From: Chthonomonas sp.
GTDB lineage: Bacteria > Armatimonadota > Fimbriimonadia > Fimbriimonadales > Fimbriimonadaceae
DNA length: 64,000 bases
Assembly (NCBI GenBank): GCA_016788585.1
Contig: JAEURP010000009.1
Location: 62,001-126,000, forward strand
Direction of reading: 5' to 3'
In this document: positions 1-64,000 of the stretch, piece by piece
How the letters are laid out: each line of letters begins with the position of its first letter
How positions within the stretch are numbered: the first letter of the stretch is position 1
Notes under the pieces: model-generated
Told to the model about the DNA's origin: nothing
Database searches by the model: none
What the model saw: only the letters and a program-made list of their open reading frames with translations
Program-made: the position numbers and the translations under genes

Positions 1-84
1 GTCTATGGCTAATAGCTGATAGCTGTTGGCTTAGGAACAATCATTCTCCATACGGCTATCGACCATCGACCAACAGCCATAGAC
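1..84. repeat. Inverted array of degenerate 7-base words (array A)
   Basis: The left arm reads as consecutive heptamers such as TATGGCT, AATAGCT, GATAGCT and GTTGGCT. The right arm, read on the minus strand, gives TATGGCT, GTTGGTC, GATGGTC and GATAGCC. Bases 1-10 and 75-84 are exact reverse complements, and 22-29 match 70-77 in a different register. It lies just downstream of tRNA-Lys and may continue beyond the window edge. Confidence 0.6.
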
Positions 85-90
85 CGAAAA

Positions 91-166
91 TGGTGAGACG
101 GCTGGGACTCGAACCCAGGACCCACGCCTTAAAAGGGCGATGCTCTACCGACTGAGCTACCGTCTC
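91..166 (-). tRNA. tRNA-Lys (anticodon TTT)
   Basis: On the minus strand a 7-bp acceptor stem GAGACGG/CCGTCTC closes a cloverleaf with D-arm GCTCAGTCGGTAGAGC, anticodon loop CTTTTAA (anticodon TTT) and a GGTTCGAGTCC T-arm. The 3' CCA is encoded. The anticodon stem has four clean pairs plus a T-T apposition at its base. It is divergent from purM. Confidence 0.95.
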
Positions 167-194
167 GAACTGACCGCAGGGTACCCCGCTCCGG

Positions 195-200
195 TATCCT
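195..200 (+). promoter_or_regulatory. -10 element of purM (leaderless type)
   Basis: TATCCT ends 6 bases before the ATG of purM, so the transcript would start at or next to the start codon. The only -35-like match is CTGACC at 170-175, a weak one. Confidence 0.55.
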
Positions 201-206
201 GACGCC

Positions 207-1244
207 ATGCCGGACCAGCCTTTGACCTATGCCTCGTCGGGTGTGGACATCGATTCCGCCCAGCGATCCATCCGGTCGCTTGAGAGTGCGATTAAGGCCA
301 CCTACGACGATCGCGTGCTGAGCAATGTCGGCGGATTTGGCGGGCTGTTCTCCGGTACGTTTGAGGGTCTCAACCGACCGATTCTTGTCAGTAGCATAGA
401 CGGTGTGGGCACCAAAACCAAAGTCGCGGCGATGATGGGCGACTTCCGCCACCTGGGCGCGGACATCGTCAACCACTGCATCAACGACATCCTCTGCCAA
501 GGCGCAAAGCCTCTGTTTTTCATGGATTATTTCGGCTGCTCGCAACTCTCTCCGACGGTTTTTGACCAAGTGGTTAGGGGCGCTGCCGAGGCTTGCGAAG
601 CCCAAGGATGCGCCTTGATCGGCGGCGAAACCGCCGAGATGCCTGGGGTTTATCTCGACGACGAGATTGATATTGTCGGCGCGATCGTCGGTGTTGTAGA
701 CGGCGACAAGAAGCTACCCAACGGCGCGTCGCGAGCAGGAGACAAGGTGATTGGCCTCGCCAGCGATGGTCTACACACGAACGGCTATTCGTTAGCCCGA
801 AAAGCTCTCTTCGAGAAGGGAGGCCTTAGTGTTCGCGATGAACTTGCCGAAGGTGTGACCATTGGTGAAGCGCTTCTCAAACCGCATCGTTGCTATGCGA
901 AAGCCGTTCACGCGGTGATGGAAGAGATGGGTGGTGTTCACGCCATTGCTCACATTACGGGCGGGGGGCTCTACGACAACATCCCGCGTGTTCTGCCCAG
1001 CGACCTTCAAGTCCTGCTCGACCGCCGCACCTTCACCCCACCCGAGCTTTTCCAGCTCATTCAGCGCACTGGCGAGGTGCCGGATTTCGAGATGTACCGC
1101 TCGTTCAACATGGGTATCGGCCTAGTACTGATCGCGGATAAAGACCTCGCGTCGGCAATCGTCACCCGTCTCGGCCAACTCGGTGAAAACGCCGCCATCA
1201 TTGGCGAACTACAAGACGGGCCGAATGATGTGCAAATCGTATAA
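207..1244 (+). CDS. purM: Phosphoribosylformylglycinamidine cyclo-ligase (AIR synthetase)
   Basis: Closes the imidazole ring in de novo purine synthesis, turning FGAM and ATP into AIR in the cytoplasm. The 345-residue length is normal for PurM. Visible family motifs are GGFGGLFSG near residue 42, the substrate/Mg loop SSIDGVGTKTKVA near 62, GADIVNHCINDIL near 84 and GGETAEMPGVY near 138. It stands alone, with no other pur gene in the window. The start is supported by a TATCCT hexamer 6 bases upstream and no Shine-Dalgarno sequence. It converges on the flgM-like gene, with repeat array B in the gap. Confidence 0.97.
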   Translation: MPDQPLTYASSGVDIDSAQRSIRSLESAIKATYDDRVLSNVGGFGGLFSGTFEGLNRPILVSSIDGVGTKTKVAAMMGDFRHLGADIVNHCINDILCQGAKPLFFMDYFGCSQLSPTVFDQVVRGAAEACEAQGCALIGGETAEMPGVYLDDEIDIVGAIVGVVDGDKKLPNGASRAGDKVIGLASDGLHTNGYSLARKALFEKGGLSVRDELAEGVTIGEALLKPHRCYAKAVHAVMEEMGGVHAIAHITGGGLYDNIPRVLPSDLQVLLDRRTFTPPELFQLIQRTGEVPDFEMYRSFNMGIGLVLIADKDLASAIVTRLGQLGENAAIIGELQDGPNDVQIV

Positions 1245-1245
1245 G

Positions 1246-1338
1246 GGTGCTGGGTGTGGTTGGGTATTGCGGGGAATAGCTGGGTGTCGCTGATTAATCC
1301 CAGCTAAACCAAGCCATCCCCAGCAACCCCCAGCTAAC
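1246..1338. repeat. Inverted array of degenerate decamers (array B)
   Basis: The left arm (to about 1291) can be cut into ten-base words ending in GGG, such as TGTGGTTGGG, TATTGCGGGG and AATAGCTGGG. The right arm read on the minus strand gives GGTTGCTGGG, GATGGCTTGG and TTTAGCTGGG. The arms meet at ATTAAT near 1291-1296. It fills the gap between the convergent purM and flgM-like genes and overlaps the last codon of the latter, so it could serve as a two-way terminator here, but it has no T-run. Confidence 0.6.
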
Positions 1339-1597
1339 TAACGCGATCGACAATCGCACGCCGAATCATCGCATCTGCGATCTCTTCGCCTGATGGATGC
1401 CAAATGCCGGCTTGCATTTGAGCTCGGATTTCGGCGACGCGGTCTTCGCGGTCGGGCATGGCAATGACATCAGCAGTGATCTGCTTAATCATTGGGCCGT
1501 CGGTTGGGAGGGGGCTGGGAGCAGATTCGTCAACGATCTGGCGCTCGCGAGTAGTCGAGCTCATGACCTTTTCGAGTTCAGTTTTGCTAATTTGCAT
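1334..1597 (-). CDS. flgM: FlgM-like anti-sigma-28 factor
   Basis: Expected to bind and hold the flagellar sigma factor (FliA/SigD) until the hook-basal body is complete. The 87-residue product is small and polar. Its C-terminal half, from DREDRVAEIRAQ at about residue 48 through HPSGEEIADAMIRRAI to the end, matches the sigma-binding helices of FlgM-family proteins; the N-terminal half is unstructured and Pro/Ser rich. The ATG follows AGAGGCG at a normal distance, so unlike many neighbours it has a leader. That leader carries a c-di-GMP riboswitch and a sigma-28-like promoter. No other flagellar regulator is adjacent; flagellin lies 34 kb away. The family call rests on pattern recognition. 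Confidence 0.72.
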   Translation of the reverse strand: MQISKTELEKVMSSTTRERQIVDESAPSPLPTDGPMIKQITADVIAMPDREDRVAEIRAQMQAGIWHPSGEEIADAMIRRAIVDRVS

Positions 1598-1600
1598 GGT

Positions 1601-1619
1601 GTCGCCTCTGATGTGCGAC
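1601..1619 (-). promoter_or_regulatory. Hairpin at the flgM ribosome binding site (candidate expression platform)
   Basis: On the minus strand GTCGC (1619-1615) pairs with GCGAC (1605-1601), and the AGAGG Shine-Dalgarno bases lie in the loop and stem top, a few bases before the ATG. Upstream GACGC bases in the 5' hairpin could compete for the GCGTC that overlaps this stem. This suggests translational control by the riboswitch; the switching scheme is inference. Confidence 0.4.
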
Positions 1620-1624
1620 GCCGC

Positions 1625-1705
1625 CTTCCATTAGGTAACCCGGCTGGCCCCTAGGGCTCCGTGGCTTTGCGTCCCACCGTCGCCGATGGTTTGCCATTAT
1701 CTTGG
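1625..1705 (-). ncRNA. Cyclic di-GMP-I riboswitch (GEMM-I)
   Basis: The minus strand shows the GEMM-I core in order: GGCAAACC (1695-1688), a hairpin, GGGACGCAAAGCC, a second stem region and AGCCGGGTTACC ending at 1634. The first G of GGCAAACC corresponds to the specificity position G20 of c-di-GMP aptamers; cGAMP-preferring variants have A there. It sits 37 bases upstream of the flgM-like start codon on the same strand. Confidence 0.9.
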
Positions 1706-1718
1706 ACGCTTGCGTCCA
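1703..1718 (-). promoter_or_regulatory. 5'-terminal hairpin of the flgM leader
   Basis: TGGACGC and GCGTCCA form a perfect 7-bp inverted repeat around a two-base centre, exactly where the transcript from the sigma-28-like promoter would begin. It may protect the 5' end or exchange pairing with the downstream GCGTC near the ribosome binding site. Confidence 0.45.
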
Positions 1719-1724
1719 CTTCTA

Positions 1725-1752
1725 ATAACGGCACATTCGCCGCGTTTCTTTA
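1725..1752 (-). promoter_or_regulatory. Sigma-28 (FliA/SigD)-like promoter of flgM
   Basis: Reading the minus strand, TAAAGAAA begins at 1752 and GCCGTTAT occupies 1732-1725, with 16 bases between TAAA and GCCG. The flagellar sigma consensus is TAAA, 14-16 bases, then GCCGATAA or GCCGATAT. The predicted start near 1718 leads straight into the 5' hairpin and the riboswitch. Confidence 0.6.
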
Positions 1753-1777
1753 GGGTGATTTTTGAGAAAGTTTGGAT

Positions 1778-1856
1778 GTCGGTCAAAGTCGGTGAGGTCA
1801 GTGAGTCGGTAGCGCTTTTAGCACAGACTTACCGACCTAACCGACTACCGACCCAC
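1778..1856. repeat. Inverted array of degenerate 8-9 base words (array C)
   Basis: The left arm (1778-1813) repeats GTCGGT-type words: GTCGGTCAAA, GTCGGTGAG, GTCAGTGA and GTCGGTAG. The right arm (about 1827-1854) read on the minus strand gives GTCGGTA, GTCGGTTAG, GTCGGTAA and GTCTGTGC. GTCGGTAG at 1805-1812 and its complement at 1845-1852 are exact. It lies between the end of the GH109 gene and the flgM promoter. Confidence 0.55.
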
Positions 1857-1862
1857 AATCCC

Positions 1863-3239
1863 CTAGTTATTCAAATTTACCGGCCTCATCTGAGCGAAAT
1901 GCCCCCGAGTGAAATCGGGAATGTCAATGCTCTGACTTCGATTTGCGACCGACCACTCGCTGAGTGGCGAAATGCAAGACCAAGACGCAGCGTCGTAAAC
2001 ATCCTGGTCCAATGGCAATCCATTGCGCAAGCAGTAGATGATTCGCCAGACCATGATGAAGTCCATGCCGCCATGGCCTCCGTGCGCTTTGGCTTCGACT
2101 TGGAGCTTCTTCCAAAGCGGATGGTCGTACTTCTGACGTAGTTTTGCCAAATCCTCGCCTTCCATCCATTCCTCTGGCCCATTCGGCACGCCGTCGCCCG
2201 TGTATCGAGCCGGGAAACCCGCCCAAACCCCGTTGGTTCCCTGAATCATGTTATGCCGCGTGTAGGGGCGGGGAAGTTGTTCATCCCACTGAATCATGAT
2301 TGTGCGACCCTGAAGCGTCTTCACGATAGTCGTATTGATGTCACCACACACGAACTTTAGCTTGCGCCTATCGTGCCCTTCGGGAAACTCCTGCTTGGCG
2401 TAAAGACCGCGCATCTTCGATGGCGAACTCACGCTACTGAGGTAATCCATTCGATCTCCTCGATTGATCCCCATATAGTGCGCGACCGGCCCAAGACCGT
2501 GGGTGGGATAGAGGTTGCCATTGCGCTTCGCGTATTCCAAAGTTCGCCACGATCCAGTGCCATGCTCGATCTCCTTCATCTGCCAGCGCAGGTCGTGGAT
2601 GTAAGCCGCCTCGCCGTGGAGCAGGTCGCCGAACAAGCCCCGTCGAACCATGTTCAAGACCATCAATTCCTCTTGCCCATAGTTCACGTTTTCCAGCATC
2701 ATGCAGTGCTTGCCTGTCCTCTCGGCGACCTCGACCAACTGCCAGCATCCATCAATCGTTACGGCTGCAGGAACCTCGATCAGCGCGTGGCACCCGGCTT
2801 CCATCGTGGCCACGGCCATAGGGACATGCCAATCCCAAGGCGTGCTGATGAACACGGCGTCGAGTTTGCACTCAGCAAGCATCCGCACGTAGTCCTTTTC
2901 GCCCTGTGTGTAGAGCCTGGCCGCGGGGCGCCCGGCTCTTGTCACCATCGCCTGGCCCTTTTCCGCGCTCGGCACATGGCTATCGCAAATCGCGACAATT
3001 TCAACGCTTTCGCAGTTCATTGCCGAAGCCAGATGGCTCGGCCCGCGCGCTCCCATGCCGATGAATGCGACTCGAACTGTGCCGAGAGGCTCTGTGTGGC
3101 GGTCATAGGCTGAGCCTGGCTTTGTCTTCAGCGACCGGTTGAGTCTCGGTTTTCCGGTTTGCGCATCAACTCCCGCGGCCAGCGCCAACCCTCCTAATGT
3201 AGCCAACCCAAGAACATCGCGACGAGACAAAGACGCCAT
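1863..3239 (-). CDS. Gfo/Idh/MocA family protein, GH109 alpha-N-acetylgalactosaminidase-like
   Basis: GH109 enzymes cleave terminal alpha-GalNAc with an enzyme-bound NAD. After a twin-arginine signal (SRRDVLGLATLGG, residues 5-17) comes a Rossmann start VRVAFIGMGARG near residue 55, then the motifs YPTHGLGPVAHYMGINRGDR and GHGGMDFIMVWRIIYCLRNG that mark GH109 rather than plain dehydrogenases. Length is 458 residues from this start. A longer upstream frame exists, but it would overlap the divergent gene and lacks the signal at its N terminus; TAGTAT 5 bases before this ATG also supports it. Export through Tat would place it outside the inner membrane. Substrate is not proven. Confidence 0.85.
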   Translation of the reverse strand: MASLSRRDVLGLATLGGLALAAGVDAQTGKPRLNRSLKTKPGSAYDRHTEPLGTVRVAFIGMGARGPSHLASAMNCESVEIVAICDSHVPSAEKGQAMVTRAGRPAARLYTQGEKDYVRMLAECKLDAVFISTPWDWHVPMAVATMEAGCHALIEVPAAVTIDGCWQLVEVAERTGKHCMMLENVNYGQEELMVLNMVRRGLFGDLLHGEAAYIHDLRWQMKEIEHGTGSWRTLEYAKRNGNLYPTHGLGPVAHYMGINRGDRMDYLSSVSSPSKMRGLYAKQEFPEGHDRRKLKFVCGDINTTIVKTLQGRTIMIQWDEQLPRPYTRHNMIQGTNGVWAGFPARYTGDGVPNGPEEWMEGEDLAKLRQKYDHPLWKKLQVEAKAHGGHGGMDFIMVWRIIYCLRNGLPLDQDVYDAASWSCISPLSEWSVANRSQSIDIPDFTRGHFAQMRPVNLNN

Positions 3240-3244
3240 AGCCG

Positions 3245-3250
3245 ATACTA
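3245..3250 (-). promoter_or_regulatory. -10 element of the GH109 gene (leaderless type)
   Basis: TAGTAT on the minus strand, 5 bases before the ATG at 3239. Confidence 0.5.
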
Positions 3251-3288
3251 CCCATGAACTGATGCAACCCAAAGGGCAATCAAACCGA

Positions 3289-3294
3289 TAAGAT
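3289..3294 (+). promoter_or_regulatory. -10 element of the gene at 3301 (leaderless type)
   Basis: TAAGAT, 6 bases before the ATG. Both promoters of this divergent pair fit into 61 bases. Confidence 0.5.
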
Positions 3295-3300
3295 AGCGTC

Positions 3301-3888
3301 ATGGCTTCACGTCTTTTGCTTTCAGTTCCTATCATCGTCGCCGCTGTTGGCTTGGGTGCTTTTGCCCAGAGCCAAAATGGCCCTCCCGATCCCGTAGCGC
3401 TCATGAACGCTCAGCGCGAGGCGATGAAGTCCCTCGACAAGATGCAGGGCACGTGGCGCGGCGATGCTTGGGCAATTTTGCCCGATGGCTCCAAGAAGGA
3501 AATGACTCAGACCGAGCGCTCCGGACCCATGCTCGATGGAACGGTCCGCGTCGTAGAGGGCCGGGGCTACACCAAGGAGGGCAAGGTAGAGTTCAATGCT
3601 CTCGCCGTCATCTCGTACTCACCGGCAACCAAGAAGTTCATGATGAAGAGCTTTGCCAATGGTCAAACCGGCGAGTTTGAGGTCAGGCCGACCGACACCG
3701 GCTTCACCTGGGAAATCCCCGCCGGCCCAATGATCATCCGCTACACGGCGACGATCACCAAGGATTCATGGCACGAGATAGGCGAACGCATCATGCCCGG
3801 CAAGGATCCGATCCGCATCGTCGAGCTCAACCTCAAGAAAATCGGCGACACCAACTGGCCCGCTGAAGGCTTCGTGAAGCAGAAGTAG
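3301..3888 (+). CDS. Secreted DUF1579-like protein
   Basis: A 195-residue exported protein of unknown function. Residues 1-23 form a signal peptide ending in AFA. The remainder is one beta-rich domain with GTWRGDAW near residue 50, conserved Gly and Thr strands and a SWHEIGER segment near 156, resembling the DUF1579 calycin-like fold. No catalytic motif is visible. It sits 22 bases before the deacylase gene in the same direction, but that gene has its own -10 element. Confidence 0.65.
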   Translation: MASRLLLSVPIIVAAVGLGAFAQSQNGPPDPVALMNAQREAMKSLDKMQGTWRGDAWAILPDGSKKEMTQTERSGPMLDGTVRVVEGRGYTKEGKVEFNALAVISYSPATKKFMMKSFANGQTGEFEVRPTDTGFTWEIPAGPMIIRYTATITKDSWHEIGERIMPGKDPIRIVELNLKKIGDTNWPAEGFVKQK

Positions 3889-3898
3889 GTTTCGACTG

Positions 3899-3904
3899 TA
3901 GAAT
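3899..3904 (+). promoter_or_regulatory. -10 element of the deacylase gene (leaderless type)
   Basis: TAGAAT, 6 bases before the GTG at 3911. Confidence 0.5.
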
Positions 3905-3910
3905 GAAGGC

Positions 3911-5479
3911 GTGAAGACCCTCGCCTTCATTCTTAGCCTCGCCGTTCTCGCCGCAAACCGAGCGCCCCAGCCCTACGACCTCATAATCAAAGGAGGGCGG
4001 ATCATTGACGGCACCGGCAATCCCGCCTACTTCTCCGACCTAGCCATCCAGAACGGGAAGATCGTGGCGATCGGGCGCAATCTCGGCCCGGCAAAGGAAA
4101 CGCTCAACGCCAAGGGAATGGTTGTCGCTCCCGGGTTCATCGACGTCCATACTCACGCAGAAAACGTAACGAGCTTGCCCGACGCCGAGAACTACACGCG
4201 AATGGGGGTCACGAGTATCGTTGTCGGCAACTGCGGCAGCTCGGCGCCCAATGTCGCGACCTTCTTGAAGCAGGTCGACGGCAAAGCGGCGGTCAATGTG
4301 GCGACGCTAGTTGGCCACAACACCGTACGATCGGCCGCGATGGGTGGCTCATTCGACCGGCCCCCAACCACCAAAGAGCTCACGCAAATGAGAACGGCGG
4401 TCGATAACGCCATGCGCCAGGGTGCGGTGGGGCTCTCGACCGGTCTCATCTACTTGCCGGGAACGTTCGCCAAGACCGACGAAATCGTCGCTTTGGCCAA
4501 GGTTGCCAACCAATACGACGGCATTTACGCGAGCCACATGCGGAACGAGAGTGACGAGATTCTCAAGGCGCTCGACGAGGCATTCGCCATCGGGCGAGGG
4601 GCCGGCATTCGGGTGCAGGTGAGCCACCTGAAGCTTGGAAAGGCGGGCTGGGGGAACACCGATAAGGTTTTGGACGCCCTTCGCCTTGCCCGCGAACAGG
4701 GGCTGGAAGTGACCCAAGATCAGTACGTCTATACCGCCAGCAGCACCAGCTTGACTCAAATGATCCCCAGCTGGGCCAAGGAAGGCGGCAAGGCAAAGTT
4801 CAAGGAGAGGCTGAATGACCCCGCAGTTAAGCAGCGAATGATCAATGAGATGAACAAGAATCTGGAGCTTCGAAGCGACATGGATTACGGTTACGCTGTG
4901 ATCGCCCGCTATGCCGACAACCCTGCCCTCAATGGCCTCACTGTTCCTGCCGCGACCAAGCATGTGAAGGGCGATGATTCCTTGGCAAGCCAGATGGAGT
5001 TTCTGTTCGAGGTCGAAGCCGGTTCAGGCGCGAGCGGCGTGTTCATCGGAATGAACGAAGAAGACATTAAGACCTTTATGCAACTGCCGACCACGATGTT
5101 CGCGGCCGATGGCTCCTGTCGCGATTTCGGCAAGGATGTTCCTCACCCTCGCAGCTACGGCAACAACGCGAGGGTGCTGGGCCGATATGTTCGAGAAATA
5201 AAGGCAATCCCGCTGGAGGATGCTGTTCGGAAAATGACCTCCCTTCCGGCAAACACGTTTCGCCTACGCGGGCGCGGCCTCGTCAAAGAGGGTTTTGCCG
5301 CAGATATCGTGGTGTTCGATCCAGCCAAGGTCCGAGATGTTTCAACCTACGACGACCCCCATCACTATGCTGAAGGCTTCAAGCATGTCATCGTGAATGG
5401 CGTTCCCGTCATTCGAGATGACAAGAGAACCGGTAAGCGCCCCGGTCGCGCATTGAGGCACACCGGGCCGCCCCGCTAG
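3911..5479 (+). CDS. N-acyl-D-amino-acid deacylase (D-aminoacylase family amidohydrolase)
   Basis: Hydrolyses N-acyl-D-amino acids to the free D-amino acid, probably in the periplasm because residues 1-15 look like a short signal peptide. The metal ligands of D-aminoacylases are visible: H80 and H82 in DVHTHAE, C108 in GNCGSS, H209 in YASHMRNES and H239 in VSHLKLG. The C terminus has the composite-domain motif KEGFAADIVVFDP. At 522 residues it fits the family. The start is GTG. Its stop overlaps the stop of the convergent PEP-CTERM gene through the shared palindrome CTAG. A role in recycling wall D-amino acids or dipeptides is inference. Confidence 0.85.
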   Translation: MKTLAFILSLAVLAANRAPQPYDLIIKGGRIIDGTGNPAYFSDLAIQNGKIVAIGRNLGPAKETLNAKGMVVAPGFIDVHTHAENVTSLPDAENYTRMGVTSIVVGNCGSSAPNVATFLKQVDGKAAVNVATLVGHNTVRSAAMGGSFDRPPTTKELTQMRTAVDNAMRQGAVGLSTGLIYLPGTFAKTDEIVALAKVANQYDGIYASHMRNESDEILKALDEAFAIGRGAGIRVQVSHLKLGKAGWGNTDKVLDALRLAREQGLEVTQDQYVYTASSTSLTQMIPSWAKEGGKAKFKERLNDPAVKQRMINEMNKNLELRSDMDYGYAVIARYADNPALNGLTVPAATKHVKGDDSLASQMEFLFEVEAGSGASGVFIGMNEEDIKTFMQLPTTMFAADGSCRDFGKDVPHPRSYGNNARVLGRYVREIKAIPLEDAVRKMTSLPANTFRLRGRGLVKEGFAADIVVFDPAKVRDVSTYDDPHHYAEGFKHVIVNGVPVIRDDKRTGKRPGRALRHTGPPR

Positions 5480-6444
5480 CCGCGTATTCGCCTTTTTCGC
5501 AGCGCTAAGGCGGCGAGTCCTAGCCCCATTGGCGCAAACATCGCCGGTTCCGGAGCAAGCACCATACCGATGCTGTAAACGCTCTGAACCCCGGTTGGCA
5601 CAAGGTTCTCGGTCCATGTATTCCACTGGCTACCATAGCCCTCGTCGTCATACTGGAGGAAGCGAGTTAGAGTTCCTGGATTTACCGAGTCACCCCCAAC
5701 GATGTAGGAACCGTCGTGGGCCGGCGCGAGAGAAACGGAAGTTGAGGTGGAGAAAGCCGTAAGATTGCTCGACGACATGCCTGCGAAGGTTCCACCGGGG
5801 GTGGTCTGTATTTTCAGGTGTCGATAAGTGTTCGTCGAATCCAACAGCACCAATGAGAAAACCCCATTGCCGCCTCGATTTGTTGTGACGAGGGCGTTGG
5901 ATACTCTGGTGAGAGTGATGGAACTGAGAACGTTGAAGGTCGAGGCAAGCGCTCCGGCAGATGTGTGAATGCGACCGGTTATGTTGCCGCCGATTGATGA
6001 CAACGCCAAGATATTGCCATTAGAAAGGATGTTTGCCCGGAAAACGCCGCTGGCTCCCGCGAGTGCCAGACTCGTTTGCGATCGATTCGCAATGTCCACA
6101 ATGTTTATCCCTGTACCAGTGGAGAAGATTCCTTGGTTATTGATGTAGTCATAGCTGTCCACAGTATGCGGAGCAAACCCAGCCCCATTCCCGCCAAAGA
6201 AGTCAAATCGGAAGTTACTGCCTGCGTTAATCTTCGCCTGCCCGTACTGCCCGCCGCCGTAGACCACCTGGGTCACATTCGGCGCCGTGATGCCGCCCAA
6301 GAAAACCCGGTTGACTGGGTCGTATCGGGTGATGCGATCCAGCGATGGCGTCGGTATGTACATCAAATCGAAACTGGCGAAGGATGGCGAGGTCGATCCG
6401 ATGATCAGCAAGGCACTTAGAATTGTTCGTCGCGATGCGAGCAT
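5476..6444 (-). CDS. PEP-CTERM sorting domain protein
   Basis: A 322-residue secreted protein with a signal peptide (residues 1-24, ending SFA) and a C-terminal PEP-CTERM tail: APEPAMFAPMGLGLAALAL followed by RKRRIRG. Such proteins are cut and sorted by an exosortase; none is in this window. The middle is Gly/Ser/Thr-rich with repeated beta strands such as YDPVNRVFLGG and GSYIVGGDS, resembling a propeller-like surface protein, but I cannot assign a function. Confidence 0.8.
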   Translation of the reverse strand: MLASRRTILSALLIIGSTSPSFASFDLMYIPTPSLDRITRYDPVNRVFLGGITAPNVTQVVYGGGQYGQAKINAGSNFRFDFFGGNGAGFAPHTVDSYDYINNQGIFSTGTGINIVDIANRSQTSLALAGASGVFRANILSNGNILALSSIGGNITGRIHTSAGALASTFNVLSSITLTRVSNALVTTNRGGNGVFSLVLLDSTNTYRHLKIQTTPGGTFAGMSSSNLTAFSTSTSVSLAPAHDGSYIVGGDSVNPGTLTRFLQYDDEGYGSQWNTWTENLVPTGVQSVYSIGMVLAPEPAMFAPMGLGLAALALRKRRIRG

Positions 6445-6450
6445 AGGAGC

Positions 6451-6456
6451 ATTATA
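6451..6456 (-). promoter_or_regulatory. -10 element of the PEP-CTERM gene (leaderless type)
   Basis: A perfect TATAAT on the minus strand, 6 bases before the ATG. Confidence 0.65.
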
Positions 6457-6497
6457 TGGGCAATGTCGCCAGAGTGATTACCAGGTTCGCTTTAGCG

Positions 6498-6503
6498 TAA
6501 AAT
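6498..6503 (+). promoter_or_regulatory. -10 element of the homogentisate dioxygenase gene (leaderless type)
   Basis: TAAAAT, 6 bases before the ATG at 6510. Confidence 0.55.
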
Positions 6504-6509
6504 GAGTTT

Positions 6510-7670
6510 ATGCCTCGCTATCACCGACTAGGCGACCTTCCTGCCCAGCGACACATTCAGTTTCGCAAGCCCGACGGCACCCTTTATGCCGAGCAGCTTT
6601 TCAGCACGCATGGATTTAGCGGCCCGATGGCCCTGATGTATCACATCAACCTGCCGACCGAGGTGATGGGTTGGGAAGATATGGGGCACATTGCGCCGGA
6701 GTTCTTAACCGACGAGGCGCTGCGCCACCGGCACTTTATCACTGGTCGAATGACCCCCAAGGGCGATGCGATCAGTGGGCGCGTTCCGCTGATGGGCAAT
6801 GCTGATGTCATTTGGAACAACGCTTGGGTCGCGGAGCAAATGACCGACTTCTTCAAGAATGCCGAGGCCGACGAGATTCACTTCATTCACGACGGAAGTG
6901 GGGTTCTAGAAACGATGTTTGGCGAAGTGCCCTTCCGTCCGGGCGACTACCTGGTCATTCCGCGCGGCACGATTTGGCGCATCAAGTTCGATAAGCTCCC
7001 AGTGCGATGCCTCGTGTTTGAGAGCCATGGCGAAGTCACGATTCCGCGCCGGTACCGAAATGACTTAGGCCAGCTTCAAGAGCACGCGCCCTATCACGAG
7101 CGCGACTTCCGGCCGCCAACCTCGCTGCCAACCCAGGACGTGAAGGGCACGTATCACGTGGTCGTCAAGGCTCGCCAGAGGCTCACGAAGTACACCTACG
7201 GCTATCATCCGTTCGACATCGTGGGTTGGGATGGCTATGTGTATCCGTACGCGTTCAGCATTCATGACTTTGCGCCGATCACCGGCAAGCTGCACATGCC
7301 TCCGCCGATTCACCAGACATTCCAGGCGCCGGGATTTGTGGTCTGCTCGTTCTGCCCCAGGGTCCTCGACTTTCATCCTCAAGCGGTTCCCATTCCGTAC
7401 AACCATTCGAACGTGGACAGCGACGAAGTCTTGTATTACTGCAACGACAAGTTCGGCTCGCGCAAGGGCATCCAAGAAGGCTCGATCACTATGCACCCGC
7501 TCGGCATTCCGCACGGGCCACAGCCAGGCGCAGTCGAGGCATCTTTGGGTCACACGAAGACCGAGGAGCTTGCCGTGATGCTGGACACCCACCGGCCGTT
7601 GTTTATGACGAAGGAAGCACTCGCGATCGAAGATCCGGACTATTGGAAGAGCTGGCAACCAAGAAATTAG
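6510..7670 (+). CDS. hmgA: Homogentisate 1,2-dioxygenase
   Basis: Opens the ring of homogentisate to maleylacetoacetate in tyrosine and phenylalanine breakdown, using Fe(II). The 386-residue protein is a two-cupin enzyme shorter than the roughly 430-440 residues of animal and proteobacterial forms. Visible are the N-terminal MYHINLPTEV region, GDYLVIPRGTIWRIKF of the first cupin, and the C-terminal iron-site region with HSNVDSDEVLYYC and MHPLGIPHGPQPG. Partner genes (maleylacetoacetate isomerase, fumarylacetoacetase) are not adjacent. A related dioxygenase specificity cannot be excluded. Confidence 0.85.
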   Translation: MPRYHRLGDLPAQRHIQFRKPDGTLYAEQLFSTHGFSGPMALMYHINLPTEVMGWEDMGHIAPEFLTDEALRHRHFITGRMTPKGDAISGRVPLMGNADVIWNNAWVAEQMTDFFKNAEADEIHFIHDGSGVLETMFGEVPFRPGDYLVIPRGTIWRIKFDKLPVRCLVFESHGEVTIPRRYRNDLGQLQEHAPYHERDFRPPTSLPTQDVKGTYHVVVKARQRLTKYTYGYHPFDIVGWDGYVYPYAFSIHDFAPITGKLHMPPPIHQTFQAPGFVVCSFCPRVLDFHPQAVPIPYNHSNVDSDEVLYYCNDKFGSRKGIQEGSITMHPLGIPHGPQPGAVEASLGHTKTEELAVMLDTHRPLFMTKEALAIEDPDYWKSWQPRN

Positions 7671-7720
7671 TGTTCAGTTTTCGGTTGTCCTCCTAACCGA
7701 ACACAGAAAACCGAAAACTA
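7670..7720. repeat. Inverted word array with swapped word order (array D)
   Basis: AGTTTTCGGTT at 7676-7686 is exactly inverted at 7709-7719, and GTGTTC at 7670-7675 is inverted at 7699-7704. The two words occur in opposite order in the two arms, so both cannot pair in one simple hairpin. It starts at the last base of the preceding gene. Confidence 0.5.
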
Positions 7721-7750
7721 CCCGCTAACCCTTCCTTAACATTCGGTCTC

Positions 7751-7756
7751 TACAAT
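7751..7756 (+). promoter_or_regulatory. -10 element upstream of the gene at 7846
   Basis: TACAAT. It is 5 bases before the GTG at 7762, the alternative leaderless start, or 89 bases before the preferred TTG. The transcript between holds a GCTGCC/GGCAGC hairpin (7815-7830) just before a CAGGAGACC ribosome binding site. Confidence 0.5.
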
Positions 7757-7845
7757 AGTGGGTGACCGTGCCTGCGCTCGCGACCCGATCAGATGCTAAA
7801 CTCTGCTGCACTAGCTGCCAATCGGCAGCGCAGGAGACCAGCACA

Positions 7846-8967
7846 TTGGGTAGCGCATACACACCAGGACTTACCGTTAGTGGAAACACCACTGTTCGAC
7901 GACCACGCCGATTACCGATTAAGGGAGAGGTAAAGGTCAAAATTGGCGATCCAGTAGGTCCCCGCGATGTCTTGGCATCCGCGTCGTTGCCCGGCATCCT
8001 GCAGACCATCAAACTTGGTGAAAAACTCGGGCTTGAGCCAAAGGAGGCAAAGGATCTTTTCATCTTTAACATTGGTGATCAGATTAACAAGGGCGACTTG
8101 GTCGCCGAGTCCAAGGGTTTTTTTGGTCTATTCAAGACCTCGGTAAAGAGCGACTACTCTGGCACTGTCGAGGCGATTTCAGAGGTCAGCGGTCATGTAT
8201 TGCTTCGACAAGAGCCTATTCCTGTCGATCTCACCGCTTACATCTCAGGCAAGGTCGCGGAGATCCTCCCCGAAGAAGGCGCCATTATTGAAACGCGTGG
8301 TGCCATGGTTCAGGGCATCTTTGGAATCGGAGGCGAACAAGAAGGCGAGATACGCGTTGCCGTAAAGGACCATGCTCAGCCGCTCGAGGCAAGTGACATC
8401 CTGGATACGGATGCTGGGAAGATTCTTGTTGGAGGATCCCAGGTCACACTCGGCGCGATTCGCAGGGCAGAAGAGGTTGGCGCGGTTGGTCTAATGGCCG
8501 GCGGCGTGCTGGACAGCGATCTTATCGAGCTGCTAGGTTACGATATCGGCGTTGCGATCACTGGTCAAGAGGCCCTGCCTCTCACGATCATGGTCACAGA
8601 GGGGTTTGGCCGATTGAATATGGCAGAGCGGACATTCCAGCTTTTGCGAAGTCTGGAAGGAAAACGCGCCAGTATGAACGGCGCGACGCAGATTCGTGCT
8701 GGCGTCATCAGGCCGGAGATTATCGTTCCTCTCGACCTTTCCGCCGCGGACACCCACCAGATTAGCGGGGCCTTGGAGTTGAAGGCAGGAACGCCCATTC
8801 GAGTTATTCGGGAGCCGTATTTTGGCGCCCTCGGAACAGTCACAGACTTGCCATCACAGCTCGTCGTCTTGGAATCGGGGACCGAAGTCCGCGTGCTAAG
8901 GGCGAAGCTAGAGAGCGGCGAAGAGGTGACGGTCCCGCGGGCGAACGTCGAAATCATCGCCACTTAG
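7846..8967 (+). CDS. Conserved protein of unknown function with lipoyl-like and KOW-like segments
   Basis: I recognise this as a conserved family, as I recall also found in Chloroflexi-type bacteria, but know no function for it. Counting from this start, residues 20-100 show two barrel-sandwich style stretches with lipoyl-domain-like turns (KGEVKVKIGDPVGPRD and GDQINKGDLVAESKGFFG). The centre has an alpha/beta part (GKILVGGSQVTLGAIRRAEE) and GVAITGQEALPLTIMVTEGFG; the end (VVLESGTEVRVL) looks like a small beta barrel. I prefer TTG at 7846 because of the CAGGAGACC site and because the Cys-rich upstream 28 codons from GTG 7762 look unlike protein. One base separates it from the response regulator. 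Confidence 0.6.
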   Translation: MGSAYTPGLTVSGNTTVRRPRRLPIKGEVKVKIGDPVGPRDVLASASLPGILQTIKLGEKLGLEPKEAKDLFIFNIGDQINKGDLVAESKGFFGLFKTSVKSDYSGTVEAISEVSGHVLLRQEPIPVDLTAYISGKVAEILPEEGAIIETRGAMVQGIFGIGGEQEGEIRVAVKDHAQPLEASDILDTDAGKILVGGSQVTLGAIRRAEEVGAVGLMAGGVLDSDLIELLGYDIGVAITGQEALPLTIMVTEGFGRLNMAERTFQLLRSLEGKRASMNGATQIRAGVIRPEIIVPLDLSAADTHQISGALELKAGTPIRVIREPYFGALGTVTDLPSQLVVLESGTEVRVLRAKLESGEEVTVPRANVEIIAT

Positions 8968-8968
8968 C

Positions 8969-9640
8969 ATGAAAATACTTCTAGTTGACGACGAAGCCAC
9001 CATCCTCGAAACGATCGAGCACAAGCTCCGAAAGGAAGGCTTCACGGTATTCACCGCGCCGTCAGCAGAAGAAGGAATGCGCCTTTTCAAGCACGTTCGC
9101 CCAGATTTGATGGTGCTGGACGTGATGTTGCCGAATCGCTCTGGCTTCGATCTTTGCCGGGCAATCCGAAAGGATTCGCAGACGCCGATTATTTTTCTTT
9201 CGGCGCGAGGGTCCGAGTCGGACCGGCTCAGTGGCTTGGAATTGGGGGGCGATGACTATGTGGTCAAGCCTTTCAACTTGGGAGAATTGACCGCTCGGAT
9301 CAAAGCTGTTTTGAGGCGAGCAACCGGTGATACGCCGATGGAAGTTGCCGAGAGCGGCGATCTGCGAATTGATCCCCGAACTCACGTGGTCACCATCGCG
9401 GGACGAGAAGTCGACTTTGCGCCGAAGGAGTTTGCTTTGTTGCACTTCTTGGTTCGAAATCCTGGGCAAGTCTTCACTCGCGATCAACTCCTCGATCGTG
9501 TCTGGGGGCAAGATGCGTTTGTGACGTCGCGGACGGTGGACGTCCACATGCGGTGGCTACGGTCTCGTATCGAAGTCGACCCCGGAAATCCGAGCCGACT
9601 ACTGACCGTGCGTGGAATTGGCTACAAGTTTGTCGGCTAA
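8969..9640 (+). CDS. OmpR/PhoB-family response regulator
   Basis: A 223-residue two-domain transcription regulator. The receiver domain (residues 1-115) has the acidic pair D7/D8, phosphoacceptor D51 in LMVLDVMLP, S78 in FLSARG and K100 in VVKPFN. The C-terminal winged helix (130-223) has the typical FAPKEFALLHFL, SRTVDVHMRWLRSRIE and TVRGIGYKF. No histidine kinase gene is adjacent, so it is an orphan here. It follows the unknown-function gene by a single base and is likely co-transcribed. Its 3' end overlaps the convergent sugar transferase gene by 42 bases. Confidence 0.93.
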   Translation: MKILLVDDEATILETIEHKLRKEGFTVFTAPSAEEGMRLFKHVRPDLMVLDVMLPNRSGFDLCRAIRKDSQTPIIFLSARGSESDRLSGLELGGDDYVVKPFNLGELTARIKAVLRRATGDTPMEVAESGDLRIDPRTHVVTIAGREVDFAPKEFALLHFLVRNPGQVFTRDQLLDRVWGQDAFVTSRTVDVHMRWLRSRIEVDPGNPSRLLTVRGIGYKFVG

Positions 9641-10318
9641 TGCCTGGCTATTCACGACAAGCGTTTGCGTCATCGCTTCTTTTGGGAATGCCCACATAGG
9701 GTCTTTCTTAAAGAACACGGCGAGGAACGTTGCGAGAAAGATGTTCCAGTCGGTCTTCAAAGAGCCGTTCTTGGCGTAGAAGATTCCAAGGCGCGTTTTC
9801 GTCGGCGCAACTCTCTCTCTGTAGTCGGCCATCACGTCTTCAGTTCCGGCATGCAGGTCTTCCTGGGTTCGGAACCAAAGGCTAGAGAAATCAGTGATGC
9901 CATGGGGAACGGTGAGGATTTCACGCTCTTCGCGCGTGTAATCAGCCACAAGCAAGGGATCGTTGGGGCGGGGGCCAACAATACTCATGTCGCCAACGAG
10001 TACGTTCCAAAACTGAGGAATCTCATCGAGCTTTGTCTTCCTCAGTAGCGCTCCGAGCTTGGTTATCCTAGGGTCTCCGGCAGCAGTGACCGCCGGTCCG
10101 AGCCGTTCTGCATCACAGACCATGGTTCGAAACTTGAGCATTTCGAAGACCTCGCCGTACTGGCCGACCCGCCGAGCCCGATAAAGCGCCGGTCCGCGCG
10201 AGTCGACCTTGACTGCGATGCCGACAAGAAGGAGAACAGGTGAGAACAGCAGAAGGGTGGTAGCGCTGACGACAATGTCGGCCAATCGCTTGGCACGAAA
10301 GTAAGCAACGCGAGACAT
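9599..10318 (-). CDS. Undecaprenyl-phosphate sugar phosphotransferase (WcaJ/WbaP type)
   Basis: Transfers a sugar-1-phosphate to the undecaprenyl-phosphate carrier, the first step of exopolysaccharide or O-unit assembly at the inner membrane. This is a short 239-residue form with one membrane segment (about residues 10-36) followed by the catalytic bacterial-sugar-transferase domain with MLKFRTM, KLDEIPQFWNVL and DMSIVGPRP. I use the ATG at 10318: the longer frame upstream would be antisense to the glycosyltransferase gene and has no family similarity. It is divergent from the GT4 gene and ends inside the response regulator's 3' end. Confidence 0.85.
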   Translation of the reverse strand: MSRVAYFRAKRLADIVVSATTLLLFSPVLLLVGIAVKVDSRGPALYRARRVGQYGEVFEMLKFRTMVCDAERLGPAVTAAGDPRITKLGALLRKTKLDEIPQFWNVLVGDMSIVGPRPNDPLLVADYTREEREILTVPHGITDFSSLWFRTQEDLHAGTEDVMADYRERVAPTKTRLGIFYAKNGSLKTDWNIFLATFLAVFFKKDPMWAFPKEAMTQTLVVNSQALADKLVANSTHGQ

Positions 10319-10351
10319 GGTCGTATTGTCGGCAGATTGTTGCGGATTCGG

Positions 10352-10357
10352 TACTCT
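10352..10357 (+). promoter_or_regulatory. -10 element of the GT4 gene (leaderless type)
   Basis: TACTCT, 7 bases before the ATG at 10365. Confidence 0.45.
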
Positions 10358-10364
10358 TACTGGC

Positions 10365-11669
10365 ATGGCGCCCCTGCGAATTTGGCTCTTGCAAACCTGG
10401 GAGCCAAATCCGCTTGACGACCCAACGGCCCGGCCTTGGCGCACCGGCATGCTGGCCCAACGGCTACTGGCGAAGGGACACAAGGTCGAGTGGTGGTGCT
10501 CAAATTTCAGTCACACGCGCAAGGCATTCCGCCAAAATCAGCCAGACATCACGGAGATCGAGCCTGGTTTCACTATTCGAACCGTTCCGGCTCTCGGCTA
10601 TCAGCGCCATGTGTCGAGGGCCCGATTACGGGATCACCGGTTCGTTGCCGCTCAGTGGCGTTCTAGGGCTGAACGGGAGGAGGCACCCGACATCATCGTT
10701 GCCAGCTATCCGACGATAGAACTCTGCGAGAACGCAGCCCTGTTTAGTCGAGAGCACAATGTTCCGCTTCTCATTGATATCCGAGACCAGTATCCCGATC
10801 TGTACTGGGAGAACGCTCCATTTGGATTGTCGCGCATCGTTAGAGCCTTCTGCGCAGGAGCGAGAAATCAGGCATCGCGAGCGCTTTCGGGGGCTGTGGG
10901 AATCACAGCGAATGGACCAGAGGTAGTGGATTGGGGTTTAGCCTACGCTGGTCGGGTGCGAGGTCCTCTGGATCGGTCTCTTTATATGAGCTACGATCCG
11001 CCGCCAGTCTCCGATACCGATCGCGAGAGAGCAATCAAGTTTTGGCGTGAATACGAGGGCAAAGCGATCGTCGCCTACACGGGCATGATCGGGCAAACAA
11101 TTGAAGTCGGCCCGATCATGCACGCGGTGGCATCATTGCCAGACGTGCAATTTGTGTTTGCTGGTGGAGGCGATGGCCTGAAGCAAGCTCAGGCATGGGC
11201 TCAAGGGTTTTCCAATGTGCATTTCACCGGTTGGCTCCAGACTCCTGAGATCGAGCGGCTTTTGGAGATCGCAACTATCGGAATAGTGCCCTATCGAGAT
11301 CGGGCCAACTTCGAAAAAGGGATTACGAACAAGCCGGTCGAGTACTTAGCTCATTCGCTTCCGGTCGTCACATCACTCCAGCGTGGGCCGCTCGTGAACA
11401 TGTTGCTGCAGGCGGATGCAGGCCGATCCTACCGTAACGCCGAGCCTGCAACTTTGGCCAAAGTCATTTCAGAGATGCTCAACGATTCGGAAGGTCTTGG
11501 GCTTATGCGCAAAAATGCCCGAGGAGTTTTCGATGAAAACTTCCATCCCGGCAAAGTGTTTGGCGAATGGATTGATTTGATTGAGCAAGCAGCGGGAGCG
11601 GTAGGGCTACGCTCCAAACTTGACGATCGAGATGGCTCCGCCAACAAAGAGCCCAAGCATCACGCCTAG
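10365..11669 (+). CDS. Glycosyltransferase family 4 protein
   Basis: A 434-residue GT-B fold enzyme, probably adding a sugar during exopolysaccharide assembly on the cytoplasmic side. The acceptor-binding start RTGMLAQRLLAKGHKVEWW is near residue 25. The C-terminal donor domain has VAYTGMIGQTIEVGP, VQFVFAGGGDG and the EX7E-like stretch EKGITNKPVEYLAHSLPVV. It resembles WbuB/WcaI-like transferases. I place the start at ATG 10365 rather than 10317 because of the -10 hexamer 7 bases upstream. It sits between the sugar-phosphate transferase and the Wzz-like gene, and its 3' end overlaps the latter by 63 bases tail to tail. Confidence 0.85.
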   Translation: MAPLRIWLLQTWEPNPLDDPTARPWRTGMLAQRLLAKGHKVEWWCSNFSHTRKAFRQNQPDITEIEPGFTIRTVPALGYQRHVSRARLRDHRFVAAQWRSRAEREEAPDIIVASYPTIELCENAALFSREHNVPLLIDIRDQYPDLYWENAPFGLSRIVRAFCAGARNQASRALSGAVGITANGPEVVDWGLAYAGRVRGPLDRSLYMSYDPPPVSDTDRERAIKFWREYEGKAIVAYTGMIGQTIEVGPIMHAVASLPDVQFVFAGGGDGLKQAQAWAQGFSNVHFTGWLQTPEIERLLEIATIGIVPYRDRANFEKGITNKPVEYLAHSLPVVTSLQRGPLVNMLLQADAGRSYRNAEPATLAKVISEMLNDSEGLGLMRKNARGVFDENFHPGKVFGEWIDLIEQAAGAVGLRSKLDDRDGSANKEPKHHA

Positions 11670-12815
11670 GAAGAGATTCAGACCGAAATTCTTGTTGATT
11701 GGTGTGGCTTGGAGGCGCGGCTGACTCAGAATCGTCCAGTTCACCGACTCTACCGAGGAGCCCTGCAGTGCATCATCATAGGAATCACGAAGTCCTTTCA
11801 AAACGCTGCTAATCGCCTCGACTTCGTAATTTAGTTTCATGAGTTCGACTGCCTGCCGTGGGGCATTCTTTGATAGGCGCCCCCAAAAGTCACTTTGGGT
11901 CTGCAGCATGGCTTTTCGCGCCTCTAGCCCAGCGATGTCCGAGTCCAGCCCTTCGGCCGCAGCCAAAAATCGTTGAGAGACCTCGCTTTCAAAACGACGT
12001 CTTGCCGAATCAAGCTCGGCCTTTCTGTCGGCGAGTTCCGGGTTCGAGTCGCCTAATTGCCGCCTCGCCGTTTCATAAGCAAATTCGGCTGCCAATAAGG
12101 CGTCACGCTCCGGAAGATTTGCTGTCAATCCGGTGGGCAATTCGGCGTTTCTATTTCCTTCGCGAGCCTGGGTGCGGCGGACGCTTAATTGACTCTCGAT
12201 TGCTCCAAGCTTGCTCTTGGCGTCTTGGAGCTGAGCCTTGTAATAGAGCGCCGAGGCCGGGTTTGTCGGGTCTACGCCAATGCTCGACTGTCGCTGATAC
12301 GCCGCGAGCTTCTTCGTGGCAGTGTCAAGTTCCTTTTCTCGCTCTTCGATAGCTCGCTGAAGAATAGTTGCCTGCCTTCCTGCGGTGCCGAGGCCAGCTT
12401 CGCTGGCGATGTCTCGGAGGTGTTTGTTCGCCGATTGGAGCACGCGCAAGGCTGCGTCCTTAGATTGGCTTGTTGCCGTGAGTTCCAGTTGGTTCTTGCT
12501 GAGTTCCGCTTTGGAGTCTAGCATTGATTCGACAGACTTGCGAGGCAAACCGAGCTCTTTTGAAACTCGGTTCTGCAACTCAATGCTTGCCACGAGGCCG
12601 CGGAGCATGTTGAGTGGACTGAATGCGCCGAGCGGCGTGGCCTTGGACTCGATCGTTGGCACCAGGAGCGTTGCTTTAGCAATGTACACGGGTGGAATGA
12701 TCGATGTGTAAGCCCAACCGATGAGTCCACCTAGAAGGGCAAACGCAATCACCCATTTCCAACGGGCCCGCACGGCTCGCGCATAGAAATCGATGTCATC
12801 CGAAGGATGGGCCAC
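11607..12815 (-). CDS. Wzz-like polysaccharide chain-length regulator
   Basis: Inner-membrane co-polymerase expected to set polysaccharide chain length. The 402 residues have a first membrane segment WVIAFALLGGLIGW (about 21-34) and a second at the C terminus (LFLGVMLGLFVGGA). Between them is a long periplasmic, heavily charged coiled-coil region (about 100-340) with no C-terminal tyrosine kinase. The GTG at 12815 is chosen because TATCCT lies 6 bases upstream and because the longer frame would run into tRNA-Arg. With the transferases at 9.6-11.7 kb it forms a small exopolysaccharide group. Confidence 0.82.
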   Translation of the reverse strand: MAHPSDDIDFYARAVRARWKWVIAFALLGGLIGWAYTSIIPPVYIAKATLLVPTIESKATPLGAFSPLNMLRGLVASIELQNRVSKELGLPRKSVESMLDSKAELSKNQLELTATSQSKDAALRVLQSANKHLRDIASEAGLGTAGRQATILQRAIEEREKELDTATKKLAAYQRQSSIGVDPTNPASALYYKAQLQDAKSKLGAIESQLSVRRTQAREGNRNAELPTGLTANLPERDALLAAEFAYETARRQLGDSNPELADRKAELDSARRRFESEVSQRFLAAAEGLDSDIAGLEARKAMLQTQSDFWGRLSKNAPRQAVELMKLNYEVEAISSVLKGLRDSYDDALQGSSVESVNWTILSQPRLQATPINKNFGLNLFLGVMLGLFVGGAISIVKFGA

Positions 12816-12821
12816 TTGGCT

Positions 12822-12827
12822 AGGATA
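12822..12827 (-). promoter_or_regulatory. -10 element of the wzz-like gene (leaderless type)
   Basis: TATCCT on the minus strand, 6 bases before the GTG at 12815 and only 3 bases after the encoded CCA of tRNA-Arg. Confidence 0.5.
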
Positions 12828-12830
12828 CCG

Positions 12831-12906
12831 TGGCGCCCCAGAGAGGACTCGAACCTCCGACAAACAGCTTAGAAGGCTGCTGCTCTATCCACTGAGCTAC
12901 TGGGGC
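12831..12906 (-). tRNA. tRNA-Arg (anticodon TCT)
   Basis: Minus-strand cloverleaf with acceptor stem GCCCCAG/CTGGGGC, discriminator G and encoded CCA, anticodon loop CTTCTAA (TCT) on a five-pair stem, and T-arm GGAGGTTCGAGTCCTC. The preceding metallophosphoesterase gene ends inside it. Confidence 0.95.
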
Positions 12907-13733
12907 GTGGCACGGTCCATTGTACTTTCTAGCGTGAGAATGACGACTTCCGGTGGGCAAAAGAGCCGCGATGGCGGCCCGGTCGTGCCAACACCGCTGG
13001 TGACGAAGAGCGGCGTTGGCGTTTCGGGAAAGAAGCCCCGTCGATATTTGCGACCGTTATGCGGGCCAACGAATGCTTGCCCCCAGGGCGTTAAGAATTG
13101 ACCGCCATGGCTGTGACCCGAAAGCATGAGGTCGCCTTGACCGCCAAGTTCGGCGACGACATCGGGTTCGTGCCAGAGGACGATTGTGGGAGTTTGGGGT
13201 GCGGGGGTTAGGGAATGGAAGGCCGCCTCGACGTCGGCCATGCCCGCGTTGGCCGAGTCCACGCCCACCCACTGAATTCCTTGGTGCACCCAGTTCTCGT
13301 TTCTCAACAGGCGGATATTGAGTTCGTCGCACATTCTAGAGAGTGGCTCTGGCGTGCCATTGAAGTACTCGTGATTGCCCACACAGGCAACGACATTGCC
13401 GTTCATAAGAAGAATCGGTTCGAGCACCTCTCCGAGCATTGGGATGACTTTGGGCTTCCATCGTGCGACGAAGTCGCCGACCAGCGCAACCATGTCCGGC
13501 TCTTCGTCTAGGGTCGCCGCGATCGCGCGTTTGGCGAGTGCAAATGAGTACTTGTCGCGAATATGGAGGTCGCCGACGACCGCGAGCTGGAATCCATCGA
13601 GTCGTTTCGGCCAGCGCGGCAAACGCAGGGTAACCCGCCTTACGATGAGGCGGTTTGATTCGACAAGAGCACCATAGACGAGCGCACCCGCCGATACTCC
13701 GGCAAAGCCAAATAGCAGGTGCCGCCAGTTCAT
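12897..13733 (-). CDS. Membrane-anchored metallophosphoesterase (YaeI/YkuE-like)
   Basis: A calcineurin-like phosphoesterase, 278 residues, probably tethered to the inner membrane by an N-terminal hydrophobic segment (about 5-25) with the active domain outside. Metal motifs appear in order: VVGDLHI near 52, LVGDFVA near 84, GNHEY near 117 and SGHSHGGQF near 205. YaeI-type members act on phospholipid or UDP-diacylglucosamine pyrophosphates, so a lipid substrate is possible but not shown. Its start overlaps the stop of the upstream methyltransferase gene (ATGA). Its stop codon TAG is formed by bases 8-10 of tRNA-Arg. Confidence 0.88.
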   Translation of the reverse strand: MNWRHLLFGFAGVSAGALVYGALVESNRLIVRRVTLRLPRWPKRLDGFQLAVVGDLHIRDKYSFALAKRAIAATLDEEPDMVALVGDFVARWKPKVIPMLGEVLEPILLMNGNVVACVGNHEYFNGTPEPLSRMCDELNIRLLRNENWVHQGIQWVGVDSANAGMADVEAAFHSLTPAPQTPTIVLWHEPDVVAELGGQGDLMLSGHSHGGQFLTPWGQAFVGPHNGRKYRRGFFPETPTPLFVTSGVGTTGPPSRLFCPPEVVILTLESTMDRATPQ

Positions 13734-15571
13734 TGAGTCGCTTCGATGACCTGCTCAGCGATGGCCGCGGAGCCGAATGGAGGCATGAGATAAAGGCCAC
13801 GTGCGCGTTCTTTGGCGATTCTCGCGAGGCCCTGAGCGGCTTCAACGCCAATCTTTAATCCTTCCTCTTCGGTTGGAGCGGCGGAGAGCTTTTCGCGCAG
13901 CCATTCGGGCACCTCGATTCCTGGCACTTCGTTGTGCATAAACTCGGCGTGGCGCGAGTGTTTTAGAGGGAGAACCCCCACAAAGAGCGGGAGATCGCTG
14001 GCATGAAGCGCCTCTAGTGCGCGATCGATGTGCTCTTCCTCAAAAAGTGGTTGGGTATAGACTAGGTGAGCTCCAGCGTCGATTTTCCTCGCGAGCCGGT
14101 CCATCTCAAGGTCCATGTCGGCGGCCAGCGGATTGAATGCAATTGCGATCGAGAAGGCACACTTCACTCCAACACTGTAGCCCGCAAGATCAATCCCCTC
14201 ATTAAATCGGCTGAGTATCCTCACCAGCCCGATCGCGTCTACGTCGTACACGCTCGTGGCGCTGGGGTAGTCGCCAATATTGGCGGGGTCACCGGTGATC
14301 GCCAAGATATTGCGAACGCCGAGCGCGTGCGCTCCGAGCAAGTCGGCTTGAACGGCGAGGAGGTTCCGGTCTCGGCATGCGAAGTGCATCATCGTTTCGA
14401 TGCCGACTTGCTCCTGAATCAGCGTGCAGACGCTAAGCGGGTTCATGCGCAGACGCGCCCTGGCCCCGTCGGAAATGTCCACCAAATCAGCCCCCTTGAT
14501 CTTGAGCTGGCGCGCCGACTTCAAGACCTTTTCGACGCCCAGTCCGCGCGGCAGGTCGAGCTCGACCGTGATAATAAATTTGCCCTTCTTCAGCTTTTCG
14601 CTAAGTTCAGTTGCCTCGCTCTCTTCGATGGGCTTTCGTTCAATTTGTTGGCGAGTTGTGGAGCTTGGAGACTTGGGGCGAATATCGCCTTTATCCAGTG
14701 CCTCGCGCATCTTGCGCGTGTGCTCGGGAGTGGTGCCGCAGCAGCCGCCGATGATTCGCGCGCCCTCTTCGATCAGCCTCACGGAGGCCTTTGCGAAGTA
14801 GTCCGGCGCGATGTCGTAGACCACCTGTCCCTTCACCAATTGAGGCAAGCCGGGGGTGGGCATCGCGAGAATCGGAAGTGAGGACGCTTCGCTGAGTTGG
14901 CGAACGATGTCGATCATCCGCTGCGGCCCGACCACGCAGTTAGCCCCAACGGCCACGACGCCCTTCATTCCCATGTCGAGCGCCATGCGGCCGGGCAAAC
15001 CCTCGGCAAGGGCGTCGCCGTCCTCGATGAATGCCTTGCTAATGATGATCGGCAGGTCGCTGACGCTCGCCACAGCTTCGGCCGCTATACGCATCTCTTC
15101 GATGTCGATAAAGGTTTCAAGCATGAAGCCGTCTACCCCGCCTTCATCGAGGGCTCTGGCTTGTTCGGCAAATGCGGCAAATGCCTCGTCGGCTTTGAGA
15201 CTACCGATCGGTTCGAGTGGCTTGCCACAGGGGCCAATGGCGCCGAGTACTAACCGATTGTCACCTGCCGCTGCACGGGCAAGCCTGGCACCCTCACGAT
15301 TCAGTTCAGAAATATCGAAGTTGAGCCCGCCGATCTTAACCGCGTTGGCGCTGAACGTATTGGTCTCGACAAAGTCTGCGCCAGCATCGAAATACTCCTC
15401 GTGCACTGTCTGCACTAGATTTGGAGCCAGCAGGTTTGCGAGGTCGTAGGGTTGGCGCTCGAAGCCAAAGTTCGCGAGCATCGTGCCATTTGCACCGTCG
15501 CCCAGCAGCACGCCTTCGTTCAGAGACTTAAGCAAGCGCGACACTCTATTCTGGCTTTGCTCGTCTCGCAT
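13730..15571 (-). CDS. Bifunctional homocysteine S-methyltransferase / methylenetetrahydrofolate reductase
   Basis: A fusion like Bacillus YitJ that both makes methyl-THF and methylates homocysteine. The N-terminal half (1 to about 290) is a zinc homocysteine methyltransferase with GDGANGTML, ETNTFSAN and the zinc cysteines in GANCVVGP and GGCCGTTPEH. The C-terminal half (about 325-613) is a MetF-type flavoprotein TIM barrel, with SDGARARLRMNPL and ILAITGDPA visible. Length 613 residues agrees with the fusion family. A TACACT -10 hexamer lies 7 bases before the ATG. No SAM or cobalamin riboswitch is visible upstream. Confidence 0.93.
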   Translation of the reverse strand: MRDEQSQNRVSRLLKSLNEGVLLGDGANGTMLANFGFERQPYDLANLLAPNLVQTVHEEYFDAGADFVETNTFSANAVKIGGLNFDISELNREGARLARAAAGDNRLVLGAIGPCGKPLEPIGSLKADEAFAAFAEQARALDEGGVDGFMLETFIDIEEMRIAAEAVASVSDLPIIISKAFIEDGDALAEGLPGRMALDMGMKGVVAVGANCVVGPQRMIDIVRQLSEASSLPILAMPTPGLPQLVKGQVVYDIAPDYFAKASVRLIEEGARIIGGCCGTTPEHTRKMREALDKGDIRPKSPSSTTRQQIERKPIEESEATELSEKLKKGKFIITVELDLPRGLGVEKVLKSARQLKIKGADLVDISDGARARLRMNPLSVCTLIQEQVGIETMMHFACRDRNLLAVQADLLGAHALGVRNILAITGDPANIGDYPSATSVYDVDAIGLVRILSRFNEGIDLAGYSVGVKCAFSIAIAFNPLAADMDLEMDRLARKIDAGAHLVYTQPLFEEEHIDRALEALHASDLPLFVGVLPLKHSRHAEFMHNEVPGIEVPEWLREKLSAAPTEEEGLKIGVEAAQGLARIAKERARGLYLMPPFGSAAIAEQVIEATQ

Positions 15572-15578
15572 AGGTTCA

Positions 15579-15584
15579 AGTGTA
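15579..15584 (-). promoter_or_regulatory. -10 element of the methyltransferase/MTHFR gene (leaderless type)
   Basis: TACACT on the minus strand, 7 bases before the ATG at 15571. Confidence 0.45.
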
Positions 15585-15619
15585 CCTATCGGTCACTTTT
15601 GGTCCTAACCCGAGGAAGT

Positions 15620-26678: not shown

Positions 26679-29423
26679 ATGGACCTCAAAGCGACTCTGA
26701 ATTTGCCCGATCCGAACTTCACGATCCCGATGAAGGCGGACTTGGCGATTCGTGAGCCGGAAATTTTGGCTGAGTGGAAGGCATCGCAAATCTATCATCA
26801 GCTTCAGAAGGAGCGGAAGGATGCGCCGGCATTTGTGCTCCACGATGGGCCGCCGTACACGAACAGCGCGATCCACCTCGGCACGGCGATGAACAAGATC
26901 CTTAAGGATTTCGTGCTTAAGTCGCGACTGATGATGGGTTATCGCGTTCCGTACGTCCCCGGTTACGACAATCACGGCCTGCCGATCGAGCAGGCGGTGA
27001 TGAAGAAGTTTGCCGAGAAGAAGGAGAAGCCCGATCTGCCGACCTTACGGCAGGCTTGCCGCGACCACGCTGCAGAGTACATCAAGATTCAGACCGAGCA
27101 ATTCGAGCGGCTGGGCATCTTTGGGCTCTGGGAGAAGCCGTATCGCACGATGGATTTTCGGTTTGAGGCAGCGATCGTTCGGGTCTTCGGGAAGCTTGTG
27201 TCGCTGGGTCAGGTTTATCGTGGGCTGAAACCGGTCATGTGGAGCCCGACTAGTCGAACCGCTCTCGCTGACACCGAGATTGTTTACGAGGAGCACGTTT
27301 CCAAATCCATCTTCGTTCGATTCCCCTTGCTTGATGACCATAACGGCTGGAGCAAGGGACTGGAAAATGTCTACACGATCATCTGGACGACCACGCCGTG
27401 GACGATTCCAGCGAACTTGGGCGTGGCTTTTCATCCTGGGCTCGATTACGTGATCGCGAAGGTTGGCGGCGACCACTATGTGGTGCAGGAAGACCTCGCG
27501 CCATCGGTTTTTGAAAAGCTGGGTTTAAAGTACGAAGTTGTTCGGACATTGCTGGGTTCTTCTTTCGAGTTCTCTAAGTTCAAGCACCCGATCTACGAGC
27601 GAGAGTCACTCGGCGTTTTGGCGAACTACGTCACGACCGAAGACGGTACAGGGGTTGTGCATACGGCTCCGGGGCATGGCCGCGAGGACTTTATGACGGG
27701 TGCGAAGTACGGGTTGCCGGTTTTGTGTCCGGTAAATGAAGCGGGTGTTCTTACCGAAGAAGCGGCCGAGTTCGCCGGGGTTAAGTACACCGAATGCGAC
27801 ACGGTTGTAGTCAATCGTTTGCAAGGGTTGGGTGCTCTGCTCCATGTAGAGGACTATCATCACCAGTATCCACACGCCGAGCGCGATGGTAAGCCGGTGA
27901 TCTTTCGTGCGACCGAGCAGTGGTTTGTGAGCATGGAAGACAATGGCCTGCGCGCACAGATGCTCGACCAAATCGAGCAGGTGCAGTGGGTGCCGGAGTC
28001 GGGCTATGGTCGGATCAAGGGCATGATTGGCGGGCGACCTGATTGGTGCATCTCGCGGCAGCGGCCGTGGGGAGTTGGAATTCCGGTTTTCTATACGAGC
28101 TCGAGGATGCCGGTTCTAGATTCTGCTGCGATTGAGGCGGTTGCCCAATTGATTGAGCGGGAGGGCTCTGATGCCTGGTACACGAAGTCGCCAGCCGAGA
28201 TTTTGCCATCTGGCTACAGCTTCAATGGCGAGACCGAGTTTACGAAGGAAACCGATGTCTTCGACGTTTGGTTTGACAGCGGCTCGACCAATATCGCGGT
28301 TTTGGGTGGCGATGTGTATCCAGAGTGGAAGGAGGCGTTACCCGCCGATTTGTACTTAGAAGGATCGGATCAGCATCGCGGTTGGTTCAACGTTTCGATG
28401 GTGATCGGCACGGCTGCGAATGGGGCCGCCCCGTATAAGGCGGTCGTGACGCACGGCTTTGTGACCGACGAGCAGGGGCGCAAGATGAGCAAGCGGCTCG
28501 GCAATGTGATTGATCCGAACGAGGTTTGCGCTTCGCTGGGTGCGGACGTCTTGCGCTACTGGTGCGCGAGCGTGAACTACGCCGACGATGTGCCGTGCGG
28601 TCAAGACCTTCTTAAGGTGAGCGGCGAAGGCTACCGGACGATTCGAAATACGCTGCGATTCTTGCTGGGCAATCTCTATGACTATGACTTGGTCGTGCCA
28701 ACCGAGATTCTCGAGATCGATCAGTGGATCATCGAGCAAGCCGAGCTCTTGGTTGCCGAGGTGAATGAGAATTATCGCGATTACGAATTCAAAAAGGCGC
28801 TGAGTGCGATCAATGACTTCTGCATCAAGCAGCTTTCGGCGTTCTATTTGGATGCGATCAAGGATCGGATGTACTGCGATGGAGCGAAGTGGCACACGCG
28901 GCGAAGCGGGCAGCATGCGTGCCACGTCGTTTTGGGTCACTTGCTGACGTGCGTCGCGCCGATTTTGCCTTTCACGGCAGAAGAGACTTACGCTCGATTT
29001 CCCGGCGCGAAGTTGGCTTCGATTTTCTCAGAGGTCATGTCCGTGCCGAGTACTCAGCGGCTCGCCGAAATCGAGGCGGGGCCGTTGCAAGTTCGGTACG
29101 CTCGACTTTTGGAGATTCGCGGCGAGGTGTTTGCGCGGTTCGAGGAGTGGAAGAGGGAGAACGAGGCGAAGAATGGGCAAGCCGTGGTGGCGCACATTCG
29201 CGAGGACGCGGATACGGTTGAGTTCCTTAAGAGCTTCGGGCAGGACGAACTGGCAAATCTCTTCAAATTTAGTTGGGTTGAGATCGCTGAGGACCCGAGC
29301 GCGGTTGATTTCACGGCTTCAACTTATCTGCAGTGCGAGCGTAGCAAGCTCTATCGGCCAGACGTTGAAGAAGTGCAGGGCATGAAGCTATCGCAGCGTG
29401 ATCGGCGCGCGGTGGGGATTTAG
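26679..29423 (+). CDS. ileS: Isoleucyl-tRNA synthetase
   Basis: Charges tRNA-Ile, with an editing domain against valine. The class I signatures are DGPPYTNSAIHLGTAMN near residue 55 (HLGT in place of HIGH) and RKMSKRLGN near 605; the editing domain has GTGVVHTAPGHG. Length is 914 residues from this start. The frame extends 30 codons further up, but that part is repeat array F, not protein. The C-terminal zinc knuckle is degenerate: CERS near 890 and LSQRD replace the usual CxxC pairs, leaving one cysteine. lspA follows after two bases, a pairing also seen in Proteobacteria. Confidence 0.96.
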   Translation: MDLKATLNLPDPNFTIPMKADLAIREPEILAEWKASQIYHQLQKERKDAPAFVLHDGPPYTNSAIHLGTAMNKILKDFVLKSRLMMGYRVPYVPGYDNHGLPIEQAVMKKFAEKKEKPDLPTLRQACRDHAAEYIKIQTEQFERLGIFGLWEKPYRTMDFRFEAAIVRVFGKLVSLGQVYRGLKPVMWSPTSRTALADTEIVYEEHVSKSIFVRFPLLDDHNGWSKGLENVYTIIWTTTPWTIPANLGVAFHPGLDYVIAKVGGDHYVVQEDLAPSVFEKLGLKYEVVRTLLGSSFEFSKFKHPIYERESLGVLANYVTTEDGTGVVHTAPGHGREDFMTGAKYGLPVLCPVNEAGVLTEEAAEFAGVKYTECDTVVVNRLQGLGALLHVEDYHHQYPHAERDGKPVIFRATEQWFVSMEDNGLRAQMLDQIEQVQWVPESGYGRIKGMIGGRPDWCISRQRPWGVGIPVFYTSSRMPVLDSAAIEAVAQLIEREGSDAWYTKSPAEILPSGYSFNGETEFTKETDVFDVWFDSGSTNIAVLGGDVYPEWKEALPADLYLEGSDQHRGWFNVSMVIGTAANGAAPYKAVVTHGFVTDEQGRKMSKRLGNVIDPNEVCASLGADVLRYWCASVNYADDVPCGQDLLKVSGEGYRTIRNTLRFLLGNLYDYDLVVPTEILEIDQWIIEQAELLVAEVNENYRDYEFKKALSAINDFCIKQLSAFYLDAIKDRMYCDGAKWHTRRSGQHACHVVLGHLLTCVAPILPFTAEETYARFPGAKLASIFSEVMSVPSTQRLAEIEAGPLQVRYARLLEIRGEVFARFEEWKRENEAKNGQAVVAHIREDADTVEFLKSFGQDELANLFKFSWVEIAEDPSAVDFTASTYLQCERSKLYRPDVEEVQGMKLSQRDRRAVGI

Positions 29424-29425
29424 GA

Positions 29426-29926
29426 TTGCGGTCAGGACTTCTCTTTGGCATCGTTTTAAGCGCGTTTGTGGTGCTCGATCAGGGCGTGAAGGCCTGGTCG
29501 CGAGGACGCGCCGATGGGGTCGAGGGTTATGTTTTTGGTGCGCCTTGGCCGGGGGTTTTTGAGCTCAAGCTGGCCTACAACCACGGCATAGCGTTTGGGA
29601 TGTTTCAAGGTGGTGGGCAGTGGTTCGCGCCGGTCGCGGTGATCATCGCCGGAGTTGCGGGATGGCACGCCTGGAGGACGCCTTACGCTCAGAAGTGGAT
29701 GATCCTGACGCTGGGCATGCTTGCGGCCGGGGCGATTGGGAACCTGATCGACCGTCTTTGGCTGGGCAAGGTGACCGATATGTTTTGGTTTCGGCTGATC
29801 AACTTCCCGGTGTTTAATGTCGCTGACGCGTGCATCACGGTGAGCGCGATTTTGCTGGCGATCATGAGTTTGCGGCAAGATATTTTGGCGCGACGTGAAG
29901 TTATGGCAACGGACTCGGCGGAATAA
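29426..29926 (+). CDS. lspA: Lipoprotein signal peptidase (signal peptidase II)
   Basis: An inner-membrane aspartyl protease that cuts prolipoproteins before the lipid-modified cysteine. The 166 residues contain four membrane segments. The catalytic aspartates sit in GNLIDRLWLG and FNVADACITV near residues 110 and 130, and the KLAYNHGIAFGMF motif lies near 51. The start is TTG, two bases after the ileS stop, with GGGG about eight bases upstream inside the ileS end. Translational coupling to ileS is likely. Confidence 0.94.
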   Translation: MRSGLLFGIVLSAFVVLDQGVKAWSRGRADGVEGYVFGAPWPGVFELKLAYNHGIAFGMFQGGGQWFAPVAVIIAGVAGWHAWRTPYAQKWMILTLGMLAAGAIGNLIDRLWLGKVTDMFWFRLINFPVFNVADACITVSAILLAIMSLRQDILARREVMATDSAE

Positions 29927-30016
29927 ATTCCTAGCGCCGGGTAGCGGACTGAAGTCCACCCTCCGTCATGTGGTATTCTGCGAGGCTCAAATTCCAGGCC
30001 AGGACGATTTTTTGTT

Positions 30017-30154
30017 ATGAAGCGAACTTACCAACCTAATAACCGCCATAAGTTCAAGACGCACGGTTTTCGTATTCGGATGCGCACAACTGACGGTCAA
30101 AACACTTTGAAGCGACGCCGCATGAAGGGACGCTACCGACTGGCGGCGCGCTAA
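30017..30154 (+). CDS. rpmH: 50S ribosomal protein L34
   Basis: A 45-residue basic protein starting [18 protein letters not shown] and ending RYRLAAR, a full match to the L34 pattern including the Arg/Lys-rich [15 protein letters not shown] with a TG-type extension (TGTGGTATTCT, near 29970-29980) could be its promoter, giving a leader of about 35 bases with AGGACG before a T-run. It heads the conserved rpmH-rnpA-yidD-yidC-jag block. Confidence 0.98.
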
Positions 30155-30158
30155 GGCA

Positions 30159-30467
30159 ATTCGCGGCCTTTCGCCCAGCCGTTTCGAAGAGGTCTTCTCG
30201 AAGGGTTCTCGCGAAGTCGGAAAACTTACCCGAGTTCACGCGTTGCCAGGAGAGGGCCGAGTTGGGTTCACGACGAGCCGCTCGATCGGAAACAGACCGC
30301 GGCGAAACCGCGTGAAGCGAAGGTTGAGAGAAGCACTCCCCGAGGTGAATCAACTCGATATTGTGGTCCTGGGACAGCGCAACGCCGACCAAGCTCCTTT
30401 CGAAGAGATCAGGGGCGAACTGAAGAAACACATGGAGGCCCTCGCCCAAAGGTGGGAAAAAGGATAG
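30159..30467 (+). CDS. rnpA: Ribonuclease P protein component, apparent ATT start
   Basis: The protein subunit of RNase P, which trims tRNA 5' ends. The frame gives [20 protein letters not shown], a P-loop region, then [11 protein letters not shown] and the RNR motif [15 protein letters not shown]. From the last upstream in-frame stop at 30123 there is no ATG, GTG or TTG before TTG at 30243, and starting there would delete the conserved N-terminal helix and strand. ATT at 30159, four bases after the rpmH stop, is the only near-cognate initiator in place and gives 102 residues, close to the family length. The stop overlaps yidD by 16 bases. Confidence 0.82.
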
Positions 30468-30661
30468 GAATCTGGCTCGTGAGGCAATATCAGCGAAGCA
30501 CCAAGTGGATGCCGCCGTCCTGCCGCTATGCGCCGAGCTGTTCGCAATACACCTTGGAAGCAATTGAAAAGTACGGACTGATGAAGGGGAGTTGGTTGGG
30601 AATCAAGCGAATCGCCCGATGCCACCCTTTTCGGCCCGGCGGCTATGACCCAGTTCCCTAA
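30452..30661 (+). CDS. yidD: Membrane protein insertion efficiency factor YidD
   Basis: A 69-residue protein that assists YidC/Sec in membrane insertion. It has the family signature [20 protein letters not shown] near residue 22 and [12 protein letters not shown] at its end. The start is GTG inside the rnpA 3' end. The order rnpA-yidD-yidC is widely conserved. Confidence 0.95.
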
Positions 30662-30666
30662 AGATT

Positions 30667-32109
30667 ATGAGCCAACCACAGAAACCCGGTTCGAACCTGC
30701 TGACCGCCATCCTGTTGGCGACGACGGTATTTCTTGGCCTGCAGCTATTAAATGGTGGCGCCAGCCGAAATCAACCGGTCGCCGACAAGCGGACGTCCAC
30801 CCAAATCCTTGCCGACATGCGAAAAATGAACGCGGAAGGCAAGGACATCACCATTCAGACGGAGCGTCGCGCGTATGAAGCCAAACTTAGAGAAGAAGCC
30901 AAGGCTGCAAAGACGCCCGAATCTGAAGTCAAGAAAAAGGTCATCGAGAGTTGGGTGCTCGCTATGCACACGAGTACCAAAGCCGGAATAGAGTTTCGTC
31001 AAGCCGGTCGCCTCAGCACCGCCTTTAATTCCCTTGATCATGAGCGGAAGGCTTACTTAGGCGATGAAGCTTGGTCGAAGGCGAAGATTGCTGTACATGG
31101 CATTTCTTCGATGCCGCAAACCGAGATCACTGGCGAAGAACTCTACCAAGTCACGGTAGGAAAGCTCGGCGAGTTGAATCGGGGCGAGATGGTCTGGGGA
31201 TTCTTCCCTGGGTACCAGGCAATCGACTGGCTGGTCAAACTCACTGGGAGTCAGGCTTGGTTTAGCTACACCTTTGCCGCATTACTTCTGGCGCTAATCG
31301 TCCGTGCAATTGTTTTCCCGCTGGCGCAAAAGCAACTAATGTTTAGTCGCCAAATGATGCAGCTTCAGCCTCTAGCCGCTGAACTCAAAAAGAAGCATAC
31401 GAACAAGCAAGGGCAGCTCGACCAGCAAAAGTTCCAACTCGAGACGATGCAAATGTATCGGGAGTACGGAATCAATCCGGCCGCCGGTTGTGCACCTGCG
31501 TTGGCCCAAATGCCGCTGTTTCTGCTCGTGTTCCAGAGCATGCTGCTCTATCGATTTGAGTTCTCGAAGGGGCTGTTCGCTTGGATTAATCCCGCTACCA
31601 GCGCGAGTTCGAATCACTTCTTCGCCGCAAATCTGGGTCAAAACGACTATCTGCTGTTGATTGTGTACGGGGTCTCGATGGTCATTGCTACCTACCTGCA
31701 GCCTGTAACCGATCCAAACAACGCCAAGCAACAGCGCCTTATGGGAATTGGCGTTTCCGTAATGGTAACGGTAATGATGTTTTTCTATCCATTGCCGAGC
31801 GCGTTCGTACTGTACTGGATCTTCCTGAACATCTTCTCAACCCTTCAATCCTTGCGAGCCTATCGACTTCCCGTTCCCCCTCTGCAAAAAGTTGCGACGG
31901 TTGCCGGAGGGGTGCGCCCCAAGAGCGGCTTTTTTGCCAAACTGATGGAGGAACAACAAAAGGCTCAGGAAGAGATGTTGCGCGAGAAAATTCGTGGCAA
32001 CGAGAAGAATGGAGCTTCGGATCAAAACGGGAAAGCCGCCGTGCAGACAACTGAAGAAGGCGCGGACGGCGAGCCAAAGCTCTACAAACCAAAGAAAACA
32101 AAGAAATAA
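30667..32109 (+). CDS. yidC: Membrane protein insertase YidC/Oxa1
   Basis: Inserts proteins into the inner membrane alone or with SecYEG. The 480 residues start with one membrane anchor (about 10-26), followed by a short periplasmic region compared with the large domain in Proteobacteria. The conserved five-helix core starts around residue 198: FAALLLALIVRAIVFPLAQ, the cytoplasmic hairpin QKQLMFSRQMMQL, NPAAGCAPALAQMPLFL and FYPLPSAFVLYWIF. The C terminus is a charged Lys/Glu tail. The gene lies five bases after yidD. Confidence 0.96.
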   Translation: MSQPQKPGSNLLTAILLATTVFLGLQLLNGGASRNQPVADKRTSTQILADMRKMNAEGKDITIQTERRAYEAKLREEAKAAKTPESEVKKKVIESWVLAMHTSTKAGIEFRQAGRLSTAFNSLDHERKAYLGDEAWSKAKIAVHGISSMPQTEITGEELYQVTVGKLGELNRGEMVWGFFPGYQAIDWLVKLTGSQAWFSYTFAALLLALIVRAIVFPLAQKQLMFSRQMMQLQPLAAELKKKHTNKQGQLDQQKFQLETMQMYREYGINPAAGCAPALAQMPLFLLVFQSMLLYRFEFSKGLFAWINPATSASSNHFFAANLGQNDYLLLIVYGVSMVIATYLQPVTDPNNAKQQRLMGIGVSVMVTVMMFFYPLPSAFVLYWIFLNIFSTLQSLRAYRLPVPPLQKVATVAGGVRPKSGFFAKLMEEQQKAQEEMLREKIRGNEKNGASDQNGKAAVQTTEEGADGEPKLYKPKKTKK

Positions 32110-32118
32110 GGATCAGTC

Positions 32119-32958
32119 ATGGAAACCCTAGAAGTTCAAGTTAAGAGTGCGGATGAAGCAGCTGAAGCCGCGGCGAAGCAACTCGGCGTCACCGTCAAAG
32201 ACATCAAGGTGAAGGTCGTCGAGGAATCGGCTGGCCTGTTTGGCAAGAAGAAGCTGAAGCTCCAAATCGAGCGCGTCGAAGCGAAGGCCGCGAAGCCCAA
32301 AGCAACTAAAGCGAAGGCCGTGAAGGAGGAAGCTTCTGAGGTTGAGGTTGAGGAAGAGAAGCCCGCGAAGCCAGCCCGCGCCGCAAAGGCCGCAAAGCCC
32401 GCGAAGGAAGAAAAGCCTGCTGCGAAGCCAGCCGCCAAGGGCCGATCGAAGAAGGAAGAATCTCCTGCCGAAGATGGCGAGAAAGAAGAATCTGATGTCG
32501 TTGCGACTAAGAAGGATGGCGAAGCCTTCGTTAAGATGATCGAAGAAGTCTTGGAAGTCGCTGGGCTCGAAGTGAACGTGAAGGTCAGCGAAATCCAGGG
32601 CCGCTACGTGAATATCCAACTGGACGGAAACGATGCTTCGCACCTTGTCGGAAAGTCTGGCGAAGTCCTCAACTCGTTTCAATACATCATGAATTTGATG
32701 GCGGCGAACAAGTTCAACAATGGTGTGCGCATCACCCTGGACGGTAATGACTATCGCCGACGCCGCGAGGAAGTTCTTCGCGATTTGGCAACCAACGTGG
32801 CCGCTGAAGTTTTGAAGCGAGGCGAAGAAGCTGTATTCGATGCTCTTCCTGCTTTTGAGCGACGAATCGTCCATAAGGTCCTCGCCGAAATGGATGGCAT
32901 TCAAACTTACTCGGAAGGTGAAGAGCCCAACCGACACGTCGTGGTTGCACCAGCCTAA
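32119..32958 (+). CDS. jag: RNA-binding protein Jag/KhpB (SpoIIIJ-associated)
   Basis: An RNA-binding regulator that follows yidC in many bacteria. Its 279 residues have a Jag_N domain (1-50, GLFGKKKLKLQI), a long Lys/Ala/Glu-rich linker (about 55-130), a KH domain (about 135-205, GRYVNIQLDG and HLVGKSGEVLNSFQYIMNL) and an R3H domain with NDYRRRREEVLRDLA. The linker is longer than usual. AAGGATCAG precedes the ATG. One base separates it from ldcA. Confidence 0.95.
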   Translation: METLEVQVKSADEAAEAAAKQLGVTVKDIKVKVVEESAGLFGKKKLKLQIERVEAKAAKPKATKAKAVKEEASEVEVEEEKPAKPARAAKAAKPAKEEKPAAKPAAKGRSKKEESPAEDGEKEESDVVATKKDGEAFVKMIEEVLEVAGLEVNVKVSEIQGRYVNIQLDGNDASHLVGKSGEVLNSFQYIMNLMAANKFNNGVRITLDGNDYRRRREEVLRDLATNVAAEVLKRGEEAVFDALPAFERRIVHKVLAEMDGIQTYSEGEEPNRHVVVAPA

Positions 32959-32959
32959 C

Positions 32960-33883
32960 GTGACGATCCGACCGCGTGCGCTCAAACCGGGTGATACGCT
33001 CGGAATCGTGTCGCCTTCGAGCCCAATCAAGCCAGACCTTCTCGAAAAGGGTCTGGCTTTGTTGCATTCGCGGGAATTTAAGACGAAAGTCTTTCCCCAT
33101 GCTCTCGATCACACACACATGCTCGCGGGTCTCGACAAGGATCGGGCGGCCGACCTTATGGAGGCATTTCAGGATCCAGAAGTTGACGCGGTGTACTGCA
33201 GTCGAGGGGGTTACGGTTGTGCGCGCCTCCTCCCTTATCTAGATTTCGATCTCATGGCGGCGAGTCGAAAGATGCTGATCGGCTTCAGCGACATCACCAC
33301 GCTGCATCTCGCGCTACAAAAGCGCGACACGGTGAGCATACATGCTCCGATGGCACTGACACTTGCCTACGACCGCGAGCCTTGGGTGATTGAGTCATTC
33401 TTTCGTGTGATTCAAGGCGACGGTGTAGTTCCTGAAGGGGCAACAGAAGGGGAGGCGATCGTTCCTGGCGTGGCTGAAGGCACGCTGATCGGTGGTTGCA
33501 TGTGCCTTCTCTGCGACAGCATCGGCGCACCGAACGAGCTCGACACCAAGGATCGAATCTTGATCATCGAAGATGTAGATGAGAGTCCGCACCGGGTTGA
33601 CGCGATGCTTACCCACTTACTCAATTGCGGAAAGCTACAGGAAGCGGCGGGCATTGTGATCGGCGAAATGACACGCACTGATGACAAGTGCGACGAATCG
33701 ATTGGCGATCAGCCGTGGCGAGAGATCGTCCGCGAACGTCTCTTAAAGGTAGGAGTTCCGAGCATGTTGAACTACCCCTTTGGGCACATGTCGACCATGT
33801 TAACGATCCCCCTTGGTGTTCGCGCAAGAATGGATGCCAGTTTAGGTACGGTGGAACTGCTCGAGCCCATATGCGCACCTTAG
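32960..33883 (+). CDS. ldcA: LD-carboxypeptidase (peptidase S66)
   Basis: Removes the terminal D-Ala from tetrapeptide stems in peptidoglycan recycling, normally in the cytoplasm; no signal peptide is visible. The 307 residues show the S66 features VYCSRGGYGCARLLPYLDF near 77, the nucleophile in LIGFSDITTLHLAL near 107, ILIIEDVDESPHRVD with the catalytic glutamate near 200, and the His in FGHMSTML near 278. The GTG start lies one base after the jag stop. Confidence 0.92.
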   Translation: MTIRPRALKPGDTLGIVSPSSPIKPDLLEKGLALLHSREFKTKVFPHALDHTHMLAGLDKDRAADLMEAFQDPEVDAVYCSRGGYGCARLLPYLDFDLMAASRKMLIGFSDITTLHLALQKRDTVSIHAPMALTLAYDREPWVIESFFRVIQGDGVVPEGATEGEAIVPGVAEGTLIGGCMCLLCDSIGAPNELDTKDRILIIEDVDESPHRVDAMLTHLLNCGKLQEAAGIVIGEMTRTDDKCDESIGDQPWREIVRERLLKVGVPSMLNYPFGHMSTMLTIPLGVRARMDASLGTVELLEPICAP

Positions 33884-35280
33884 CTCTACTTTTTCTCGTT
33901 CCCGCCATCGCAACGGCCCAAGTCATCTCTTGGGAGAAACCTATCGCTCCAGGCTTGACCTATCGGATGGAAGTTGATTCAGAGTTTCCTCGGGTGATCC
34001 ATGCATTGCGTTGGTCCCAAGGGGCACCGCAAGTGACCGCACGGAGTGAAGTCGCTCAAATGAGGCTGTTTGCCGATGCAGGCTCCGATGCCCGAGAAGG
34101 AATTTCGTCGCTTCTCGAAAGGAGTGGCGCAATCGCAGGGATCAATGGGGACTTCTTTCCAACTAGCGGCGACCCCTTGAACGCGGTTGTCCGCGATGGC
34201 CTACTTCTGAGTCGTCCTTATCCGGGCCGGGCGTGCTTTGGGTGGGGGTCGGCGACCAGTGCCGCTGGCCTTCTGGAGTGGTCTGGCTCCGCGGACATCT
34301 CGAGCATTGGGATGGAGGCAATCGTTGGGCTTAATGAAGATGTGCAGCCGAACCGCTTAGTTCTTTTCACCGACTCCAGCGCAGAGGCTCGAGCACCTAC
34401 CCCCAATGTAGTCGTGGTGTTCAAAATCGAAGGAGGCGGCTTTGCTCCAACGGGAACAGTCAATGGCAAGGTGACGGAAGTCTTTCGGAACCGGGATTCC
34501 GTTAAGATCCCTCAGGGTCATGCCATCTTGGTCAAATCGGGAGAGGACCTCGTGAAAATGGGTGTTGTCATGCGAAATGACGAAGTGACCGTCAAGATGA
34601 AGACGACGGGAATGGACTGGAGCAAGATCGACAACGTTATTGGCGGTGGGCCCATGCTGCTTCGCGGCGGCAATGTTGCTATCGACACTCTGGCTGCTGG
34701 CTTCAGCAAGACCTTTGCTGATACCCGCCACCCGCGAACCGCAATCGGCCGGACTGGAAAGGGCGATATCTGGTTCGTAACCGTAGATGGGCGGCAACCC
34801 ATGAGCAATGGGGCGAGTTTGGAAGAGCTTGCGGCTATCATGCAGGCCCGGGGGTGCACGGATGCCACAAACCTCGATGGTGGCGGTAGTACGACGTTGG
34901 CGATCTTCGGGCAGGTGATGAACCGTCCAAGCGACGGCGTAGAGCGAAAGGTTGCGAATGGCGTACTCTTCTTTGGGCCAAAACCGACCAATTCGCTTCC
35001 GCAAGTGGTGATTCAGGGCCCGGCTGTAATTGAGCCTGGGTCTGTTGGGAGCTACTGGCTAGTTGGATCCGATGGAAGAGTGCTTCCTAATCTGGGGGTG
35101 CTTTGGACGGCCACAGGCCCCGGTGGTTGGATTGATCAAGGCGGCACATTGCGACCACTGGACGTGGGCGGGCAGGTCACCCTGAGAGCCTTCACAAAGG
35201 GAATCACGAGCTCGTTAACGGTGAACGTTACGCCAAAGCCGGCTCCCAAGTTGGAGCCCAAACCCAAGCCAAAAAATTAG
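33871..35280 (+). CDS. Secreted phosphodiester glycosidase (NAGPA domain) protein
   Basis: Members of this family remove GlcNAc from phosphodiester-linked glycans. The protein has 469 residues: a signal peptide at 1-16 (ATA-Q), then the NAGPA domain to about residue 365, with GINGDFF near 90, VIGGGPMLLRGG and the hallmark DATNLDGGGSTTLAI near 330. A C-terminal Ig-like or cadherin-like strand region follows, and the end is Pro/Lys-rich. The ATG overlaps the end of ldcA by 13 bases, so the two are probably translated together. The terminator of flagellin lies across its stop codon. Confidence 0.85.
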   Translation: MRTLALLFLVPAIATAQVISWEKPIAPGLTYRMEVDSEFPRVIHALRWSQGAPQVTARSEVAQMRLFADAGSDAREGISSLLERSGAIAGINGDFFPTSGDPLNAVVRDGLLLSRPYPGRACFGWGSATSAAGLLEWSGSADISSIGMEAIVGLNEDVQPNRLVLFTDSSAEARAPTPNVVVVFKIEGGGFAPTGTVNGKVTEVFRNRDSVKIPQGHAILVKSGEDLVKMGVVMRNDEVTVKMKTTGMDWSKIDNVIGGGPMLLRGGNVAIDTLAAGFSKTFADTRHPRTAIGRTGKGDIWFVTVDGRQPMSNGASLEELAAIMQARGCTDATNLDGGGSTTLAIFGQVMNRPSDGVERKVANGVLFFGPKPTNSLPQVVIQGPAVIEPGSVGSYWLVGSDGRVLPNLGVLWTATGPGGWIDQGGTLRPLDVGGQVTLRAFTKGITSSLTVNVTPKPAPKLEPKPKPKN

Positions 35281-35298
35281 GGCCCGACCACGAGGGCC
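35271..35298 (-). terminator. Rho-independent terminator of the flagellin transcript
   Basis: On the minus strand GGCCC (35298-35294) pairs with GGGCC (35285-35281), followed by CTAA and six T residues (35276-35271). It ends the flagellin mRNA about 110 bases after its stop, and overlaps the 3' end of the opposing glycosidase gene. Confidence 0.7.
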
Positions 35299-35410
35299 GG
35301 GCTGTCTGGCGCGTAACGAACTTTGCGGTAAAGAATGCGTTTCTTTGTTTTGGCGGCAAAGATCACATTTCGTTTGTCGTTTCCGGTTAGTTCGCTGAGT
35401 GCGCCAAGTC

Positions 35411-36856
35411 TTACTGTTGCAGGAGCGAAAGCACCGCTTGAGGAGCGAGATTCGCTTGCGAAAGCATTGAGAGACCAGATCGCTGGAGAATTTGCAACTT
35501 TGTAAAGTTGGTCATTTCCGTTGCGACGTCGATGTCTCGAATGCTAGATTCGCTGCTGGCCAAGTTCTCGCGTTGGATAGCAAGTGACCTAACATTGGAC
35601 TCCAGGACGTTTCGCATGAAGTTGCCGACGCGGCCACGTGCCGTGCTGACATCCTGTATGGCCTTGTCAACAATCTGCATCGCTTCGGCGCAGCCGGAGG
35701 CGCTCAGCAGATCTAGGTCGGCAAGGGACTTTCCACTTACAACTCCCTTTCCAATCTCGCTTGCGGCGAAGTTTCCGAGGGAGAGGCTTGTGGTTTCACC
35801 TGCATTGCCGCCGATTTGGAACGTCGCGTTGCCCGCAGTAATCTGACCCCAAGTGCCAGGAGCGGCCGCTAAGTTGCCATTTTCCGTGAGGTTGATGGCG
35901 TTGCCGTAATTGTCCCGAAGGCCAAGTCCGCGACCAGCGTTGAACGAGACCGTAGTAACTCCACCAGCCGTCGCACCGTTGAGGTCAATCGTGACATCTG
36001 CAACTGCATCAACGCCCGAGTCGGTCGTCGATCCAGCAGCATTTTGAAGGATTCCTGCAGCGTCGACGAGGCTCACCGTTGCTTGCGAACCGAATTCCGC
36101 GCTGTTGAGAGTGACGGCTCCGCCAGCTGCCCAAGTTGCGGTAACACCCGTTTGAACCGAAGCCTGATTAATTCGAGCAACAACCGACTCGATCGTATCG
36201 CTACTGGTCGTATTGAAGCTGACACCATTGATTGTGAACGTACCAGCGGCGACAGTAGTCGCGGCGGTGGCATGGGTCTTGGTCGTGACGACCTGAGCTC
36301 GTTCGGCTGGGGTGGTCACATCAACCACAACGGTTGAGTTCTGAGTGACCGCTTGTCCAGCGAAAATGCCTGAGAAGCTCATGTCAGTGACATTGGCGGC
36401 ACTCGTGCTGATCGCTTGGGTTCCAGAGCTGCCGTCGAGCAACTTCTTGGTACCAAAAGCGGTCGATTGAGCGATGCGGGTGATCGACTGAATGATGGAG
36501 GAGATTTGGTTCTGATTGGCCTGGCGCTGAGCTTCGTCGAGAGTGCCCGAGTTGCTACTGGCTACGGCCAAAGTTCGTGCATCACGCAGAAGGCGATTGA
36601 CTTCTTCGAGGGCAGCTTCAGCCGTCTTCGAGTAGTTCGACGCATCCTGATTGTTGCGGATAGCCTGGTCGAGACCGGAGATCTGAGCCCGGAATGACTC
36701 AGAAACAATGAGCCCAGCTGGGTCGTCGCCTGCGTTGTTGATTCGCAAGCCGGTCGAGAGTTTGGTCATGCTGCTTGCGAATTGCTGGCCCGTGTTGGAC
36801 AAAATTCGCAAGGAGGTCATGGCGAGAGTGTTCGTGTTTACGCTAAATGCAGACAT
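35411..36856 (-). CDS. fliC: Flagellin
   Basis: The filament subunit exported through the flagellar apparatus. Its 481 residues keep the conserved N-terminal D0/D1 helices (from about 10: LRILSNTGQQFASSMTKLSTG then LRINNAGDDPAGL) and the C-terminal pair (NVRSLAIQRENLASSESSIRDID, ending LAPQAVLSLLQQ). The variable middle (about 165-380) is Thr/Ala/Gly-rich with a FlaN/IN-like segment FTINGVSFNTTSSDTIESVV. AAGGAAG precedes the ATG. The leader holds a compact three-stem structure. No hook, cap or chaperone genes are adjacent. Confidence 0.96.
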   Translation of the reverse strand: MSAFSVNTNTLAMTSLRILSNTGQQFASSMTKLSTGLRINNAGDDPAGLIVSESFRAQISGLDQAIRNNQDASNYSKTAEAALEEVNRLLRDARTLAVASSNSGTLDEAQRQANQNQISSIIQSITRIAQSTAFGTKKLLDGSSGTQAISTSAANVTDMSFSGIFAGQAVTQNSTVVVDVTTPAERAQVVTTKTHATAATTVAAGTFTINGVSFNTTSSDTIESVVARINQASVQTGVTATWAAGGAVTLNSAEFGSQATVSLVDAAGILQNAAGSTTDSGVDAVADVTIDLNGATAGGVTTVSFNAGRGLGLRDNYGNAINLTENGNLAAAPGTWGQITAGNATFQIGGNAGETTSLSLGNFAASEIGKGVVSGKSLADLDLLSASGCAEAMQIVDKAIQDVSTARGRVGNFMRNVLESNVRSLAIQRENLASSESSIRDIDVATEMTNFTKLQILQRSGLSMLSQANLAPQAVLSLLQQ

Positions 36857-36872
36857 GGTTTTCTTCCTTGAT

Positions 36873-36921
36873 GCGACCCCGCCATCCGTGGCATGCGGGC
36901 ATTTTTACGGGCCCTGGTCGC
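36873..36921 (-). ncRNA. Structured leader of flagellin mRNA (candidate three-way junction)
   Basis: On the minus strand GCGACC (36921-36916) pairs with GGTCGC (36878-36873). Enclosed are two short hairpins: GGGC/GCCC with the loop CCGTAAAAAT, and GCCA/TGGC with the loop CGGA. The structure ends about 16 bases before the flagellin ATG. It matches no riboswitch class I know. Confidence 0.4.
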
Positions 36922-36949
36922 GTCCACAAGGTTGATTCCAGGTATGGGT

Positions 36950-36982
36950 ACTAGGATTAACCTAGTATTAATACTTGTATTA
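36950..36982. promoter_or_regulatory. Nested AT-rich palindromes, candidate operator of the flagellin region
   Basis: Three overlapping inverted repeats: ACTAGG and CCTAGT around ATTAA (36950-36966), the perfect 12-mer AGTATTAATACT (36964-36975) and TAATAC/GTATTA around TT (36969-36982). The block is far more AT-rich than its surroundings and lies about 95-125 bases before the flagellin start. Confidence 0.5.
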
Positions 36983-36998
36983 ACGCATTTGTACGGGG

Positions 36999-37199
36999 AT
37001 TGGGAAATGCTGGTAGGAATTGGAGGGGCTGGACGGTAGCGGGAGCTTGCTGGACATGGCTGGAAATAGAGGGACAATGGCTAGGCATGGAAGGGAGTAG
37101 CGCATTGGAATCACAGATTTAGATGTCAGTAAGTCAAGTGAGCCCGCTACCGTGCGCAGTCTGAAGCAATGTCCCTCGATGTCCAGCCATGTCCCGCCA
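36999..37199. repeat. Inverted array of degenerate decamers (array G)
   Basis: The left arm (36999-37103) has words such as TTGCTGGACA, TGGCTGGAAA, TGGCTAGGCA and TGGAAGGGAG. The right arm (37144-37199) read on the minus strand gives TGGCTGGACA, TCGAGGGACA and, further in, TAGCGG. About 40 bases of unrelated sequence separate the arms. With the palindromes and leader it accounts for the 396-base divergent gap; I see no gene in it. Confidence 0.6.
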
Positions 37200-37240
37200 A
37201 GCGTTTCCTAACCGTCTAGCATCCCCCTGCGCCGCCCAGC

Positions 37241-37246
37241 TAAAAT
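37241..37246 (+). promoter_or_regulatory. -10 element of the permease gene (leaderless type)
   Basis: TAAAAT, 6 bases before the ATG at 37253. Confidence 0.55.
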
Positions 37247-37252
37247 CCCTCC

Positions 37253-38776
37253 ATGCCATTGATCGGGCAGGTTGGGAGGAAACGCTGGCGCGCCCGATTG
37301 GCGATGTCGGTGATTTATCTCATCCTGGCGATCGGAGCAGTTACCACCATTTACCCCTTCTTGGTGATGATCTCTACTGGATTCACGGGGCCGACGGACC
37401 AAAACGAGAATCGCTTGGTGCCGAGCTTCTGGCAGGATGACGAGAAGCTATACGCGAAGTACCTCGATGATAAGTTCAGCGGCAATGCGGGGCAAATTGC
37501 TGCTTTCACTGCCTTAACTCCAAAAGAGCCTGGGGATTCGAAGGAGTATGAAGACTTCATGATGGCGCTCGATCCCATGTTGTGGACCGCCGGATTTCGG
37601 ACAGCCCCAACACAGGTGACGAGCAAGCTGAGCCTGCGATATCAGGCGTGGCTGCGGTCGCGATTTAAGTCGGTTAAAGATCTCAACGAGGCTTACTTAG
37701 AGGAGAACGTAGCGTTCCAAACAGCCCAACCCCCAATTGAGCAACTTGAGCGACCGGGTTGGAAACCAAGGCCGGGCCGCAAATGGGAAGAGTGGCTTGA
37801 GTTCAAGAAGACGCTCTCCGTGGAATATCGAATTCCAATCTTAAGGAGCCGCCAGTACCAGGAGTATGTTAGAACCAAGTATCGAAATCAGTTTCAGGAT
37901 GTGCCCCGGGAGGTACGCGGGTCGGCAACTACTTTTGAAGAACTGCATTACGATTTGCGGCGCAACTATGCCGACGAGATTCGCCGAGAGTTCATGAGTA
38001 GCGGAGTTGGGCCCTCGGCCGACCAGCATTGGAATGGTGAAAGTGCCATGCCACTTCTCGCTTGGGATTCCAATTACGTAAAGGAAAACGCGGGAGCTAT
38101 CAAGCAGGAATTCAGCAGCCGTAATTACCGCTACGTGTTTGACTACGTTGCCTTGAACGGGCGCGCGCTCTGGAATACGGCGCTTTTCTGCCTGCTCGCG
38201 ATCATCATTCAACTCCTTGTGAACCCGATCGCGGCTTACGCCATTAGTCGCTACCCGATGCCGGCGACGGGCAAGATTCTCATCTTCCTCCTCGCCACGA
38301 TGGCTTTCCCGGCTGAAGTCGCGATGATCCCGTCATTCCTGCTTCTTAAAGATTTGAACCTGCTGAACACCTTTTGGGCCCTGGTTCTGCCCGGAGCCGC
38401 GAGCGGATACATGATCTTCTTGCTCAAGGGCTTCTTCGACTCATTGCCACAAGAGCTATTTGAAAGCGGCCAAATGGACGGCGCGCCGGAGTGGCTGATG
38501 ATGCTGAAGATCGCCTTCCCCCTCTCGCGGCCCGTGCTTGGGTACCTGGCTTTGCTCGCGTTTATGGGTGCGTACGGGGCGTTTCTATATGCATTCTTGG
38601 TCGCCCAAGACCGGAATATGTGGACGCTCATGGTGTTCATCTACCAACTTCAACTGACCGCACCTAAGGCGGTAATGATGGCGGCGGTCACCCTAGCAGC
38701 TCTGCCAACGTTGATTGTGTTCTTGCTCTGTCAAAGGGTCATCATGCGCGGCATCGTTTTGCCGGGTGAACGGTGA
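37253..38776 (+). CDS. MalG-type sugar ABC transporter permease with large extracytoplasmic insert
   Basis: An inner-membrane permease subunit of a carbohydrate ABC importer. At 507 residues it is almost twice the usual 280. Membrane helix 1 is at about 17-42 (MSVIYLILAIGAVTTIYPFL). A soluble, charged insert of roughly 255 residues follows, and the remaining five helices start around 305 (LFCLLAIIIQLLVNPIAAYAI). The ATPase-docking EAA loop is ELFESGQMDGAPEWLMMLKI. No partner permease, binding protein or ATPase is adjacent. It is translationally coupled (GTGA) to the nucleoside phosphorylase gene. Confidence 0.88.
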   Translation: MPLIGQVGRKRWRARLAMSVIYLILAIGAVTTIYPFLVMISTGFTGPTDQNENRLVPSFWQDDEKLYAKYLDDKFSGNAGQIAAFTALTPKEPGDSKEYEDFMMALDPMLWTAGFRTAPTQVTSKLSLRYQAWLRSRFKSVKDLNEAYLEENVAFQTAQPPIEQLERPGWKPRPGRKWEEWLEFKKTLSVEYRIPILRSRQYQEYVRTKYRNQFQDVPREVRGSATTFEELHYDLRRNYADEIRREFMSSGVGPSADQHWNGESAMPLLAWDSNYVKENAGAIKQEFSSRNYRYVFDYVALNGRALWNTALFCLLAIIIQLLVNPIAAYAISRYPMPATGKILIFLLATMAFPAEVAMIPSFLLLKDLNLLNTFWALVLPGAASGYMIFLLKGFFDSLPQELFESGQMDGAPEWLMMLKIAFPLSRPVLGYLALLAFMGAYGAFLYAFLVAQDRNMWTLMVFIYQLQLTAPKAVMMAAVTLAALPTLIVFLLCQRVIMRGIVLPGER

Positions 38777-40047
38777 ACCCAGTCCGTATCATCGAGCGAA
38801 AGCGCGACGGCGAAGCCAACACGCCGGAGGAGATCAAGTTCGTTGTGGACGCGGCGGCTGGGTCGGGACAGATGAGCGAGGCCCAACTTGCGGCTTGGTG
38901 CATGGCGGTCGTGTTGCGCGGCATGAATTTGGATGAGACCGCCAACTTAACCGCAGCGATGGCGGCGAGTGGCGAGACAGTTGATTTGACGGGGCTCCCC
39001 AAGCCTTGGGTGGACAAGCACTCGACCGGCGGCGTGGGAGATAAGACGACGTTGGTCTTGCTACCTGTCCTAGCGGCTTGTGGGCTGACTTGCGTGAAGA
39101 TGAGTGGTCGCGGTTTGGGTAAGACGGGTGGCACCATTGACAAGCTCGAGTCCGTTCCGGGGTTTAGAACGGCTCTTTCAATCGAAGAAATGATCTCTCA
39201 GGCTAAGGACATCGGCCTTGCGCTGACCAGCCAAACTCCGCGCCTTACTCCTGCCGACGGAACGCTCTATGCGCTTCGCGATGTGACTGGAACCGTACGG
39301 AGCATCCCATTGATCGCCTCCAGTGTCCTGAGCAAAAAGATCGCTGGAGGAGCCGACATCATCTCGATTGACCTCAAATGCGGCTCCGGTGCGTTCATGG
39401 AAACCTTGCCCGAGGCGCGAGAGCTTGCGGAGACGATGATTGGCATCGCGACTCGGCTCGGCTTGAAACTTGGCATCGAGATCACCGAGATGGATCAGCC
39501 GCTTGGGCGATGCGTTGGCAACCGGCTAGAGGTGATCGAAGCGGCGGAAGTGCTGCAAGGTGCCCCGGGACGCTTGCGCGATCTCTGCGTTGAACTTGGA
39601 AGCACTGCTCTTGAAATGGCGGGCATGAGTTCGGGCAAGGTCGCTGAAGTATTAGATTCCGGCGCTGCCTTAGCTAAGGCGGAGGAGTGGTTCGAGGCTC
39701 AAGGGGCGGATGTTAAACTGAGCGATGTCAAGGACCTCCCGAAAGCCCAATTCTTCTATGAGATTTCCGCGCCTCAATCTGGATGGGTGAAGCGAGTTGA
39801 TGCCGGGATGGTCGGCGAGGCCGCGGTTGACCTTGGCGCCGGGCGGCGTGCGAAGGGCGATAACGTTGATCCGCTCGTCGGCATCGAGGTTCTCGCTCAA
39901 GTTGGAGATAGAATTGAGGCTGGTCAACCCGTGTTCCGGATTCATGCAGCCAGCGAGGCCAAGCAAGATCTGAGCCGGGCTATTGAATTCGTTGAACCGG
40001 AAACTCCCGCGCTCCCTCTCATCTTGGGTCAGCTAAGTACGGAATAA
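38773..40047 (+). CDS. deoA: Thymidine / pyrimidine-nucleoside phosphorylase
   Basis: Splits thymidine or uridine into base and (deoxy)ribose-1-phosphate in nucleoside salvage. The 424 residues carry the phosphate- and substrate-binding stretch KHSTGGVGDKTTLVLLP near 77 and the family signature KMSGRGLGKTGGTIDKLES near 103, with a C-terminal PYNP domain (VGEAAVDLGAGRRAKGD). Motifs do not separate thymidine-specific DeoA from broad-range Pdp. The GTG overlaps the permease stop. Confidence 0.93.
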   Translation: MNPVRIIERKRDGEANTPEEIKFVVDAAAGSGQMSEAQLAAWCMAVVLRGMNLDETANLTAAMAASGETVDLTGLPKPWVDKHSTGGVGDKTTLVLLPVLAACGLTCVKMSGRGLGKTGGTIDKLESVPGFRTALSIEEMISQAKDIGLALTSQTPRLTPADGTLYALRDVTGTVRSIPLIASSVLSKKIAGGADIISIDLKCGSGAFMETLPEARELAETMIGIATRLGLKLGIEITEMDQPLGRCVGNRLEVIEAAEVLQGAPGRLRDLCVELGSTALEMAGMSSGKVAEVLDSGAALAKAEEWFEAQGADVKLSDVKDLPKAQFFYEISAPQSGWVKRVDAGMVGEAAVDLGAGRRAKGDNVDPLVGIEVLAQVGDRIEAGQPVFRIHAASEAKQDLSRAIEFVEPETPALPLILGQLSTE

Positions 40048-40054
40048 TGAGGTT

Positions 40055-42346
40055 ATGATCCTTGCGTTGGTGGTGGCCCAATCCGCAATCGCCCTTCCAC
40101 GCGAAGGGGTCATCACCCAATCCTGCCGAATCGAGCCCAACCAATACTTCCGCAACGGCGAAGACCAGGCCGCGATTGTGATTCGCGGTGACAATATCAC
40201 AGTTGATTTCCAAAACTCGGCGCTACTGGGTTCGCCGGTAACCATCGAGCCTGACCAACGTAAGGGCACCGGCATTCTAGTGCAGGGCAAGAATGTTGTC
40301 CTCAAAAATCTGAAGGTGCGTGGATACAAGGTTGGTGTCAGAGTCGAAGACAGCCCCGGCTTCATGCTCCTCGACAGCGACCTCAGCTACAACTGGAAGC
40401 AGAAGCTGAAGAGCACGCTTGAAAAGGAAGATTCCAGCGATTGGATGAGTTTCCACCAGAACGAGAAGGATGAGTGGCTGCGATTCGGCGCCGCGATCTA
40501 CCTGAAGAACAGCGATGGCTTCAAGCTGCGCGATGTCCGCGCCACAGGGGGGCAGTGCGGCGCGATGCTCATGAACTCGAACAAGGGCACGATCGCGAAT
40601 TGCACGTTCGAGTTTCTTAGCGCGATTGGGATCGGGCTCTACCGGAGTTCGGCAAACACGATCATGCACAACAAGGTCGATTGGTGCGTGCGCGGCTACA
40701 GCCACGGCAAGTGGAACCGCGGTCAGGATTCGGCCGGGCTGCTCATGTACGAGCAGAGTAGCAAGAACATTGTCGCCTACAACAGCATCACGCACGGCGG
40801 CGACGGGCTCTTCCTTTGGGCCGGGCAGTCCACGATGGACACTGGCCAGGGTGGTTGCAACGATAACCTCTTTTACGGCAACGACTTTAGCCACGCGCCA
40901 ACGAACGGCATCGAGGCAACTTTCAGCCGAAATGTCTTCGCCAACAACTTGATTCAAGAGAATTGGCACGGCGTATGGGGCGGCTATAGCTACGATTCGT
41001 GGATCGTCGGCAATCGCTTCACATTGAACTCAGAAGCTGTCGCAATCGAGCATGGGCAGAGCAACACGATCAGCTATAACCAGTTCGACCAGAACTTGAT
41101 CGGACTCAAGATTTGGGAGCGAGCTTCGCAGCCGGGTGATTGGGGCTACGGCAAGGCAAGAGACACGAAGTCGCGGACTTACGAGGTGCGCAGCAACACT
41201 TTTCGCGATACGGTGGCGTCGGCGTTCGACCTCAAAGGCGTGACCGGCTTCAACGCCTGGCAAAACACCTTTATCGCGACCGGGCGGGTGCTGAACGATG
41301 GCGCCCAATTCTCTAACCTCGTGTTTAGTGGCAACACGGTTAGAACCTTCTCCGACCCTTCCCTTACGCGAGTGGAAGGAAAGGGTAACGTGATCTCCCG
41401 TGCTGGGGCCGCCCGCCCCAAGAACGCCCTAATGCGGATGGATGGCAATGTTCGAACAGAGTTGGAGGGCACCACTCGCGAATATCTGCAGCGCTTTGTC
41501 GCCGGCTGGAATCCAATTAAGGAGAAAATCAGCCCGAACGTGAAGCGCTTTCACGTAGCTCCAGATACTTATGGCGTCAATCCGTATCTTCGAGCCGGCA
41601 CATTACGGGGTCGGCGCTACATCTTGGTGGATGAGTGGGGTCCGTATGACTTCCGGTCGCCGATTCTTTGGCCTCGATCGGAGAAGGTTGTAGGCCGGCA
41701 AAAGCAAGTTGAATTCGAATTGCTCGGCCCCTACGGTCAGTGGCGAGTGAAGTCCCTTCGCGGCGCTCGCTTATCAAAAGCCAATGGGCGGGTTCCGGGC
41801 ACCATCGAGGCCGTTCTGACGGGCTCCGACATCGAAATCGAGTTGGAGTTCAAAGGCGCGCAAACCGTGGACTATCGCGGCGTCATCACTGCCCCAGAGG
41901 TATGGCGGCCCTTCTCGTGGCGCGACTTCCAAGTGGCCGTTGATTGGAACGTCTATTTTTGGCCTTACAATCCCGAGACCGAGGATCCGCGTACCAAAGC
42001 CGCTGAATTCCGCGCGCTTCTTCAGACGAACCCGAGATACCACGATCGCCCGCGAACCCTCGCCTATGATTGGGACGCCGCGCCCTATACGGCTGGCCCG
42101 ACGAACCACTTCGCGACCGTGTCGGATGGCCGTTTTACGATCAACTCTGGGGATTACAACTTGCTAGTGAGTGCGGATGATGGCGTCCGCGTATGGCTTG
42201 ATGACCGACTGATCATCGACGAATGGCATTACAGCTCGCCCGCGACCTATGAGCGCCGGGTGAAGCTGGGCGGGAGCCATCGTGTCCGGATAGAGCATTT
42301 CGAGATCGATGGCTTCGCGCAGTTGAAGTTTGATATCAGGAAGTAG
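40055..42346 (+). CDS. Secreted right-handed beta-helix protein with C-terminal PA14 domain
   Basis: A 763-residue surface or periplasmic protein. A short signal (1-14) precedes a parallel beta-helix (about 45-460) with NosD/pectate-lyase style turns such as GIGLYRSSANTIMHNKV and GIEATFSRNVFANNLI. A middle beta-sandwich follows, then a PA14-like carbohydrate-binding domain (about 640-763) with YNLLVSADDGVRVWLDDRLI near residue 705 and RVRIEHFEIDG. Such proteins bind or cleave polysaccharides; catalytic residues are not evident. It is seven bases downstream of deoA in the permease operon, consistent with sugar use. Confidence 0.82.
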   Translation: MILALVVAQSAIALPREGVITQSCRIEPNQYFRNGEDQAAIVIRGDNITVDFQNSALLGSPVTIEPDQRKGTGILVQGKNVVLKNLKVRGYKVGVRVEDSPGFMLLDSDLSYNWKQKLKSTLEKEDSSDWMSFHQNEKDEWLRFGAAIYLKNSDGFKLRDVRATGGQCGAMLMNSNKGTIANCTFEFLSAIGIGLYRSSANTIMHNKVDWCVRGYSHGKWNRGQDSAGLLMYEQSSKNIVAYNSITHGGDGLFLWAGQSTMDTGQGGCNDNLFYGNDFSHAPTNGIEATFSRNVFANNLIQENWHGVWGGYSYDSWIVGNRFTLNSEAVAIEHGQSNTISYNQFDQNLIGLKIWERASQPGDWGYGKARDTKSRTYEVRSNTFRDTVASAFDLKGVTGFNAWQNTFIATGRVLNDGAQFSNLVFSGNTVRTFSDPSLTRVEGKGNVISRAGAARPKNALMRMDGNVRTELEGTTREYLQRFVAGWNPIKEKISPNVKRFHVAPDTYGVNPYLRAGTLRGRRYILVDEWGPYDFRSPILWPRSEKVVGRQKQVEFELLGPYGQWRVKSLRGARLSKANGRVPGTIEAVLTGSDIEIELEFKGAQTVDYRGVITAPEVWRPFSWRDFQVAVDWNVYFWPYNPETEDPRTKAAEFRALLQTNPRYHDRPRTLAYDWDAAPYTAGPTNHFATVSDGRFTINSGDYNLLVSADDGVRVWLDDRLIIDEWHYSSPATYERRVKLGGSHRVRIEHFEIDGFAQLKFDIRK

Positions 42347-42371
42347 CGCGAGACTGTCAAAATAGAGCTTC

Positions 42372-44300
42372 GTGCTCCTCTCGGTCAATGCCATCCATAA
42401 AGAATTCGCGGGCGAGGTTGTCCTCGAAAGCTGCACCTTTCGCCTTGAACGGCACGAGAAAGTTGCGCTGGTTGGGCGCAACGGAGCAGGCAAGACCACA
42501 CTGCTCAAGATCATCACAGGTGCGATGCAACACGACGGGGGCAGCGTCCAGTGGGCGCGCGGCGCATCATTTGGCTACCTGAGCCAGGTCAGCCTGCCCA
42601 ACACCAACCAAACCGTCCTTGAGGTTGCGACGAAAGCCCGAGAAAAGCTCGTCAAGATGCAGCAACGGCTGCGCGAGCTTGAAGAGCAGATGGCCGACCA
42701 CGCCAGCGAGGACGACCTCGAAGAATACAGCCGCCTGCAGGAGCACTTCCACAGCGAAGGCGGTTACGCGGTTGAGAATGATCTTAAGTTTGTGCTCAAG
42801 CGCCTTGGCTTCGAGGAGGATGAGTGGAGCAAGCCGGTTCACGCTCTCAGTGGCGGTGAGAAGACTCGATTAGCGCTCGCAAAGTTACTCCTCGAAGAAC
42901 CGGACCTGCTGATCCTCGACGAGCCTACGAACCACCTCGATCTCGAAGCGATCGAGTGGCTCGAATCCTGGATTCGCGGCTACGGCGGCGCGGTCTTGAT
43001 CGTTAGCCACGACCGAACGTTTCTGCAAAGCGTCGCCGAACGTGTTTTGGAGATTAGAGAGGGCGCGGTAGATGCCTATCCTGGACCATTCGACAAGTAC
43101 TTGAAGCTGCGCAAGGAGGCCGACGCACTCCTCGCCAAGAACGCCGACCGCCAAGCCGCCGAAATGGCAAAGCTCGACGAGTTTGTTCGGCGATTTATCA
43201 ACAGCCAACGCACGGCCCAAGCCCGCGGCCGTCTGAAAATGCTGGAGCGAATGGAGGCTCAACGCATCGTGCCGCATCGCGAAGACAAGCAGATGAGGGC
43301 AGGCTTCAAGGTCACCAAACGCGCTGGCGATGTTGTGCTCGATTGCAAGAAGCTTAGTATGGCCTTTGGTGCGCAGGAACTCTTCCAAAACCTCGATTGG
43401 ACTGTGAAGTGGGGCGACCGGTGGGGTGTTATTGGTTCGAACGGCGCGGGTAAGTCCACTCTCATGCGTGTTGCGCTGGGTGACCTTGAAGCAGTCTCTG
43501 GCGAAGCAAAGCTAGGCTCCAATGTCGAACTGGGCTGGTTCCGCCAGGACGCGAGCTTCCTGAATCAGGAGATGTCACCCCTAGAAACCATGCACTACGA
43601 ACTTGGCATGGATCAAGCCCAAGCACGCAACCTGTTGGGACGGTTCTTGATTTCTGGCGACGACGCGATGCGCCCGATCAAGACCCTCAGTGGTGGCGAG
43701 AAGGGCAAGGTTGCGCTGGCGGCGATCACCAGCATGCACCCGAATGTGCTGGTGCTTGATGAGCCAACGAACCACCTCGACATTGCCAGCCGCGAGGCCC
43801 TTGCCGAAGTCCTGAACGAGTACAACGGCACGCTCATTTTGGTGAGCCACGATCGCTGGCTTTTGGAGCAGGTCACCAAGCAAACGCTCGAATTGCGAAC
43901 CGACGGCTCGAATCAGTATCAGGGCAATTACCTTGAATATCGCGCTTGGAAAGCCAAGGGAGTGCAGCCAACAAAGGCCAAAGCGACAACCAAAGAGGCT
44001 CCGAAGCAAACCCCGATGCTCTCGCCACGCGAGCTCAGCAAGGAGATCGCGCGAATGCAAAAGGAAGAGTCGGGCTTAGAGGACGAGATCACGAAGCTGG
44101 AAGCCGAGCTTGAGGCCCACGAGCGACTTTTGGCTCGACCCCAAGCCGGTGATGATTTGGTCGCCATGAGCGTCAAACACGGCGAGTTGAGGTCGGCCAT
44201 TGAAGATCGGCTCAACCGCTGGACAGAACTCGGCGGCAAGATCGAAGAGTATAAGAACCTAAGCAACAATGGCGACGCAATAGGAGTGAGCTTCCGCTGA
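42372..44300 (+). CDS. ABC-F family ATPase (translation factor / Uup-like)
   Basis: A soluble protein with two ABC cassettes and no membrane part, 642 residues. ABC-F proteins act on the ribosome. Cassette 1 has GRNGAGKTTLLK near 36 and LSGGEKTRLALAK with LILDEPTNHLDLE. Cassette 2 has GSNGAGKSTLMR near 360 and LSGGEKGKVALAA with LVLDEPTNHLD. The inter-cassette linker is Lys/Arg-rich, and the C terminus (about 555-635) is a coiled coil as in Uup and YdiF. GTG start; CAAAAT lies 8 bases upstream, a weak -10. Confidence 0.93.
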   Translation: MLLSVNAIHKEFAGEVVLESCTFRLERHEKVALVGRNGAGKTTLLKIITGAMQHDGGSVQWARGASFGYLSQVSLPNTNQTVLEVATKAREKLVKMQQRLRELEEQMADHASEDDLEEYSRLQEHFHSEGGYAVENDLKFVLKRLGFEEDEWSKPVHALSGGEKTRLALAKLLLEEPDLLILDEPTNHLDLEAIEWLESWIRGYGGAVLIVSHDRTFLQSVAERVLEIREGAVDAYPGPFDKYLKLRKEADALLAKNADRQAAEMAKLDEFVRRFINSQRTAQARGRLKMLERMEAQRIVPHREDKQMRAGFKVTKRAGDVVLDCKKLSMAFGAQELFQNLDWTVKWGDRWGVIGSNGAGKSTLMRVALGDLEAVSGEAKLGSNVELGWFRQDASFLNQEMSPLETMHYELGMDQAQARNLLGRFLISGDDAMRPIKTLSGGEKGKVALAAITSMHPNVLVLDEPTNHLDIASREALAEVLNEYNGTLILVSHDRWLLEQVTKQTLELRTDGSNQYQGNYLEYRAWKAKGVQPTKAKATTKEAPKQTPMLSPRELSKEIARMQKEESGLEDEITKLEAELEAHERLLARPQAGDDLVAMSVKHGELRSAIEDRLNRWTELGGKIEEYKNLSNNGDAIGVSFR

Positions 44301-44333
44301 ACGGTTGGTCAACCAACACGTCCACCCAATCAC

Positions 44334-45263
44334 ATGGCTCCAATATTGCTGGCTCTGGCTACTCAGACTTCGACGATTGCGCGCAGGTCGATCTTGCCAC
44401 AGGATACTGACCGCGCGATAACAGAGTTCCAAAGCAATCACTCGGTCTTTATCGACAATGTGGCTAAGCCAAGAGGAGAATTGCTGGTCTTCCTGCCTGG
44501 AACGAATGGCAAGACCAACAACACCGACAACTTTTGCAAGACCGCCGCCAGCCTTGGCTATCAGGTCATCAATTTGATGTATCCGGATGATGTCCCGGCT
44601 ACAAAAGTGAGAAGTGATAAGGATCGAAAGGCCTTTGAGAACTTTCGTCTTGAGATCATTACAGGTGAAGACCTGTCAAAGGCGATCTCCGTAAATCGCT
44701 CAAATTCAATAGAACATCGACTGATCAAGCTTTTGCAACATTTGGACAAGTCCTATCCTAGTGAAAGGTGGGGAGCATTTTTGACGAGCAAAAGCGAACT
44801 GAATTGGCCTCAGATTGCAGTTTCCGGGCTTTCGCAAGGAGCAGGGCACGCCGGCTTGATTGCGACTCGGCGTCGCGTCGCGCGGGCAATCCTCTTTGGA
44901 GGTCCTAAAGACTACGACCGGGCCGTCGATAAGCCCGCCGGCTGGATTGGAAAGACAGCGACCCCAACCGACCTCATCTTTACTTTTAATCATGAGCAAG
45001 ATTTGCAGGGTTGCGATCTGTCGGAGCAGCTCGAAATCTGTCGTGCGATGGGGTTAGAGGAGCATGGTAAGGCGGTTGATGTCGACAAGGTTGTATTACC
45101 ATTCAAAGGATCAAGGATATTGACGACCGACTTTCCTGGCACAAAGGTCCCGTCGGTCCAGGCCCATGGCTCCGTTGTCGGTGATGGCTCAAAAGCCAAA
45201 CTGCCAAATGGGAAGAGTCTGTTTGAGCCTGTTTGGGTTTACATGCTGACGCGAAAGGACTGA
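44334..45263 (+). CDS. Alpha/beta-hydrolase-fold protein (BPSS1187-like)
   Basis: A 309-residue protein with a hydrolase fold. The strand before the oxyanion site is ELLVFLPGTNGKTNN near 49, the nucleophile elbow is VSGLSQGAGHAGLIA near 165, and a likely acid and His lie in FTFNHEQDL and VQAHGSVVG. The first 15 residues may be a weak export signal. It resembles BPSS1187-type proteins, whose substrates are unknown. Neither a promoter hexamer nor a good ribosome binding site is clear. Confidence 0.62.
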   Translation: MAPILLALATQTSTIARRSILPQDTDRAITEFQSNHSVFIDNVAKPRGELLVFLPGTNGKTNNTDNFCKTAASLGYQVINLMYPDDVPATKVRSDKDRKAFENFRLEIITGEDLSKAISVNRSNSIEHRLIKLLQHLDKSYPSERWGAFLTSKSELNWPQIAVSGLSQGAGHAGLIATRRRVARAILFGGPKDYDRAVDKPAGWIGKTATPTDLIFTFNHEQDLQGCDLSEQLEICRAMGLEEHGKAVDVDKVVLPFKGSRILTTDFPGTKVPSVQAHGSVVGDGSKAKLPNGKSLFEPVWVYMLTRKD

Positions 45264-45299
45264 CTAAGCCCTTACGATTGGCGTCAGTTTCCGATGACC

Positions 45300-46109
45300 C
45301 TACGGCACATGGAGCAGGCGAACGCCTTGGCTCAGCAAATAGGGTTCGAGGCGCTGGGCAAGTAGAGGCAGATTGTGGCTTGGCACCATGGGATACAGGT
45401 GGTGCTCCAGATGGTATGCGAGGGGCCGAAAGAGCCGCGGTATCAGCCGTCCACGCAACGTCCATGCTTGCTTCAGCCGGGAATCTTCGAAGTGGCGGTG
45501 CGGAAGGTGTACGGCGAACAGGGGATAGAAGCAGCTTGAGATCATCACGGTGACGACATAAGCCAAGACGCTAGATGTCCATGGAAGTGAGAGGCTTCCG
45601 GCGAAGAGGCCGAAGACAGGCAAAAGCGCTTCAATGATTAGCCACTGACGTTGCCGGGGCAAGCCGTGGGACTTTCGCCAGGCCCAAATCCATAGCCTGG
45701 GCAGGAAAGTTGGCCCCGCCAAGAGCACCCGCCACACCGGCATATGCGCGGCTTCGCCCTCGATGTCATCTTCAGAAGGAAAGCTCCGATGATGCTCGAG
45801 GTGCGTTAGCCGATAAGCATGGCCGCTCTCCAAAATAGGTGCTCCAAGCATGAAAAGGAGCCACTCTGTTTGGTTTCGCTTGAGGCCCAAGCTACCGTGA
45901 AGAACATCGTGCGTCGAGGTTGAACTCGCCGAAAACGCAAGCACCAGACTGATGAAGCTCAGTACGTAATAGCCCCAATGCCACGCCAACATGAAGGAGA
46001 TCGCCCAAAATGCGGGCATCGCGATGGGTTGCCAGCGCTGGAATCGGTTGGTGGCTAACAAGTCCAAACCGAGCATTTGAATCGATGGAAGTCCTTCGCG
46101 ACGATTCAT
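45300..46109 (-). CDS. Fatty acid desaturase family protein
   Basis: An integral-membrane di-iron desaturase or hydroxylase of 269 residues with about four membrane helices. Histidine boxes are STHDVLHG near 66, LEHHRSFPSED near 103 and YHLEHHLYP near 234, with an extra HLPHRHF near 204. This arrangement fits acyl-lipid desaturases and the related carotenoid hydroxylases; motifs alone do not decide. CATAAT lies 6 bases before the ATG, inside a TTTCA-N8-TGAAA palindrome, so repression by a bound regulator is plausible. Confidence 0.85.
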   Translation of the reverse strand: MNRREGLPSIQMLGLDLLATNRFQRWQPIAMPAFWAISFMLAWHWGYYVLSFISLVLAFSASSTSTHDVLHGSLGLKRNQTEWLLFMLGAPILESGHAYRLTHLEHHRSFPSEDDIEGEAAHMPVWRVLLAGPTFLPRLWIWAWRKSHGLPRQRQWLIIEALLPVFGLFAGSLSLPWTSSVLAYVVTVMISSCFYPLFAVHLPHRHFEDSRLKQAWTLRGRLIPRLFRPLAYHLEHHLYPMVPSHNLPLLAQRLEPYLLSQGVRLLHVP

Positions 46110-46110
46110 A

Positions 46111-46128
46111 TTTCAATTATGATTGAAA
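46111..46128. promoter_or_regulatory. Palindromic operator 1 (TTTCA-N8-TGAAA) over the desaturase -10
   Basis: TTTCAATTATGATTGAAA has 7-bp perfect arms. The desaturase -10 (CATAAT, 46121-46116 on the minus strand) lies within it. Confidence 0.55.
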
Positions 46129-46166
46129 ACTGTGAAAACTTCTCCTGAACTTGAGCAGTATTCAAA

Positions 46167-46184
46167 TTTCAGAACATTCTGAAA
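46167..46184. promoter_or_regulatory. Palindromic operator 2 (TTTCA-N8-TGAAA)
   Basis: TTTCAGAACATTCTGAAA has 8-bp perfect arms around CA. Its centre is 56 bases from that of operator 1, and it ends 7 bases before the first possible start of the membrane-protein gene. Confidence 0.5.
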
Positions 46185-46191
46185 CAAAAAT

Positions 46192-47664
46192 GTGGAACTA
46201 CGAACAATTCAAAGGATGTTGCCCCGAACAATGGAAGCATCGACATCTCATGGCCTCCGCTTGATCGCCCTGGGGCTAGCCTTGGGGCTGTCCGGGCAAG
46301 CGCTCTTCTACTCGGCCGGACTCGGCCTAAATGTTCTGCTCTGGATTGGGGTCCTGATTGCCGCCGCCTTCCTCTTTGTGCGCCCCGTCAGTGGAGACCG
46401 CGACTGGGCATTCATTGGGGCCTTGCTATTGGGGTCTGGCAGCATTGCGATAAATGACTCTCCTTGGATCGTCACGCTGAATTCGCTGTTCATCTTGGGC
46501 ACTTTTGGCCTGTACGCCTACCGAACGGCGGCCGATCAACCTCGCCCAACTCTATCGCGGCTCCTTGTCATGGCGGCCTGTGCGTGGGCGCAATTTTGGC
46601 TTGAGGCCTTTAAGGTAGGAACCAGCGTGAAGTGGGAAGAGCTCAAGCCAACTGATGTCAAAGGTCAAAATGTCCGCGCTGTAGGCCGAGGGTTAGCGCT
46701 TGCCATACCAGCCGTTGTTCTGTTCATGTGCTTGATGTCGAGCGCTGATCCGGTCTTCAGCCGGCTGCTGACCCCGCACATCGAGGTCAATGCCGAAGCG
46801 GTTATCTTGCGGACTTGGATCGCGATCTTAACGGGACTCTTCGCCATAGGGTTCTTGCGTAGAGCAACGTCTCCTAAGGTCGTTGCGCCTCCATTGCCTG
46901 ATTCGGATCTTGGCAGCCCAACCCAACTTGGGCAGGTTGAGTTCATCACCATCTTCGCCACGTTGTCCGTGCTTGTGGCTGGTTTCGTGATTGTCCAAGG
47001 TCGGTACCTGTTTGGCGGCAATGACGTCGTGTTGGCGACCGAGGGAATGAGCTATGCGCAGTACGCGCGGCGCGGTTTCTTCGAACTCGTGGCTCTGGTC
47101 GCGCTTGCAGTTCCAATGATTCTCGGCGCGATCGGCATGGTGCGCGAATCCAGCCGATCGGTCCGCATTACGTCTGCCGTCTTTCTTGGCCTCATTGGAT
47201 TGGTGTTGGTCTCGGCGGGCAAGCGCATGGAACTCTATGTCGGAGCTTATGGCCTGAGCGAGTTGCGCTTCTACGTATCAGCTTCCATGGCATGGCTTGC
47301 TGCCCTGCTTGTTCTTGTTGCGTTGGCGATCTTGAGCCGTTCGCTCAACAGGCTGCCGCGCGCATTGGGTTGGAGTATCGCCGGCGCGATTGGTCTAGTT
47401 AGTTTCTCCAACCCAGACCGGCTCATCGCTGAGTACAACCTCAATCGAACGACCGGGGAGATCGTGCTCGATCATTCGTATCTCGCTAGCCTTGGTGGTG
47501 GCTCGGTCGAACCGTTGTTGCGGGCGTTGCCTCGGCTCTCGAAAGAGCAGCAGCACTCGATTGAGAACGAACTCGAGTATCGCTATAGCGGCCCGGAGAA
47601 GGACTGGCGCGATTGGAACTACCGAGCTGCTACGGCTCGGATAAGCTACCACCGGTCGCGGTGA
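46192..47664 (+). CDS. DUF4173/DUF4153-like multipass membrane protein
   Basis: An integral-membrane protein of up to 490 residues with about ten hydrophobic helices, starting LGLALGLSGQALFYSAG near residue 28. It matches the DUF4173 pattern, including VGTSVKWEELKP, SSADPVFSRLL, GMSYAQYARRGFFELV, YGLSELRFYVSASMAWLA and EYNLNRTTG with DHSYLASLG. Function unknown. The start is uncertain: GTG 46192, ATG 46216 and ATG 46231 are in frame; AAAGGATG favours a downstream one. Its TGA is directly adjacent to the stop of the convergent DegT gene. Confidence 0.75.
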   Translation: MELRTIQRMLPRTMEASTSHGLRLIALGLALGLSGQALFYSAGLGLNVLLWIGVLIAAAFLFVRPVSGDRDWAFIGALLLGSGSIAINDSPWIVTLNSLFILGTFGLYAYRTAADQPRPTLSRLLVMAACAWAQFWLEAFKVGTSVKWEELKPTDVKGQNVRAVGRGLALAIPAVVLFMCLMSSADPVFSRLLTPHIEVNAEAVILRTWIAILTGLFAIGFLRRATSPKVVAPPLPDSDLGSPTQLGQVEFITIFATLSVLVAGFVIVQGRYLFGGNDVVLATEGMSYAQYARRGFFELVALVALAVPMILGAIGMVRESSRSVRITSAVFLGLIGLVLVSAGKRMELYVGAYGLSELRFYVSASMAWLAALLVLVALAILSRSLNRLPRALGWSIAGAIGLVSFSNPDRLIAEYNLNRTTGEIVLDHSYLASLGGGSVEPLLRALPRLSKEQQHSIENELEYRYSGPEKDWRDWNYRAATARISYHRSR

Positions 47665-48765
47665 CTACCGGTAGAAGGCTTGAATGCTCTCGCAAACCCA
47701 CGCGACTTCGTCGTCGCCCAGATACTGGTGAACGGGCAGGCTGAGCACATCGAGGCTGGCTTGCTCGGTCACGGGAAGCGATCCCTTTGGTGCAAGGTGC
47801 TTGTACGGCGCGTGATAGTGAAGCGGCACCGGGTAATAAATCATCGAGTCGATCTCGCGCTCTTTGAGAAATGCCTGAAGCTCATCGCGTCGTGGAGCCA
47901 AGATCGTGAACTGGTGCCAAGTGTGGTTGTTGCCTGCGCAGGTCACGGGAAGGCCGATTCCTGAGCCCTCGAGTCCTGCGATGAGCTTTGCCGCAATGGC
48001 TTGGCGCATCGCCGTCCATTCATCGAGCTTGCTCAGCTTATGGCGCAGGATGGCGGCTTGTAACTCTGAAAGGCGGCTCGTGTAGCCGATGTGATCGTAG
48101 TAGTAGCGCTCCTTGCCCATGCCGTGGATTCGCATCGACCGGCAAGTCTCGGCCACGGTGTCGTCGTTGGTGACGATCATGCCGCCGTCGCCCGCCGCGC
48201 CGAGGTTCTTCGTCACATAGAAGCTGATGCCCGCGACTTGGCCGAAGTTGCCCGCACCCTGACCGCCTTGGGTTGAGCCGATCGCTTGGGCCGCGTCTTC
48301 GATGACGTACAAGTTGTGCTTTTTTGCGATTGCGTTGATCGACGCCATGTCCGCCATTTGTCCCCAAAGGTGAACGGGCATGATCGCCTTGGTATTCGGC
48401 GTGATCGCGGCTTCGATCAGCGCGGGGTCAATCATCTGGTCTTCTCGGCGGATGTCCACGAAGACCGGCTTCGCACCGACCTGCACGATGGCTTCTACCG
48501 TAGCAACGAATGTGAACGCGACCGTGACGACCTCATCGCCCGCACCGATTCCAAGTGCATCTAATCCGATGCGAAGGGCGTCGGTGCCCGAATTCACGGC
48601 AATCGCGTGCTTCACCCCTTGGTATCGAGCGACTTCCTCTTCGAGACCTCTGTTGTGCTTACCCATGACGTAGGCACCAGTGGACAGAATCTCCTTGACA
48701 TCAGCATCAATGACCGCTTCGAGTTCAGTGTACTGGCGGCGAAGGTCGAGAAATGGAACGCGCAC
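47665..48765 (-). CDS. DegT/DnrJ/EryC1/StrS sugar aminotransferase
   Basis: A PLP enzyme that makes amino sugars from nucleotide-linked keto-sugars, 366 residues. Seen are FLDLRRQY at the start, the cofactor-binding VNSGTDALRIGLDALG near 58, the aspartate in VIEDAAQAIG (D157) and the Schiff-base lysine K186 in FYVTKNLGAAGDGG. GTG 48765 is chosen because TACAAT lies 6 bases upstream; the longer frame runs into gyrB. The product could feed the exopolysaccharide or LPS genes elsewhere in the window, but no sugar-nucleotide gene is adjacent. Confidence 0.92.
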   Translation of the reverse strand: MRVPFLDLRRQYTELEAVIDADVKEILSTGAYVMGKHNRGLEEEVARYQGVKHAIAVNSGTDALRIGLDALGIGAGDEVVTVAFTFVATVEAIVQVGAKPVFVDIRREDQMIDPALIEAAITPNTKAIMPVHLWGQMADMASINAIAKKHNLYVIEDAAQAIGSTQGGQGAGNFGQVAGISFYVTKNLGAAGDGGMIVTNDDTVAETCRSMRIHGMGKERYYYDHIGYTSRLSELQAAILRHKLSKLDEWTAMRQAIAAKLIAGLEGSGIGLPVTCAGNNHTWHQFTILAPRRDELQAFLKEREIDSMIYYPVPLHYHAPYKHLAPKGSLPVTEQASLDVLSLPVHQYLGDDEVAWVCESIQAFYR

Positions 48766-48771
48766 AGGGGA

Positions 48772-48777
48772 ATTGTA
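48772..48777 (-). promoter_or_regulatory. -10 element of the DegT gene (leaderless type)
   Basis: TACAAT on the minus strand, 6 bases before the GTG at 48765. Confidence 0.55.
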
Positions 48778-48829
48778 CTTGGTCAATTCGTCCCTAGTTT
48801 TGTACTGGAATCGAACGTGCACTTTCAGG

Positions 48830-48835
48830 TACAAT
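48830..48835 (+). promoter_or_regulatory. -10 element of gyrB
   Basis: TACAAT, 21 bases before the ATG. No good -35 lies at 16-18 bases; the predicted leader is about 14 bases. Confidence 0.35.
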
Positions 48836-48856
48836 TTGAGTTCAAATTCTAGCCTA

Positions 48857-51046
48857 ATGAAGCCCAAAGACGAGACAATTGCAGATTCGGCGGCAGTCGA
48901 TATCAACGAAGGCATTACCGAAGCTGACGCAAGCCTTTTGGATGGCGTGGATCGCGATGACGCCGCGAGCATTGCCAGCAAGGTTGAAACCGAATACAAC
49001 GAGGACTCGATTCAGGTACTTGAGGGTCTTGAGGCGGTTCGAAAGCGCCCGGGCATGTATGTTGGCGACAATGGCCGCAAGGGCTTGCACCAGATGTTCC
49101 GCGAGGTCGTGGACAACTCGGTCGACGAAGCGCTCGCCGGTTACTGCGACAAGATTGATGTGGTCCTCTACAAAGACGGCTCGGTAAGCATCGCTGACAA
49201 CGGCCGCGGCATCCCCGTCGGCACCCACAAGAAGATGGGCGTCTCGACATTGCAGGTCGTTATGACCGTCCTCCACGCGGGTGGCAAGTTCGGCGGCGAA
49301 GGCACTGGCTATAAGGTTTCAGGCGGCCTTCACGGCGTGGGCGTTTCGTGTACCAACGCGTTATCCATTTGGTTAATTGCGACCGTCAAGACGGGCGGCA
49401 AGACCTATCAGCAGAAGTACGAACGCGGTATTCCGGTTACCGATGTCGAGGTGACCGGCAAGGCGAAGGACACGGGTACCACCATTCACTGGAAGCCAGA
49501 TGCCGAGGTCCTCACTGATGTCAACCACGATGCACACGTTCTAAAGCACCGGCTCAAGGAACTGGCATACCTCAACCCGAAGGTCACCTTTACCTTCACG
49601 GATGAGATCAATCCCGACAACACCGAAAGCTTCCACTTCGAGCGTGGCATTGTCCAACTCGTCGAGGACTTGAACGAGACGAAGGACGCGATCCACCGCA
49701 AGATCGCCTACTTCAAGCGCGTTAAGGAAACTTATGAGCTCGAAGTGGCTTTGCAGTACCACGACGGTTACAGCAGTACGGTTCTGGCGTTTAGCAACAA
49801 CATTCACCAACCAGATGGTGGAACGCACGTTTCGGGCTTCAGCATGGCGCTCACCCGCGTTCTCAACCAATACGCCCGCAAAATGGGCTTCCTCAAGGAG
49901 AAGGACAAGAACTTTACGAGCGATGACGTCGCAGATGGCCTTACCGCTGTGATCGCCCTAAAGCTGGGCAACCCAAGCTATAACTCGCAAGACAAGGTCA
50001 AGCTCGTTACGCCTGAAGTCCAGGGCATGACGAACTCATTGGTTGGCGATGGACTCACAACATTCCTCGAAGAGAACCCTCAGGACGCTAAGCGCATCAT
50101 TGACAAAGCCGTTATTGCGCAACGGGCAAGAGAGGCAGCGCGAAAGGCCGCCGAAACCGTCAAGCGCCAGAACAGCATGGACACGTTTGGCCTGCCGGGC
50201 AAGCTGTCGGACTGCGTGAGCAAGGAAGTTGACAAGTGCGAGCTGTTCCTTGTGGAAGGCGATTCGGCCGGAGGCTCCGCCAAGGGTGCCCGAGACCGCG
50301 TTACCCAGGCCATCCTTCCGCTTCGAGGCAAGATCCTCAACGTTGAGCGAGCCCGAATCGATAAGGCGCTCGACAATGAGGAAATCAAAGCACTCATCGC
50401 TGCTCTTGGAATTGGGATCGACATCACGCTAGGCCGACGCGAAGAGGCGACGCCTATGCCCGATGATATTGAAACAGAAGTTTTGGCCGATACGGAGACC
50501 GAGACGATTGAGGCCAACGAGCCGGCCAAGAAGAATGGCAAGAGTAAAGAGAAGGAGGGAGACACTCACTTCGATCTGTCGAAGCTACGCTACGGGAAGG
50601 TCATCATCATGACCGATGCGGACGTCGATGGCGAACATATTCGTACGTTGCTTCTCACGTTCTTCTATCGCTACATGAGACCGCTCGTCGAGGCCGGTCA
50701 CATTTATTTGGCTCAGCCGCCCCTTTACTGCGTAAAGATTGGCAACAATGAACGCTTCTACTGTCTCGATGAGGCAGAGCGCGATGCGGTCTTAAAGGAG
50801 CACAAGAAGTCAAAGAACGTGACCGTGGGTCGCTTTAAGGGTCTGGGTGAAATGAACCCGGAGGAGCTTGAAGAAACTACGATGAATCCTAACAATCGAC
50901 GGCTTAGCCAAGTCGTGCTCGATAATGAATTTGAGCAAGAAATCGAGCAGATGTTTAGCACGTTGATGGGCGATAAGGTCGAGCCTCGTCGGGTTTTCAT
51001 CGAGAAGCACGCCAAGAGTGCGCTCGACGTAGACTGGCACTACTAA
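48857..51046 (+). CDS. gyrB: DNA gyrase subunit B
   Basis: The ATPase subunit of the type II topoisomerase that introduces negative supercoils. The 729 residues hold a GHKL ATPase (EVVDNSVDEALAG with E83, DNGRGIPVG, GGLHGVGVSCTN), a transducer domain and the TOPRIM part (VEGDSAGGSAKGA, DADVDGEHIRTLLL). Two additions stand out: about 45 acidic residues before YNEDSIQVLEGLEAVRKRPG, and an acidic/Lys insert (about 535-565, with DIETEVLADTETETIEANE) inside the TOPRIM region. ParE cannot be excluded from sequence alone; gyrA/parC is not in the window. Confidence 0.93.
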   Translation: MKPKDETIADSAAVDINEGITEADASLLDGVDRDDAASIASKVETEYNEDSIQVLEGLEAVRKRPGMYVGDNGRKGLHQMFREVVDNSVDEALAGYCDKIDVVLYKDGSVSIADNGRGIPVGTHKKMGVSTLQVVMTVLHAGGKFGGEGTGYKVSGGLHGVGVSCTNALSIWLIATVKTGGKTYQQKYERGIPVTDVEVTGKAKDTGTTIHWKPDAEVLTDVNHDAHVLKHRLKELAYLNPKVTFTFTDEINPDNTESFHFERGIVQLVEDLNETKDAIHRKIAYFKRVKETYELEVALQYHDGYSSTVLAFSNNIHQPDGGTHVSGFSMALTRVLNQYARKMGFLKEKDKNFTSDDVADGLTAVIALKLGNPSYNSQDKVKLVTPEVQGMTNSLVGDGLTTFLEENPQDAKRIIDKAVIAQRAREAARKAAETVKRQNSMDTFGLPGKLSDCVSKEVDKCELFLVEGDSAGGSAKGARDRVTQAILPLRGKILNVERARIDKALDNEEIKALIAALGIGIDITLGRREEATPMPDDIETEVLADTETETIEANEPAKKNGKSKEKEGDTHFDLSKLRYGKVIIMTDADVDGEHIRTLLLTFFYRYMRPLVEAGHIYLAQPPLYCVKIGNNERFYCLDEAERDAVLKEHKKSKNVTVGRFKGLGEMNPEELEETTMNPNNRRLSQVVLDNEFEQEIEQMFSTLMGDKVEPRRVFIEKHAKSALDVDWHY

Positions 51047-51080
51047 ACACAAACTAGTAAGCCGACTAGCCGATGTTAAA

Positions 51081-51105
51081 CCCAGGGATGGAAGGAATCC
51101 CTGGG
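51081..51105 (+). promoter_or_regulatory. Hairpin directly before rpoN with a Shine-Dalgarno-like loop
   Basis: CCCAGGGAT and ATCCCTGGG form a perfect 9-bp stem around the loop GGAAGGA, which contains AAGGA. The stem ends five bases before the rpoN ATG. It has no T-run, so it is more likely a translational control element or stabiliser than a terminator for gyrB. Confidence 0.45.
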
Positions 51106-51109
51106 GAAT

Positions 51110-52483
51110 ATGGGGTTCAACAACGGCTATCGAAACGACACTCAGCAGCGCAATCAGCTGAAGGTAGATCCACGGCTTGTCCTGAATGGACAGTTGCTTG
51201 AGATGAATTGGATCGAGCTGCGGAACCTCATTGAGACCGAAATGGTCGAGAATCCGGCCTTGGAATGGCTGAGCGATGACTCGGAAGCGGTACCTCTCGA
51301 GAGCATTCTTAAGAAAGTCGCTCCGGCCGAACTCAAGCCCAGTAGCGAGGACCGAGAGTTTCAAAGATCGGTTTCCTTGGACAGTGCGGAAGCTGATTGG
51401 ATTGACTTTGCTGGCTCAGGCAATACGCTAGAGGCTCACCTCGAAGCGCAGCTTCACGTGCGACTCAGCCCTGAGCAGCGCCGGATTGGAGTCTTTTTGA
51501 TCGGCTCTTTGGACCAGCGCGGATATCTTGATACGCCGATAGAAGAGGCGGCGCTTGAGCTAAACGTTTCCTTGGAGGAAGCAGAAGAAGTTCTCTCAGT
51601 TCTGCAATCGTGCGAACCGGCCGGTGTCGGGGCGCAGAGCCTGAGGGAGTGCCTGATGCTGCAATTGAGGAATTCCACTGAGCTCGAAACTAGACTGGCG
51701 TACGCAATTGTAAAGAACCAGTTTGAAGATCTGGTCGACCGTAACGTGCGTAGTCTGGCAAGACGGTTTCGGGTTTTGCCCGGTGTGATCGAGGGGGCCT
51801 TCGAGATCATTAAGCAATGCGCCCCATTTCCAGCCGATGGTTTTGATCGTGATCAGCGGGCCAACGGCAATGCGCGGGGAACCAGTGTTCCGATTGACTT
51901 GAGGATTATTCGAACGGAGCTCGGATGGTCAGTTGAACTCGCCGGCACTGACCCCCGTGATCTCATGATCAGTCATGCGTATCGCGAACAACTTGCGAAG
52001 CTACGTCGAAGCGAAAAAGATGAGCGCCGTCATCTATCAGCTTTCATGAATCGGGCCAAGAGCTTCATCGATGCTCTTGAGGGACGCAAGCGGACGCTCC
52101 ACCGTATCGGCGAGTACCTTATTGACCGCCAGCTCGGATTCGTTACCACTGGCGATTACTCGTTTCTCAGGTCGCTGACCCGGCGACAAATGGCGATGGA
52201 CCTTAATCTCCACGAAAGCACAATTAGCCGGGCAACGATGGGCAAGCACCTTCAACTCGCAAATGGCGAAGTCGTGTCCTTCGAGGTGTTCTTTAAGCCC
52301 GCGCTTCGGGTTCAGCAAATGATTGCCGAAATCCTCCGGACCGAGGATCCTGATTCCAGGCTCAGCGACGAAGCAATCGCAGCCCTGCTCGCCGAAAGGG
52401 GCGTTCATGTGGCTCGCCGGACGGTCAACAAGTACAGAGATAAGACGAAGCTTTTGAGTTCACGAAGGCGTAAGTCGGCTTAA
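51110..52483 (+). CDS. rpoN: RNA polymerase sigma-54 factor
   Basis: The alternative sigma that reads -24/-12 promoters with AAA+ activators. Length 457 residues. The activator-interacting N terminus (about 15-55, LVLNGQLLEMNWIELRNLIETE and NPALEW) has fewer glutamines than usual. The core-binding domain (about 100-300) contains FLIGSLDQRGYLDTPIEE, the HTH has SLTRRQMAMDLNLHESTISRA near 363, and the RpoN box near 438 reads ARRTVNKYRD in place of the common ARRTVAKYRE. No enhancer-binding activator is adjacent. Its stop shares the palindrome TTAA with the stop of the convergent subtilase. Confidence 0.96.
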   Translation: MGFNNGYRNDTQQRNQLKVDPRLVLNGQLLEMNWIELRNLIETEMVENPALEWLSDDSEAVPLESILKKVAPAELKPSSEDREFQRSVSLDSAEADWIDFAGSGNTLEAHLEAQLHVRLSPEQRRIGVFLIGSLDQRGYLDTPIEEAALELNVSLEEAEEVLSVLQSCEPAGVGAQSLRECLMLQLRNSTELETRLAYAIVKNQFEDLVDRNVRSLARRFRVLPGVIEGAFEIIKQCAPFPADGFDRDQRANGNARGTSVPIDLRIIRTELGWSVELAGTDPRDLMISHAYREQLAKLRRSEKDERRHLSAFMNRAKSFIDALEGRKRTLHRIGEYLIDRQLGFVTTGDYSFLRSLTRRQMAMDLNLHESTISRATMGKHLQLANGEVVSFEVFFKPALRVQQMIAEILRTEDPDSRLSDEAIAALLAERGVHVARRTVNKYRDKTKLLSSRRRKSA

Positions 52484-54705
52484 TCGCCTGTGCTACCAAA
52501 GTTTGCGATCGCGGTATCGATGTCGGCTGCATCGACCTCACCCGACCAATCGAGGTCGCCAGCGACGGCTCCACTGCCCGTGTTGCCAAAGTTTGCAATG
52601 ATGAGGTCGATGTCTGCGGCATCTACCTCCAATGACTGGTCAGGGTCACCATTCGTCAGACCGACCGAGCCTAGGGCAACCGTGCCTTGATTCAATGTTG
52701 CGGACACTGATTTCCGAAGCCAATTCGGCGTGATGAAGTAAACCTTGACAGCACCCGAGAGCGTGGTTTGGATGTTAAAACTTCCTCCGTTTGCAAGATT
52801 AAAGTTGTGAGTGCTGAGCAATGCATTTGTGGAGGAATTTCTGACCTCGATCGTCGTTGGAACGGGGCCGATCCCCACCATGTCGCCAAAGGCGACGGTT
52901 CCCGAAATGGTTCGGACCAGATACCCTTTTCTCGCATTGATCGAGTAGTTGGTCCATGTACCCGTGTCAGTGGCCCCCCTATCAGCGACTTGCAATGTCC
53001 ATGTGCCGGCAGGCGACTCTCCCCAAAACGCGTTTGTAGAAAAAGTCCAGCTGATATTGTCCCCGTCGTCTCCTAGGTTTGAGGCAAAGAGGCGGCTCTT
53101 GAGCCCACTCGGGGACGTGATGTATGCCTCGAGGTCCCCTCGGTAGGCGTGCGTCACATTCAGAAAAACCTGAAGTTCTTCCATCGGCGTTGAGCCTGTT
53201 AGGCTGAAAGTTCGGCTCACTCCAGTGGCACTATTGTCGGGAATGGTAGCATTTACGGTAACCGGTCCGACTGCTTCGTTCACGACCGTGCTGACACCGC
53301 TCCATTGCGTTGCCTGCGTCGCCACTGCACCCGCATCGAGCAACCCAAATCCGTAGTTCTGGTTGAACTTCAAGCCAGCGCCATTAGTTCGCCACAAATC
53401 GCCCTCTACCGAGTTATCACCGACATCGACCTGCTTACTGGTGCGGACGATCAAGTGCTTGGCCATACGAACATCCAGGCTAGAGTTCAGTCCCTTAGCA
53501 ATGCCAAGGGCACCGGTAACAAGTCCGGTCGCGACGCTAGTACCTCCATCGAAATCGGTGCCAAACAAGGACGTGTAGGCACCGTCGCTCAGTGGGTCGG
53601 AGTCGGCAGTCCCATTCTGGTTGAAGCCAAGATCGCTGGTAAATCGATCCGTGGTGAGGATTGGCCGCAGCCCGCTCGCAATGCCACCCGAGGGTGCGCA
53701 GACAAAGACACAAGAACCGAAGGAACTGTAATCGGCAAACCGACCATTGCTATTGATTGCCGCGACCGTGATGCTGTAGATATTGTTGCGAACTCGTGCC
53801 TTATTGGCGTCTTCGGCGATGGTGCCGCGCAAGTTGCCGGCGCTACGGGTGTGAATCGTTCCCGCGAGGGCCGAGGTAATGATGGCGTTCGTTTCAACCG
53901 AGCCATCTTCAAATGGTGAAAGGGGCCCGTAGCTGTGGTTTTTCAGCTTAATGTCGGTCGTCGCACCAGAGCTCCGGTAAAGCGCGGCATCGGCCAATTG
54001 CGCAGTAGTCAGATTGTCAAAGTCCACGCGCAGGCCCGCCCACTTGCCCGTTGCCATCACCCCGGTGATGCCCGAACTATTGCCGCCGCGGCCAGCGATG
54101 ATTCCAGCCAAGGCGGTCCCATGGTTGTCGAGAGCGGTCACTGGATTTGGATTCGAATCAGCCTGCCCAAAATCGTAGCTGTTGATCGAACTGTAGTTTG
54201 TAGTCAGATCAGGATGAGTGGTTTCTACTCCGTCATCTACTATGCCGACCACGATATTCGTGCCCGTTCCGATCGCCCATGCAGTCAGCGCTTCGATGTC
54301 GAGGTTAGCGACGGAGTCATTGAGATACCATTGGCCCGGCCAACCCGACGAGGGGTAGTTCGCACTGTAATACGGATCGTTCGGAACGAAATCCTTAGCA
54401 AGAACCACTCGCTGGTTCTGATGGGCGCTAACGACCTCTTGGTCCTTTCGGGCCGCGCGTAGCGCGCTCATTGCTTGGGATAGTGTCTGAGCTCGAAGAA
54501 CCACCACGCTTTGGTTGCTTCTAAAGGTGCTGACTCGTGCCAGTCCGAACCGATTGGCGGCCTCGAGAGCCAAGCTTGGAGATCGCATTTCAACGATGAT
54601 CTCCGGAAGAGGCACTGTGCGAGACTCGATGGGGCGAGGCTGCTTTTGAGCAAGGGCTACCGCCGCCAATACTACGGCCCCGGAGATGAGAAGAGTCTTT
54701 AACAT
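52480..54705 (-). CDS. Secreted subtilisin/kexin-like protease with P domain and dockerin-like tail
   Basis: A 741-residue exported serine protease. Signal peptide 1-19; inhibitor-like propeptide to about 105. The S8 domain has Asp in VVGIVDDGVETTHPDL, His in LDNHGTALAGIIAG, Asn in HTRSAGNL and Ser in GGTSVATGLVTG. A proprotein-convertase P domain (about 480-600, TWTLQVADRGATDTGTW) follows, as in kexins, then a beta-sandwich with SGTVAFGDMVG. The end carries two dockerin-like EF-hand segments, SLEVDAADIDLIIANFG and SGEVDAADIDTAIANFG. TATACT lies 13 bases before the ATG. Confidence 0.92.
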   Translation of the reverse strand: MLKTLLISGAVVLAAVALAQKQPRPIESRTVPLPEIIVEMRSPSLALEAANRFGLARVSTFRSNQSVVVLRAQTLSQAMSALRAARKDQEVVSAHQNQRVVLAKDFVPNDPYYSANYPSSGWPGQWYLNDSVANLDIEALTAWAIGTGTNIVVGIVDDGVETTHPDLTTNYSSINSYDFGQADSNPNPVTALDNHGTALAGIIAGRGGNSSGITGVMATGKWAGLRVDFDNLTTAQLADAALYRSSGATTDIKLKNHSYGPLSPFEDGSVETNAIITSALAGTIHTRSAGNLRGTIAEDANKARVRNNIYSITVAAINSNGRFADYSSFGSCVFVCAPSGGIASGLRPILTTDRFTSDLGFNQNGTADSDPLSDGAYTSLFGTDFDGGTSVATGLVTGALGIAKGLNSSLDVRMAKHLIVRTSKQVDVGDNSVEGDLWRTNGAGLKFNQNYGFGLLDAGAVATQATQWSGVSTVVNEAVGPVTVNATIPDNSATGVSRTFSLTGSTPMEELQVFLNVTHAYRGDLEAYITSPSGLKSRLFASNLGDDGDNISWTFSTNAFWGESPAGTWTLQVADRGATDTGTWTNYSINARKGYLVRTISGTVAFGDMVGIGPVPTTIEVRNSSTNALLSTHNFNLANGGSFNIQTTLSGAVKVYFITPNWLRKSVSATLNQGTVALGSVGLTNGDPDQSLEVDAADIDLIIANFGNTGSGAVAGDLDWSGEVDAADIDTAIANFGSTGD

Positions 54706-54789
54706 CGGTGCGAGCTTAAGTATACGAAACCTTTGTCGAAATTGGGCCTGTTAATCTGCGAAGATTTGAGCTTGTCTCGGGCTGTTCGG

Positions 54790-54795
54790 TATCCT
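54790..54795 (+). promoter_or_regulatory. -10 element of cysS (leaderless type)
   Basis: TATCCT, 7 bases before the GTG at 54803. Confidence 0.45.
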
Positions 54796-54802
54796 ATCGC
54801 TC

Positions 54803-56263
54803 GTGAGCGACCGCAAGTTCATGCTAACTGACACGATGAGCCGGGGGCTGAAAGCCTTGGAGCCGGTTGAGCCTGGGCATCTGAAGTTCTATTCATGTGG
54901 ACCGACCGTTTACAATCTAGCTCACATTGGTAATTTCAGGACGTTCATCACTGCTGACTTGGTCGTACGTACCGCCGAAGCACTTGGATGGAAGGTCAGC
55001 TATGTCAGCAATATCACCGATGTTGGGCATCTGACCCAGGACGATGTAGCCGACGCAACGGGCGAAGACAAGATGGCCGCTGCTCTCCGGGCCAAAGGCC
55101 AGGAGTTTGCCAATGTTTGGGATCTTGCGAGGTTTTATGCCGATGCCTTTATCGACGACTGGCGTAAGCTGAATTTGCGTGAGCCATTAGTGCGCCCGCG
55201 AGCGACTGAGCACATGCGGGAGCAAATCCAAGCCGTTGACCAATTGGTTAAATCGGGTCACGCCTATGCGACGCCATCGGGTGTTTATTTCCGCCTCAGT
55301 AGCTTTCCGGAACACGGAAAACTCAGTGGGAATGTCGACAAGGAGCAACTCCAAGTTGGGGTTCGCGATGTGGTCGTCGACGACAACAAGGAGCACCCCG
55401 GCGACTTCGCCCTATGGAAGCAAGACGACAAGCACCTCATGCAGTGGTTCTCCCCATGGGGCTGGGGCTTCCCTGGTTGGCACATCGAGTGCTCGGCAAT
55501 GGCCATGAAGTATCTCGGTGAGACACTTGATCTCCATGCTGGCGGCGAGGACCTCGTTTTCCCCCACCACGAGAGCGAAATCGCGCAAAGCGAATGCCTG
55601 ACCGGCAAGACGTTCTCAAACCATTGGATTCACACCCGGTTCTTGGTGGTGGACGGCGAGAAGATGTCCAAGTCGAAAGGCAATTTCTACACGGTCCGGG
55701 ACCTTGTGGAAGATCGAGGGCAAGATCCTATAGCCCTGCGCTTTGCCTTGATGGCGACACCGTACAACAAGCCTCTGAACTTCACAATGCAGTCGCTATC
55801 GGATGCGGGCAAAAACGTGGAGCGATTCCGCGAATGTCGCCGAGTCGCCGAGTCGACCCTTGACCGCCCTGGTTCGGCCGACATCTCGCAAGAGTTGGAT
55901 CGGATTTATGGCGAAGCGCTCGACGCGATGTGTGATGATCTCAATACCAGCGTGGCCTTGGCTAGGGCCCTAGAAGGCACTGGCGTCATTTTCCGAGACC
56001 AGAGCCGCCTCGGCGGTGAATCGTCGAAGATTGCCCTCGAATATCTCGATCGGATTGAGGAACTCCTTGGCATTTGTCCATCTTCGCAGGTAGAAGAGCG
56101 ATCTTTCGAAGCGGAACTCGAGCTTGATATGATCCTTCGATCGGAACTGAAGGCGGCCAAGAAGTTCGACGAGGCGGATGCCATTCGGTTGAAGTGGCTC
56201 GATCAAGGGGTTGAACTCCGGGACACGCCCGAAGGAACAATTTGGAAGCTTGTTCAATCATGA
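54803..56263 (+). CDS. cysS: Cysteinyl-tRNA synthetase
   Basis: Charges tRNA-Cys. The 486 residues show the class I signatures YSCGPTVYNLAHIGNFRTF near 30 (HIGN) and the KMSKSKGNF loop near 290. Zinc-site residues appear in the first Cys of SCGPTVYN and in WHIECSAM and HHESEIAQSE. GTG start. The stop overlaps the ATG of the DinB gene (ATGA). Confidence 0.97.
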   Translation: MSDRKFMLTDTMSRGLKALEPVEPGHLKFYSCGPTVYNLAHIGNFRTFITADLVVRTAEALGWKVSYVSNITDVGHLTQDDVADATGEDKMAAALRAKGQEFANVWDLARFYADAFIDDWRKLNLREPLVRPRATEHMREQIQAVDQLVKSGHAYATPSGVYFRLSSFPEHGKLSGNVDKEQLQVGVRDVVVDDNKEHPGDFALWKQDDKHLMQWFSPWGWGFPGWHIECSAMAMKYLGETLDLHAGGEDLVFPHHESEIAQSECLTGKTFSNHWIHTRFLVVDGEKMSKSKGNFYTVRDLVEDRGQDPIALRFALMATPYNKPLNFTMQSLSDAGKNVERFRECRRVAESTLDRPGSADISQELDRIYGEALDAMCDDLNTSVALARALEGTGVIFRDQSRLGGESSKIALEYLDRIEELLGICPSSQVEERSFEAELELDMILRSELKAAKKFDEADAIRLKWLDQGVELRDTPEGTIWKLVQS

Positions 56264-56790
56264 CGCAGGCACAGTTTTTTGAGTCCGTGCATCGTGGGCT
56301 GGGTTACTTGATTGCCCGAACGGAGCCGTTCTTAAATCTTGACCCCGAACTCTTTGCAAAGAAAACGGAGGCTCATGACTGGAGCTTGGGGCAGCTATTT
56401 GACCATCTGGTGAAATCGGACGTTGCGATCGGCAGGATTCTGCGCGAAGTCTCGACAAAAGCTCCTGAATCTCATGGTGACGATGTGAAGCACTCGTTTT
56501 TCGGCCGCCTACTCATTTCAATGATGGCGAAGCCAAACGTGCCAGTGCCAAATGCCTTCTTGCCTTCAGAAGGCGGCCGTCCGAGCGCGGAAGCTTATCT
56601 CGCCTTCATAAAAGGTCTGCGCGAAGACCTTGCGAACCTAAGTACCAAGAATCTGGCGAGGTCGAAAGTGCCATCGCCTGGGGCGAGGTTCATCAGTTAC
56701 AACGGCTACGATGCTCTGGCACTGACCATTGCTCATGGCGAAAGACACCTGGCCCAAGCTGAATCAGTTCGTCGATCTCTGGGAAAATAG
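56260..56790 (+). CDS. DinB-like four-helix bundle protein
   Basis: A 176-residue member of the DinB/YfiT-like superfamily, which includes metal-dependent thiol-S-transferases. Helix-bundle signatures are HDWSLGQLFDHLVKSD near 40 and the final histidine motif ALTIAHGERHLAQAESVRR near 153; the histidines could bind a metal. It is coupled to cysS by a four-base overlap. A longer start at 56242 is possible but lies inside cysS. Function unknown. Confidence 0.78.
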   Translation: MTQAQFFESVHRGLGYLIARTEPFLNLDPELFAKKTEAHDWSLGQLFDHLVKSDVAIGRILREVSTKAPESHGDDVKHSFFGRLLISMMAKPNVPVPNAFLPSEGGRPSAEAYLAFIKGLREDLANLSTKNLARSKVPSPGARFISYNGYDALALTIAHGERHLAQAESVRRSLGK

Positions 56791-56875
56791 TACAGAACTC
56801 CGAGAAATCTTCGGCGTCCACTCCTTGTGGAGCTATCTCGGACGAAATCCGCGTATAGCATGTAGCGAGAACGAA

Positions 56876-57715
56876 ATGAACAACGCATTCCTTAAGTCTT
56901 TGATCGTCGCCGCCGTGATGGCGAGCGCCTCGATCGCATTTACTCAAGAAAAGGGTCCCGAGCCGGGCCCCGGTCAACAAGGCCCCGGCCGACAAGGCGG
57001 TCAGCGCGGTCAGCAAGGCGGACAAGGTCAACAGCGACCTGGCATGGGCCAACGCGGCGGCATGCAGCAGATGGGCTTTACCAACCCGCTTGCCGGCAGT
57101 GGTTTCCAGTTCCTCAATCGTGCCGATGTCCGAAGTGACCTCAAGATCACGACCGAGCAAGCAACAGCTCTCGATGCGCTTCGCGAAAAGAATAATCAAG
57201 CGATGCGAACGCAAATGGAGGCTGTCCGAGCCAGTGGCAATATGGATATGCAAGCCTTGCAAGCTGCTCGCGAAAAGGCAGATGCGGCCCTGATTCCCGA
57301 AATCAACAAGATTCTCGAAGATGGTCAAGAGTCGCGATTTAAGGAAATTCGAATCCAAATCGCTGGTCTTAGAGCGGTCCTTTCGCCCGAAATCCAGACG
57401 GCCCTTGGCATGGAAGGCCAGCAAAAGACAAAGATCAACGTTTTGGCTCGAAACGCTACCGCCGAGCAACAGGCGCTGATGCAGCAAGTCCGCAATCAGC
57501 AGATTGCTCGCGAAGATGTTCAGGCGAAGAACCAGGCCATCACCGAGAAGTTCAACAAGGATCTCGCCGCTGCCGTGACTGAAGAGCAGAAAGCTGCTCT
57601 AAAGGCCATGGGTGGTGCCGAGTTCAAGCAACAGCAAGGACAAGGCGGCGAAGGCCGTCCCGGCGGTCGCCCAGGTGGCGGTCGCCCGGGTGCTGGTGGC
57701 GCCCAGCCTCAGTAG
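56876..57715 (+). CDS. Secreted Gly/Gln-rich helical protein
   Basis: A 279-residue exported protein not assigned to a family. Signal peptide 1-23 (ending FTQ). Residues 25-70 are low complexity (Gly, Gln, Pro, Arg). Residues 80-255 are helical, with repeated patterns such as DLKITTEQATALDALREK and LSPEIQTALGMEGQQKTKIN that recall the LTxxQ repeats of Spy/CpxP-like periplasmic chaperones. The C terminus (about 255-279) is again Gly/Arg/Pro-rich. The start is ATG 56876; the longer frame overlaps the DinB gene. TAGCAT lies 14 bases upstream. Confidence 0.65.
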   Translation: MNNAFLKSLIVAAVMASASIAFTQEKGPEPGPGQQGPGRQGGQRGQQGGQGQQRPGMGQRGGMQQMGFTNPLAGSGFQFLNRADVRSDLKITTEQATALDALREKNNQAMRTQMEAVRASGNMDMQALQAAREKADAALIPEINKILEDGQESRFKEIRIQIAGLRAVLSPEIQTALGMEGQQKTKINVLARNATAEQQALMQQVRNQQIAREDVQAKNQAITEKFNKDLAAAVTEEQKAALKAMGGAEFKQQQGQGGEGRPGGRPGGGRPGAGGAQPQ

Positions 57716-57736
57716 TCTTCGATTGGTACAAATCTG

Positions 57737-57766
57737 ATAGTGGCCGGCCATTGGGCCGGCCACTAT
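57737..57766 (+). terminator. Strong intrinsic terminator hairpin
   Basis: A perfect 13-bp inverted repeat (57737-57749 and 57754-57766, arms ATAGTGGCCGGCC) around ATTG, followed by TTATTA. It sits in the 54-base gap between convergent genes, so it can serve both directions. Confidence 0.8.
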
Positions 57767-57769
57767 TTA

Positions 57770-58450
57770 TTACGGAGCTCGCGTTCTCACGTCGTGAAGG
57801 AAGCGAACGCTCGTATCGAGGAAGAGGCGGTTTCTGCCATCGAAATGCCCCGTCTTCCCTTTTAAGCTATCGGGAACGGTAGGAATGGTTCTGGGAAAGT
57901 AGGGATCTACCGTCAACTCAACTTGGCTCGGGCCATCGGGTTGACCAACTGTCGGGTTATTGGCAGCCACCAAGTCCGTCACAGCCTCATCTGGGGATTT
58001 GCCCCAGAAGTTGTCGAGGGCCACATCGCCGGGATCGGCCCGATCGAAGCGCCACATCCAGTAGTATGCGATTCCGCCCCGACCATTACTTTGCTCCACC
58101 TGAGCAACCCCCTTAAACCGTTGCTTGTCGCTAGGGCAACTCAGATCCGATTGCATCATATATGGCCCAAGTACATCGAGGACCCATACACTTCTTGGAT
58201 CACTTGGGGGCCATGTCGTCCAGGGGCGATAACCTAGAGACAGCTTAAGATCGCGCCGGTCAGGCATGCGGTCATCGTTATCGCTAAGGTACATGGTCCA
58301 CGCCGCGCCGAACTGGCGCAGGTTGCTCGTGCATTGGGCCTTCTTGGCTGCCTCACGGGCCTGAGAGAAGACCGGGAAAAGCAACGCCGCCAAGATTGCG
58401 ATGATAGCAATCACAACTAGGAGTTCGATCAGTGTGAACGCGCGACGCAT
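57770..58450 (-). CDS. Type II pseudopilin-like protein (prepilin N-terminal methylation domain)
   Basis: A 226-residue protein with the class III signal [20 protein letters not shown] at residues 1-20, cut by prepilin peptidase, and [20 protein letters not shown] after it, a form very common in Armatimonadota and Planctomycetes. The C-terminal body has DNDDRMPD near 63 and a late [17 protein letters not shown] that resembles the end of DUF1559-type proteins. The ATG at 58450 is the start; the longer frame lacks similarity. It is 8 bases after waaF and probably co-transcribed. Confidence 0.88.
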
Positions 58451-58458
58451 ACTGCTTA

Positions 58459-59478
58459 TCAATACGACGTTTTTGGCTCTGTAAGCATGCGTTCTGCAGT
58501 CATGGTCAAGCTCTCGACGCTGAGGTTCTCCATGCAAGGATGCCCAATCGGGCAGACCTTGTGACGACAGGGCGAGCATTCCAAGTTCAAATAGGCAGTT
58601 TGATGTTTGGGGCTGCGTGGCCCGAGTAGCTTCGGGTCTGTTGGACCGAATATTGCGAGTACTCGAGTTCCCGCCGCCTGCGCAATGTGGAGTGGGCCCG
58701 TATCACCTCCGATGAAGAGCTCGGCGAGGCTGATTAGCGCTGCTAATTCATTCAGGCTCGTCTTGCCTGCTAGATTGACGCCCGGGGTCTTCATCTCTTT
58801 GATGATCTCGTCGCAAAGGTCGCGATCGGCTGGTGAGCCGGTGAAAATGGGAACAACTTTCAAGTTGGATTGAAGTGCGTCGGCCAGCAAGGCGAATCGT
58901 CCTTGAGGCCAGTCTTTTACTGCCTTTGAAGTCGCCGGGTTGATCGTGATGATCCTAGAACTGATGGGTACTCCGGCCTCTTCAAGGAGCGATCGGGCCA
59001 TAGCTAAGTGGCTCTCGCCAAAGGGCATCAGCATCTCTGGCTCCTGATGCCAAGTTGCCCCAAGCGCCCTGGCAAAGTTCAAGTACCTCGGAACAACATG
59101 CTGGCTCTCGTCCATGGCGACCAGCTCCTTGTAGAGCCATTGCACGCGTTCATGGCTCTTGTCAGGGCCCATGCGACGTGGTGCGCCGCTGGCCAAAGCG
59201 ACAGCAGCACTCTTGTAAAGACCTTGAAGGTCCATCGCTACATCGTAGCGCTCTCGCCGCAATTCTCTCGCCAGCATTGGGAGCTGCCTAAAAAATGACT
59301 TGCGAGGCACCACGTGGACCTTGTCGAGAAATGGATTGCCTTCCAGCACTGGTGCCGAGAGTGGATGAACCGCCCAGCCAAGATAGGCATTGGGAAATGA
59401 CTGGCGCAACGCCTCAGCGATCGGGCTACCGAAGAGGCAGTCCCCAATGGCGCTGAGCCGAACGATGAGGATGCGCAT
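58459..59478 (-). CDS. waaF: Lipopolysaccharide heptosyltransferase II-like glycosyltransferase (GT9)
   Basis: Transfers heptose to the lipid A-core on the cytoplasmic face of the inner membrane. The 339 residues show [19 protein letters not shown] at the start, DLQGLYKSA near 85, the donor-binding [15 protein letters not shown] near 258 and [11 protein letters not shown]. The Cys cluster [16 protein letters not shown] near 306 is typical of this family. It points to an LPS-bearing outer membrane. Only 25 bases separate its ATG from the divergent deacetylase. Confidence 0.88.
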
Positions 59479-59491
59479 TGGGCTACAGTGA

Positions 59492-59497
59492 TACCCT
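59492..59497 (+). promoter_or_regulatory. -10 element of the PIG-L gene (leaderless type)
   Basis: TACCCT, 6 bases before the GTG at 59504, within the 25-base divergent gap. Confidence 0.45.
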
Positions 59498-59503
59498 AGA
59501 GAC

Positions 59504-60259
59504 GTGCGGTGCTTCGATGATCATCCAGGACTGACGTGGGCGTTCATGTTTGCCCATCCGGATGATGAACTGGCCCTTGGTGGTTGGATTAACCATTTGG
59601 TGAGTGTCGGGGCAAGAGTTTGGATGTGTTGGGCTCACGCTACCCCTGAACGAAGGGAGGAAGCGCTTGAAGCAGCCGACTATCTTGGGCTAGAGGAAGG
59701 CTGTTGCCGATTTGGAGATAATGCCGATGGCCGGTTCATCCATGAGCTACTCAATCTCGACACTTGGGTCAACGACATCGTCGAAGAGACTTGCGCCGAT
59801 CGATTCGTGTCCCCAGCGTTCGAGCAAGGCCATTTGGACCATGACGCGCTTCACTTTGCTGTACACCGCTGGACTGGAGCTAAGCACTTTGAGTTTCCAA
59901 TGTATTGGCACTATGCCGCGCGATGGCAACGGATCGGTGAGTTCTCCGATTCGACTCACGAAGAAATCTGGGCGCTCGATGTCCCGCATGCCGATCTTAA
60001 GAGGGCGATGCCGCGAATCTACCGGAGCCAAAGTGTCGCCCGCAATGTTGCAGGCTATGAGTTCTTCACAAAGCTTCTCAAAGGTTCTTCACCGCTTTTT
60101 GAGGTTGAGCGCATGCGGCATGTGCGACATCCAAACTATCTCCAACCCACTCATCCGGAACCGGCACTATCAAAGATTAGATCCAGTAAGCCTTGGCGCC
60201 AGTGGGAAATCGCGATGGATCAGTGGGTAGCCTCAGCCGGTGACCCAAACTGGTCTTGA
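59504..60259 (+). CDS. PIG-L/LmbE family N-acetylglucosaminyl deacetylase
   Basis: A zinc-dependent deacetylase of GlcNAc-linked substrates, 251 residues. The metal motif AHPDDE is at 17-22, and the downstream ligand region QGHLDHDALHFA near 107 supplies another histidine. No signal peptide. The next gene (NamZ) begins 20 bases before its stop, so the two are co-translated. Together with NamZ it suggests handling of aminosugars from the cell wall, which is inference. Confidence 0.85.
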   Translation: MRCFDDHPGLTWAFMFAHPDDELALGGWINHLVSVGARVWMCWAHATPERREEALEAADYLGLEEGCCRFGDNADGRFIHELLNLDTWVNDIVEETCADRFVSPAFEQGHLDHDALHFAVHRWTGAKHFEFPMYWHYAARWQRIGEFSDSTHEEIWALDVPHADLKRAMPRIYRSQSVARNVAGYEFFTKLLKGSSPLFEVERMRHVRHPNYLQPTHPEPALSKIRSSKPWRQWEIAMDQWVASAGDPNWS

Positions 60260-61391
60260 TCGCCTCGTTCAATCGGGCTTTACCGAACTGAAGGGCCAAC
60301 GCATAGGCATTGTATGTAATCAGGCTTCCATCGCTTCCGATTATCGCCATATCCTGCGCCATGCACTGCCAAATGCTGAAGTCGTCGCGGCATTTGGGCC
60401 GCAGCATGGAATTTGGGGGCATACGCAAGACAATATGATCGAGTGGGAAGGCTACGATGACCCCTCTACCGGTCTTCGCTTCTACTCACTTTACGGTGAA
60501 CATCGGCAGCCAACGCCTGAAATGTTGGGAGGCGTCGACACGCTCGTCTTCGATCTCCAAGACGTGGGCGCACGATACTACACCTTTACGTGGACGCTAC
60601 TCCTTTGTATGCAAGAGTGTGCGAAGCTTGGCAAGCGGGTTATGGTTTTGGACCGCCCCAACCCGATCAGCGGACTGAATCCGCAGGGGACCGTCTTAGA
60701 TCTGAGTTTTGCAAGCTTCGTTGGCCTAGCCCCACTACCCATGAGGCACGCGCTCACGATGGGGGAGTTGGCAACCTATTTTAAGCAGAACTTCGTGCCT
60801 GATGTCGATCTCGAGGTTCACCAAATGGTGAATTGGGATCGGGCCATGAGTTTTGAAGAGACTAGACTGCCTTGGGTGATGCCTTCTCCGAATATGCCAG
60901 ACCCGGAGACGCCGTGGGTCTATCCAGGAATGTGCCTATTGGAAGGGACTACGCTTAGCGAGGCTCGAGGCACCACTCGTCCATTTCTTCAGTTTGGCCA
61001 TCCGGAGTTTGATTCTCAGGCCCTTTGTGACGAACTAAACGCTTTGCCAGGCGCCTGCTTCCGCCCCATCAGTTATGAGCCGACCTTTCACAAATTCAAA
61101 GAAGAAGTGTGCCAAGGGGCGTTCATTCACGTGACCGACCGCTTGGCATTTGACTCGACACTCGCTGCTGTCGCGATTCTCAAGTATGGTTGGCGCACGG
61201 GTGCTTGTCGTTGGCTCGATCCCCCTTATGAGTATGAGTACATCAAGCTCCCGATCGATATTCTCAACGGAAACACTTGGCTCAGGATTGCGATCGAAGA
61301 AGACACTCCTTTAGATTCAATTGCGGAGAGAATGCATGCTGAATGTCGACAGTTTGAAGGGACCCGGCAGGCCGCATTCCTCTATAATTAA
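60240..61391 (+). CDS. namZ: Exo-beta-N-acetylmuramidase NamZ-like (DUF1343)
   Basis: NamZ removes MurNAc from the non-reducing end of peptidoglycan fragments. This 383-residue protein has the DUF1343 series in order: GIVCNQAS near 24, FGPQHGIWG near 52, VFDLQDVGARYYTF near 108, VLDRPNPISG near 137, and SEARGTTRPF near 240. No signal peptide is visible, which would place it in the cytoplasm unless export is unconventional. GTG start inside the PIG-L gene. darA follows 9 bases later. Confidence 0.85.
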   Translation: MTQTGLDRLVQSGFTELKGQRIGIVCNQASIASDYRHILRHALPNAEVVAAFGPQHGIWGHTQDNMIEWEGYDDPSTGLRFYSLYGEHRQPTPEMLGGVDTLVFDLQDVGARYYTFTWTLLLCMQECAKLGKRVMVLDRPNPISGLNPQGTVLDLSFASFVGLAPLPMRHALTMGELATYFKQNFVPDVDLEVHQMVNWDRAMSFEETRLPWVMPSPNMPDPETPWVYPGMCLLEGTTLSEARGTTRPFLQFGHPEFDSQALCDELNALPGACFRPISYEPTFHKFKEEVCQGAFIHVTDRLAFDSTLAAVAILKYGWRTGACRWLDPPYEYEYIKLPIDILNGNTWLRIAIEEDTPLDSIAERMHAECRQFEGTRQAAFLYN

Positions 61392-61400
61392 GGTGGGCCT

Positions 61401-61730
61401 ATGAAACTATGCGTGGCGATCGTTCACAGCCGAGACAAAAATCGTGTGGCCGATGAGCTAGGGGACGCCGGATTCAAGTTCACCATCATTGGTAGTACGA
61501 GCGGATTTCTACGAGAGGGCAATACGACATTCCTGATTGGAGTCGAGGACAATCAAGTTGAAGACCTGCGCTGTGTGATTGATACGAATTGCCGGGCTCG
61601 GGACCAGGTAGTCGACGCTGGCCAGATGGAGACGGGGCCGCAAGGTGGCTTTATTCCCTCGCCAATCAAAGTCCCGGTTGGGGGGGCCGTGTTATTTGTA
61701 CTGAACGTCGATGAGTTCCACCGTTACTAA
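61401..61730 (+). CDS. darA: Cyclic di-AMP receptor DarA (PII-like)
   Basis: A 109-residue PII-like trimeric protein that binds c-di-AMP in the cytoplasm. It matches the YaaQ/PstA pattern: FKFTIIGSTSGFLREGNTTF near 26, GVEDNQVEDL, and the end with GGAVLFVLNVDEFHRY. AAGGTGG precedes the ATG. The order darA-holB also occurs in Bacilli (darA-yaaR-holB), which supports the call. The end overlaps holB by 20 bases. A c-di-AMP cyclase is not in the window. Confidence 0.92.
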   Translation: MKLCVAIVHSRDKNRVADELGDAGFKFTIIGSTSGFLREGNTTFLIGVEDNQVEDLRCVIDTNCRARDQVVDAGQMETGPQGGFIPSPIKVPVGGAVLFVLNVDEFHRY

Positions 61731-62643
61731 GAGAGTGTTGAGAGAGCCAGATCGTACTCATGCCGTCTTGTTCGTCGGACATGAAGGCAGCGGAGTTTTG
61801 CGCCAAGCCAGAGAGGTTGCGAAAGGATGGCTCTGCACTGGTGCCGAGCCACCGTGCGACGCTTGCCCATCCTGCAGGTCGTTCGATGCTGGTACCTGCG
61901 TCGACTTTCAGGCGATCGAGCCCACGGGAGCGAGCAGAAACATTTTGCTGAAGGTGATTGTTCCGGTTGAGAACGAAGAACCCCCTGCCACTATCCCGTT
62001 ATCACTGTTCTTTCGCACTAGTCCGTTGATGGCCAAGCGCAAAGTGGTTTTGATTCAAAACGCGGACCGGCTGAATGAGCGTGCGAGTAGTGCGCTCCTG
62101 AAAATGCTAGAGGAGCCGCCATCCTTTGGGAAATTCATCCTCACGACGGGCTCCGTGAGCCGGATGCCGTCGACGATCTTGTCGCGATGTACCAGTATTG
62201 TTTGCTCCATGCCCAGTACCGAAGAACTGAGCGAAGAGTTTGGCGAGCTATCTGGTGCTGAGTCTCTGTTTGGCGAGGGAGCCCCAGAACGGCTAAGGCT
62301 TGTCCGCGAGAATTCTGCTCTGTTTGAAGACATGTCCTTGGCATTTTCCCAGTTCAATTCTGAGCCCATTGGGGCGGCCCTACGGATCGCCGAGCAACTG
62401 CGATCATTAGGCGAAGCACTGGGAGAAAAACTGGGGAGCGGAAACCGGCAGGGAAACGCAGAGGTTCTTCGCGCGTTAGGCAGATGGTGGATCACAAACG
62501 GGGTGCCCCACCCAGAGGCACTGGCCTGCATTGCCGAAAGTCATCGGGCCATCCTTGGTAATGGCGGCGCCCCAGCCATTTTCGACGCTTTGGTCACCAG
62601 GCTAATGCTATGCCGGGAACCAATGGAAGCGGCACGTCCGTAG
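61711..62643 (+). CDS. holB: DNA polymerase III delta-prime subunit (HolB-like)
   Basis: A clamp-loader subunit, 310 residues. It has an AAA+ start with FVGHEGSGVLRQAREVAKG (a degenerate P-loop, as expected for delta-prime), the zinc module CDACPSCRSFDAGTC near 49-63, VLIQNADRLNERASSALLKML with EEPPSFGKFILTT, and sensor 1 in PSTILSRCTSI. The start inside darA suggests coupling. Confidence 0.88.
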   Translation: MSSTVTKRVLREPDRTHAVLFVGHEGSGVLRQAREVAKGWLCTGAEPPCDACPSCRSFDAGTCVDFQAIEPTGASRNILLKVIVPVENEEPPATIPLSLFFRTSPLMAKRKVVLIQNADRLNERASSALLKMLEEPPSFGKFILTTGSVSRMPSTILSRCTSIVCSMPSTEELSEEFGELSGAESLFGEGAPERLRLVRENSALFEDMSLAFSQFNSEPIGAALRIAEQLRSLGEALGEKLGSGNRQGNAEVLRALGRWWITNGVPHPEALACIAESHRAILGNGGAPAIFDALVTRLMLCREPMEAARP

Positions 62644-62655
62644 GAATCAATTCAG

Positions 62656-63252
62656 GTGCAATCACTCTTCGCAAATCCAACTCAAACTCAGCGGCCGGAC
62701 CCGGCTGCGTTTGAGCGTTATATGCGGGACTCACATCGGCAGGTGTACGGATTGGCTATGCGCTTGACGGGGCAATCCTCGGATGCTGAGGATTTGGTGC
62801 AAGAAGCTTACATTCGGGCTTTTCGGTTCTTTTTTAGGTACGACCCAAGCTTGCCTTTCACGAGTTGGATGTACCGAATTCTCACCAATATTCACATCGA
62901 TCACAATCGTCGTAAGGGGCGAGTAAAGGCGTCTAGCCTTGACCATGCGGGCAGCGACGGAGAAACAGCTTGGGAAGTCGCCGATGAATCCTCGAGCCCC
63001 GATAAGCTGGTGATGGAAGGCGAACTCGACGATGCTCTTCAATTGGGTCTGATGGCGATGTGTCCGGAGTTTCGTATGGCGGTCGTTCTGGCCGATGTGG
63101 AAGGAATGGCGTATGAGGAAATCGCGGACGTCATGCAGACTTCGATCGGTACTGTTCGTTCAAGGATTCATCGTGGGCGGAAGCAAATGAGGCGCTATTT
63201 GGAACGAGAGTTTCCAGAGCGCTTCAGGGAGGTCGCACGTGAATTGCCGTAA
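62656..63252 (+). CDS. ECF RNA polymerase sigma factor
   Basis: A 198-residue extracytoplasmic-function sigma of the RpoE type. Region 2 has SDAEDLVQEAYIRAFRFFFR near 41 and WMYRILTNIHIDHNRRK near 72; region 4 has MAYEEIADVMQTSIGTVRSR near 151. The GTG start lies 12 bases after holB. It overlaps the anti-sigma gene by 14 bases, and an RseB-like gene follows, giving a complete envelope-stress type module. Confidence 0.94.
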   Translation: MQSLFANPTQTQRPDPAAFERYMRDSHRQVYGLAMRLTGQSSDAEDLVQEAYIRAFRFFFRYDPSLPFTSWMYRILTNIHIDHNRRKGRVKASSLDHAGSDGETAWEVADESSSPDKLVMEGELDDALQLGLMAMCPEFRMAVVLADVEGMAYEEIADVMQTSIGTVRSRIHRGRKQMRRYLEREFPERFREVARELP

Positions 63253-63682
63253 TTTTAAGGCCAAGGTGGCTCACTATGTCGATCAGGAACTCTCGGGAAG
63301 CGAGATGATCGCCATGCAACACCATTGCCGCGACTGCTCCGAATGCGCTTGCGAGTTGAAGCGAGAGCAAGAACTAAAGTCCATGCTGGCGTCCTTGCAG
63401 GCCCCTCAGCCATCGGCCGAGTTTGAATCAAAGCTCTTCGACGCGGTCCGCGCCCAGGGAAATCAGGTTCAGCCTGTCCGAATCTGGCGACCTTGGAGAA
63501 CGGCGGCTGTCGCCGCTATCGCCGGGGCGGCCATCGTTTTTGGCGCGTTGCAGACCATCGATCGAAAGCCTGCGCTGGCTCAGTCCGATCCGATCGATTT
63601 CAGCGCAGATCAGGCCGTCCAAGGCACACAAGACCCCTTTGGGGGGACTCCCGTAGTTACTGTAAGCAGTGGTCAACCGTAA
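63239..63682 (+). CDS. Anti-sigma factor with zinc-finger (ZAS) domain
   Basis: A 147-residue inner-membrane anti-sigma factor. The N-terminal cytoplasmic ZAS domain has H29-x3-C33-x2-C36 in HHCRDCSEC. One membrane helix lies around 86-104 (AAVAAIAGAAIVFGALQTI), and a short periplasmic tail follows, ending VVTVSSGQP. It should sequester the sigma encoded just upstream until released by a signal. GTG start inside the sigma gene. Confidence 0.85.
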   Translation: MNCRNFKAKVAHYVDQELSGSEMIAMQHHCRDCSECACELKREQELKSMLASLQAPQPSAEFESKLFDAVRAQGNQVQPVRIWRPWRTAAVAAIAGAAIVFGALQTIDRKPALAQSDPIDFSADQAVQGTQDPFGGTPVVTVSSGQP

Positions 63683-64000
63683 TCGTTCTATCGCCTTTTT
63701 GCTAACCCTGGGCCTTGCGATGGCTTCTTGGGGCCAAGCCCCCATTGATATCCTGCGGGCATCCTTAGAGTCAAGAAAGACGACCATCGCGAGCCTCATT
63801 CAGGCCCAAACTATGATGATTGGCGGCGAGAAGACCGTCATGAAGATCGAGTATGACGGCAAGGGTCGGAGTCGTCGAACGATGTTGCAGCCGCTTCGAC
63901 TGCAAGGGCAAGTATTGATCGACGATGGTAAGTCGCTCGTAACTCTTTTGCCGGACTCCCAAGCCGTTAAGGTTGTAGCAAGTCGGCCGATTTCGACTGA
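63669..64000 (+). CDS. RseB/LolA-like secreted protein, partial (cut by window end)
   Basis: The first 110 residues of an exported protein: signal peptide about 1-23 (FLLTLGLAMASWGQA), then IASLIQAQTMMIGGEKTVMK, a beta strand start as in RseB/MucB or LolA-fold sensors, with YDGKGRSRRTML and VLIDDGKSLVTLLPDSQAV. The GTG at 63669 overlaps the anti-sigma end by 14 bases. Its place after sigma and anti-sigma suggests an RseB-like regulator of anti-sigma proteolysis. The frame is open at base 64000. Confidence 0.7.
   Translation, partial: MVNRNRSIAFLLTLGLAMASWGQAPIDILRASLESRKTTIASLIQAQTMMIGGEKTVMKIEYDGKGRSRRTMLQPLRLQGQVLIDDGKSLVTLLPDSQAVKVVASRPIST

What the first reader, a model, noticed from the sequence alone, without database searches (positions are those of the whole stretch)
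1..37199. Seven intergenic quasi-palindromes built from head-to-tail arrays of degenerate 7-10 base words
Regions A (1-84), B (1246-1338), C (1778-1856), D (7670-7720), E (22564-22688), F (26510-26658) and G (36999-37199) share one architecture but not one sequence. One arm is a run of near-repeats of a short word, and the other arm is a run of the inverted word, in shifted register. Word length differs by locus: about 7 in A, 8-9 in C and D, 9-10 in E, 10 in B, F and G. They occur between convergent, divergent and co-directional genes, so they are not simply terminators. Because the words repeat, the arms can pair in many registers. I know of no named element with this build.
Basis: seen in the sequence. 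Interest (0 to 1): 0.75.

Follow-up and report, generated by a model that had tools for sequence, protein, structure and literature searches.

The report
Inverted short-word arrays between genes
Between genes of this uncultured Armatimonadota bacterium lie many imperfect DNA palindromes built from short repeated words, and in the genomes with enough of them to test the G-rich strand tends to point inward from the gene edge, a pattern that is partly known and unexplained.

Summary
All seven loci are quasi-palindromes beyond arm-composition shuffles. Words are 7 nt in A and D (D marginal) and 10 nt in B, E, F and G; C has no significant period. The build recurs in the genome: 38 word arrays in 67.5 kb of spacer against 1.3 per shuffle.

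That no such element is known is wrong. Intergenic heptamer arrays with inverted pairs in "convergent orientation" are published for Xanthomonas, and a heptamer-repeat hairpin with replaceable word class for the Nostoc trnL intron. Not found in my paper searches: the decamer form, several vocabularies in one genome, and a pooled test of orientation. In four genomes the G-rich strand reads inward from the gene edge at stops (41:11) and starts (43:9); opposite-sign array pairs are G-first 20:1; array-free spacers show no bias (own genome 80:84). At some loci the word changed between sister species while the array stayed.

Mechanism is not settled. Best guess: arrays lengthened by slippage and matched by template switching, tolerated in spacers. 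Weak base-pair covariation, lack of U-tracts and separate REP-like hairpins disfavour RNA-gene, terminator and REP readings.

The parts
1..84 (.). Element A: 7-nt words (GCTATGG/GCTAATA type); arms 1-36 and 47-84; continues about 10 nt left of the window; 3' of tRNA-Lys (91-166, minus)
   Evidence: the colinear spacer is 13 bp in G004 and 11 bp in G001 against 109 and 108 bp here
1246..1338 (.). Element B: 10-nt words (GCTGGGTATT type); arms 1249-1284 and 1299-1334; fills the spacer between convergent genes
   Evidence: an 80% similar stretch in G001 contig C127, where no purM match was reported
1774..1861 (.). Element C: palindrome with GTCGGT-like words, no significant period; arms 1774-1810 and 1823-1861; 1 bp from the stop of the gene at 1863-3404 (minus)
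7667..7728 (.). Element D: 7-nt words (AGTTTTC/GGTTTTC type); arms 7667-7689 and 7706-7728; overlaps the stop of the gene ending at 7670
   Evidence: colinear spacers of G001 and G004 lack it
22564..22700 (.). Element E: 10-nt words (GTTCGGGTTG type); arms 22565-22610 and 22651-22699; between tRNA-Tyr (22467-22552) and the next gene
   Evidence: at the same place G001 and G004 carry arrays of GCTGGGTATT-like words instead
26503..26662 (.). Element F: 10-nt words (TTGCTGGACA/TGGAGGGACA type); arms 26532-26593 and 26603-26662; upstream of ileS (ATG at 26680 by comparison with relatives)
36995..37222 (.). Element G: 10-nt words (TGGCTGGACA type), order-mirrored arms 37028-37079 and 37167-37220; divergent spacer
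   Evidence: shorter, partly re-worded versions in two G001 contigs

Best explanation
These are convergent pairs of degenerate short-word tandem arrays, the same general kind as the intergenic heptamer arrays of cyanobacteria and Xanthomonas, here in a 7-nt and a 10-nt form. SHOWN: typically one G-rich array reads into the spacer from the left gene edge and an inverted counterpart of the same vocabulary reads in from the right, together making a G-first quasi-palindrome that could fold on either strand in several registers; between sister species loci are present or absent, differ in length, or carry other words. INFERRED: arrays start from a small hairpin or word and lengthen by replication slippage; template switching between the arms, the known quasi-palindrome correction, keeps both arms in one vocabulary; purifying selection confines them to spacers. 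A mild role as a transcript-end hairpin acting in both directions may help to keep them at gene edges, but they do not look like base-by-base selected RNA genes.
For: Arrays are far above shuffles, with periods 7 (18), 10 (17) and 9 (3). Word-sized length differences between orthologous elements: C18:58049 has a 3' arm one 7-nt word longer than in G004 between fixed anchors (37 against 30 nt); C7:14415 is 32 nt longer, about three words. Of 12 own-genome elements whose spacer is colinear in G001 or G004, four keep the words, four are re-worded or changed, four are absent. Arms share words but mostly not word order, as expected if each arm lengthens on its own from a common seed. Weak covariation, 1 double change giving a Watson-Crick pair against 14 Watson-Crick pairs broken among 122 pairs compared, argues against base-pair-level selection. 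Polarity: opposite-sign adjacent pairs G-first 20 of 21; single arrays with the G-strand 5' end nearer the gene edge 45 of 58. Quasi-palindrome template switching is an established process (PMC7202029, PMC3820800; search listing and start of abstract only).
Against: Slippage alone gives no reason for the G-first polarity, and a test for one-ended growth (regularity of the 3' against the 5' half of 99 arrays) was null, 42 to 35. Several loci share a vocabulary without near-identical copies (best whole-element match 75%), so how words reach new loci is unexplained. In two changed sister loci the arms do not pair better than shuffles (C2:68774 in G004, 181 of 200 shuffles reach it; G in G001 contig C62, 103 of 200), and E in G004 is marginal (25 of 200), so arm matching is not always kept. 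The 32-nt difference at C7 is not an exact multiple of the word.
Confidence: 0.45

Rival explanations
1. Functional RNA or transcription-boundary hairpins: the elements are selected because a transcript entering the spacer from either side makes a stem with a G/U-rich 5' arm, which stops or protects it.
For: They abut gene ends (57 of 104 arrays in four genomes lie within 10 bp of a gene edge, 39 of them at stops); folding energy beats half-shuffles (at most 1 of 200 reach it) at A, B, C, F and G, less so at D (5) and E (14); intrinsic-terminator-like sites follow only 41 of 721 own genes against 20 of 128 in G002, where no array was seen in 156 kb sampled.
Against: No U-tract follows the stems except D on one strand; elements also sit upstream of divergent genes (7 of 19 by the script, really 6 because E follows a tRNA); sister species G001 and G004, which share some elements, have still fewer terminator-like sites (3 of 130 and 4 of 182); weak covariation; the orientation rule holds at start edges (43:9) as at stop edges (41:11).
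Confidence: 0.25
2. Mobile hairpin element: a single-strand transposase or another enzyme inserts and replaces these hairpins, and the fixed G-first polarity is its recognition polarity.
For: Presence or absence at colinear sites in sisters (A, D, C16a:7229, C11:78009); change of vocabulary at fixed loci; a B-like stretch elsewhere in G001; Y1 transposase genes were found in own, G001 and G004 but not in G002, where no array was seen in the 156 kb sampled.
Against: No near-identical copies; variable length and word; the two own Y1 transposase genes are flanked by REP-like hairpins of another sequence; no target duplication was noticed by eye; G004 has more Y1 hits (6) than own (2) but few arrays in its sampled stretches.
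Confidence: 0.12
3. G-quadruplex or R-loop elements: the G-rich arm is what matters, as proposed for GGGAATC arrays.
For: G-first rule; oligonucleotides of the related heptamers fold into G4 (PMC4692102, discussion read); the own 10-nt words carry GG.
Against: Arrays that obey the rule in other genomes lack G runs (GTGACGA, GAGTTGA); the rule does not follow the direction of the gene.
Confidence: 0.08
4. Chance or composition artefact of GT-rich spacers.
For: Arms are compositionally skewed, which by itself raises complementarity.
Against: Half-shuffle controls; 38 arrays against 1.3; array-free spacers show no polarity.
Confidence: 0.02

Closest known systems
GGGAATC / GGGGA(C/T)T intergenic heptamer arrays of Xanthomonas and Nostoc (PMC4692102; sections 10, 13, 16 and passages read)
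   Same: Intergenic tandem short words; 70 and 75 inverted pairs in 'convergent orientation' in two Xanthomonas genomes (which I read as G-first); arrays almost exclusively nearer to the 5' neighbouring ORF irrespective of ORF orientation; length and sequence variation between two species
   Different: One main 7-nt word family per genome there; here 7- and 10-nt words, several vocabularies per genome, strongly degenerate; few inverted pairs were reported in Nostoc
Degenerate heptanucleotide hairpin P6b of the Nostoc trnL intron, Class I TDNGATT / Class II NNTGAGT (PMC4476775 and PMC3488679, passages)
   Same: Stem built from degenerate repeats of one word; copy number changes; replacement of one word class by another at a fixed place
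   Different: Inside a transcribed group I intron; heptamers only
STRR heptamers of cyanobacteria and TAACTGA arrays of Beggiatoaceae, Cyanobacteria and Bacteroidetes (PMC4679880 abstract, passages and section 10; PMC2408588 passages; the name STRR for the heptamers is recalled)
   Same: Intergenic head-to-tail heptamers scattered over unrelated phyla, mechanism unknown
   Different: In the Guaymas genome 169 direct sets and one inverted case, mostly upstream of start codons
REP / BIME / REPIN elements with RAYT (Y1) transposases (PMC3116915, PMC2817692: search listing and start of abstract only)
   Same: Intergenic imperfect palindromes, many per genome
   Different: Defined sequence families linked to a transposase (partly recalled); REP-like hairpins exist in this genome as well and differ from the arrays

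Membership tests
Intergenic short-word (heptamer/STRR-like) tandem arrays | Tandem copies of a 6-10 nt word beyond chance in non-coding DNA | tested here: met
   38 arrays in 67.5 kb non-coding, 1.3 per shuffle; arrays inside genes were not counted
Intergenic short-word (heptamer/STRR-like) tandem arrays | Unit of 7 nt | tested here: inconclusive
   18 arrays of period 7, 17 of period 10, 3 of period 9: met for A and D, not for B, E, F, G
Convergent G-first pairs as in Xanthomonas | Inverted pair with G-rich strands pointing at each other | tested here: met
   20 of 21 opposite-sign adjacent pairs in four genomes (3 more pairs had the same sign); own genome 7 of 7
Convergent G-first pairs as in Xanthomonas | Word GGGAATC | tested here: not met
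   Own words GCTGGGTATT, TGGCTGGACA, GTTAGGATTT, GCTAATG, AGTTTTC
Intrinsic (Rho-independent) terminator | Short GC stem followed by a U-tract | tested here: not met
   Of 19 elements and both strands (38 flanks of 12 nt) only D on the minus strand has 5 T in 7
REP / BIME | Conserved sequence family with a RAYT-linked copy | tested here: not met
   Vocabularies differ; hairpins beside the two own Y1 transposase genes are of another sequence
MITE | Near-identical copies with terminal inverted repeats and target duplication | tested here: not met
   Best whole-element identity among 21 own loci 75%; duplications were looked for by eye only
Structured non-coding RNA or cis-regulatory RNA | Covarying base pairs or an Rfam match | tested here: not met
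   No Rfam family at A-G at gathering threshold; 1 compensatory double change against 14 broken pairs of 122, on only five pairs of sequences

The most novel reading that the evidence does not exclude
Across unrelated bacterial phyla an unrecognised strand-asymmetric process writes short-word arrays at the edges of genes, mostly laying the G-rich strand from the gene edge into the spacer whatever the gene's direction; where both edges are written, a G-first quasi-palindrome results, and the word can be exchanged for another while the site is kept. The rule would be the fingerprint of one shared activity, for example 3'-end word addition with fold-back copying or a single-strand hairpin insertion.
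Probability: 0.2. Interest if true: 0.85.

Novelty: new variant of a known kind. Interest (0 to 1): 0.6.

Why it matters
Heptamer arrays have been noted piecemeal (cyanobacteria, Xanthomonas, Beggiatoaceae) without a settled mechanism. A decamer form, several vocabularies in one genome, re-wording at fixed sites and an orientation rule that ignores gene direction but respects the gene edge give constraints that a mechanism has to meet, and all can be tested on public genomes.

Tried and rejected
Considered and set aside: intrinsic terminators; REP/RAYT (own Y1 genes have other hairpins); MITE (no near-identical copies); an Rfam RNA; a reverse-transcriptase-based writer (one RT domain in own and one in G002, none found in G001 or G004: no link to array content); G-quadruplex as the general cause; plain composition.

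Results against or not helping: periodicity of C not significant; one-ended growth test null; word order mirrored in only 5 of 17 own elements and 2 of 20 elsewhere at 0.01 or below, so whole-arm fold-back copying is not general; the divergent context is not depleted. Polarity of periodic hairpins was not significant in the mixed set of 79 purM loci (7:2, n=9) or in the other family members (3:1, n=5). Periodic hairpins called coding were also G-first in G041 (5:0) and G044 (6:3), perhaps spacers miscalled as genes; own coding 4:2, purM coding 5:7. In the own genome alone single arrays are near even (12:9), array spacers 15:5 and all arrays inward 24, outward 12. Array-free spacers of G042 lean the other way (10:25). 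Few arrays were found in the sampled stretches of G004 (1) and G001 (4, one of them a 6-nt repeat), although 8 of 12 own elements with colinear spacers have counterparts there, so I claim no density difference between sisters. Not assessable for turnover: B, C, F, C11:35127, C16b:89654 (flanks not colinear), C4:28379 (no hit), C18:41258 (only G002 colinear, element absent); C18:47663 and C2:38048 were not queried. Genes were called by a script of mine (hexamer score), not a standard caller; E is counted as divergent because tRNAs were left out there. 'Single' arrays include arms whose partner fell below the threshold.

Paper searches for prior art; 7 of 10 allowed, open-licence papers only.
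Full report
WHERE IT IS. The window lies in a 2.38-Mb, 27-contig genome. By its purM protein the nearest named relative found is a Fimbriimonadaceae (Armatimonadota) metagenome bin, SJ800, 88% identical (records very near the own genome may have been left out there). SJ800 is taken to be genome G004, since both have a contig of 11,767 bases carrying the match. G001 is another congener; ileS is 85% identical in both and 71% in G002.

THE OBSERVATION. The seven regions are real quasi-palindromes. In a scan of the window's 36 spacers of at least 40 bp, five score 14 or more where shuffles give 0.45. In the stricter control, each half is shuffled separately so that the GT-rich/CA-rich asymmetry stays; 7, 1, 0, 0, 1, 0 and 0 of 500 shuffles reach the observed hairpin at A-G. 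Both halves share one period: 7 in A and D, 10 in B, E, F and G; D is marginal and C shows none.

GENOME-WIDE. In 785 kb of this genome (about a third) I found 38 non-trivial tandem arrays of period 6-11 in 67.5 kb of non-coding DNA, against 1.3 per dinucleotide shuffle; 18 have period 7, 17 period 10 and 3 period 9. By my reading of the list about twenty form clear quasi-palindromes. They use a few vocabularies: GCTGGGTATT, TGGCTGGACA/TGGAGGGACA, GTTAGGATTT/GTTCGGGTTG (10 nt); GCTAATG, AGTTTTC/GGTGTTC, GGGGTGT (7 nt). In the first two vocabularies the word varies at set places: in 68 words collected on a G..GG anchor, out-of-register ones included, the two bases before the GG are mostly CT (24) or AG (16). 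Several elements fill 99-100% of their spacer (B, C16a:7229, C2:32550, C18:41258, C4:28379).

ARMS. Permuting whole words of one arm leaves pairing as good as observed in most elements; 5 of 17 own elements (G, C16a:7229, C18:41258, C4:28379, C2:68774) and 2 of 20 elsewhere are order-specific at 0.01 or below.

SISTER SPECIES. Twelve elements have colinear flanks in G001 or G004. Four keep the same words (C7:14415, C18:58049, C18:67855, C2:32558), with length differences of about three words (32 nt) in the first and one 7-nt word in the second. Four are changed at the same place: E and C16b:76216 carry other words, C2:68774 carries another heptamer array whose arms do not pair beyond shuffles, and G is shorter and partly re-worded in two G001 contigs, one of which has no detectable array. 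Four are absent (A, D, C16a:7229, C11:78009). Locus E is the clearest case: GTTCGG-type words here, GCTGGGTATT-type words in both sisters, between the same tRNA-Tyr and the same gene, though the E hairpin of G004 is marginal (25 of 200 half-shuffles reach it; 8 of 200 in G001). At C16b:76216 the 10-nt words of this genome correspond to GTCGGTA/GTCTGTA-type words in G004, with a hairpin that 0 of 200 half-shuffles reach. Base by base, 122 pairs compared across five orthologous element pairs show 14 Watson-Crick pairs broken, 9 turned to G-U, and one double change that gives a Watson-Crick pair. G002, same genus but more distant, has no array in 15.3 kb of non-coding DNA sampled.

POLARITY. The arms are not interchangeable. 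Among hairpins with a significant shared period in non-coding DNA, the 5' arm is G-rich rather than C-rich in 17:1 (own genome; n=18), 9:1 plus 3 neutral (G041, an Armatimonadota genome), 5:0 (G042, another Armatimonadota genome), 13:1 (G044, a Latescibacterota genome). A mixed set of 79 loci gives 7:2 and the other family members 3:1, not significant alone. The G041, G042 and G044 stretches were chosen because they hold heptamers, not for polarity. Since a palindrome reads the same on both strands, G-first is a property of the element, not of a chosen strand. Adjacent arrays of opposite sign in one spacer are G-first in 20 of 21, with 3 further same-sign pairs; single arrays lie with the 5' end of their G-rich strand nearer the gene edge in 45 of 58 (p = 3e-5; own genome alone only 12:9). 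The rule holds at stop edges (41:11) and start edges (43:9), so it does not depend on gene direction; per genome, inward against outward, it is 24:12 (own), 24:3 (G041), 12:2 (G042), 24:3 (G044), both arms of pairs counted. Spacers of 40-400 bp without arrays or strong hairpins show no such asymmetry (own 80:84; eight sets summed 194:211, G042 leaning the other way at 10:25), while array spacers in the four genomes with at least four of them give 52:10. The same geometry can be read in the Xanthomonas paper: inverted pairs in "convergent orientation", and repeats almost exclusively nearer to the 5' neighbouring ORF irrespective of ORF orientation (PMC4692102, sections 10 and 13).

WHAT IT IS. 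By kind, these are intergenic degenerate short-word arrays, of which heptamer arrays in cyanobacteria, Xanthomonas and Beggiatoaceae are the published cases. The Nostoc trnL P6b stem, made of degenerate heptamers and exchanged between two word classes, is a published parallel to the re-wording seen at E and 76216. The 10-nt form and the number of vocabularies in one genome did not turn up in searches, which cover open-licence papers only.

HOW IT MIGHT WORK. Step 1 (inferred): a word or small hairpin at a gene edge lengthens by slippage. Step 2 (inferred): template switching between arms keeps a common vocabulary. Step 3 (inferred): selection keeps arrays out of genes. Shown are word-sized length differences, shared vocabulary mostly without shared order, presence or absence, and re-wording. 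Not explained are the polarity, which slippage does not predict, and the sharing of words between loci. A growth-gradient test was null. A transcript-boundary role is possible: many arrays abut stops (35 inward and 4 outward within 10 bp), and this genome has fewer terminator-like sites than G002 (41/721 against 20/128); but the sisters have fewer still and the rule holds at start edges too.

WHAT IT IS NOT. No U-tracts except D on one strand; no Rfam match at A-G; no near-identical copies (best 75%). REP-like hairpins of fixed sequence exist here and flank a Y1 transposase gene (L256 3148-3209 and 3846-3914 around the gene 3268-3813), with a related hairpin in L258; the hairpin at the start of contig C8 is identical to the one at the end of contig C6 and may be the same copy seen twice at contig ends. 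They have no words in common with the arrays by eye. Rho is encoded.

VERDICT. A true and unusual-looking observation that belongs to a known but poorly explained kind, in a new variant, with an orientation rule that deserves a genome-scale test.

Noticed in passing
window 1630-1704 (minus): A c-di-GMP-I-GGC riboswitch match (62 bits, threshold 59) lies between element C and the small gene at 1334-1597, upstream of that gene.
   Followed up: no
L256 3148-3209 and 3846-3914; contig C8 38-106; L258 1620-1687: REP-like hairpins with the core CACTGGTG...CACCAGTG flank a Y1 (RAYT-like) transposase gene; a related hairpin lies in L258. The C8 copy is identical to the one at the end of C6 and may be an assembly overlap.
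   Followed up: partly
L257 2215-2294 and 3047-3188: A second Y1 transposase gene (2448-2996) is flanked by another REP-like family (TTCGTGCCATGGGTGG).
   Followed up: partly
L281 5880-6053, L280 13357-13468, L282 2743-2929 and 11071-11266: In the Latescibacterota genome G044 the loops of inverted heptamer arrays hold other hairpin-like sequences (GTCATTCCCGCG..., GTCATTCTGAGCG... and similar), as if arrays bracket them.
   Followed up: no
L227 15938-16308 (G001): Two long imperfect inverted repeats with GGGTCG- and CTTCGGACT-like units, of a different build from the arrays.
   Followed up: no
G002 stretches L193, L194, L196, L197: G002 has ordinary intrinsic terminators (A-rich 5' flank, GC stem, T-run) after 20 of 128 genes, against 41 of 721 in the window's genome.
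   Followed up: partly
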